From: Ascidia mentula
Lineage: Eukaryota; Chordata; Ascidiacea; Phlebobranchia; Ascidiidae
Assembly (NCBI GenBank): GCA_947561715.1
Contig: OX387198.1
Location: 7,440,001-7,504,000 of the forward strand
Length of the DNA: 64,000 nucleotides
Direction of reading: 5' to 3'
Made by a program: the position numbers and the translations under genes. How positions within the stretch are numbered: position 1 is the first letter of the stretch; every line of letters starts with the position of its first letter. The notes under the pieces were generated by a model, which did no database searches, was not told the DNA's origin, and saw nothing but the letters and a program-made list of their open reading frames with translations. Of the stretch, positions 1 to 64,000 are shown piece by piece.

Positions 1-9385
<9,385 letters not shown>

Positions 9386-9736
9386 AGTATTGCAACGTGT
9401 GTAACTTCGTCTCCAAACCCATTTGCTGGCCTTATTTTAAAACTGTGCCTATTTCTTGTGGTGAAGTTGCTTTTTTTCAACTCGTTTTTTGTTGTTAATG
9501 CTTATCCACGCCGTTACAAATGTAAGCTTCGTAGCCTTGCGTTCGGCAGCAATTGCTTTCCAATCTTTCCGTCTTTGCTCTTAGGTCAAATAATATCTTT
9601 CATATATCCCGATGATATAAGCAGTGTCGTACAAGCGTTGCAATGTTTCTTATATATTGTTTTTGTCCAAAACAAGCTTTTCAATGTGGGATTAAGTATT
9701 CTGCTGAACTTTTGCCATTTGTTTTGCAATTACCGC

Positions 9737-9742
9737 AATAAA
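9737..9742 (+). terminator. Candidate polyadenylation signal of ABCC gene
   Basis: AATAAA lies about 350 bp after the ABCC stop codon (9383-9385). It is the first canonical hexamer I noticed downstream and fits a normal 3' UTR length. Single hexamers are common in AT-rich DNA, so support is modest. Confidence 0.4.
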
Positions 9743-11351
9743 ATAATCAGTGCGAATCGCCAAAAACAATATATACCATACAAGGTTGCGGAACATTTCA
9801 TTTCGAAAACAAGATGTAAAGGGTAGGTTTTAATTGTTTCCGTTACAATCTCGTATTGTGTTACGAGACAGGTATGACTATAGTTTCTTCGCGCAAGCCG
9901 TTTTGTTACTTGCTTTTTACAGCAGCGGAAACATGATGAGTCATATGTTGCTGGGGCTAAATTTCTTGCTGAAGTATCGCTAATGTACGCCTAAAATACA
10001 CACTAGTAGCTTAAAAGTTAGTGTTGTAAGTTTTAGAAAGGTCCTGTGACATTACAGTGTTTTAAATGCCACAAAAGAAGTCGTCCTAAAAAACGACGCG
10101 CAATACCTCCACCAGTAGATAGCGGTAAAACGCAACATGGTACAATCAGGTTTGTATGTGTACTTACAGCGTCCGTCGACCAGCTCCTATTACAAACCTA
10201 CTGTGGTGACAACAACATTCTGAGCCTCGCAACTGTGGTGACTAGCGACGGAAACGCTCAAAATAGTTGCCAACGCACGAACGCCACAAGTTCTCTGCGC
10301 CATTGTCACCCCGCAAAGCAGCAATAATATTGCCCCATTGCGATGAAACTTGCCTTGTTGGGAATGCGTACCACATGCATGCTGTTGCCACATCCCCTGA
10401 AAAGAGGTTGTTTTCTCGGGGTCGGAGAAAGTAATTCCCTGATAGAGGGTGCTTTTCTGGATGTGTGGCATCCTGTCTTTGGTGCTCGGCACTTTTATCA
10501 ATGACTAATGGAGCATATGGTCGACTCACTAATAGTTTATGAATCGAGCAGGACTTCGCGAAAAATCCCCGTCCGTTACTAACTGCAGTCAACAATATAA
10601 GGCTGTCCAGTTTCTTTACACGTAGCTCAATTGTTATATGCTTATATGTCGGGGGACTGGGGTGGCAGTCGTTTTCGGGAGACTTGAACAGTAGTTTTCC
10701 AACGATTTTATTCAGTGAATCATCCATTGTTGTAACCCCACAGTGTGAGACCGGAATATTGGGTAAGATATTCGTTTCACCACTGGTTCGCCACATCGCT
10801 TGTAATATGGTTAAACTTGTGATTCGCGTAACAAGGAAACCGAGTTACAGCAGCGCAGAACAAAAGTAAAATGAATCAGATGCCCTTCACAAGCCTGACT
10901 GCGGGGTTTTCCTGCGTTTTGATATGCTTCAGCACACGAGTCTGTGGCGTCGGGCGAAGAGAAAAAGGAGAGGGCCAGTGCTCTTAGCTGGCAAAAAAGG
11001 TTGCGCTGGGGAAACCCGCACGGAGCAGTATCCATCTCTTCGCAGCAACATCAGGCCATACACTGCCAGACAAGTTGTACGAGAAGGATGTATTGTGCGT
11101 TAGGGTCCGTTTTATAGTGCTGATTAGTGTACCGAACCGCAGATTTGTGAATATGCCAGCACAAGAAACTGCTCTTTGCCAAGGCACATTATGTGTAGTT
11201 AACTAAAGTATGGTTTATAGAAGCTTGTTGAAGAGACTGGACATATAGTTTACAAGACAGCGCTGCCAGACGACTGTCGGCCATCTTGAATTGTATTGCT
11301 GTATGTGCGTTTGTCGAGTGCGTCAGCTAAATGTTGCTTTCATTCGCTTGC
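9743..11351. other. Intergenic, presumed I-kappaB promoter region
   Basis: No supportable gene was seen. The open frames on both strands between 10046 and 11187 overlap each other and show no recognisable domain. The region precedes the I-kappaB start and should hold its promoter, although no TATA box with clear spacing was found. Confidence 0.5.
11008..11017 (+). promoter_or_regulatory. kappaB-like site upstream of I-kappaB
   Basis: GGGGAAACCC differs from the consensus GGGRNWYYCC at one position and lies about 390 bp before the I-kappaB start codon. I-kappaB genes are classically induced by NF-kappaB through such sites. Function here is inferred from motif and position only. Confidence 0.3.
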
Positions 11352-11353
11352 AG
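11352..11353 (+). other. 3' splice acceptor just upstream of I-kappaB start
   Basis: A strong acceptor context (ATTCGCTTGCAG) ends 48 nt before the start codon at 11402. It means either a 5' UTR intron or, if the organism is a tunicate, a spliced-leader trans-splicing acceptor. The sequence alone cannot decide. Confidence 0.4.
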
Positions 11354-11401
11354 ATATATTTATTACTACATGTTGAAATCTGCATAATATTCTGCAAAAT
11401 A

Positions 11402-14400
11402 ATGGACCACAACGTTTCATCTGGTTTTCCAAAAGCATCCGGCCGGGATTTATCTGATATGCCAAGCCATAAACAGTGGCCCAACCAGGACCGATTTGAT
11501 TCTGGCTATGACTCTTACAACTCTATACAAGAACCAGATAGGTACACAAGCAGCAATGAAACCTATTCAGAGTTGACAAAAACAACCTCTACATTAACAA
11601 CAACAAGTACAACCAAAGACTCCACTACAGATATCACAAATCTGGGTAAGTGTTTGACACCAAGAAATAAAACAATATATGTGTTAAAACAAGTATTCAA
11701 TGTTTCAACGTTTTAACATTTTTTTAGACAATGATCAAGGAATTGATTCTGGACTACCCAGAGAAGGTAATTTTTGTGTGATTGTGTTAATATCTGTGTA
11801 AGTTTACAGAATTAAAGTAGTTTTATAAATACTTTTGTTTGTAGATATCCTTATATTTCATTATTTAATGACTTGTTTTTTGCAGATGAAGAAGAATATA
11901 ATCACATGCTTCAGTGGTTTTTACCAGACAAAGATGGTGACACGTAAGTGTACTTGCGTACTTAGCAATACAAAATTGCACTTTGTAAAAATAAAAATAC
12001 CATTTTTTTGTTGGCAGGTACCTTCAGCTGGCTATCATCCAAAAGAAAGTAGACCTTGCCTTTAATCTCGTTCAAGCATGTGTGGTGCCAGATGCCTTGG
12101 ATATTGCCAATGAAAACTGCCAGGTATATATTACTACATATCATTATCACTGATTAAGGTGGACATGGTTATCTAATATCTTTGTAGTACATCTATGGTG
12201 TTGTGATATCTATGGAATTATATTTCTGATAAGTAATAGTTAAAATATGTGTAGACTGCTCTTCACCTTGCTGTGATGACTGACCAACCTCAAATTGTGA
12301 GATGTTTGGTGGCTTATGGGGCAAACGTACATTGCAGAGACCAAAACGGTAAGTTTACTCCTTATTTATTAGAAGATTTAATTATTGTTATATTTATTAT
12401 GTGCACTTAGTGTACAACTGTAACCTTGGCACAGTCAGATTCCTAATGCATACTTTGGACTGCTGTTACTGAAAAACTTATTGATTTGTATTACTATTGT
12501 CAGGCAACACTCCCCTCCACATTGCCTGTCAACGTGGCTACCCTGTACATGTTGACATGCTGACCCAACCAATAACCAAGGATGAAAACACAGGCTTCAG
12601 GAAAGATGGTGACCTGCCACAGAATGTGAATGACAAAAACTTTGAAGGTGAGATGCGTGGAACAATAGTTGTGGTTGGTACAATATCGATGAGTGTGACA
12701 TGTGAATTGGGTTTGTGGAAAACACCCGCGGTCTTCCATTGACATATAAGGTGCAACGACTGTTTGTCGAGAACACTTGGGTGTAATTGCACGTGCCAGT
12801 GCCATAATGTGGAAATTTCCGCCGTTTCCTTCACTGCGTTGCCATGCACACAACTCTTGCTGCCGTGGCAAGCGAGCCCGCGGGCGGTGCTTTGGAAATG
12901 GAATGTGGTCGGTTTTGCCCGTTTCAACTTTCAGCGAACATGGAATTAACCAAAAGCACACAGCGGAGACAGCAATAAGCTGATTTGTAACAAGTCACCA
13001 AACGGCGCCTTTAATTCACCGTTGCACACCCGACAATAACCCGTGGCGGTAGCCAAGTCTGTTGGGCCCGGTCGCATGCGTTGCTAGGTTTAGTGTACGA
13101 CCAACATGTTTTTGTGTGGGGAAAAAATCTAGATTCGTTGATACCTTTGCTTTGTCCCAATGTCCTGGAATATATATTGAAACTGTATTGTGGGTAAAAC
13201 GTACGTTCGGTCAAAGTTAGGACCAGAGCGCCCGATTAGGGAATGTGGAATTTTTTGTCTGAGAAATGTTTCGCGATTTGTATCTGACTGCGTCAGCATC
13301 TTTTTCTGTGCATCCCCCGCTTGTCTCGCTATTAACTGCCTGCCCCGCCAGTTTAAGCACTTGTCGCTGAATCATTAGAAAAATCCCCCAATTGCCAAAC
13401 AATCCTCCTGCTCGTTGTTCCCCTTTTGTGTTTATCAGCAAACCTGTGAATCACGCGTCCGTATTTCATCTGTCAACAGGCTTGAAAATATTTCAACAAA
13501 GGGTTGGTATCGCCTTGTGTGTCGTGTAAGGTCGTCCAGACACGAGGGGTTGTGTCGTACGGAAGTTGTTATTTCCCCGCGTAAAGGCACGCGTCGCTGT
13601 CCGATTTCCTGTCAGTCTCTTACAGGTAGCTTATTAACAACCGGGGCAGGCAACAGCGAACTTCCGCCAAGTGACAGTTTCGTCCTGTGGCCACCTTCCC
13701 TTTGCTGTGTAGTCAAGGATTTACATCCAGCTATTGTCGCGACAGCCCAAAATCGCTTGTCTTATGGGAAAATGCAAATGCGCAGCGTTGAGTAGCAGAG
13801 CACGCGGGAACTTCTACAAAGTTAATTAACGACTGGCTGTGCCCCGCAGGCATGCGTTGATGTCCGTTTTCGGGTATTGTCCGATTTCCGGACTGTTGAA
13901 AATGCCGAAGAGTCATAAAAACGCGCATTACATTTGCATGTAAAAATGTTCTGCTGTTCCCGCTGGTCTGTTGGGTTGATTTAGTTACGTTAAATCGTTA
14001 TTGTAAATAGGCTGGCGCCTGGCACCGCTCACAGTACTTTCGTTTTCGCCGTACTGGCACAAAAACCTACCGTTTCTTGGTTACAAAAGCTGTAGAATGT
14101 AACAACCTTGGTCAATAAATGTCACATGTACATTATATTGCACATAACTATGCCACCTTGAAAGATAATAACATGTGATCTGTCGTGAGTATAGTACGTG
14201 TTGCGTAAGACTGTAAATTATTACATTTCGTCGCACTGTCCAACACTATAACTGGTGCAGGGCGCGTAAATCCCCACTCAAACCGCTGCTCGCGTAACCC
14301 TTCTCTTTTATTGCGCGTAAGGCCTCCCGTCTTCGTTTCTTTGTGAACGCCTTAGCGCGCGTGCTCGTATCGCGCTGTGAGCTGGTGGAATTTTTTTGCT

Positions 14401-15517
14401 TTGTGTTCGCTCGTTTGTCGAGGCGCCCGGGGACTTTCTGCGTCGAGAGTCGCCCAGTCAACGGCCGCTCGCTCGAGTTGAAACGTCTCTGGTTAAACAG
14501 AACGGCGCCGAAGCACACCTGCGAAAAAATTCCAAACGCCCTCAGGCTGAAGGTATTAGTGCGCGGCTGGCAGCGCCTGTTGGGAAGTTTTGGCCTCGGT
14601 GAATGGATCAACACTGGATCTCCCAGTGCGCGTAGGGCAATGACGTGCATTAATTGCGTTATTTAGAGATGGTGGATTCCCGACCAAATAGGTCACAACG
14701 GCCTGGCGCAATTCCCAAGGCATCTACCCTGTTGATATTTGCGGAAGTCGCTATGTACCGAACGTAGCTGCCCTGTACATGTTACATATGTTGTCTAATT
14801 TCACGCGTCGGATGCACACCACTAAAACATTAACCGTCCACGTTTTTTCCAGGCTACACGCCCCTTCACCTCGCATCGATGAATAATCATACCAGCGTGA
14901 TGGAACTTCTACACAACCTACACTGTGATGTGGATATTCCCGACGTTAAATCCGGCAGAACGGCCCTTCACCACGCCATCGACTGCAGAAGAATTGAAGC
15001 CACCCGGTTCCTTGTTGAAAGGTGCCACGCCGATGTGAACGCCCTCACCTATGACGAGTAAGTAACATTATATAAAGCCTTAGTTAAATGTGCGTATACG
15101 GATCTAGTTGCGGTTAGTTCGTCGCGATCTGGTCTATTCGTTTAAATCCGATTAGCTTTCCGTCCGGCGCGCTGATGTTTTGCCGAACTGTCTGCAGCTT
15201 GTTTACAAGATAAGCTCAAGGTCATTCAAAAGCTTTACTCACTCATATGCGAAGTTTTGGCCGAAGCGAGTGATTCTAAACAAACCGTGTCTTTTTGAAG
15301 GTGCTCGCCTCTACACCTCGCAGCAGCTAAAGCGCCCACCAACATCGCCAAGATGTTGATTGAACACGGGGCCGATATATTCCTCATCACCTTAGACGAT
15401 TATGACGTCTTCGAACTAGCAACCCACAACAGAAAACTCTTGGACACTCTACGTGACGAAGAAAAGAAACTGCGCATCAGCAGAGCGGCCGTCACCGCCA
15501 CCACAGTGGGCTGTTAA
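11402..15517 (+). CDS. NFKBIA: NF-kappaB inhibitor (I-kappaB alpha/beta/epsilon family)
   Basis: Cytoplasmic inhibitor that binds Rel/NF-kappaB dimers through ankyrin repeats and is destroyed after IKK phosphorylation. Exons: 11402-11645, 11728-11766, 11886-11943, 12018-12123, 12255-12348, 12504-12647, 14853-15057, 15301-15517; 368 residues, all phases consistent. Residues 33-38 are DSGYDS, a perfect beta-TrCP degron matching the IKK sites Ser32/Ser36 of human I-kappaB alpha, with Lys24 upstream at the usual ubiquitin-acceptor distance. A Thr/Ser-rich linker follows, then a second DSG (DSGLPRE, residues 88-94) before an acidic EDEEEY stretch. Six ankyrin repeats follow, with cores such as TALHLAV, TPLHIAC, TPLHLAS, TALHHAI and SPLHLAA. 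The third repeat has a long loop. The C-terminus is short and not acidic, so the PEST tail of I-kappaB alpha appears to be lacking. The symbol marks the family; which vertebrate paralogue is closest is not resolved. Confidence 0.94.
12648..14852 (+). other. Large intron 6 of I-kappaB with CpG-rich segment
   Basis: This intron is far longer than the other I-kappaB introns (82-243 bp). Its 3' half, roughly 14246-14650, is rich in G+C and CpG and stays open in frames on both strands, which follows from composition rather than coding. No domain is recognised in either frame. It may be an internal regulatory segment or alternative promoter. Confidence 0.5.
12811..12820. promoter_or_regulatory. kappaB-like palindrome in I-kappaB intron 6
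   Basis: GGAAATTTCC is a relaxed, palindromic kappaB-type sequence in the 2.2 kb intron 12648-14852. Two further near-matches lie in the same intron: GGGAACTTCT at 13806-13815 and GGGACTTTCT at 14430-14439. Together they could be an autoregulatory intronic element; each alone is weak. Confidence 0.25.
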
Positions 15518-15895
15518 AGCCCAAGCATTGTACATTCGCACAACAGCATACGGTGATGCAAGCCAGACAAAACTGGCAAGCATATGCAGCAGCAGTAAAA
15601 GGACAGGGCATAGCCCGGGAGGTTGCCTGGTGTTCCAGCAGGCCTGGTAATTCCTGCTTCTTCTGGTAGACGAGTGCTGAAACGACAGAAGGGCCGATCG
15701 CAGGGCTTGGGGTGTACGAAGTAGGCCTTGGAACACAGCCGCCTGCTTTCTTCCTTACCAACACCTTACGAAGCGATAATTACGTCGAAGTGCTGAGGCA
15801 TTCGTTTTTTATCTCTTTCTCATTGAAAGTTTTATTTTTGTTTTGTGTCGTTGACGTGTTTTGTACAAATCCGCAATGACCCATGTACATATAAT

Positions 15896-15901
15896 AATAA
15901 A
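15896..15901 (+). terminator. Candidate polyadenylation signal of I-kappaB
   Basis: AATAAA lies about 380 bp after the stop codon (15515-15517), in an AT-rich context (ATAATAATAAAG), giving a plausible 3' UTR end. Confidence 0.45.
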
Positions 15902-16196
15902 GAAACGAACGAGCTTGTTTGTCGTATATCAAGATAGCACCCGCTTCCTCGACAGGGTACAACAGTTGTGTCAGATATCCCGTTGTGCGGTGTTATACAA
16001 TCCTTGCCATAGTTCAGCATACGTGTGTGTTCTTGAGTTCATTTCAAAGCCCACATTGGCCGTCATTTCCTACTCAGTATATATTTATGCAACCCTGAGG
16101 TCACACAGTTGGTTCGACGCGATTTCGCACTAACAGCCCGAAAGCACCTACTTTCTTATAGCACCGTAATTATGAATTAAACGTACTTACGAACTT

Positions 16197-16206
16197 GGAA
16201 ATTCCC
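16197..16206 (-). promoter_or_regulatory. Perfect kappaB consensus site
   Basis: GGAAATTCCC on + reads GGGAATTTCC on the - strand, a full match to GGGRNWYYCC, 680 bp after the I-kappaB stop codon. Further full matches in the gene-poor stretch are 21721-21730, 23022-23031 (- strand) and 24249-24258. Chance alone would give one or two. Confidence 0.25.
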
Positions 16207-18241
16207 CGTGCGTAGCTTCAACGCTTTAGTCAACACAGCGTGACGGTCCATGGGTAATTTCCTTTACCTAGCCTGAGCAGCGCACCAAACCCTGTCGGTC
16301 GTGACTGTCCAACGTGTCAGACTCCAGTAAGAATCAATGAAAGAAAAGCTAATCTTGAACATAATAGTGCCAATTGACACGTCACAATCTCGTTTGCTGA
16401 CAGTGTATAACACAAGGGGTTTTGTACTAGTTGAAAAGAATTAAACATTACATGGCGTACAATTTATCGGAACAGCGCATTAAAGTAATCAAACTTAAAA
16501 AACTGTTCCTATTTCATTTGGTTTGTTGGAATTAGTTGTGAACAGACCAACATTTTGCACCCGAATACCTTCGGTCAATGGTTCAGCCTGTCAATTCCGG
16601 AAGCGAGAGATACGTAAAAAGTTGTTGTGATTACATAAGCTCTCGTCAGAACGTTTCACGTCACGACTAATTGAAAAAACACGGACAAACTACAATAGCA
16701 TGAGTCCATAAGTCCTTTCATATGATGTTGTAATCGGTCGGTCATATGAATCAACTTAGATTTTCAGTTTTGTACAACTCGTTTCAGCACAATGGGTTAG
16801 CTGTCTAATTCGACCTTTAACGAAATTTACAACCCTGCCACTATGCTTACTCAGTGGCAACAGCAGCAAACATGGCTATTATTACCTAAGTGACTCTGTT
16901 TGTGCAATGCACTTTTCGTCTTGTTTTGTTTTGCCTTTTGGTTAAATTTTGCAATAATTGGCGTACGGCATTACGTAATTCTTTTATTTTCATGTGTGGA
17001 AGTCAGAATGCCCTTATTTTAGTAGAAAACTCTTTGTGTTATTGGCAGCGAAGGCGTGTTACACACGCGTTACAGTGGGTATAAGTGTTATACCGAAATA
17101 TATTACAGCCTTAACAAGCAGAGAGTTACAAGAGCATGTACCAAACCCAACAATATAAAACAGACTCAGACAGAGGACATCCACGGGAAGATCAATATTG
17201 CGATTAATCGCTGTTGCCAACAGTTTGCCGACAAAAAGATGTTAATTAATGAAGCAGCAAGGTGATGGAATCGACCTAATATTTATATTAACGAGCATTG
17301 GTTTTGCATAACAGACTGGATGTTGCTTGCGCACTCCGCCGTCAGCACTTGCAAAACAAACCGAGTCGCAGCTGTAAACACGAACGCACTGAAGCGAAGA
17401 TTTAATTGCAGGCGCAGAGTAGAAAAGTGAGACCGTTCGGACAAACATGCCTTCACGAGCATTTGGTGGGATTTTCCTTCGCTTGGCCAAAAAACAGGCA
17501 AACGAAGTAGATTATATCAAACGAAACGGCATGTCTGAGATTATCATGTCTGGAAATGTACCTTTCTTCTTGGGATTCACAACGCATAATCACTTTTTGT
17601 TTTGCTTGCTATTTTTTTTCACAATAAAATCAATTTAAACACACCACGTGACCAATGCCGGGACGATTTCGCAAAACTATTGATTAGTCTGTTAAGCTTG
17701 AATACACATTCAAACTACTAAGCGGCAGCCAACAGAAAGTGTTTGGTCTATTCCATGGCGACGTAATAAACACACCGTTACTAACTCTATACGTGGATTT
17801 AGCCGATAGCATTCATAGATATTGAACAAATGAGTTTTATGTATACCTATGTGTGCGCAGATCCTTGGTGCATTTGACCGATTTTGTCTAATTGGACGCC
17901 GAGCATCCAAAAAAGGAGAGAACGAATAAAAGTCCTCAACCCTGAATTTCGCTTTCGAAAATGTTGTGTTCTTTTTCGGTTAAGTGTATGTCGCCGCGCA
18001 CCGCATTTTTTATCTAATCTCACCTCGCATTTTCTTGTACCGGCGCTGTCTGTGCGTTATCAAAAGGTGTAATTTTTGCACCTGGCTGTTTTGCGAGACA
18101 ACTAATGCAAAATGCAGCCACAGAGTCGGTTTGTTTACAAATTAGCCGCATTGCATATAAAGTTCAAGTTCACCCCGGTCTCTTGAAGGCCATTTGCGGT
18201 GCGTTTGTAAACATTAAAAACCGCAGGAGTGTTCGATTCTC

Positions 18242-18329
18242 CCACGAAATCTTATTTTTCGTGGAGCCCCGACCTGCACTCTGATTCGAACTTTGACAAG
18301 ACGGGTTCCTTCACGTTTTAGTCGGGGCT
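18242..18329 (+). other. Two adjacent perfect hairpins
   Basis: CCACGAAA (18242-18249) pairs with TTTCGTGG (18257-18264) around a 7-nt loop. Directly after it, AGCCCCGAC (18265-18273) pairs with GTCGGGGCT (18321-18329). The abutting stems suggest a structured RNA or a foldback element. No known RNA family was recognised. Confidence 0.4.
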
Positions 18330-19941
18330 TCTTGGTGGGAAAAAAGCGTTTGAAAACAACCGTCATGCCCAAGGCTGCAGTATTACCAACTCGCAGAAAG
18401 CGCGAATTCCGCGTTTTCGACTTACATTTTTTTCTACGTGTCAGTGACTAATCAACGTGGTTTATTTTCTGTCGCCAAACGTGTTGTTCAAAATAATTCT
18501 TTTGGTGTTTTTTTTGTGTGGAGTATGTTGGAAACTTGGAGTTTATTTAAAACGCTCATCATAAATGATAGATTTTCCTGGCTTTACGTTGAAAAGTCGA
18601 TGGCGGACGTCACTGCCACAGGAAATCACCTCGTAATCGCCTCTTACGGGGTTTTTATGGGTGTACATTTACCGCTTCAAAGTTATTTTCTAGTTTACGT
18701 AGTTGTTCCCATTCGCGCAAAAAAAAACTGTTTCAAATCCAATCCGAGTAAACCAGAATAAATGATGTATGAAAAGAACCAACTATGCTGCTGAAGAAGT
18801 CACGAGATTAGGTTTCTTGTTTTGTTCGTGATGCAAAGTTTCCCTCGAATGACGTAAGTTTCCTATCAAGGGATTCGGAGTGACCAACGCCGGAACTTTA
18901 CGACGTCATCACTTGTTTAAGCACTGTGAAACTGAAAAGCTTGGTCGGGGAAAGTCAGAACTTGGTTTTGGTGATATTCAACGTTGTATATATCTGTACC
19001 AACGAAGTCTGCACAAACGGTGTATGACGTTTTTATAAAACTTCGAAATTTGTGTTTCTTGCAAATTTTTATCAATTTGAATTGTTTTTGTTTTTTTCTT
19101 ACACAATGTTACAAATAGAGTTGGACGCAATGCAGGTACGAGGTATAAAAGTATTCAATTAATGTTTTTTGCATGCGACATTATCGACGTCATTACCAAC
19201 AGTTGCATTTTTGGTTTATATTATAGACATGATATATTTTGCCAAAGCAAGCCAACAAGTTTATATTGAACCCACTGAGTTCACTATGGTTTAATTTAAT
19301 GTCATTCCGAATATAGGTTTGTAGTTACGCTTCTTTTGCAGGAAAAACACCATCACAATCAATAAAAAGAGTATGCCGAAGAAAAAAACGCGATTTGCGA
19401 TGCTTTGGATAATCCCACACGCCGCGTCTGGGTTGCCGAAATTGTTGAAAACCTTTCACGACTTACAGTGAAGCGACGTTGCGAATTACTTTGCTGCTCG
19501 GCTGAAAGTCTATAAATGGCCAATTGTTGTCGAGGAAATTCCGCATCCGGATTGCGCCAAAAATGCGATGAAATGCCATCAGCGAACAAACAAACCAACA
19601 CACAATATTGCGCGTTCCTTGATTTTCGCATCAGAAGCTTAGTTTCTGTCAAATGAAACTTTAAAAAGGACAAATTACTTTGTACTTTATCAATTTTTTA
19701 CCGCTGGAACAAGACAATCACACTGAACTTGTTATGTCACGTTCAGGTTTCATCAGATAAAGTAAAAGATCAAGTACTTATTTTTGCTTGGAGGAAAGCG
19801 AAACATACGCTCATATGTTATTATGGTGCATGTAACGTCATTCCTCATCTCAACAGGGATTTTGTGGTTATGGCAAGTTCATTTTTAGCTACTTCCGTCA
19901 TAACAATTCGGCGAAAACCAATAGCTATTCTGAACCATGTA

Positions 19942-19962
19942 GCAACAACAACAACAACAACT
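19942..19962 (+). repeat. (CAA)n microsatellite
   Basis: Six to seven uninterrupted CAA triplets in non-coding DNA. Confidence 0.8.
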
Positions 19963-20649
19963 AACAGTAAAGTGTACACGCGTTTTTGCTATGTTTTTTA
20001 TTTATGCAATGAAAAAACGAGGCAACAATACACAAAATAAAAATATTGGACGATGTTTGTTGCGCTAACGTGTCACGATGCAGGGTGCACATTGCGGCAC
20101 GCGTACACGTTTGTCCATATACGGAATATTTATCCCCACGCTTACTATTGTGGGGTTGACCCAAATCAGCGGGTCACCAAAAGGTCGCATTGCCCCCTAA
20201 TTACAAGGATAATTGGTAAAAATAATTAGAACATGTTTCGTAAAGACTTTTGGAACTCGATTCTAGATTTCGTGTGATGAAAAAATACGCAGACTTTTTG
20301 CACCGCGGAGTAAAATAACGACTCACGTGTCATGGACTTACACGTGACGTAAATGTGCGGTCAGGTGTTACGAGTTTCTATACTCCAACAAAACTACGCG
20401 AGCATTATGGTGTATCGTAGCATTGAATGTGCAAAAAAACGGTCTCGAACCACATTAAAACATCTATTTTGGCCTATATGTATGCAAACTTCAAACGATT
20501 GCATCGCTGGTTCGTTCTCATTTACCCAAAATTTTACATTCTTTATTGGTCATATTTTAGAAAGAAGGACGAAATAGTCACCATGTAGTAGAGGTGTGAC
20601 CTTGTGTTCAAAGTATTATTTGTCGTAAACACGCGGTACTTCATTTGTC

Positions 20650-20687
20650 CTGATGAAGGTCAGTTGAATAACGACCGAAACGTCGTC
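20650..20687 (+). ncRNA. Hammerhead-like motif of Penelope-type retroelement
   Basis: The core CTGATGA (20650-20656) is followed by stem arms GGTC (20658-20661) and GACC (20673-20676) and then GAAAC (20677-20681). This is the order of conserved core, stem II and GAA box in type I hammerhead ribozymes, which Penelope-like elements are known to carry at their ends. There is one extra A before stem II, and stem I pairing is poor by eye, so activity is doubtful. It probably marks a decayed element end. Confidence 0.4.
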
Positions 20688-23600
20688 CGAAATAGTTTTT
20701 CGTTTTTGCCAGAAGAGCCTTACATTACCAAGTAATATTTGTCGTATATTTCTGACAACGTGTTGGGCGTACATTTGCTTTCTGGGAAAATTGATTCTAA
20801 TTTCACAGCACAAGTGGAAACCAGTTGAGCCAGATTGAAAGACCAAGGTGCAACAACAGTACAACCACATGTCAACGTGACATAGCAACGCATTTACATG
20901 TACCGTGCATGCTATGTGACGTTTGACGTCTCAACGGGGCATTGAATCTCTAAAACAGCTCGACGGGGATTTCCATAACCGATTCAAATATCGCAACGCA
21001 CAAGGCCTGCCATTATCAGCATACAAGACTAACCTACCAGTGCACCTATACGGGAAAGATAGTCTGCCGCAATGACGTCTAACATCGCATTGTTGGGACT
21101 CTGTGACGTAAGTCTGGGTTACGGGCACATAAAATACCCCGAATCTTGTTTTTAACCCTAGTTATGAAGAAACGTAAACTGTTTTGTTCCTTCTAAGCCG
21201 TTGTAGTGAAAGCAGGACATATTACCTCGTGATTTATAGTATCTTCTGTCCTCCTTGACTGTGTAAAACCCTGTTGTCACAACACAGCTCCAGGCGCGTC
21301 AGAAAACCACGTTTGTGACGTAATAAACAGACGGTTGAAAGCGATTGTGGCAAGAAAAATACCCGAATGATAATAAAAGGGTTGTTTGTTGAGAACTGTA
21401 GGGTGTTCAATGGTGGTACATGGAACTGCTTGTAAACACCCAGCAGGAAACATGTCAAACGTTGTACCCAATGTAAAGGTTCCACCGCCTTAAAATTGGG
21501 TTTTGACTTGATTTACTGCCTTTGTGAGACTACTAAAAATAGATCAAAGGACTTCATACGAGCTGGACACATATTCACGAAATGTCAAGACTTGTGCAAA
21601 AAGCTGGGGCGCGATCGGTAAATCCAGGAAACCTGTTTGAACCATCGATGTATTGGATGACTCAAACTCCAAGGAGTGGTCTTAATAGGAATTTGTTGCT
21701 TTAAAAGGCGGAAAAAGTTTGGGAATTTCCTCACGGATTTCAACGGCGCTTTGTCTAGACTCTAGACCGTCCGCCATGCACCGCAAGGGTATTTTTCGGG
21801 CGGTTCGCTTCGGCACACTGCAAACGTAACCCTAAAAACGATAAGTCAAAAGCGGATTAATGTTTGTTAGTACAACTGCCTTATTTTCTCATCAACGTGT
21901 GAATGGCGGGGGACGATGGGCACGGAAATGCAACAAAAGCACAGGGGAAGACACCATCAGTCTGACGAATTGGTCGGTAGATCGTATTACAATATCCGTT
22001 CTGCCCACGTGGATGTTCTCTTCTTGCTTCCTTTCCACTTATCTGCAATATCCTCACGGCACACTGACAGGGTGTTAGGTGGAAATAATATCGGCATCCG
22101 CGTATTAAACAAGAAAAAATACTGCGAATAAATGTGCGCAATCAAAGTGTTAGGTGGTGTTTGACGTGTATGTAGAATGACAAATGTCCAAAATCGCGTA
22201 TTTTTTTATCAATTGTGATATTTTAACCGTTTGAAAGCCTGACATTGTGCTGTGAGTGTAGTGAGTCCCGTTATTGTGGGTGAACCTTATACAGACAACC
22301 ATGGGAAAAACACTACACGACAACGATCAGAACTGCCGAAAGAGGTGTTTTGTTTTTCAACTTTCAAGGGCAACTCCCTCATGCAGCAACGTGCTAACGT
22401 GACGTACCCCGGGGTCAATCCAGTGAGGATTGTAGCAACACCCCAGCACCCTTTCCGGGTTTTCATGACACACGAACATCTTCCCTCAAGGGGAATGTAG
22501 CGTTTCGAGCTTTTCCCGATTTGGCAATTTCCCGAAGGTAAGTGTGCATCATCACGTATGAGTATACTCACAACCCGAAGAAAGAGTAGGGACGTATTCG
22601 GTCATGGTATTATCCTAAAAACAACACAATGCCCTCGAGTTTTGAATAGAATTCTGCACCACGATAGTGAATACAAGCTATAATAAAAGCTAGCGTTTGT
22701 TGCTATATAACCCTAACGAGGTGGTTCTTCTGTAGCACAACACTTTCCTTTGTGAGCTTTGTAGTAAACCTGGAAAAATTATGCTAATATTTATTAAATA
22801 CGCAGGAACCGGTATGTGGGGCCTTGCAACACAATTATATTTAGTTACACCAAGACCGCAAGGAATGCCCTTCTAATAAAAAACCTGTTGAAGTGTTTTC
22901 GCAAATCTCCAGTACTATTCGCACTTCTTTCAATGCCAGGCGCTTTTCCCCTTCCAGAAGTCGTTTCCCTGTGGGAGAAGGAGGCCCACTTCCCCCCTCC
23001 CACGAGTCGCGCGAAATACGTGGAATTTCCCGCGTGCTCTGGAAGTAGCGCGCGCAAAACGCGCAACAACGAAATCAAAGCCGAAACGAATCAACTGCAA
23101 ATGAACTGACGGCGAGGCGTTCGAACTTGAAACCGATGCGGTGACGTTTGCATTCTCGAACTCATGGGAGCACGTCCGTGTGTTTTCGGCGTTCAGCACG
23201 ATTGGGCAACGATTAGAAAACACTGTTTGCCTCCAGGTGCACTTTGTCTGTTATTGTTTCACCCACGTTTGTCACTTGTAAAGAGGAATGGGATATATTT
23301 TGATGCGACATGCGCAGTTTGAATCAATTTGAAAGAGGAAAATCCTTCATGGATGTGACAGTGGATTCCCATCGGTCGTCAGTAAAACGTCATTTTCCTG
23401 CTCCTTGCGTGTTTACTCGATTAAGTGACGTGACCAAACTTGGATTTTTTGATGCGTTGGCATGTTTTCAAACTGGATCCAGTGTCTTGGTTGCTTTTGG
23501 TTTCACCCAACATCTGTGACTGGTTTCAAAAATATGTGTAAACAGGTTTTGGCCTGTACCAATTTAATGAATAGACCGTTAACCCGAGGTCGTCAGGCTG

Positions 23601-26600
23601 CAAAACAACATCGCTCTGTTTTCAAAGTCGTAAATGTCTGCCGCTGTCCGCAAAACACTAAGCTTGGAAGTTTGTAAAGTTTACGGCAAAACCGTAAAAG
23701 TGTACGAGCGAATTCCCCTCGTCAAAACCTAATCCGCAATAAACGTTTTAGCGGGGACTTTTGGAATTCAATTGTTCATGGTGCTTTTTGAAAAAAATGC
23801 GCCCTATGCCACGCTACCTGCGTATATCTCGCTTGGAATTTGTTATTCCATTTGTGGTGTATGCCATTTGCGCCAAACGCGCCCACTTTGTAATTGTACA
23901 CCTCCCGCGTACACCGTACTCGGAACAGAGACCGCGCTATCGTGTTTAACAAGCTTACACGACGTAAATACACGCATCTACAAGATTACTATCTGCGTCT
24001 CATACCGAAAGGAAAATTTTTTTTTTAAATCTATTGCATGAACAGGTTTAGTATCATTTTGTTCAGCAAGTTGTAGTATAACTGCAACTGCACATATTCT
24101 CCAAATCGCGCATTTTGAACTCTATACACAGCGATCATAAGATACCCGTTTTGTTAGCTGTATGGTGTGATATTTATGTGGAAGTACATGGTGTGAACCA
24201 ATCAAATCACTGTCGACAGCTCAGCTCTCCTGCCAGCACATACTACGCGGGGAATTCCGCGTTTGAATCGAATTCTGATCCCCGAGTAAACAGATCATGT
24301 TTACTGGCGTTGCAGGAGATTTGAAACGGTTCAAGAATCACCGCGAAGCAAATTTTTTTTTTTTAAATTGAAACCTAATATCATAGTTTGTGACAATTAC
24401 GTCAGATACAAACTCAGAACTGATTTGACCTATTTGCCACATTAGATTGATGTTATAATCCAAACTAAGGGCAGCATTTTCCCCCACTTCCCATAGCATT
24501 TTCCCCCCTTGCGAGCAATTACACATATATCATTTGATTTTTTTCCGTGTTGTCGTTAAGGACTTCTAACTTGTTGTGGTATTGATCAAAATTTAGTTTT
24601 TCGTAAAATCGCCGACTTCAAAACCGAATTAAATGCATATAACATTTGAGAAAAATTTAATGTTTTCGGACTGTGAACTTTTTTAGTGCCACAAGTATTT
24701 GTTTTAAAGTTGCTCTGCGTTGTTGCCTGGGTTTATTTTAAATTGATATGCACGTGCGAATATCATCTGTTCAAAACTCCAGAACCAATTTTGATGACAG
24801 GACATCGGCGGCCCATTTGTGTGCGCAGTCTCAAATGTAAATCGAAATTCGGCATAAGCTTGTATATCTACATGCACAACGACAAATGGTTTTGTTTAAT
24901 TATTATGAGCATAGTGAAATGTTATGATCGATTTTATCCGGGTCATCAGAAATCGGAACTGGAAACAACGTCACAGCCGGCAACGTAGCTTCATCCGCTG
25001 TTGCTGTTCCATCACCACAAACGGGGCTTTTCCCTTGAAGAATAGATCAGACAGATGATGGCTATTGACGTAAAAAGTTTTACGTATTAGGCCAAAGGCT
25101 AAAAGTACATTCGTTGCCGTATAGGTATCGCGTGGAAATGATTCTTTTTTTCTATTAGTTTCACTCATCCAAAATATACAGCGATCTTCGTTCGCAGGAA
25201 AGTCTTTTACTCCGTTCATTTCTAGCTGGCATGTATATAATTGTCACATCTGCGTCATTGCGGTATGCCGCCTTTGCCAAACGGAAACAACCTTCTCACC
25301 GCCAAGTTGCTTTTCCAGTGAGTTTTGAAACGCGACAGAAATACATCCACGTCACTGATATTTATTTAAAGTTGCAATATTTCTACCAAGCACTTCCAAC
25401 CATACTGCACCGCACGGATGCCCGCGGTCATTGAGCTACAGGCAGTTGTGCTCACTGTTTCGACCAGGTAATATTTTCACAATATTTCAAGATGTATTTC
25501 AAACATTTAGTTCGGAAATCTTGTGCGTATCGCGGAATAAATTTGTTTGTCAAGTGGTAGTGCGCCATTTCCTGTACTCAACCTGCCACCCGTTCGACAA
25601 GTTGGTATCAACAGTCATGATACGAAACAGCTTAAAATTCCGCGACTTTAATTAACGTGTTTGGCCTCGGAGCGGTGCGATTCGAAGGTGATCGCTTCAC
25701 ATTTGTTTTCAGTGAAAGCAAAATTGCGAGTCTTAACTTTTGACCTCGTATGTGAGACCACATAAATCCCACGAATTCGCGAATTTTTATGACAATTTTT
25801 GCCAGTTTAGTCGGCATCACGCACGCAATCTTTATGATGTTCCGTATGTGTCGAGGAGGTGCGTTTTGGTCGACGGGCTACTATAGTTTAGTTCTTTCGA
25901 CTTAACATTTTCACGTTTTATCGAGATTTATCAAAAAACGCGATATTTTTTCACAGACCTGCCAAACTACATTTGAGATAAACATAATTCACGCGTTGTT
26001 TGTGGTGCAATTCTACATACATATGACTAACCACCAGCCAAAATATCTGAAAAAGTCCGATGCTAATTTAGGCCCCTTTAAAGGGCCATGCACAGTGTTT
26101 CAACACTTCACATAAAAAATGCCCAATCTCGCAGAGATTTAAATTTACGCTTTCCTTTTTTCCCCCGGGTTTTCTGCACAAAATCCCATCACCAAAATTT
26201 GCATGTCGAGAAATGTGTTTCAGCCGTTTCTGCGGAAGCGGGTTTTTAAAACATGAAATGTCATGGTTTGCGGCGCTTTTTATCGATTGACTCACATCTT
26301 GGTGGCTTACATCTTATATTATTAACCATAGTTGCTATCTAACTTTATGACATTTTTACTCCTCATTTAGGTGTTTATAGTAGATAGGCGGTGATTAATT
26401 TTAGGAATTTAACTACGAAATCTGTTTCCAGTAAGCACGACGCGATAAAAACCCGATTTATTTACTTCTCAGTAATGAACCGTTGTAGTAAACGTTTATT
26501 CGACCAATATACAAATTTAGAAAAACAGAGATAGCTAGAGACTCAATTTTGCGAGAACATATCTTTCTATGCAAAGGACAATTGGTTGTAAATGTTCTAA

Positions 26601-26842
26601 ATTTCACCTCTCTTTGTGTCGTTTCAGTGATTTGAATAATTTTATGCGAGTAGGATTGGATTTGATAAATTGCCTAATCGTAATGAAATGTGGTTTGACC
26701 TTTTTATATACAGCACAACGTACTTTCCTTGGCCTTTTGCGCAATGTTCTTACTCTGTATATCATGTGACTTTTGCATGCTGAAGCAAAGTCCCATACGA
26801 TTATATTTCTCACGAAATAGAAGCATATAGATTCCAGTTGCC

Positions 26843-26886
26843 ACTTATTTAAAGAAGGTTTTCTAGATGTTTCTTTTTAAATAAGT
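26843..26886. repeat. AT-rich inverted repeat
   Basis: ACTTATTTAAAGAA at the left pairs with TTCTTTTTAAATAAGT at the right (two extra A/T) around a short loop. It may be a foldback or simple AT-rich structure. Confidence 0.45.
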
Positions 26887-27811
26887 AACCCCCTATTGGA
26901 CGATATTTACATTTCCCAAAACATTCGATACTGAGCCCGTTTTAAAGCGAGTATTTGTTCTGTTAAAAAGGACGTTTGATTATGGTTTAATTTGTTCAAC
27001 ACGCTTGTGTACCAAAGCACACAAATGCGCTGATGCCCAAATTGGACTTTGTATTCGCAGCGAGTGAAAAGCGGAGCCTGGCCTTTTGTGTATGTTTTAC
27101 CTTCTATTGTTAAATACAAAAGCGCCCGCCATTCGATCCAAGTATATACTGCCAACACGTTCCCATCCTTTGTATGTGGGTGAACATGTAATGAATATTC
27201 TAAAGAGCGACAGGCTGTGTGTCTACACCGATTAGACTAAAGCCATTTTTAAAATCGAAATTAAATCTCATAATTTAGCATCTAGGCAAAACGCGACTGT
27301 GACTGCAGCGAACCGGATCGTTGATGCTTGGTTTAAAGTAAATTTTTAATTTATAGGTGTAACTTAACGTACTCTAACGCCGATACTCAGGATACGTATA
27401 ACAACCTGTAAATCAGGGGCGTAAGGAAAACTGATTACATGGATGAAATCCCCCTCATTAAGTTTCCTGAAAGCGCTCTAACGCACTGAAAACCCCAGCA
27501 CGTGATATATAACACGTCGACAGCACGTTCGATCACAATTTTTGCAATATCATCGCTTGGCCAGTGCGGAGAATGTATCTGAACACACCAGACACGCATT
27601 CTATATCCCCTGCGCCAGACACGCCCACGTTTGTATAACGTGAATACAAAGGCAAGGAGTCTGAAAATAGACCTGCTTGCGTAGTGCCGAGTGTCGACGT
27701 GACGCACAATTTTGCGTCAGCACGCTTAGCGCAGTAACTCGGCCGTGACGGTGCCTTTGTACCTCTGCCCTTGGGCTAGAAAGAGAAATTCCTCTACCGG
27801 GGTTTTACGCC

Positions 27812-30214
27812 GGGATGTGGAGGGGAAACTTGCCCACCTGCGGGCGAAAAAAGACGTGTCTCACGTTTAGGTGGGAGTTTAAACTTATTTGCCCGGGGCG
27901 CGGTGTGTTGTTTTTAGCTTTGAACTTTACACACAGTCGCCACACTAGTTCCTGCTTCGAGCGGTTTTATTGTCGAGCGACATTTGTATCATTTCTCTGT
28001 ATTCGGAAGAGGTATACACGAATATCTGCTTTCCCTTTCGTTTCGGGTGCAAAACACAACATGGAAGTGCAGGAAAAAAGAAACACTGTTTTCCTTCCAC
28101 AAAGGGCATCTTTCTAGGAGCTGAACCTTAACTGCCGTAAGCCGATAACTGCGTTGGACCCACGTACCTGGTAATAAGCTTTAGGGTTAAAATGTTCTCA
28201 AAGGACAAAGGTTGGTTAAGCTATAGCGTTGTTTGGTGACGAGGGGAAAGTTTTATAAAGCATCGTGCATGGAATGATTTATTTCCCGAAAGCTGATGCC
28301 GGGTTCATCTCGTTGTTGTACAAACAGTATCGAGTCATTCCAATAAACAGGATAGGATCGCATTTCGGCAACCAAGCTTAATCCATCTTAACCGCGTTTC
28401 GTTTTCCACTTTAACTATACGCAGCCCGCAAGCCCGCAGTATTTCCACAAAAATCAATACGCGATGACTGGCTGTTATTAGAAGGAAAGGTTTACGGCTG
28501 TGGGACCCATTCAAGGCAGCATGTTTGCCCGTTTCTGTACCACGTTTGCACGGCAACGTAGCAAAACGAAACTGCCACACAGTAGGTCTTGCGCCATCGT
28601 CCAAAGGCTGAGTCACGACCACGCGGTGAAGTCAAACAAAGAAATGTGACGAGGGCGGGTAGATTTGTGTCGCCATGACGACAAACAAGAAGCAAGACCG
28701 CTTTTCACAACTTTCGTTTCCGATGCTTACGGGATTTTTGGTTGCTGCATTATTTGGTGCCCTTGGCAACAGCAGAAGGGAAACGAAATCTTGTTGTTTG
28801 TAACGAAAACAAGAAATGGGATCCATATTCCTACCGGTGTCTTCGAAGCTGGCGTGGAGAGTATGCAATACTGCCCAGCTTTTCCATTGATTTTCCAGAG
28901 TGAATGTGAACGTAACTTTTTAAAAACTTGTTCTATGACTTGTAAGGTTTAGCAAACTCACACTTTGCGGTAAGCTGCTGCAAAAAAATGATATTTAGTT
29001 CTATTGCACCCGAAAGGAAAATATCGTTTTGTAACGAAATACGACCAAATGCACCAGGAATGTAACACCAAAGATTCAACTTTACACAATCGCCCTCTAG
29101 CCACAAATCAATGACCATCGGTTTCAGGATTGCATTATAGTCGACGCCGCAAATGGGTTTAGCAGAACGTTGCACGCATTATACAGGCCATAATATCAAA
29201 CACAAAACATTTAAGTGAAATTATCGAATGCTTTTTGCTACAATGCAATTTACTGATTAACAAATACATTCGACAGATATCATGTTTTTTGGGATCACAC
29301 CAGAATTTTAATCCATCGGGTTCAGGTTTCTCGATCAGGTTTTCTGCTTGGTATATGCTGGGTTAAGATTTTCGCACTGGTCCAACATGGCTCTATGCTG
29401 ACGTCTACCGGCCGTATTGCAATTGCGTCAGTTACGTTTGAGCATAATTTTAGTGTTTCTGCGCGTTACGTTTGTACGAAATCAAATTAAGAAGATACTT
29501 TATTTTTTAAGCATTAGAAATTATTCCGAACAAGAACGTAACCGTGCTATCACAAGCACACGTATTTATGTTTCCATTAGTATGAACATAGCTTTGAAGA
29601 CACAAATGTTAAAATATTTAGGACGGAAGTAACGTTTTGTTAAACGCGTTCATCGTCAAATGAGATTTATTTGCAATTTGGATCGTTCTTGAAGATGACG
29701 TTCAACGCAAAGCCCTCACCAAAACGCCAAAACGGTTGGCCAAAACGGGACGAATTCTAGGAACTCGTGAAAATGTCAAAAGCAAAAGGTTCTTCAAGCC
29801 AACTTCTATTTACAGCGTTTGAAGTGTCAATTCCTACCGAGCGCATACAAGGTCGCAGAACGCTCTGGCGAGAATTCCAGTAAGAAAGATTTGTCTATCG
29901 AAAGACCATTGGCACGGTCTAGGCACGCTGGAGCTGAAATGAGGGGCAATACAGCCAACTTGAATAGTTGGAAATACCACGACCGGAAGCACCTGCAAGC
30001 AACTGAACGACTTTTAGGCGCACTCCGAGGTTCATAACAACTTGAATGGTTCTGCAAAGACTACACAGCGCCAGCTTGCAAGTAAAATACGCAAAAAAAT
30101 CGACCATTAATATTCAGTTGTTTCGTTGCGGGTGTTTCCACTTGTTAAAGGGTCACCGTTGAGCTAGTTAGTTTTTCGGGTCTGAGTTTAGATTTTATTG
30201 GTTTTTATTTTGCA
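27812..30214 (+). other. Non-genic 5' part of repeat unit 1
   Basis: About 2.4 kb before the gene of unit 1; equivalents precede each of the other genes. Frames are shared between copies only because the copies are near-identical, and several are shifted or closed in one or another copy, so coding is not shown. It should include the promoter of the CUB-Sushi gene. Confidence 0.5.
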
Positions 30215-30250
30215 GTTCAACGACAAATAAATCAATATTTTGTCACTGTT

Positions 30251-33045
30251 ATGGGTTTCCAAAGGAAAGCTGTGCGACTTTTGTTGGGGTTTTGCCTTTT
30301 GGTGATCGGCGCCCAAGCGGGCAACGGTAAGATGTTAGTCAATTGCGAGATGATGTTTGTTGGTTGTGTAATAAACTTTCTGGTGCTGGCGTTTTGTTTT
30401 TTCCAAATACTACAACTTCGTGATGTAAAACGAGAAACAAAGCTTCTTTTGCAGAATAAAAGCATACCAGTTACTTACACCTGTTTTACCCAAAGCCATT
30501 GCAACATTTATCGCGCAGAAATCAAGCTGATCAAAGACAGTGACGGTTTTGAGTCGCCAACGAAGCCGAACAGAGATATAACTTCCACCCACTTAATTAA
30601 GGCCAAAAGAGGCAGAAGGATTTCAGTACAATTCGACGAACTTGATCTTGACTCTGCAGATGGTGACATGGTTACAGTAAGTTGTTCTTACTAATAACCA
30701 TACATAACACAAGACACAATACTTTAAACTTTAGTATGAGGAATAACTGGAAATCCACAAAGAAAGGTAACACTTTGATATTATCTTTCAACTTTACGCT
30801 GCCGCGACCGCATCACAGATAACAAGCTGCACGTCGACTTTCTAGTAAATGTGTTTTCAATGTTTTAAGGAAGGGCAACCCGCATTGCAAACGTAAAAAG
30901 CAAAACAACTAAATTATGTTCACTCTATAAATAGTATTGGTAAGATATCGCTTGTGTGTAGGTGAAGGACGGGCGTTCTAGCACTCTCTATCACGTCTAC
31001 ACAAGGAATAACAATGATAGAAGAATTCACCTGGTTGTTGAAGACGCGTCAGGACGAGGGTAAGAACTGGTTCGGGATTTGCATAAAATACAATTAATGC
31101 CAACGAAGTGCATTCTGCTCAGCGGAGGGAGTGCAGACCGTGTGGTGGAAGAGCCGGTGGTGTTCCACGCTCAAACCAAGAGAGTGTTCGTCACCTACTA
31201 CACAGAAAATTCGAGAAACAAAGCAGGATTTCGAGCCAGATATGAAAGTAAGTCATTGGCGCCTTGAAATAAGATGACATAAGGAGTTTTGCGACTCATG
31301 CATCGAGCGTAATTGAATCACGCTTTGTCGTTTTCACATTTTTTACATTTTAGACGCTTTGCTTCGAATTTTCAAGATTAATTACGGACTTATGTGTTGA
31401 AACATGAATATATATTTGGAGAAATACGTAAATAATGGGATATTTTTTGTTGATATGACAAGGTTACTGAAAGAACATTCACAACGCTATTTCGCACCAT
31501 ATTAGCCAAATTTCCTATGAATTCTGGTACTGAAAGCTGGTGTCGGAAGATTTCTTTAACTACTAATGTTTTTCAGCCTACCCAGACAACCTATGCTCAG
31601 TGTCTGACCTAAGCGTCAGAGACCCGAATCCCTCTTGCGACGGTTATGAAATCGCTCCAGTGGCCACTAGATGCTCCCACAGAATACAATGTAAAGAAAA
31701 CTATGAACAATACGGGTATGTTGAGGGCGCCTGACAGCATCGGTTAAGCGCCCGAACCATTCACCAAGTACAAAAACTGATCGGGATTGTTACTCAGAAT
31801 AACCTGGGTTCGAATTCCTGTGAGGTTAAATAAAACGGGTATTAGTTTCGCGGGGTAGACTATCTCATGCGAAGCATTTGTCCAAGGGTTTCGAATGCCG
31901 CTTTGATATTTTTAAAGAAACAAAATAATAAGAACATGAAGCTGAAAGCTTGTGACAGCAAATGTGATTCTTACATCAATTTACTACATCACAACTTTAC
32001 ACCGGAAAATAATTTCTGTTTGCTGAATTGTAGGAGTGCATTATGTGTTGCTGGAAGTTGGAGGGACAATACGACTTGTCTGCCTAAGGAAACTCTCGTT
32101 GAACAATGCACAATCGATGAAACAGGACTGGTAAGGATGTTATCTTGCGTTGGTGAAATATTCTTTACGAGAATGGACGCAAATGGATAATACATTAAAC
32201 ATTGCACAAACGTCTATTAAATGTGAACTGTTATTAGGGTTACTGGTAATTATTTTAAAGCAAATTATTACTTGACCTTCGTTTGAGGCGAACGGAAATA
32301 ATTTGGATATTTGTTTGGTTAGTCACACTGACTTTTTAACAAACCTGACTTTTTAGAACCGCGTCATATCCTGAAAATAATCCGTGTTTGATGAAAAACT
32401 AAGTACGTTGAGATAAGATAACTGAGCACGGAAGTCCATAAGAAGCAAATTTCTTAGAAATAAGCACCGTCACCCTGATTATTGAATGTATTTCTAAAAA
32501 CAGAACACAGACTGCCCGTTCAAGATTGAGGAACTGGTGGAGTTTTACGCAAAAACAGACGACAGTGGTATGATCGGCATGGATGTTGAACAAGGGCTGG
32601 GCAGGTCTTGGCAAAGCGGCTTTCGATCATCCTGTACCGACAAAGTTTGTCAAAAAATTGGCGACACCTACATAATTAGCTGCTATCGTCTTGGTGAGTC
32701 TCCCTGCTTAGGAAATGATTATAAACGTGTGAGCGTGAAGCAGCTTGTGCATTGTCGCAATGTATTTATTTGTATACATCCTATATATAGGATTTTAGCG
32801 TATCCTACAAGCAGGTTAAGGAATACATTTCAGTGTGTCACATGTAACAAATGATAATTACTGCAAAAAAACCCGAAACACGATTGCGTGCACGTTGTTT
32901 GAACAAAACTTACCACTACAGAAATATGGTTGTTAGCATATTGTGGTAATCACGGTGCTACTTTACAGCTGATTATGAGAAACGTCGAATGTGCAGGATC
33001 TGTCAATATTATATATGCAAAAATCCTTGGGTCGCCACGGGCTGA
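30251..33045 (+). CDS. Secreted CUB and Sushi-like domain protein, array copy 1
   Basis: Predicted extracellular protein of 335 residues; binding partner unknown. Exons: 30251-30326, 30471-30676, 30962-31059, 31123-31247, 31577-31715, 32034-32130, 32504-32693, 32969-33045, all GT-AG with consistent phases. Residues 1-23 form a signal peptide (basic MGFQRKAVR, then a hydrophobic core ending GAQA). Residues about 26-168 fit a CUB domain: FESPTKPN near the start, GRRISVQFDELDL, DGDMVTVKDG, and the closing strand KRVFVTYYTENS...AGFRARYE. It has only two cysteines (residues 30 and 36). Residues 189-230 resemble a Sushi/CCP module (spaced Cys, GSALCVAGSW). The tail (248-335) has seven cysteines and no recognised domain. 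A strong acceptor (TTTTTATTTTGCAG, ending 30215) lies 35 nt before the start codon. The name is descriptive; no orthologue is recognised. Confidence 0.85.
31807..31818 (+). repeat. tRNA-like B box in intron 5 of CUB gene (SINE remnant?)
   Basis: GGTTCGAATTCC matches the pol III B-box consensus. About 50 nt upstream, CGGTTAAGCG is a poor A-box match. Equivalent sequence sits in the same intron of all five copies. It is best read as a tRNA-derived SINE remnant carried by the ancestral unit. No tRNA cloverleaf was found. Confidence 0.35.
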
Positions 33046-33125
33046 TCTCCTTTCAGAAACGAATTTCATCAGATCGCATTGGATTTTGGACAAACGTTTA
33101 ATTTGTTTTCTTGAATGTACATTGC

Positions 33126-33131
33126 AATAAA
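33126..33131 (+). terminator. Polyadenylation signal of array gene 1 at unit border
   Basis: AATAAA is 80 bp after the stop codon, and the next repeat unit begins 7 bp further on. The equivalent hexamers for copies 2 to 5 are at 38491-38496, 43816-43821, 49156-49161 and 56207-56212. Confidence 0.65.
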
Positions 33132-33998
33132 TATACCGGGATGTGGAGGGGAAACTTGCCCACCTGCGGGCGAGAAAAGACGTGTCTCACGTTTAGGTGG
33201 GAGTTTAAACTTATTTGCCCGGGGCGCGGTGTGTTGTTTTTAGCTTTGAACTTTACACACAGTCGCCACACTAGTTCCTGCTTCGAGCGGTTTTATTGTC
33301 GAGCGACATTTGTATCATTTCTCTATATTCGGAAGAGGTATACACGAATATCTGCTTTTCCTTTCGTTTCGGGTGCAATACACAACATGGAAGTGCAGGA
33401 AAAAAGAAACACTATTTTCCTTCCACAAAGGGCATCTTTCTAGGAGCTGAACATTAACTGCCTTAGGCCGATAACTGCGTTGGACCCACGTACCTGGTAA
33501 TGAGCTTTAGGGTTAAAATGTTCTCAAAGGACAAAGGTTGGTTAAGCTAGCGTTGTTTGGTGAAGAGGGGAAAGTTTTATAAAGCATCGTGCATGGAATG
33601 ATTTATTTCCCGAAAGCTGATGCCGGGTTCATCTCGTTGTTGTACAAATAGTATCGAGTCATTCCAGTAAACAGGATAGGATCGCATTTCGGCAACCACG
33701 CTTAATCTATCTTAACCGCGTTTCGTTTTCCACTTCAACTGTACGCAGCGCGCAAGCCCGCTGTATTTCCACAAAAATCAATACGCGATGACTGGCTGTT
33801 ATTGGAAGGAAAGGTTTACGGCTGTGCGACCCATTCAAGGCAACATGTGTGCCCGTTTCTGTACCACGTTTGCACGGCAACGTAGCAACACGAAACTGCC
33901 ACACAGTGGGTCTTGCGCCATCGTCCAAAGGCTGAGTCACGACCACGCGGTGAAGTCAAACAAAGAAATGTGACGAGGGCGGGTAGATTTGTGTCGCC

Positions 33999-34226
33999 AT
34001 GACGACAAACAAGAAGCAAGACCGCTTTTCACAACTTTCGTTTCCGATGCTTACGGGATTTTTGGTTGCTGCATTATTTGGTGCCCTTGGCAACAGCAGA
34101 AGGGGAACGAAACCTGTTGTTCGTAACGAAAACAAGAAATGGGATCCATATTCCTACCGGTGTCTTCGAAGCTGGCGTGGAGAGTATGCAATACTGCCCA
34201 GCCTTTTAATAGATTTTCCAGAGTGA
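33999..34226 (+). CDS. Possible 75-aa single-pass membrane microprotein (array unit 2)
   Basis: An ATG in good context (GTCGCCATGA) opens a 75-codon frame with a charged N-terminus, one hydrophobic stretch (FPMLTGFLVAALFGALG) and a basic C-terminal half. The same frame is open in units 3 (39365-39592) and 4 (44689-44916). In unit 1 a single-base length change shifts it downstream of the hydrophobic stretch (start 28675), and in unit 5 (start 50028) it ends early. Being open in three of five near-identical copies is weak evidence for coding. No family is recognised. Confidence 0.2.
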   Translation: MTTNKKQDRFSQLSFPMLTGFLVAALFGALGNSRRGTKPVVRNENKKWDPYSYRCLRSWRGEYAILPSLLIDFPE

Positions 34227-35569
34227 ATGTGAACGTAACTTTTTAAAAACTTGTTCTATGACTTGTAAGGTTTAGCAAACTCACACTTTGCGGTAAGCTG
34301 CTACAACAAAATGATATTTAGTTCTATTGCACCCGAAAGGAAAATATCGTTTTGTAACAAAATACGACTAAATGCACCAGGAATGTAACACCAAAGATTC
34401 AACTTTACACAATCGCCCTCTAGCCACAGATCAATGACCATCGGTTTCAGGATTGCATTATAGTCAACGCCGCAAACGGGTTTAGCAGAACGTTGCACGC
34501 ATTATACAGGCCATAATATCAAACGCAGGACATTTAAGTGAAATTATCGAATGCTTTTTGCCACAATGCAATTTACTGATTAACAAATACATTCGACAGA
34601 TATCATGTTTTTTGGGATCACACCAGAATTTTAATCCATCGGGTTCAGGTTTCTCGATCAGGTTTTCTGCTTGGTATATGCTGGGTTAAGATTTTCGCAC
34701 TGGACCAACATGGCTCTATGCTGACGTCTACCGGCCGTATTGCAATTGCGTCAGTTACGTTTGAGCATAATTTTAGTGTTTCTGCGCGACACGTTTGTAC
34801 GAAATCAAATTAAGAAGATACTTTATTTTTTAAGCATTAGAAATTATTCCGAACAAGAACGTAACCGTGCTATCACAAGCACACGTATTTATGTTTCCAT
34901 TAGTATGAACATAACTTTGAAGACACAAATGTTAAAATATTTAGGACGGAAGTAACGTTTTGTTAAACGCGTTCATCGTCAAATGAGATTTATTTGCAGT
35001 TTGGATCGTTCTTAAAGGTGACGTTGAACGCAAAGCCGCCAAAACGCCAAAACGGTTGGCCAAAACGGGACAAATTCTAGGAACTCGTGAAAATGTCAAA
35101 AGCAAAAGGTTCTTCAAGCCAACTTCTATTTACAGCGTTTGAAGTGTCAATTCCACCGAGCGCATACAAGGTCGCAGAACGCTCTGGCGAGAATTCCAGT
35201 AAGAAAGATTTGTCTATCGAAAGACCATTGGCACGATCTAGGCACGCTGGAGCTGAAATGAGGGGCAATACAGCCAACTTGAATAGTTGGAAATACCAGG
35301 ACAGGAAGCACCTGCAAGCAACTGAACGACTTTCAGGCGCACTCCGAGGTTCATAACAACTTGAATGGTTCTGCAAAGACTACACAGCGCCAGCTTGCAA
35401 GTAAAATACGCAAAAAAATCGACCATTAATATTCAGTTGTTTCGTTGCGGGTGTTTCCACTTGTTAAAGGGTCACCGTTGAGCTAGTTAGTTTTTTGTGT
35501 CTGAGTTTAGATTTTATTGGTTTTTATTTTGCAGTTCAACGACAAATAAATCAATATTTTGTCACTATT

Positions 35570-38410
35570 ATGGGTTTCCAAAGGAAAGCTGTGCGACTTT
35601 TGTTGGGGTTTTGCCTTTTGGTGATCGGCGCCCAAGCGGGCAACGGTAAGATGTTAGTCAATTGCGAGATGATGTTTGTTGGTTGTGTAATAAACTTTCT
35701 GGTGCTGGCGTTTTGTTTTTTCCAAATACTACAACTTCGTGATGTAAAACGAGAAACAAAGCTTCTTTTGCAGAATAAAAGCATACCAGTTACTTACACC
35801 TGTTTTACCCAAAGCCATTGCAACATTTATCGCGCAGAAATCAAGCTGATCAAAGACAGTGACGGTTTTGAGTCGCCAACGAAGCCGAACAGAGATATAA
35901 CTTCCACCCACTTAATTAAGGCCAAAAGAGGCAGAAGGATTTCAGTACAATTCGACGAACTTGATCTTGACTCTGCAGATGGTGACATGGTTACAGTAAG
36001 TTGTTCTTACTAATAACCATACATAACACAAGACACAATACTTTAAACTTTAGTATGAGGAATAACTGGAAATCCACAAAGAAAGGTAACACTTTGATAT
36101 TTTCTTCCAACTTTACGCTGCTGCGACCGCATCACAGATAACAAGCTGCACGTCGACTTTCTAGTAAATGTGTTTTCAATGTTTTAAGGAAGGGCAACCC
36201 GCATTGCAAACGTAAAAAGCAAAACAACTAAATTATTTTCACTCTAAAATACTATTGGTAAGATATCGCTTGTGCGTAGGTGAAGGACGGGCGTTCTAGC
36301 ACTCTCTATCACGTCTACACAAGGAATAACAATGATAGAAGAATTCACCTGGTTGTTGAAGACGCGTCAGGACGAGGGTAAGAACTGGTTCGGGATTTGC
36401 ATTAAATACAATTAATGCCAACGAAGTGCATTCTGCTCAGCGGGGGGAGTGCAGACCGTGTGGTGGAAGAGCCGGTGGTGTTCCACGCTCAAACCAAGAG
36501 AGTGTTCGTCACCTACTACACAGAAAATTCGAGAAACAAAGCAGGATTTCGAGCCAGATATGAAAGTAAGTCATTGGCGCCTTGAAATAAGATGACATAA
36601 GGAGTTTTGCGACTCATGCATCGAGCGTAATTGAATCACGCTTTGTCGTTTTCACATTTTTTACATTTTAGACGCTTTGCTTCGAATTTTCAAGATTAAT
36701 TACGGACTTATGTGTTGAAACATGAATATATATTTGGAGAAATACGTAAATAATGGGATATTTTTTGTTGATATGACAAGGTTACTGAAAGAACATTCAC
36801 AACGCTATTTCGCACCATATTAGCCAAATTTCCTATTAATTCTGGTACTGAAAGCTGGTGTCGGAAGATTTCTTTAACTACTAATGTTTTTCAGCCTACC
36901 CAGACAACCTATGCTCAGTGTCTGACCTAGACGTCAGAGACCCGAATCCCTCTTGCGACGGTTATGAAATCGCTCCAGTGGCCACTAGATGCTCCTACAG
37001 AGTACAATGTAAAGAAAACTATGAACAATACGGGTACGTTGATGGCGCCTGACAACATTGGTTAAGCGCCCGACCTATTTAACAAAAACTGATCGGGATT
37101 GTTACTCAGGGCAACCTGGGTTCGAATTCCTGTGACGTTAAATAAAACGGGTATTAGTTTCGCGGGGTAGACTATCTCATACGAAGCATTTGTCCAAGGG
37201 TTTCGAATGCCGATTGGATATTTTTACAGAAACAAAATAATAAGAACATGAAGCTGAAAGCTTGTGACAGCAAATGTGATTCTTACATCAATTTACTACA
37301 TCACAACTTTACACCGGAAAATAATTCCTGTTGCTGAATTGCAGGAGTGCATTATGTGTTGCTGGAAGTTGGAGGGACAATACGACTTGTCTGCCTAAGG
37401 AAACTCTCGTTGACCAATGCACAATCGATGAAACAGGGCTGGTAAGGATGTTATCTTGCGTTGGAAATAATCTTTACGAGAATGGACGCAAATGGATAAT
37501 ACATTAAACATTGCACAAACGTCTATTAAATGTGAACTGTTATTAGGGTTATTGGTAATTACCAAAAATAAACACGCCGCCCATTCGTATCAAAACTTTT
37601 TTCAGAAACCTCACCTGATTTTAAAGCAAATTATTACTTGACCTTCGTTTGAGGCGAACGGAAATAATTTGGATATTTGTTTGGTTAGTCACACTGACTT
37701 TTTGACAAACCTGACTTTTTGGAACCGCGTCATATCCTGAAAATAATCCGTGTTTGATGAAAAACTAAGTACGTTGAGATAAGATAACTGAGCACGGAAG
37801 TCCATAAGAAGTAAATTTCTTAGAAATAAGCACCGTCACCCTGATTATTGAATGTATTTCTAAAAACAGAACACAGACTGCCCGTTCAAGATTGAGGAAC
37901 TGGTGGTGTTTTACGCAAAAACAGACGACAGTGGTATGATCGGCATGGATGTTGAACAAGGGCTGGGCAGGTCTTGGCAAAGCGGCTTTCGATCATCCTG
38001 TACCGACAACGTTTGTCACAAAATTGGCGACACCTACATAATTAGCTGCTATCGTCTTGGTGAGTCTCCCTGCTTAGGAAATGATTATAAACGTGTGAGC
38101 GTGAAGCAGCTTGTGCATTGTCGCAATGTATTTATTTGTATACATCCTATATACAGGATTTTAGCGTATCCTACAAGCAGGTTAAGGAATACATTTCAGT
38201 GTGTCACATGTAACAAATGATAATTACTGCAAAAAACCCGAAACACGATTGCGTGCACGTTGTTTGAACAAAACTTACCACTACAGAAATATGGTTGTTA
38301 GCATATTGTGGTAATCACGGTGCTACTTTACAGCTGATTATGAGACACGTCGAATGTGCAGGATCTGTCAATATTATATATGCAAAAATCCTTGGGTCGC
38401 CACGGGCTGA
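35570..38410 (+). CDS. Secreted CUB and Sushi-like domain protein, array copy 2
   Basis: Same eight-exon structure and 335-residue length as copy 1. Exons: 35570-35645, 35790-35995, 36280-36377, 36441-36565, 36895-37033, 37345-37441, 37870-38059, 38334-38410. The signal peptide and CUB domain are identical by eye to copy 1. Differences seen: Ser to Asp, His to Tyr and Ile to Val in the Sushi-like exon; Glu to Asp near residue 238; Glu to Val at 260; DKVCQK to DNVCHK at 293-298; and Lys to Thr at 315. An extra 57 bp in intron 6 (near 37561-37618) is shared with copies 4 and 5 only. The reading frame is intact. Confidence 0.85.
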
Positions 38411-40941
38411 TCTCCTTTCAGAAACGAATTTCATCAGATCGCATTGGATTTTGGACAAATGTTTAATTTGTTTTCTTGAATGTAAATTGCAATAAATAAA
38501 CCGGGATGCGGAGGGGAAACTTGCCCACCTGCGGGCGAGAAAAGACGTGTCTCACGTTTAGATGGGAGTTTAAACTTATTTGCCCGGGGCGCGGTGTGTT
38601 GTTTTTTATCCCTGAACTTTACACACAGTCGCCACACTAGTTCCTGCTTCGAGCGGTTTTATTGTCGAGCGACATTTGTATCATTTCTCTGTATTCGGAA
38701 GAGGTATACACGAATATCTGCTTTTCCTTTCGTTTCGGGTGCAACACACAACATGGAAGTGCAGGAAAAAAGAAACACTGTTTTCCTTCCACAAAGGGCA
38801 TCTTTCTAGGAGCTGAACATTAACTGCCTTAGGCCGATAACTGCGTTGGACCCACGTACCTGGTAATGAGCTTTAGGGTTAAAATGTTCTCAAAGGACAA
38901 AGGTTGGTTAAGCTAGCGTTGTTTGGTGAAGAGGGGAAAGTTTTATAAAGCATCGTGCATGGAATGATTTATTTCCCGAAAGCTGATGCCGGGTTCATCT
39001 CGTTGTTGTACAAATAGTATCGAGTCATTCCAGTAAACAGGATAGGATCGCATTTCGGCAACCACGCTTAATCTATCTTAACCGCGTTTCGTTTTCCACT
39101 TCAACTGTACGCAGCGCGCAAGCCCGCTGCATTTCCACAAAAATCAATACGCGATGACTGGCTGTTATTGGAAGGAAAGGTTTACGGCTGTGGGACCCAT
39201 TCAAGGCAACATGTGTGCCCGTTTCTGTACCACGTTTGCACGGCAACGTAGCAAAACGAAACTGCCACACAGTGGGTCTTGCGCCATCGTCCAAAGGCTG
39301 AGTCACGACCACGCGGTGAAGTCAAACAAAGAAATGTGACGAGGGCGGGTAGATTTGTGTCGCCATGACGACAAACAAGAAGCAAGACCGCTTTTCACAA
39401 CTTTCGTTTCCGATGCTTACGGGATTTTTGGTTGCTGCATTATTTGGTGCCCTTGGCAACAGCAGAAGGGGAACGAAACCTGTTGTTCGTAACGAAAACA
39501 AGAAATGGGATCCATATTCCTACCGGTGTCTTCGAAGCTGGCGTGGAGAGTATGCAATACTGCCCAAACTTTTAATTGATTTTGCAGAGTGAATGTGAAC
39601 GTAACTTTTTAAAAACTTTTTCTATGACTTGTAAGGTTTAGCAAACTCACACTTTGCGGTAAGCTGCTACAAAAAAAAAGGATATTTAGTTCTATTGCAC
39701 CCGAAAGGAAAATATCGTTTTGTAACGAAATACGACTAAATGCACCAGGAATGTAACACCAAAGATTCAACTTTACACAATCGCCCTCTAGCCACAAATC
39801 AATGACCATCGGTTTCAGGATTGCATTATAGTCGACGCCGCAAATGGGTTTAGCAGAACGTTGCACGCATTATACAGGCCATAATATCAAACACAAAACA
39901 TTTAAGTGAAATTATCGAATGCTTTTTGCTACAATGCAATTTACTGATTAACAAATACATTCGACAGATATCATGTTTTTTGGGATCACACCAGAATTTT
40001 AATCCATCGGGTTCAGGTTTCTCGATCAGGTTTTCTGCTTGGTATATGCTGGGTTAAGATTTTCGCACTGGTCCAACATGGCTCTATGCTGACGTCTACC
40101 GGCCGTATTGCAATTGCGTCAGTTACGTTTGAGCATAATTTTAGTGTTTCTGCGCGTTACGTTTGTACGAAATCAAATTAAGAAGATACTTTATTTTTTA
40201 AGCATTAGAAATTATTCCGAACAAGAACGTAACCGTGCTATCACAAGCACACGTATTTATGTTTCCATTAGTATGAACATAGCTTTGAAGACACAAATGT
40301 TAAAATATTTAGGACGGAAGTAACGTTTTGTTAAACGCGTTCATCGTCAAATGAGATTTATTTGCAATTTGGATCGTTCTTGAAGATGACGTTCAACGCA
40401 AAGCCCTCACCAAAACGCCAAAACGGTTGGCCAAAACGGGACGAATTCTAGGAACTCGTGAAAATGTCAAAAGCAAAAGGTTCTTCAAGCCAACTTCTAT
40501 CTACAGCGTTTGAAGTGTCAATTCCTACCGAGCGCATACAAGGTCGCAGAACGCTCTGGCGAGAATTCCAGTAAGAAAGATTTGTCTATCGAAAGACCAT
40601 TGGCACGATCTAGGCACGCTGGAGCTGAAATGAGGGGCAATACAGCCAACTTGAATAGTTGGAAATACCACGACCGGAAGCACCTGCAAGCAACTGAACG
40701 ACTTTTAGGCGCACTCCGAGGTTCATAACAACTTGAATGGTTCTGCAAAGACTACACAGCGCCAGCTTGCAAGTAAAATACGCAAAAAAATCGACCATTA
40801 ATATTCAGTTGTTTCGTTGCGGGTGTTTCCACTTGTTAAAGGGTCACCGTTGAGCTAGTTAGTTTTTCGGGTCTGAGTTTAGATTTTATTGGTTTTTATT
40901 TTGCAGTTCAACGACAAATAAATCAATATTTTGTCACTATT

Positions 40942-43735
40942 ATGGGTTTCCAAAGGAAAGCTGTGCGACTTTTGTTGGGGTTTTGCCTTTTGGTGATCGG
41001 CGCCCAAGCGGGCAACGGTAAGATGTTAGTCAATTGCGAGATGATGTTTGTTGGTTGTGTAATAAACTTTCTGGTGCTGGCGTTTTGTTTTTTCCAAATA
41101 CTACAACTTCGTGATGTAAAACGAGAAACAAAGCTTCTTTTGCAGAATAAAAGCATACCAGTTACTTACACCTGTTTTACCCAAAGCCATTGCAACATTT
41201 ATCGCGCAGAAATCAAGCTGATCAAAGACAGTGACGGTTTTGAGTCGCCAACGAAGCCGAACAGAGATATAACTTCCACCCACTTAATTAAGGCCAAAAG
41301 AGGCAGAAGGATTTCAGTACAATTCGACGAACTTGATCTTGACTCTGCAGATGGTGACATGGTTACAGTAAGTTGTTCTTACTAATAACCATACATAACA
41401 CAAGACACAATACTTTAAACTTTAGTATGAGGAATAACTGGAAATCCACAAAGAAAGGTAACACTTTGATATTTTCTTCCAACTTTACGCTGCTGCGACC
41501 GCATCACAGATAACAAGCTGCACGTCGACTTTCTAGTAAATGTGTTTTCAATGTTTTAAGGAAGGGCAACCCGCATTGCAAACGTAAAAAGCAAAACAAC
41601 TAAATTATTTTCACTCTAAAATACTATTGGTAAGATATCGCTTGTGCGTAGGTGAAGGACGGGCGTTCTAGCACTCTCTATCACGTCTACACAAGGAATA
41701 ACAATGATAGAAGAATTCACCTGGTTGTTGAAGACGCGTCAGGACGAGGGTAAGAACTGGTTCGGGATTTGCATTAAATACAATTAATGCCAACGAAGTG
41801 CATTCTGCTCAGCGGGGGGAGTGCAGACCGTGTGGTGGAAGAGCCGGTGGTGTTCCACGCTCAAACCAAGAGAGTGTTCGTCACCTACTACACAGAAAAT
41901 TCGAGAAACAAAGCAGGATTTCGAGCCAGATATGAAAGTAAGTCATTGGCGCCTTGAAATAAGATGACATAAGGAGTTTTGCGACTCATGCATCGAGCGT
42001 AATTGAATCACGCTTTGTCGTTTTCACATTTTTTACATTTTAGACGCTTTGCTTCGAATTTTCAAGATTAATTACGGACTTATGTGTTGAAACATGAATA
42101 TATATTTGGAGAAATACGTAAATAATGGGATATTTTTTGTTGATATGACAAGGTTACTGAAAGAACATTCACAACGCTATTTCGCACCATATTAGCCAAA
42201 TTTCCTATTAATTCTGGTACTGAAAGCTGGTGTCGGAAGATTTCTTTAACTATTAATGTTTTTTAGCCTACCCAGACAACCTATGCTCAGTGTCTGACCT
42301 AAGCGTCAGAGACCCGAATCCCTCTTGCGACGGTTATGAAATCGCTTCAGTGGCCACTAGATGCTCCCACAGAGTACAATGTAAAGAAAACTATGAACAA
42401 TACGGGTATGTTTAGGGCGCCTGACAACATCGGTTAAGCGCCCGAACCATTCACCAAGTACAAAAACTGATCGGGATTGTTACTCAGAACAACCTGGGTT
42501 CGAATTCCTGTGAGGTTAAATAAAACGGGTATTAGTTTCGCGGGGTAGACTATCTCATGCGAAGCATTTGTCCAAGGGTTTCGAATGCCGCTTTGATATT
42601 TTTGAAGAAACAAAATAATAAGAACATGAAGCTGAAAGCTTGTGACAGCAAATGTGATTCTTACATCAATTTACTACATCACAACTTTACACCGGAAAAT
42701 AATTTCTGTTTGCTGAATTGTAGGAGTGCATTATGTGTTGCTGGAAGTTGGAGGGACAATACGACTTGTCTGCCTAAGGAAACTCTCGTTGAACAATGCA
42801 CAATCGATGAAACAGGACTGGTAAGGATGTTATCTTGCGTTGGTGAAATATTCTTTACGAGAATGGACGCAAATGGATAATACATTAAACATTGCACAAA
42901 CGTCTATTAAATGTGAACTGTTATTAGGGTTACTGGTAATTATTTTAAAGCAAATTATTACTTGACCTTCGTTTGAGGCGAACGGAAATAATTTGGATAT
43001 TTGTTTGGTTAGTCACACTGACTTTTTAACAAACCTGACTTTTTAGAACCGCGTCATATCCTGAAAATAATCCGTGTTTGATGAAAAACTAAGTACGTTG
43101 AGATAAGATAACTGAGCACGGAAGTCCATAAAAAGCAAATTTCTTACAAATAAGCACCGTCACCCTGATTATTGAATGTATTTCTAAAAACAGAACACAG
43201 ACTGCCCGTTCAAGATTGAGGAACTGGTGGAGTTTTACGCAAAAACAGACGACAGTGGTATGATCGGCATGGATGTTGAACAAGGGCTGGGCAGGTCTTG
43301 GCAAAGCGGCTTTCGATCATCCTGTACCGACAAAGTTTGTCAAAAAATTGGCGACACCTACATAATTAGCTGCTATCGTCTTGGTGAGTCTCCCTGCTTA
43401 GGAAATGATTATAAACGTGTGAGCGTGAAGCAGCTTGTGCATTGTCGCAATGTATTTATTTGTATACATCCTATATATAGGATTTTAGCGTATCCTACAA
43501 GCAGGTTAAGGAATACATTTCAGTGTGTCACATGTAACAAATGATAATTACTGCAAAAAAACCCGAAACACGATTGCGTGCACGTTGTTTGAACAAAACT
43601 TACCACTACAGAAATATGGTTGTTAGCATATTGTGGTAATCACGGTGCTACTTTACAGCTGATTATGAGAAACGTCGAATGTGCAGGATCTGTCAATATT
43701 ATATATGCAAAAATCCTTGGGTCGCCACGGGCTGA
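40942..43735 (+). CDS. Secreted CUB and Sushi-like domain protein, array copy 3
   Basis: Exons: 40942-41017, 41162-41367, 41652-41749, 41813-41937, 42267-42405, 42724-42820, 43194-43383, 43659-43735; 335 residues, frame intact. Exons 6-8 and their introns match copy 1, including absence of the 57-bp intron 6 block. Intron 2 (ACTCTAAAATACTATTGG near 41613) instead matches copy 2, so this copy is a mosaic. Its own changes are Pro to Ser and Ile to Val in exon 5. The exon 5 acceptor reads TTTTTTAG rather than TTTTTCAG. Confidence 0.85.
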
Positions 43736-46263
43736 TCTCCTTTCAGAAACGAATTTCATCAGATCGCATTGGATTTTGGACAAACGTTTAATTTGTTTTC
43801 TTGAATGTACATTGCAATAAATATACCGGGATGTGGAGGGGAAACTTGCCCACCTGCGGGCGAGAAAAGACGTGTCTCACGTTTAGGTGGGAGTTTAAAC
43901 TTATTTGCCCGGGGCGCGGTGTGTTGTTTTTAGCTTTGAACTTTACACACAGTCGCCACACTAGTTCCTGCTTCGAGCGGTTTTATTGTCGAGCGACATT
44001 TGTATCATTTCTCTGTATTCGGAAGAGGTATACACGAATATCTGCTTTTCCTTTCGTTTCGGGTGCAATACACAACATGGAAGTGCAGGAAAAAAGAAAC
44101 ACTGTTTTCCTTCCACAAAGGGCATCTTTCTAGGAGCTGAACATTAACTGCCTTAGGCCGATAACTGCGTTGGACCCACGTACCTGGTAATGAGCTTTAG
44201 GGTTAAAATGTTCTCAAAGGACAAAGGTTGGTTAAGCTAGCGTTGTTTGGTGAAGAGGGGAAAGTTTTATAAAGCATCGTGCATGGAATGATTTATTTCC
44301 CGAAAGCTGATGCCGGGTTCATCTCGTTGTTGTACAAATAGTATCGAGTCATTCCAGTAAACAGGATAGGATCGCATTTCGGCAACCACGCTTAATCTAT
44401 CTTAACCGCGTTTCGTTTTCCACTTCAACTGTACGCAGCGCGCAAGCCCGCTGTATTTCCACAAAAATCAATACGCGATGACTGGCTGTTATTGGAAGTA
44501 AAGGTTTACGGCTGTGCGACCCATTCAAGGCAACATGTGTGCCCGTTTCTGTACCACGTTTGCACGGCAACGTAGCAACACGAAACTGCCACACAGTGGG
44601 TCTTGCGCCATCGTCCAAAGGCTGAGTCACGACCACGCGGTGAAGTCAAACAAAGAAATGTGACGAGGGCGGGTAGATTTGTGTCGCCATGACGACAAAC
44701 AAGAAGCAAGACCGCTTTTCACAACTTTCGTTTCCGATGCTTACGGGATTTTTGGTTGCTGCATTATTTGGTGCCCTTGGCAACAGCAGAAGGGGAACGA
44801 AACCTGTTGTTCGTAACGAAAACAAGAAATGGGATCCATATTCCTACCGGTGTCTTCGAAGCTGGCGTGGAGAGTATGCAATACTGCCCAAACTTTTAAT
44901 TGATTTTGCAGAGTGAATGTGAACGTAACTTTTTAAAAACTTTTTCTATGACTTGTAAGGTTTAGCAAACTCACACTTTGCGGTAAGCTGCTACAAAAAA
45001 AAAGGATATTTAGTTCTATTGCACCCGAAAGGAAAATATCGTTTTGTAACGAAATACGACTAAATGCACCAGGAATGTAACACCAAAGATTCAACTTTAC
45101 ACAATCGCCCTCTAGCCACAGATCAATGGCCATCGATTTCAGGATTGCATTATAGTCGACGCCGCAAATGGGTTTAGCAGAACGTTGCACGCATTATACG
45201 GGCCATAATATCAAACACAAAACATTTAAGTGAAATTATCGAATGCTTTTTGCTACAATGCAATTTACTGATTAACAAATACATTCGACAGATATCATGT
45301 TTTTTTGGGATCACACCAGAATTTTAATCCATCGGGTTCAGGTTTCTCGATCAGGTTTTCTGCTTGGGATATGCTTGGTTAAGATTTTCGCACTGGACCA
45401 ACATGGCTCTATGCTGACGTCTACCGGCCGTATTGCAATTGCGTCAGTTACGTTTGAGCATAATTTTAGTGTTTCTGCGCGTTACGTTTGTACGAAATCA
45501 AATTAAGAAGATACTTTATTTTTTAAGCATTAGAAATTATTCCGAACAAGAACGTAACCGTGCTATCACAAGCACACGTATTTATGTTTCCATTAGTATG
45601 AACATAGCTTTGAAGACACAAATGTTAAAATATTTAGGACGGAAGTAACGTTTTGTTAAACGCGTTCATCGTCAAATGAGATTTATTTGCAGTTTAGATC
45701 GTTCTTAAAGGTGACGTTGAACGCAAAGCCGCCAAAACGCCAAAACGGTTGGCCAAAACGGGACAAATTCTAGGAACTCGTGAAAATGTCAAAAGCAAAA
45801 GGTTCTTCAAGCCAACTTCTATTTACAGCGTTTGAAGTGTCAATTCCTACCGAGCGTATGCAAGGTCGCAAACCGCTCTGGCGAGAATTCCAGTAAGAAA
45901 GATTTGTCTATCGAATGACCATTGGCACGATCTAGGCACGCTGGAGCTGAAATGAGGGGCAATACAGCCAACTTGAATAGTTGGAAATACCACGACCGGA
46001 AGCACCTGCAAGCAACTGAACGACTTTCAGGCGCACTCCGAGGTTCATAACAACTTGAATGGTTCTGCAAAGACTACACAGCGCCAGCTTGCAAGTAAAA
46101 TACGCAAAAAAATCGACCATTAATATTCAGTTGTTTCGTTGCGGGTGTTTCCATTTGTTAAAGGGTCACCGTTGAGCTAGTTAGTTTTTCGTGTCTGAGT
46201 TTAGATTTTATTGGTTTTTATTTTGCAGTTCACCGACAAATAAATCAATATTTTGTCACTGTT

Positions 46264-49075
46264 ATGGGTTCCCAAAGGAAAGCTGTGCGACTTTTGTTGG
46301 GGTTTTGCCTTTTGGTGATCGGCGCCCAAGCGGGCAACGGTAAGATTTTAGTAAATTGTGAGATGATGTTTGTTGGTTGTGTAATTAGCGTTCTGGTGCT
46401 GGCGTTTTGTTTTTATACATACCAGTTACTTACACCTGTTTTACCCAAAGTCATTGCAACATTTATCACGCAGAAATCAAGCTGATCAAAGACAGTGACA
46501 GTTTTGAGTCGCCAACGAAGCCGAACAGGGATATAACTTCCACCCACTTAATTAAGGCCAAAAGAGGCAGAAGGATTTCCGTACAATTCGACGAACTTGA
46601 TCTTGACTCTGCAGATGGTGACATGGTTACAGTAAGTTGTTCTTACTAATAACCATACATAACACAAGACACAATACTTTAAACTTTAGTATGAGGAATA
46701 ACTGGAAATCCACAAAAAAGGTAACACTTTGATATTATCTTTCAACTTTACGCTGCCGCGACCGCATCACAGATAACAAGCTGCACGTCGACTTTCTAGT
46801 AAATGTGTTTTCAATGTTTTAAGGAAGGGCAACCCGCATTGCAAACGTAAAAAGGCAAAACAACTAAATTATTTTCACTCTATAAATCCTATTGGTAAGA
46901 TATCGCTTGTGTGTAGGTGAAGGACGGGCGTTCTAGCACTCTCTATCACGTCTACACAAGGAATAGTAATGATAGAAGAATTCACCTGGTTGTTGAAGAC
47001 GCGTCAGGACGTGGGTAAGAACTGGTTCGGGATTTGCATTAAATACAATTAATGCCAACGAAGTGCATTCTGCTCAGCGGGGGGAGTGCAGACCGTGTGG
47101 TGGAAGAGCCGCTGGTGTTCCACGCTCAAACCAAGCGAGTGTTCGTCACCTACTACACAGAAAATTCGAGAAACAAAGCAGGATTTCGAGCCAGATATGA
47201 AAGTATGTCATTGGCGCCTTGAAATAAGATGACATAAAGAGTTTTGCGACTCATGCATCGAGCGTAATTGAATCACGCTTTGTCGTTTTCACATTTTTTA
47301 CTTTTTAGACGCTTTGCTTCGAATTTTCAAGATAAATTACGGAATTATGTGTTGAAACATGAATATATATTTGGAGAAATACGTAAATAATGGGATATGT
47401 CGCAATTTTATTGATAATGACAAGGTTACTGAAAGAGAAAATTATTAGAAAACCCTTCAAGAACATTCACAACGCTATTTCGCACCATATTAGCCAAATT
47501 TCCTATTAATTCTGGTACTGAAAGCTGGTGTCGGAAGATTTCTTTAACTACTAATGTTTTTCAGCCTACCCAGACAACCTATGCTCAGTGTCTGACCTAA
47601 GCGTCAGAGACCCGAATCCCTCTTGCGACGGTTATGAAATCGCTCCAGTGGCCACTAGATGCTCCCACAGAATACAATGTAAAGAAAACTATGAACAATA
47701 CGGGTACGTTGATGGCGCCTGACAACATCGGTTAAGCGCCCGACCTATTTACCAAAAACTGATCGGGATTGTTACTCAGGGCAACCTGGGTTCGAATTCC
47801 TGTGAGGTTAAATAAAACGGGTATTAGTTTCGCGGGGTAGACTATCTCATACGAAGCATTTGTCCAAGGGTTTCGAATGCCGCTTGGATATTTTTACAGA
47901 AACAAAATAATAAGAACATGAAGCTGAAAGCTTGTGACAGCAAATGGGATTCTTACATTAATTTACTACATCACAACTTTACACCGGAAAATAATTCCTG
48001 TTGCTGAATTGCAGGAATGCATTATGTGTTGCTGGAAGTTGGAGGGACAATACGACTTGTCTGCCTAAGGAAACTCTCGTTGAACAATGCACAATCGATG
48101 AAACAGGGCTGGTAAGGATGTTATCTTGCGTTGGAAATAATCTTTACGAGAATGGACGCAAATGGATAATACATTAAACATTGCACAAACGTCTATTAAA
48201 TGTGAACTGTTATTAGGGTTATTGGTAATTACCAAAAATAAACACGCCGCCCATTCGTATCAAAACTTTTTTCAGAAACCTCACCTGATTTTAAAGCAAA
48301 TTATTACTTGACCTTCGTTTGAGGCGAACGTAAATAGTTTGAATATTTGTTTTGGTTATAGTCACACTGACTTTTTAATAAACCTCTAGAACGGCGTCAT
48401 ATCCTGAAAAAATCCGTGTTTGATGAAAAACTAAGTACGTTGAGATAAGATAACTGAGCACGCAAGTCCAAAGGAAGCAAATTTCTTAGAAATAAGCACC
48501 GTCACCCTTATTATTTTGAATGTATTTCTAAAAACAGAACACAGACTGCCCGTTCAAGATTGAGGAACTGGTGGTGTTTTACGCAAAAACAGACGACAGT
48601 GGTATGATCGGCATGGATGTTGAACAAGGGCTGGGCAGGTCTTGGCAAGGCGGCTTTCGATCAACCTGTACCGACGAAGTTTGTCACAAAATTGGCGACA
48701 CCTACATAATTAGCTGCAATCGTCTTGGTGAGTCTCCCTGCTTAGGAAATGATTATAAACGTGTGAGCGTGAAGCAGCTTGTGCATTGTCGCAATGTATT
48801 TATTTGTATACATCCTATAGGATTTTAGCGTATCCTACAATCAGGTTAAGGAATACATTTCCGTGTGTCACATGTAACAAATGATAATTACCGCAAAAAA
48901 ACCCGAAACACGATTGCGTGCACGTTGTTTGAACAAAACTTACCACTACAGAAATATGGTTGTTAGCATATTGTGGTAATCACGTTGCTACTTTACAGGT
49001 AATTATCAGAAACGTCGAATGTGCAGGGTCTGTCAATATTATATATGCTCAAATCCTTGGGTCGCCACGGGCTGA
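46264..49075 (+). CDS. Secreted CUB and Sushi-like domain protein, array copy 4
   Basis: Exons: 46264-46339, 46426-46631, 46917-47014, 47078-47202, 47565-47703, 48015-48111, 48538-48727, 48999-49075; 335 residues, frame intact. Intron 1 is 86 bp rather than 144 bp because a block holding a TTCTTTTGCAG decoy acceptor is absent; copy 5 shares this. That comparison fixes the true exon 2 acceptor at ATACCAG. Changes relative to copy 1 include Phe3 to Ser, Gly to Ser in the DSD stretch, Asn to Ser in exon 3, Val to Leu in exon 4, Ser to Asn opening exon 6, and a tail reading DEVCHK ... SCNRL then GNYQKRR. Lys328 is Ser. Confidence 0.85.
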
Positions 49076-49167
49076 TCTCCTTTCAGAAACAAATTTCATC
49101 AAATCGCATTGGATTTTGGACAACTGTTTAATTTGTTTTCTTGAATGTAAATTGCAATAAATAAACC

Positions 49168-50294
49168 GGGATGCGGAGGGGAAACTTGCCCACCTGCGGG
49201 CGAGAAAAGACGTGTCTCACGTTTAGGTGGGAGTTTAAACTTATTTGCCCGGGGCGCGGTGTGTTGTTTTTTATCCCTGAACTTTACACACAGTCGCCAC
49301 ACTAGTTCCTGCTTCGAGCGGTTTTATTGTCGAGCGACATTTGTATCATTTCTCTGTATTCGGAAAAGGTGTACACGAATATCTGCTTTCCCTTTCGTTT
49401 CGGGTGCAAAACACAACATGGAAGTGCAGGAAAAAATAAACATGTTTTCCTTCGACAAAGGGCATCTTTATAGGAGCTGAACCTTAACTGCCTTAGGCCG
49501 ATAACTGCGTTGGACCCACGTACCTGGTAATAAGCTTTAGGGTTAAAATCTTCTCAAAGGACAAAGGTTGGCTAAGCTGGCGTTGTTTGGTGAAGAGGGG
49601 AAAGTTTTATAAAGCATCGTGCATGGAATGATTTATTTCCCGAAAGCTGATGCCGGGTTCATCTCGTTGTTGTACAAATAGTATCGAGTCATTCCAGTAA
49701 ACAGGATAGGATCGCATTTCGGCAACCACGCTTAATCTATCTTAACCGCGTTTCGTTTTCCACTTCAACTGGACGCAGCGCGCAACCCCGCTGTATTTCC
49801 ACAAAAATCAATACGCGATGACTGGCTGTTATTGGAAGGAAAGGTTTACGGCTGTGGGACCCATTCAAGGCAACATGTGTGCCCGTTTCTGTACCACGTT
49901 TGCACGGCAACGTAGCAAAACGAAACTGCCACTCAGTGGTCTTGCGCCATCGTCCAAAGGCTGAGTCACGACCACGCGGTGAAGTCAAACAAAGAAATGT
50001 GACGAGGGCGGGTAGATTTGTGTCGCCATGACGACAAACAAGAAGCAAGACCGCTTTTCACAACTTTCGTTTCCGATGCTTACGGGATTTTTGGTTGCTG
50101 CATTATTTGGTGCCCTTGGCAACAGCAGAAGGGGAACGAAACCTGTTGTTCGTAACGAAAACAAGAAATGAGATCCATATTCCTACCGGTGTCCTCGTAG
50201 CTGGCGTGGAGAGTATGCAATACTGCCCAAACTTTTAATTGATTTTGAGTGAATGTGAACGTAACTTTTTAAAAACTTTTTCTATGACTTGTAA
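49168..50294 (+). other. 5' part of array unit 5 before transposon insertion
   Basis: Matches the first 1.1 kb of the other units, with the start variant (TTTTTTATCCCTGAAC) also seen in unit 3. It is separated from the rest of unit 5 by the element at 50295-52036; sequence then resumes at GGTTTAGCAAACTC with a 4-bp duplication. Confidence 0.85.
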
Positions 50295-52036
50295 CTCTTT
50301 CCACTCCGGACCATTTTCGCTGAACTGGCTCTAGAATCCGGGATTTTTGAGCAAAAATGACAATTTTCAAACACTTCCCATTTCGTGAATATATAAATTA
50401 AAGCGGTTACCAGTATCGCAAAAGAAAGGGTAAACCCCCGTGCTGTATCTAGCCAAGTTTCAGCTTGCTGCGAACGGTAGTTCGATAATTTTATGGCTTT
50501 CACCGATAGGACCTTTTTCAACTTTTTCCAAACTAGTGAAAATTGCTTGTTTTGGGGTATGGTTGCAAATGAAATACTCACGGCCCAATTGTAAGGTGTA
50601 ATAGTTAGATTTTTGGTGTGTAACACACCAAAGTAATGTGGGGTCAGGGAAAAATTACAATTCTTGTCCAGTGATAGTTGTTTTTATGTAACAGCCCATC
50701 GAATTTTCACATTTGTTCTGAAATATGGTGAAAAATCCAAAAAATATTTTTCTGAACTTTGTACATATCTAACTTACTTGTGAGGATTTTTTTGTACACA
50801 GGCTTTGTAGTGCTGTAGTATGCATTATGCAAACATCTATTTACAAAAATAAGTCAAAATCTGTTCAAAAATTTCTCAAATTTTCAAAAATGTCTTGTTA
50901 TACTGTTCGCATGTGTTCTTTTCTCCATCTATACATTCGAAATACTCACAAGCTGGTTTTTTCTTCAAAATAGTTCAAATTTTTACCAAATGGAGTACTA
51001 CAAGTGTGAATTTATGGAAAATTTTGACTTCACTGATAGCATGTGTAGTTTTTCCACAAAGACCCTTGCAAATCATGCATTTTTTAGTATTTTTCAAAAA
51101 ACAACCATGAAGAAATGAAAGAAGAGAAACAGAGTAAAAAAAGACTATACACAATATTCAACCATGTTGTGAAACTTTACATGCAATTGTTTACACATAA
51201 TGTCACACTGAATGTTTGATAACTGTATAAATTGCTTTTGAACTGCTCTGGCTGTTGTCTGAAGTTGCTCGACTGACCTTGTCGAAACCTTTCTTTGAAT
51301 GGAGAAATTGGATTGCATTTTCAACTGTGTTGTGGTTATGAAGGTTTCTTTGTGATATCCATGTATATTGTAATGCAAAAAAAGGTATTTGGGTCTGATA
51401 CTACAACTGGGACCAATTCATGTAACAACATTTTCTTGTCGTTTGATCTCAGAAATGCCCCCCACTTGCCATACTTTACCTCCAAATGAATTTTGGACCT
51501 GTTTTGCCAAAACTGCTTTTACACAGTACAAGGTTTTTCTTGATTCATGTACAAGCTGATTAATTACAGGACAATAATATCTAGCCGACTCATTCCTTTT
51601 CTACCACAAGAACCATTATCTTGCATTTGCTTCGCAGGCTTTATGACGTCACAGTGGACATTCAACACGCTCGTAATTTTTATGCCGAGGGTTCAAGCGA
51701 TCTCTGTACTTACAGTACCGATCCTATTTTCACTATTACAGCGCGTTGCTGGTCGTATTGCAACCAAAATATGTGAAAACAGTGCAAAACAACACCCAAA
51801 ATTTGCAAAAAAAATAGCGTTATATATGTTGACCAAAATTCATCAAAACATTATTGTAGACTTTTGTTGACGCAAGGAACTGTTTTTCCATCCTAGTACA
51901 TTCAAATGAATGTATTTTTGCGCTGCCAAGGCTTACGATTGCGACGCAATGACGATTTCATTTACCGTCTATATATAGACGCTTGGATTCTACGGCATGC
52001 GCGAAATCGTCTATAAGACGCTCGGGGTGGAAAGAG
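50295..52036. mobile_element. 1.74-kb DNA transposon with inverted ends, inserted in array unit 5
   Basis: Absent from the other four units at the same place, so both ends are exact. The left end is CTCTTTCCACTCCG and the right end CGGGGTGGAAAGAG, inverted repeats of 14 bp with one mismatch. The target GTAA (single in the other units) is duplicated at 50291-50294 and 52037-52040. A perfect 16-bp palindrome CGTCTATATATAGACG (51966-51981) and CGTCTATAAGACG (52010-52022) lie near the right end. Frames inside (for example 51547-51870) show no transposase motif I recognise, so it is probably non-autonomous. The 4-bp target recalls piggyBac-type elements, but their target is TTAA, so the family is left open. 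Confidence 0.85.
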
Positions 52037-53324
52037 GTAAGGTTTAGCAAACTCGCACTTTGCGGTAAGCTGCTACAAAAAAATGATATTTAGTTCTATT
52101 GCACCCGAAAGGAAAATATCGTTTTGTAACGAAATACGACTAAATGCACCAGGAATGTAACACCAAAGATTCAACTTTACACAATCGCCCTCTAGCCACA
52201 GATCAATGACCATCGATTTCAGGATTGCATTATAGTCAACGCCGCAAACGGGTTTAGCAGAACGTTGCACGCATTATACAGGCCATAATATCAAACACAG
52301 GACATTTAGGTGAAATTATCGAATGCTTTTTGCCACAATGCAATTTACTGATTAACAAATACATTCGACAGATATCATGTTTTTTGGGATCACACCAGAA
52401 TTTTAATCCATCGGGTTCAGGTTTCTCGATCAGGTTTTCTGCTTGGTATATGCTGGGTTAAGATTTTCGCACTGGACCAACATGGCTCTATGCTGACGTC
52501 TACCGGCCGTATTGCAATTGCGTCAGTTACGTTTGAGCATAATTTTAGTGTTTCTGCGCGTTACGTTTGTACGAAATCAAATTAAGAAGATACTTTATTT
52601 TTTAAGCATTAGAAATTATTCCGAACAAGAACGTAACCGTGCTATCACAAGCACACGTATTTATGTTTCCATTAGTATGAACATAGCTTTGAAGACACAA
52701 ATGTTAAAATATTTAGGACGGAAGTAACGTTTTGTTAAACGCGTTCATCGTCAAATGAGATTTATTTGCAGTTTGGATCGTTCTTAAAGATGACGTTCAA
52801 CGCAAAGCCTTCACCAAAACGCCAAAACGGTTGGCCAAAACGGGACAAATTCTAGGAACTCGTGAAAATGTCAAAAGCAAAAGGTTCTTCAAGCCAACTT
52901 CTTTTTACAGCGTTTGAAGTGTCAATCCTACCGAGCGTATGCAAGGTCGCAAACCGCTCTGGCGAGAATTCCAGTAAGAAAGATTTGTCTATCGAAAGAC
53001 CATTGGCACGATCTAGGCACGCTGGAGCTGAAATGAGGGGCAATACAGCCAACTTGAATAGTTGGAAATACCAGGACAGGAAGCACCTGCAAGCAACTGA
53101 ACGACTTTCAGGCGCACTCCGAGGTTCATAACAACTTGAATGGTTCTGCAAAGACTACACAGCGCCAGCTTGCAAGAACATTAATATTCAGTTGTTTCGT
53201 TGCGGGTGTTTCCACTTGTTAAAGGGTCACCGTTGAGCTAGTTAGTTTTTCGTGTCTGAGTTTAGATTTTATTGGTTTTTATTTTGCAGTTCACCGACAA
53301 ATAAATCAATATTTTGTCACTGTT

Positions 53325-56126
53325 ATGGGTTTCCAAAGGAAAGCTGTGCGACTTTTGTTGGGGTTTTGCCTTTTGGTGATCGGCGCCCAAGCGGGCAACG
53401 GTAAGATTTTAGTAAATTGTGAGATGATGTTTGTTGGTTGTGTAATTAGCGTTCTGGTGCTGGCGTTTTGTTTTTATACATACCAGTTACTTACACCTGT
53501 TTTACCCAAAGTCATTGCAACATTTATCACGCAGAAATCAAGCTGATCAAAGACAGTGACAGTTTTGAGTCGCCAACGAAGCCGAACAGGGATATAACTT
53601 CCACCCACTTAATTAAGGCCAAAAGAGGCAGAAGGATTTCCGTACAATTCGACGAACTTGATCTTGACTCTGCAGATGGTGACATGGTTACAGTAAGTTG
53701 TTCATACTAATAACCATACATAACACAAGACACAATACTTTAAACTTTAGTATGAGGAATAACTGGAAATCCACAAAAAAGGTAACACTTTGATATTATC
53801 TTTCAACTTTACGCTGCCGCGACCGCATCACAGATAACAAGCTGCACGTCGACTTTCTAGTAAATGTGTTTTCAATGTTTTAAGGAAGGGCAACCCGCAT
53901 TGCAAACGTAAAAAGGCAAAACAACTAAATTATTTTCACTCTATAAATCCTATTGGTAAGATATCGCTTGTGTGTAGGTGAAGGACGGGCGTTCTAGCAC
54001 TCTCTATCACGTCTACACAAGGAATAGTAATGATAGAAGAATTCACCTGGTTGTTGAAGACGCGTCAGGACGTGGGTAAGAACTGGTTCGGGATTTGCAT
54101 TAAATACAATTAATGCCAACGAAGTGCATTCTGCTCAGCGGGGGGAGTGCAGACCGTGTGGTGGAAGAGCCGCTGGTGTTCCACGCTCAAACCAAGCGAG
54201 TGTTCGTCACCTACTACACAGAAAATTCGAGAAACAAAGCAGGATTTCGAGCCAGATATGAAAGTATGTCATTGGCGCCTTGAAATAAGATGACATAAAG
54301 AGTTTTGCGACTCATGCATCGAGCGTAATTGAATCACGCTTTGTCGTTTTCACATTTTTTACTTTTTAGACGCTTTGCTTCGAATTTTCAAGATAAATTA
54401 CGGAATTATGTGTTGAAACATGAATATATATTTGGAGAAATACGTAAATAATGGGATATGTCGCAATTTTATTGATAATGACAAGGTTACTGAAAGAGAA
54501 AATTATTAGAAAACCCTGCAAGAACATTCACAACGCTATTTCGCACCATATTAGCCAAATTTCCTATTAATTCTGGTACTGAAAGCTGGTGTCGGAAGAT
54601 TTCTTTAACTACTAATGTTTTTCAGCCTACCCAGACAACCTATGCTCAGTGTCTGACCTAAGCGTCAGAGACCCGAATCCCTCTTGCGACGGTTATGAAA
54701 TCGCTCCAGTGGCCACTAGATGCTCCCACAGAATACAATGTAAAGAAAACTATGAACAATACGGGTATGTTGATGGCGCCTGACAACATCGGTTAAGCGC
54801 CCGACCTATTTACCAAAAACTGATCGGGATTGTTACTCAGGGCAACCTGGGTTCGAATTCCTGTGAGGTTAAATAAAACGGGTATTAGTTTCGCGGGGTA
54901 GACTATCTCATACGAAGCATTTGTCCAAGGGTTTCGAATGCCGCTTGGATATTTTTACAGAAACAAAATAATAAGAACATGAAGCTGAAAGCTTGTGACA
55001 GCAAATGTGATTCTTACATCAATTTACTACATCACAACTTTACACCGGAAAATAATTCCTGTTGCTGAATTGCAGGAATGCATTATGTGTTGCTGGAAGT
55101 TGGACGGACAATACGACTTGTCTGCCTAAGGAAACTCTCGTTGACCAATGCACAATCGATGAAACAGGGCTGGTAAGGATGTTATCTTGCGTTGGAAATA
55201 ATCTTTACGAGAATGGACGCAAATGGATAATACATTAAACATTGCACAAACGTCTATTAAATGTGAACTGTTATTAGGGTTATTGGTAATTACCAAAAAT
55301 AAACACGCCGCCCATTCGTATCAAAACTTTTTTCAGAAACCTCACCTGATTTTAAAGCAAATTATTACTTGACCTTCGTTTGAGGCGAACGGAAATAGTT
55401 TGAATATTTGTTTTGGTTATAGTCACACTGACTTTTTAATAAACCTCTAGAACGGCGTCATATCCTAAAAAAATCCGTGTTTGATGAAAAACTAAGTACG
55501 TTGAGATAAGATAACTGAGCACGCAAGTCCAAAGGAAGCAAATTTCTTAGAAATAAGCACCGTCACCCTTATTATATTGAATGTATTTCTAAAAACAGAA
55601 CACAGACTGCCCGTTCAAGATTGAGGAACTGGTGGTGTTTTACGCAAAAACAGACGACAGTGGTATGATTGGCATGGATGTTGAACAAGGGCTGGGCAGG
55701 TCTTGGCAAAGCGGCTTTCGATCAACTTGTACCGACAAGATTTGTCATAAAATTGGCCGCAACTTCATTTTTAGCTGCTACAGTATTCGTGAGTCTCCCT
55801 GCTTAGAAAATGATTATAAACGTGTGAGCGTGAAGCAGCTTGTGCATTGTCACAATATATTTATTTGTATACGATTTTAGCGTATCCTAAAATCAGGTTA
55901 AGGAATACATTTCCGTATGTCAATTGTAACAAATGATAATTACCGCAAAAAACCCGAAACACGATTGCGTGCACGTTGTTTGAACAAAACTTACCACTAC
56001 AGAAATATGGTTGTAAGCATATTGTGGTAATCACGTTGCTACTTTGCAGGTTATTATCAGAAACGTCGAATGTGCAGGATCTGTCAATATTATATATGCT
56101 CAAATCCTTGGGTCGCCATGGGCTGA
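53325..56126 (+). CDS. Secreted CUB and Sushi-like domain protein, array copy 5
   Basis: Exons: 53325-53400, 53487-53692, 53978-54075, 54139-54263, 54626-54764, 55076-55172, 55599-55788, 56050-56126; 335 residues, frame intact despite the transposon 1.3 kb upstream. Exons 1-6 are almost identical to copy 4 (Arg to Thr in exon 6 is new). The end of exon 7 differs sharply: DKICHKIGRNFIFSCYSI in place of DEVCHKIGDTYIISCNRL, followed by RYYQKRR and a terminal Met-Gly. The transposon separates this gene from the distal part of the upstream segment present in other units, so its expression could differ. Confidence 0.85.
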
Positions 56127-56218
56127 TCTCCTTTCAGAAACGAATTTCATCAGATCGCATTGGATTCTGTACAAATGTTTAATTTGTTTTCTTGAATGTA
56201 AATTGCAATAAATAAACC

Positions 56219-57575
56219 AACCAACATCGTGAAAAATCGCATTCGGATCAGAGATGCAGACAGTGTACACAGTTTCGACTCACAAGGACTTATCGACACA
56301 ATATTCATAATTCATTATGATACCTGGTGGTCAAAGCCTATTTTCAGTTTACAATAAAGTTTCTTGAGCATCAAAACAGTACAATTCGCTTTTTGAAAAG
56401 TGGATGTTAGGAAAAAATTATGTGAGGGTCACATGTGGCGCATAGTAGTACGCAACCTTTTTATATAAAATTGTAGCGTAAAGGTTAAATGACAAGGGAA
56501 AAAATGTCAGATGTCATTTCAGCTGACTTAACGTTAACTAGTGGATGAAGTTTTCACGGGGGTGTTTGTAAAGCGGATACTCCCAGTCAAAACAGCTTGT
56601 ATGAAATACGATGACATCCCAACAACTTATAGTACCCGTGATATAAGTACGTATGTGGACGATCAGTGTGTTGAATGGAGAGTGAGAGCCTTCCTGGCAT
56701 TGCGCATCGACGAAACAAGACTAAAATGATAATGATTTCGCATTTGCAGTTGCTTTTGATGAAGCTAAGGGATTTCCGATGTTAAATCCATCCGTCATTA
56801 TAGAACAGACATCGGCTGGTGTTATGACTCAAGCATAAAGCATGGTCGTCAAACTCTTTGAGTGCCTTAATACCTTTGACTTTTATGTACCTTTGGCAAA
56901 GCTCAGGTAGATATAATCGACATTTATACTAAGTTATGTTGCATGTACTTTTGCCTCCGCCATGTTTTAGGCAAACCAACATTTCCAAAAGAAACGTGGC
57001 GCAAGTTCTTTACTTAGGGTAACAAATTAGGCACCAGGAAGATTTCGTAGCAATCGTCTTTGATTGGAAGAGAAAGATAATGATTCTGTTTAAACTCTAC
57101 TGGCCAAAAGTGAAAAATTATGGGGCCCTTAATATCTTGTACAAGGCAAAAGTTGTGCATGTCTCGCCTCAAATGTTCCCTATATGCTTTCCTATCGGTA
57201 ATGTTTGTTCATAATTTGCAACGCCTTGGTGTGGTTGCTTGTTTTCTGATCACATGTCATATCTCTCTTTGCCTACCCGAAGCTTGTGACTCCGGCCTGT
57301 AAGCTAAATATTCGAAATCATGTTTCCGGACCAGAAACAACAGCATGTTTTCAAAACCGTGGCCCTGTACTTTAATGGTGTTACGCTGTGATCATGCGAT
57401 GCCACACGCTTCATACACGCACCACCAAAACAGGTTGCACATTTAATGCAGCCACCACTAATTGTCATTGGGCGTAACATTATCCGACTAATACTTCGTC
57501 TTTGAAAGCCTATGCGTTATATGCCTGCACGCCATGCAAGAAAAGTTCCAGGGACTCTGGTGCTATTGATAGAAT
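56219..57575. other. Right flank of array, no gene seen
   Basis: Single-copy sequence begins after AATAAATAAACC. The segment GCAGACAGTGTACACAGTTT near 56253-56272 resembles the ends of the foldback at 3163-3247. Frames are short and unrecognised. Confidence 0.5.
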
Positions 57576-58421
57576 ATGTTTACGATACAGCACAAGACAG
57601 CGGTAGTGCGGTCACTGATGGATAGAGCCGAGGCTCTGGTTTCCAGAGAAGAAGACCGTGAAAAAGAAGTGAAGTTCATCAAGAATGCATTGCGGAAGAA
57701 TTTGTGTCCGTCATGGATGTTAAGAAGAAAGCCCACAGTCAAGTCACAAGGAACAGCGCCAACTACCGGTACGATCGTTTTGCCAAATGTACCTGTTTTA
57801 ACAGACACGCTAAGGCGTATGATGTTGGACTATGGTATTGCGGTCTACACAAAGCCACACAGAACACTGGGCAGGATGTTGTCTCATCCTATCGAGAAGA
57901 GTACGGTCCAACCCAAAGGCGTTGTATATTACATTCCATGCAAGGACTGCGGTGGAGCGTACATCGGTTAAACCGGGAGAGCGTTGCAGACGCGGTTACA
58001 ATAGCATCGCCGCGACGTTGCAGCGAAGAACAGCCAGAGGACAGCGCACTGGCAAAACAGGTTGCCACACTCGGCCACCGAGTTTACTTTGACGAGGTCC
58101 GAGTCCTAGAGAGGGAGGACGATCATACAAAACATCTGTTCCTGGAGACGCTCCACATTCACAAAAACGACCATTGTGTAAACGATAAGGAGCAATGTGT
58201 GTATTTTCCAGCTGTTTACAACAACTTGTTGTAAGTGTTACGCCCCGCTACACACCTGGTTCACGTGACGATGCAAGCGGTGCCAATGTTATCTATTCCT
58301 TTTTCCTTGTGTTTGTCTTGCGTTTTTCCTGCGCGTGATGCTTCACTGTTGACATAACGCTGAAGAAGCCTCGCCGGATGGCAGACGAAACGTTGGTTTT
58401 GAATAAAACTTTAGAAACTTA
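57576..58421 (+). mobile_element. Broken Penelope-like retroelement fragment (3' part, GIY-YIG region)
   Basis: Frames here carry the hallmarks of the region after the reverse transcriptase in Penelope-like elements: a VVRSLMDRAEALVS stretch, KPHRTLGRML, then YYIPCKDCGGAYIG, the Cys-linked start of a GIY-YIG endonuclease. A C-terminal part (LFLETLHIHKN) follows in another frame. The reverse transcriptase is absent, so the copy is 5'-truncated, and the coding region is interrupted more than once. The 3' end holds CTGAAGA (58360-58366) and GAAAC (58387-58391), the hammerhead-like tail typical of the group, then an A-rich end. Confidence 0.8.
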
Positions 58422-58541
58422 AATGCCAGAAGAACAATTCTTATCAATTAGTATGCCTGGCAGCAAAAATAGCAGTATGAATATGTTTACATATACGTGG
58501 ACGCATAACTCCTATTCACAATTTTTATTTGGCTTCGGCAG

Positions 58542-58644
58542 CTTGCGAATTGCCCAAATCGAAGACGCCCAGGAGGCCAAACTGGAGGAGCAACGCTTGA
58601 AACGAAGCAAAGAGAAGATCGAGATACCACAGCTGCTTGGATAA
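58542..58644 (+). CDS. Possible terminal exon of an unidentified gene
   Basis: After an acceptor-like TTTGGCTTCGGCAG a frame runs to TAA at 58642-58644, encoding a charged, helix-prone end: RIAQIEDAQEAKLEEQ followed by RLKRSKEKIEIPQLLG. The composition (Glu, Lys, Arg, Gln) is that of a real coiled-coil-like C-terminus, and AATAAA follows at 58904-58909. No upstream exon was found between the array and this point. It could be an orphan or relic exon, or chance. Confidence 0.35.
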
Positions 58645-59976
58645 TTCTTTGGCCGAGAATTGAGCTGCTGTGCACGTCCTAATACCTTTTATCTTGTACA
58701 AGCCTTGGACTTTTTTCTTTTTCGCTTAGTTCCTTTTGTGTTCTTAGCGCAGCGGTTAAAATTGTGCTGATACGTCTATTTTATGTATTTTCTCACTATA
58801 TGCAAGCGTTTCGCACGCCAATATTTTACAAGGTGCTTTGTGGCAAAGATTCCAGAGTTTAGAGCACAGCTATAATGTCACTCATTATCGTGCAGCATTT
58901 CTGAATAAACCAAAGACCGCAAAACTTATTTTTTGCTTTAACTTGTGGCAAATCATAATCGTAAACTGCTTTGTGCTGTAATAGATTCCGGTTTCCATAA
59001 AATCATATCCCTTCGAGCATCTTCATGATCAAGTGATACAATGGTACAGGTTCACCTAGACAGCGTTGTGTTTTGACATGTGTCTCGTTTCTGTGTGTTT
59101 TTACATCTATTTATTGCTTTCTTTTGTGCAATGTTTATGTTATTCGCCAACCAGTGCACGATGGCGGGTTATTTACGAGCAAGGCAGAAAGTTTTGTGCT
59201 GTGATTATTCTTTTTATAGACAACTAAATGGAGGTAAATTTCAACACCATACACTGTAGTATTGACAGGAAAATTACCTGCAATAAAAAAATTTCCAATT
59301 TTTTTTATTAGTGCAAAAGCAGTGGGTGTGATTGAGACTGACTAAAACATACAGGAAATAACTTGGAATATACGTTGTTAGTGAAGTTAGTGAAAACAAT
59401 TAAAGGTAAACACTAATAAAACAAGGGAAATTATAAAATCTTTTAACTGTTCCCGTGTGTTTTCAAAAACAATTTGAAATAATTGTTGAGAGATTCTACA
59501 TCAAGCGTCAATCATTGTGAACATACGCTAGACCTTTTTCGCTTTATTTGCGTGCGTTGGTCTGTCGTCCTTTTTTCATTCGTTTTAAGTGTCATATTGT
59601 CTATACAGGAAGGTATTGCAGAGCTGTGCACTTATTGGCGCACACTCTACTACGGCGTTTAGGAGTTGGGTGGTAGAGAAGCTCACCAGACAGTCAAGTT
59701 AATTAGAAATCTGACGACCATACAAGCAAAGCAATTTTTTATCTTTAGTCAGTGTACTTTGTAAGTTAAAATATTGGTTTTGTTTCAGTTCTTCCTTTAA
59801 GTGCATTGTTAAGTTTTTGCTTTGTGATTTTTAATTTTTAAGCGTGAGCAACAGCAAATCGAATATATACACAACACCACACGTTAAGCTTTTTATTTGG
59901 TCATGAACAAGATGACAAAACGTTGTCAGCACAATTGGAGAAAGTGGTAGCATCTATCCTTCACACACCATCGAAA
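58645..59976. other. Intergenic, upstream of LRP5/6
   Basis: AT-rich, with no gene recognised. It should hold the 3' UTR of any gene ending at 58644 and the LRP5/6 promoter. A pyrimidine-rich acceptor-like TTTTGTTTCAG occurs near 59779-59789, about 190 bp before the LRP start codon. Confidence 0.5.
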
Positions 59977-61630
59977 ATGTTTTTTAATATTTATTTTTTC
60001 ACTTTTCTTTTGATGGTTTCTCCTTTATTGGGCAAGAACTCTCCAGGTATGTGGAATTTCAAAGTATACAGAATAAACAAAAAAAACTTGGGAAGTAATT
60101 AAGGGCAATTCAGGAAGTCGTTATCATGTTTATTGTCTTTGACCGGTTTGATGCCAAAAAAATTTAAGTAGTAACTCAGCATAAAAATATTTTTCTTAAA
60201 ACTATCAATATTTCCATTCTTTTAAATTTTAGGTTTTCCTGAAGCTGTCGGTAAACATTTAAAATAACACACATTTTATATATACATACATTGATTTCAG
60301 GTTCTCCCTCTCTCTTGCTTGCCAATCATGCTGATATTCGACTAATACCAGCAAATGACCCGAATAACACAATGATTGTTGTAAATGGTTTGAAGCAGGC
60401 CTCTGCCATTGATTTCCTTTATAAGGATAGACTTGTCTTTTGGATTGATCTATGGGATGCAGGAAAGGTGCAGTGGTTTGCATTCATCAACATAGATTTT
60501 TAGACATTTTCTGATTAATGCTTGTTGAAATGTAAAATTAATATTGTTATTGCATGTCTATCAGGGTAATGAGTTACTGTTTAACTGCAACTACATTCAT
60601 GTTTCTTTAGGGCAAGTTGCAGTTTGTTGACATGTCCAATCCAATTCGCCAAAAAAAGAACATCATTAAATCGGGTATGACAATGCCCGATGGTCTTGCC
60701 TGTGACTGGGTCGGCCGAAAATTATACTGGAGCGATGCACGAACTGATAGAATCGAAGTTTGTGAGTTAAATGGCACATCGAGAAAAGTACTCATTTGGA
60801 GTGACTTGGATCAGCCCAGGGCTATTGCAGTGGCACCAAAACAAGCGTAAGTGCAAAAACACACCCTATTTCATTTTGTGATGGCTAAGATAAAAATAAA
60901 AATGCTTCTTTTTTGAGCAAATAATTCTGTAACAGATGAGTCTTACGTTTACGTACTCGTCTTTCAACCAAAATTTTGTTGTAGGTACATGTTTTGGACG
61001 GATTGGGGAGAAAGTCCCAAGATTGAGCGAGCTGGAATGGATGGAAGTAATAGAACAATTTTGGTCGACAAGAAAATTTATTGGCCAAATGGCATCACAA
61101 TTGATTATGAAACCAAAATGGTTTACTGGCTCGAAGCAAAGTACCATTTTATACACAGAATTAATATGGACGGCACTAACAGGTTTGACACAGTACCCTG
61201 AAATAATTTTAATAAGACTGTGGGTGTTTCTCTTTGGTCCACTAAATTTGTTTCTTGGCATATTATATCCATATGTATTTTAGGGTGGAAATTGTGAACA
61301 GCAATCAAATAGCACAAGCATTAGATCCAGCACCATCAACAAGAAGAAACAATAATTCGATGATGACTCCACCCTCAACTACCAACAATCCAAATAGCTT
61401 TGGAAGAGACCAAGGTCTGAATGAGGAATCCAAAGCAATATCTATACTGCAACACCCATTTGCCATTACCCTCTACAAGGATTATATTTACTGGACTGAT
61501 TGGGAGACTGATTCTATTCACTACATGGCTAAAAATGGATCAGGATTACCTAAAGTTGTGAAGGGAAACTGGCAGGGAGACCTTTACCCTAATGACCTAC
61601 AAGTTTACAACCCTAGAAGACAAAAGCCAA
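59977..61630 (+). CDS. LRP6: LRP5/6 Wnt co-receptor, N-terminal part (first five exons)
   Basis: Single-pass membrane co-receptor that binds Wnt through YWTD beta-propellers. Exons: 59977-60046 (signal peptide, [19 protein letters not shown]), 60301-60467, 60611-60846, 60985-61182 and 61284-61630; 339 residues in the window, phases consistent. The first propeller is almost complete: [14 protein letters not shown], then [71 protein letters not shown] and HPFAIT...[12 protein letters not shown]. All match vertebrate LRP5/6 in order. Between blades, residues about 231-277 are a Ser/Thr/Asn/Pro-rich insertion absent from vertebrate LRP6. The EGF-like exon (CGxxNGGCSHLC type) that should follow is not found up to 64000, so the gene continues beyond the window. 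The exon 3 acceptor could be 60611 or 6 nt later. Confidence 0.93.
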
Positions 61631-64000
61631 GTATGTATATATATATTAATCGGGATGATTAAAACAAAATCATATTGCACAGTAAATGTTTGGTTCTCAA
61701 CCTTTATGCACGTCTCAGAAACACATGGCATGGTGGAATAATCTGTACCAAAGTGCTTTCACAACACTTATTTTAAAAGGTTTTTTTAGGTATATACATG
61801 TTTTCTAATTAGGGCTTCCAAATGAAAGATTTCTACAAATTTATTACACTTTTGTGTTTTTTTTTGCTCTTAAATGACAACCACAGTCACTTTTAGTAAG
61901 ATGTGTGTCAATTCTAAGTGGTAGAAACTATTTTGATGCAATTGGATAGGTAAGCTATACCCAACAATAACCTACATCCATGTGCAGCCCGAAAAGTTGC
62001 CCGACTGTTGGCATTGCACAAACAGGCAAGTCACTGGGTTCGTGTCTTTGAGATCTGACAAATATTTGAACAGCTATTTGTCAGTGGCACGTGTATAAGA
62101 CCAGATTGCTTGCCCACCAACCACATGTACTCTGCTGGTTCCCTCTATCTGCAATAGTATATGCCCACAAATTTGCAGGGTGTTAAACTTTGTGGATAGT
62201 GGTATTTGTAAATTTTGTACATCTCTTCTTGGGTCTCATTGCTTCTGAGATAGAGGGACAGTTCACAGTAAGTTTGGTGCGTCCAAGCTCCACACTAGTA
62301 AATTTATACCTGAGTTGCAAAAATTGGTTGATAAATATTTGTTGTGTGGACAACGTCTGTGGATCTCAGCAACTGTGAATTATTTCTGCAAGATACTTTG
62401 TACACAAGGGACCCATGCTTGTCTCCTCTCCTTTCCAAAGCTGCAAACACGCGAGACACAAAATAATAAACTAAATGCTAATAGCTCGTTGTTCACAAGT
62501 TACCACTAAAGACCCCAAGGGAAATTAGTTTCAATCAGGGGTCGAATGGTCCTTGTAGGTAGGTCTCTATCTTTGGTCCACAGGAGATGGGCTGGGCCTT
62601 CAACAAACTATAATTATATACTTGATCCACTTGTGGCTGTGCATGCTAAACTATTTGTCTTAAAACTGGCCTTCAAAATCTTTGGGCTCAGGAGTCAAAA
62701 CTTAACTTGTATATGTCGACATACAAGTGATGGACAATCGGCAAGCAATATTTTCTTTGCCCCGCTGCCCCTTTAAGCACAGCAAACCGGCAAATCCCGT
62801 AATACCCGTTGTTTATTTAGATCCACGTTGTGATCTAGTAGAGCCCAAACGGCTGTATTTGGCAGCCAGCAGGTCTGTCCGTCTGCCCAGCCTGTATTGC
62901 CGTACTGCTTCGGGGTCCTGTCTGTATGGTAGAGCGGCTAGCTTTGATGTGATACCCGCGCGGAGCTCGCTGTCCTGTTGTGTGCGCGACGGTGCGGCAA
63001 CATACTCTGGTAGTTAAAGTCTTCCACAAACCCCGTTGATGTTTCACAAAACAGACAATATTTTTATGTTTAAAGTTGACAGCCTAAGCTTGTTGTTGCT
63101 CAATAATTTTGAAAACAGATTGAAGTTAGTTGGTTATTGTAAACATTGTTCATTTTATCACATCATGTCATGTTCATTCCTGCAAAGTTAAGGACCAGTG
63201 TTTTTTCCTCTTATTTAGCGTCTTAACATGTGTACTCTTAATTTTTCCATGAAATCCAGGAAATTAATGTTTTTGAAGCACAATGGTAACACCAATCAGA
63301 TTTCATTAGCGGCAAGTCCTTATTTGTAGAAAGTTTCTTTCAGCAGTTATTCGGTTGCAAACGCGTTCCCGTCACTCATTCGACCACTTTAAGTAGAAGA
63401 GCGTGCTGAAATTTCATACACGGGCAGCCAAAAGTTCAAGGCCGTGTCTGCATTTCTGTCATAAGTTGTCCTAAATGGAGCGTCACGTTTGTTGGCGGCT
63501 GGCGCGTGTTTTCCATTCTTCTGAATTGGCGACCTCCAAACTTTACTTGAAGTGCTTTAAGGGCATTTTCGCCTCAGAATCAGTTATTCGTAGGGGGTTT
63601 GCAGCGTATAAAATTTTGGGGTGTGGTTTTGTTTTCCAAAATCTATGTGATTCATTAGAGTTGAATGGTTTTTGAATTTGTCCACCTGCCCTAACAAATT
63701 AATTTATACAATCCGTTTGGACGAATTTCCACTGATATGTTGTCAAATTTCCGTGATACTTTTTAAATTTCCCGGTTGGCCGACATTATCTGTGAATTCT
63801 TGGACTGGATGAAGCATATGTGTTTGTGGATACAGCATAAATATTCTGGAACGATTTTTTATCGACCATTTCACGTGGTATTACATAATGAAAGGCGCAT
63901 CCTGAAAGATATAAATGGTTGACAACCTTCATAAGCGAACAAAAAGCAGTTCAGTCGCGTGGCGCAGGGTGAGAAGTAATTACAAATCGCCCTGACTGCA
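61631..64000 (+). other. Intron of LRP5/6, no further exon found
   Basis: Over 2.3 kb with no EGF-like or YWTD coding. It includes GGGTTCGTGTCT near 62037-62048 (weak B-box-like), a GC-richer patch at about 62760-63020 containing TGGTAGAGCGGC (A-box-like), and GTGGCGCAGGGTG at about 63959-63971, another A-box-like start cut by the window end. These suggest scattered tRNA-derived SINE pieces, at low confidence. Confidence 0.45.

Follow-up and report, generated by a model that had tools for sequence, protein, structure and literature searches.

A five-copy tandem array of predicted secreted CUB-domain genes in the ascidian Ascidia mentula

Introduction

CUB domains typically carry two disulfides, a feature that is usual and not defining, and CUB domains without cysteines are known. 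The spermadhesins, mammalian seminal proteins encoded by a tandem gene cluster, consist of little more than one CUB domain. Two ascidian systems also invite comparison. The Botryllus fester gene shows duplicated haplotypes, an excess of replacement changes in some exons and an exon encoding a short consensus repeat; its 11 exons undergo heavy alternative splicing and its product is predicted to have transmembrane domains, and its authors consider that unequal crossover or conversion may have caused its homogeneity (these points from the part of PMC3549757 used here). The Ciona protein vCRL1 is polymorphic and was once proposed to act in recognition; the part of PMC9265791 used here describes it as a Sushi protein.

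In this study, we describe a locus on chromosome 2 (C2) of the solitary ascidian Ascidia mentula that recalls each of these systems and departs from each. Its predicted proteins match the CUB profile above the curated cut-off, as CUB proteins do, but they differ in lacking any cysteine over most of the CUB half and in continuing into a 14-cysteine region that no profile matches. Like the spermadhesins, they are small CUB proteins, predicted to be secreted, whose genes lie in a tandem cluster; secreted CUB proteins with tandemly amplified genes are a kind already known. However, the 14-cysteine region beyond the CUB domain sets them outside the spermadhesins. With fester the locus shares an ascidian host, duplication and, as a candidate feature, a replacement excess confined to part of the gene, whereas fester, as far as the cited part of its description goes, is a membrane protein, and here we find a CUB domain and no transmembrane segment by hydropathy in the five copies. 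Finally, vCRL1 is likewise an ascidian protein for which recognition has been proposed, but the cited account of it includes no layout of CUB domain plus 14 cysteines.

Results

Five units in a head-to-tail array

We analysed a stretch of 64,000 nucleotides, hereafter the window; coordinates are window positions unless a chromosome or contig is named. The mitochondrial contig of this genome (C79, 19,461 bp) encodes a COX1 whose AGA and AGG codons fall at positions where glycine is expected, in keeping with the ascidian code. BLAST self-comparison resolved positions 27810-56218 into five head-to-tail direct repeats with one predicted gene per unit. The unit borders come from BLAST self-comparison and unit alignment.

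27810..33135, plus strand: unit 1, left edge, with a 5' part distinct from the other four copies
33136..38500, plus strand: unit 2
38501..43825, plus strand: unit 3
43826..49166, plus strand: unit 4
49167..56218, plus strand: unit 5, right edge, longer than the others through a transposon, with the array's highest divergence at its 3' end
50295..52036, no strand assigned: DNA transposon of 1742 bp, located 5' of gene 5 within unit 5 and absent from the other four units
33126..33131, plus strand: candidate poly(A) signal AATAAA just 5' of the unit junction; also at 38491, 43816, 49156 and 56207

The original prediction gave 5.3 kb for every unit. This length holds for units 1-4, and unit 5 reaches 7.05 kb because of the inserted transposon. 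The pieces matched between units by BLAST are 91-98.5% identical. Each unit carries about 2.4 kb of upstream sequence (transposon excluded), one whole gene and, near its end, an AATAAA as candidate poly(A) signal. Judging from this layout, each new copy is therefore probably a complete transcription unit. When we searched the genome (195.8 Mb in 79 contigs) with 601 bases taken from the 5' part of unit 1, all five matches lay inside the array; together with five coding sequences free of internal stops, this bears out the prediction of a five-copy tandem array with intact frames.

The transposon has terminal inverted repeats matching at 13 of 14 positions and a GTAA target duplication. Among the 57 matches listed (self included), eight are full length at 96-97% identity, seven of them on other contigs and one elsewhere on chromosome 2. 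The transposon is young. Its longest frame has 129 residues and no Pfam match, so that it looks non-autonomous.

Several other features lie in the window. Positions 1717-7159 hold a partial ABC transporter gene recognised by its Pfam domains, ABCC-like by eye. An ankyrin-repeat gene occupies 11249-15058, with ankyrin repeats matched at 14834-15058; its first long frame, assigned to this gene by eye, contains DSGYDS, which we take to resemble an IkappaB phosphorylation site. Frames with LDL-receptor class B repeats at 59848-61659 are LRP5/6-like by eye, and frames at 57573-58231 look by eye like a retroelement remnant, suspected to be of the Penelope type, with no Pfam match at E up to 0.01. 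The ABC transporter, ankyrin-repeat and LDL-receptor-class-B neighbours do not decide between an immune and a gamete role for the array. Rfam at gathering scores and ARAGORN each returned 0 matches in the window.

One predicted eight-exon gene per unit

Gene 1 was predicted from splice sites and open frame, and this single exon model was transferred to all five copies by alignment with no base altered.

30251..33045, plus strand: gene 1, 335 residues, predicted
30251-30326, 30471-30676, 30962-31059, 31123-31247, plus strand: gene 1 exons 1-4, predicted
31577-31715, 32034-32130, 32504-32693, 32969-33045, plus strand: gene 1 exons 5-8, predicted
30471..31247, plus strand: exons 2-4 of gene 1, coding for the CUB domain (Pfam PF00431); the other four genes alike
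32504..33045, plus strand: exons 7-8 of gene 1, coding for the cysteine-rich tail, the fastest-changing part between copies
35570..38410, plus strand: gene 2, 8 exons, 335 residues, predicted
40942..43735, plus strand: gene 3, 8 exons, 335 residues, predicted
46264..49075, plus strand: gene 4, 8 exons, 335 residues, predicted
53325..56126, plus strand: gene 5, 8 exons, 335 residues, predicted

In all five copies the predicted coding sequence is 1008 nt long and encodes 335 residues without an internal stop, and all 35 introns have GT-AG borders, in agreement with the expectation of one complete eight-exon gene per unit. An acceptor for exon 2 at 30454 was rejected since it broke the frame; the acceptor ending at 30470, present in 5/5 copies, gives 335 residues in each. 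The acceptor that seemed obvious at first lies in a 58-bp piece of intron 1 found in copies 1-3 and missing from copies 4 and 5. Intron 1 measures 144 bases in copies 1-3, where it is open in frame and a transcript retaining it would encode 48 more residues, mostly hydrophobic, and 86 bases in copies 4 and 5, where retention would shift the frame. Upstream of the gene, the 35 bases before the start codon follow directly on a good-looking 3' splice site (30200-30250; exon part 30216-30250). This site is kept in copies 1-5 and suggests either a 5' untranslated intron or spliced-leader trans-splicing.

The five predicted proteins start with a hydrophobic stretch, and mean hydropathy does not exceed 0.43 in any 19-residue window starting after residue 30; membrane-spanning segments of the fester kind were thus not found in the five copies. 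This profile is consistent with the small secreted protein with signal peptide that had been proposed.

A CUB half, a candidate Sushi-like middle and an unmatched tail

The CUB assignment that the original prediction made is well founded. The PF00431 profile matches at 32.1 bits against a curated cut-off of 21.4 (E 1.5e-7), and all six family members, that is the five copies and the paralogue described below, have a CUB match (E up to 10), the best at 4.3e-8. Two stretches match the model, the better one covering residues 49-103. In the five copies there is no cysteine between residues 37 and 174, and hence the usual CUB disulfides are absent; the assignment rests on the profile match and not on cysteines. 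About 165 residues with 14 cysteines follow on the C-terminal side of the CUB domain.

The middle part had been described as a Sushi-like module, which the searches bear out only in part. Pfam gave no Sushi (PF00084) match in any of the six members or in two middle regions searched alone, with filters that drop most matches of E above 0.1, and the genome's own Sushi profile (30 domains) scored the middle part at only -2.9 to 1.4 bits. We also asked for the motif of a C-terminal Sushi half, with C, Y, G, C and G-x-W following one another. Comparison with the 30-domain profile gave a score of 19.3 over 24 columns with a probability of only 21%, and 0 of 200 shuffles with cysteines held fixed reached this score. 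Factor H was among the entries that a PDB profile search listed, starting at E 0.0018, alongside unrelated proteins. On these sequence comparisons, the middle part bears a resemblance to the C-terminal half of a Sushi domain, and we do not assign it to Sushi. Three further candidates were set aside. Regular expressions for a Sushi half-domain splice pattern were too loose (34 matches for the 3' half, many of them within whole domains, and 0 for the 5' half); an EB module in the middle region of the paralogue (E 0.0038, 17.7 bits, below the cut-off of 24.3) was too weak; so was a CRF-binding-protein match (E 0.14, in one of six members).

The tail alone had no credible Pfam or PDB match, the one PDB match having an E value of 0.99. 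Above threshold, the Pfam and PDB searches name CUB only, in keeping with the predicted cysteine-rich tail without recognised fold and with no named family being recognised for this architecture. The genome yields at least 150 CUB matches and at least 150 Sushi matches (150 scored of 876 and of 1589 candidates, respectively), and therefore the presence of either domain alone tells little. Among the Sushi matches listed, a run of similar exons about 277 bases apart at 13007914-13016574 of contig C67 is an internal tandem repeat.

A paralogue on the same chromosome

An eight-exon paralogue lies at 4934609-4937663 of chromosome 2, about 2.5 Mb from the array. Its exon phases are those of the array genes (0,1,0,2,1,2,0,1), and exon lengths are equal in four of eight (76, 125, 139 and 97 nt), with 190 vs 187 nt in exon 7. 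The two proteins share 44% identity, and all 14 post-CUB cysteines align, including the seven of the tail, which are kept in 6/6 genes. By part, identity is lowest in the tail (27/85 aligned residues, against 60/126 in CUB and 42/78 in the middle). Mean hydropathy in the paralogue reaches 1.0 in a window at residue 289. Because the paralogue combines identical phases and all 14 post-CUB cysteines with only 44% identity, the gene appears old and its amplification young. The non-coding divergence among copies is 1.3-3.2%. The predicted recent amplification is supported.

With E up to 10, the 335-residue array protein found 44 matches in the genome, namely the 40 array exons (8 x 5) and four paralogue exons; the paralogue protein found 33, of which 8 were its own and 25 in the array. 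The family thus has at least six genes here, search counts being lower bounds. One scan of viral contigs revealed no relatives. In the literature, titles and the starts of abstracts contained no paper on the gene, which does not prove that none exists.

Copies are mosaics of one another

Sites with two states form mosaics along the unit: 53 join copies 4 and 5, 25 join copies 1 and 3, and fewer join other pairs. In the 3' half of the unit the copies fall into two groups, 1-3 and 4-5. The 3' end of copy 5 differs from copies 1-3 at 17-24 positions per 300 columns, the array maximum, and the 5' part of copy 1 mostly shows 7-14 differences per 300 against 0-9 among the other four copies; inner stretches of the array also reach 16. 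Such divergence at the edges would be expected from exchange between inner units, clearly so at the right edge and more weakly at the left. Unequal crossing-over and gene conversion between units could generate both the copy number and the mosaics. Allelic differences in ascidians can also reach the 1.3-3.2% range, and two groups in the 3' half are compatible with two haplotypes, a point to which we return below.

Replacement changes concentrate in the tail

We divided the protein into a CUB part (residues 1-169), a middle (170-247) and a tail (248-335, the last 88), along exon borders, although these borders were chosen after the differences had been seen. The neutral class comprised silent and neighbouring intron sites, and for the tail also 3' untranslated sites, intron 6 being counted in both the middle and the tail classes. 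Among the five copies, variable codons with replacement and silent changes number 5 and 6 in the CUB part, 7 and 1 in the middle, and 20 and 2 in the tail. The CUB part is constrained, with 5/392 replacement sites varying against 34/876 neutral sites (p = 0.013, odds ratio 0.32). Replacement in the middle is indistinguishable from neutral (8/182 against 43/727, p = 0.59). In the tail, replacement change between the seven conserved cysteines is above neutral, with 24/211 replacement sites varying against 44/763 neutral sites (odds ratio 2.1, p = 0.009), an excess that weakens without copy 5 (14/211 against 28/772, p = 0.08). Tail and CUB part differ from each other with p = 0.013, or p = 0.039 without copy 5. 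All these Fisher p-values are optimistic, as copies exchange sequence and sites are therefore not independent.

Over the last 51 codons of copy 5 silent change is raised too (4-5 of about 30 sites), and thus part of the tail excess may stem from relaxed constraint or from a divergent donor in gene conversion. Copies 1-3 are identical over residues 1-169, with tails 0 to 4 replacements apart, and pairwise tests among these three gave no significant tail excess. Pairwise tests of copies 4 and 5 against copies 1-3 point in the same direction as the site test, with which they overlap and of which they are not independent. Silent change against the paralogue is saturated, which precludes a rate test against it. 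Taken together, the suggested selection for diversity or dosage receives modest support for diversity, in the tail only, and dosage cannot be separated.

Discussion

We propose, with about even confidence, that the proteins encoded here are secreted and act in recognition or as effectors, each pairing a CUB scaffold that stays constant with a disulfide tail that diversifies, and that unequal exchange has amplified and partly homogenized the array and keeps it in flux. In the same reading, the array is young and still exchanging, and the underlying ascidian gene is older. In the proposed scenario, the signal peptide would take the protein out of the cell. The CUB half, by itself or together with the middle module, may bind an unchanging partner, for example matrix, cell surface or a glycan, and the disulfide-bonded tail may contact a changing target, by analogy with innate-immune or gamete recognition proteins.

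A less probable but serious contender is dosage or neutral amplification, in which copies made by unequal crossing-over persist for their output or because they do no harm, with a loosely constrained tail. The near identity of copies 1-3 fits this explanation, and several other runs of similar exons occur among the Sushi matches listed in the genome, so the array by itself needs no special cause. However, relaxed constraint predicts change at the neutral rate, and the tail exceeds it, at least when copy 5 is included; moreover, a loose tail would not be expected to keep every one of its cysteines in six genes.

As a special case of the recognition reading, the protein might belong to gametes or the egg coat, with oocyte, follicle cell or testis as its source and sexual or self/non-self selection acting on it. 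Such a role is compatible with a scaffold that is conserved and a tail that changes, and a review of ascidian fertilization (PMC9265791) names gamete proteins with CUB domains, namely sea-urchin EBR1, HrOvochymase and HrProacrosin. None of the proteins described in the part of this review used here has the present layout, and vCRL1, a polymorphic Sushi protein first proposed for the role, was later tied, in the same source, to the blood system. We consider a gamete function unlikely. That alternative haplotypes were placed end to end is an unlikely source of the array, to which we give hardly any weight in spite of the allele-like divergence and the two groups noted above: two haplotypes cannot yield five distinct copies unless each was already multi-copy, the flanks are single-copy within the window, the transposon is in copy 5 only, the window has zero N and no gap, and the assembly, according to the part of PMC11109543 used here, was made from 74-fold HiFi data with QV 64.9 and purge_dups removal of haplotypic duplication.

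If the preferred reading of a recognition or effector protein is pursued further, these genes could represent an undescribed ascidian family of secreted proteins with a CUB domain and 14 cysteines, in which a converting array of variable copy number and its tails set specificity in recognition between individuals or species, in blood or gametes; we hold this extension to be rather improbable. Should the tail be the contact surface, the locus would offer a natural series of a near-constant scaffold with several tails and an outgroup gene, and this in a chordate that lacks adaptive immunity. Ordinary long-read or amplicon sequencing would make it possible to follow both the number of copies and the sequence of their tails in populations. 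Should the tail not be the contact surface, the locus would still provide a clear example of a young array exchanging between its units.
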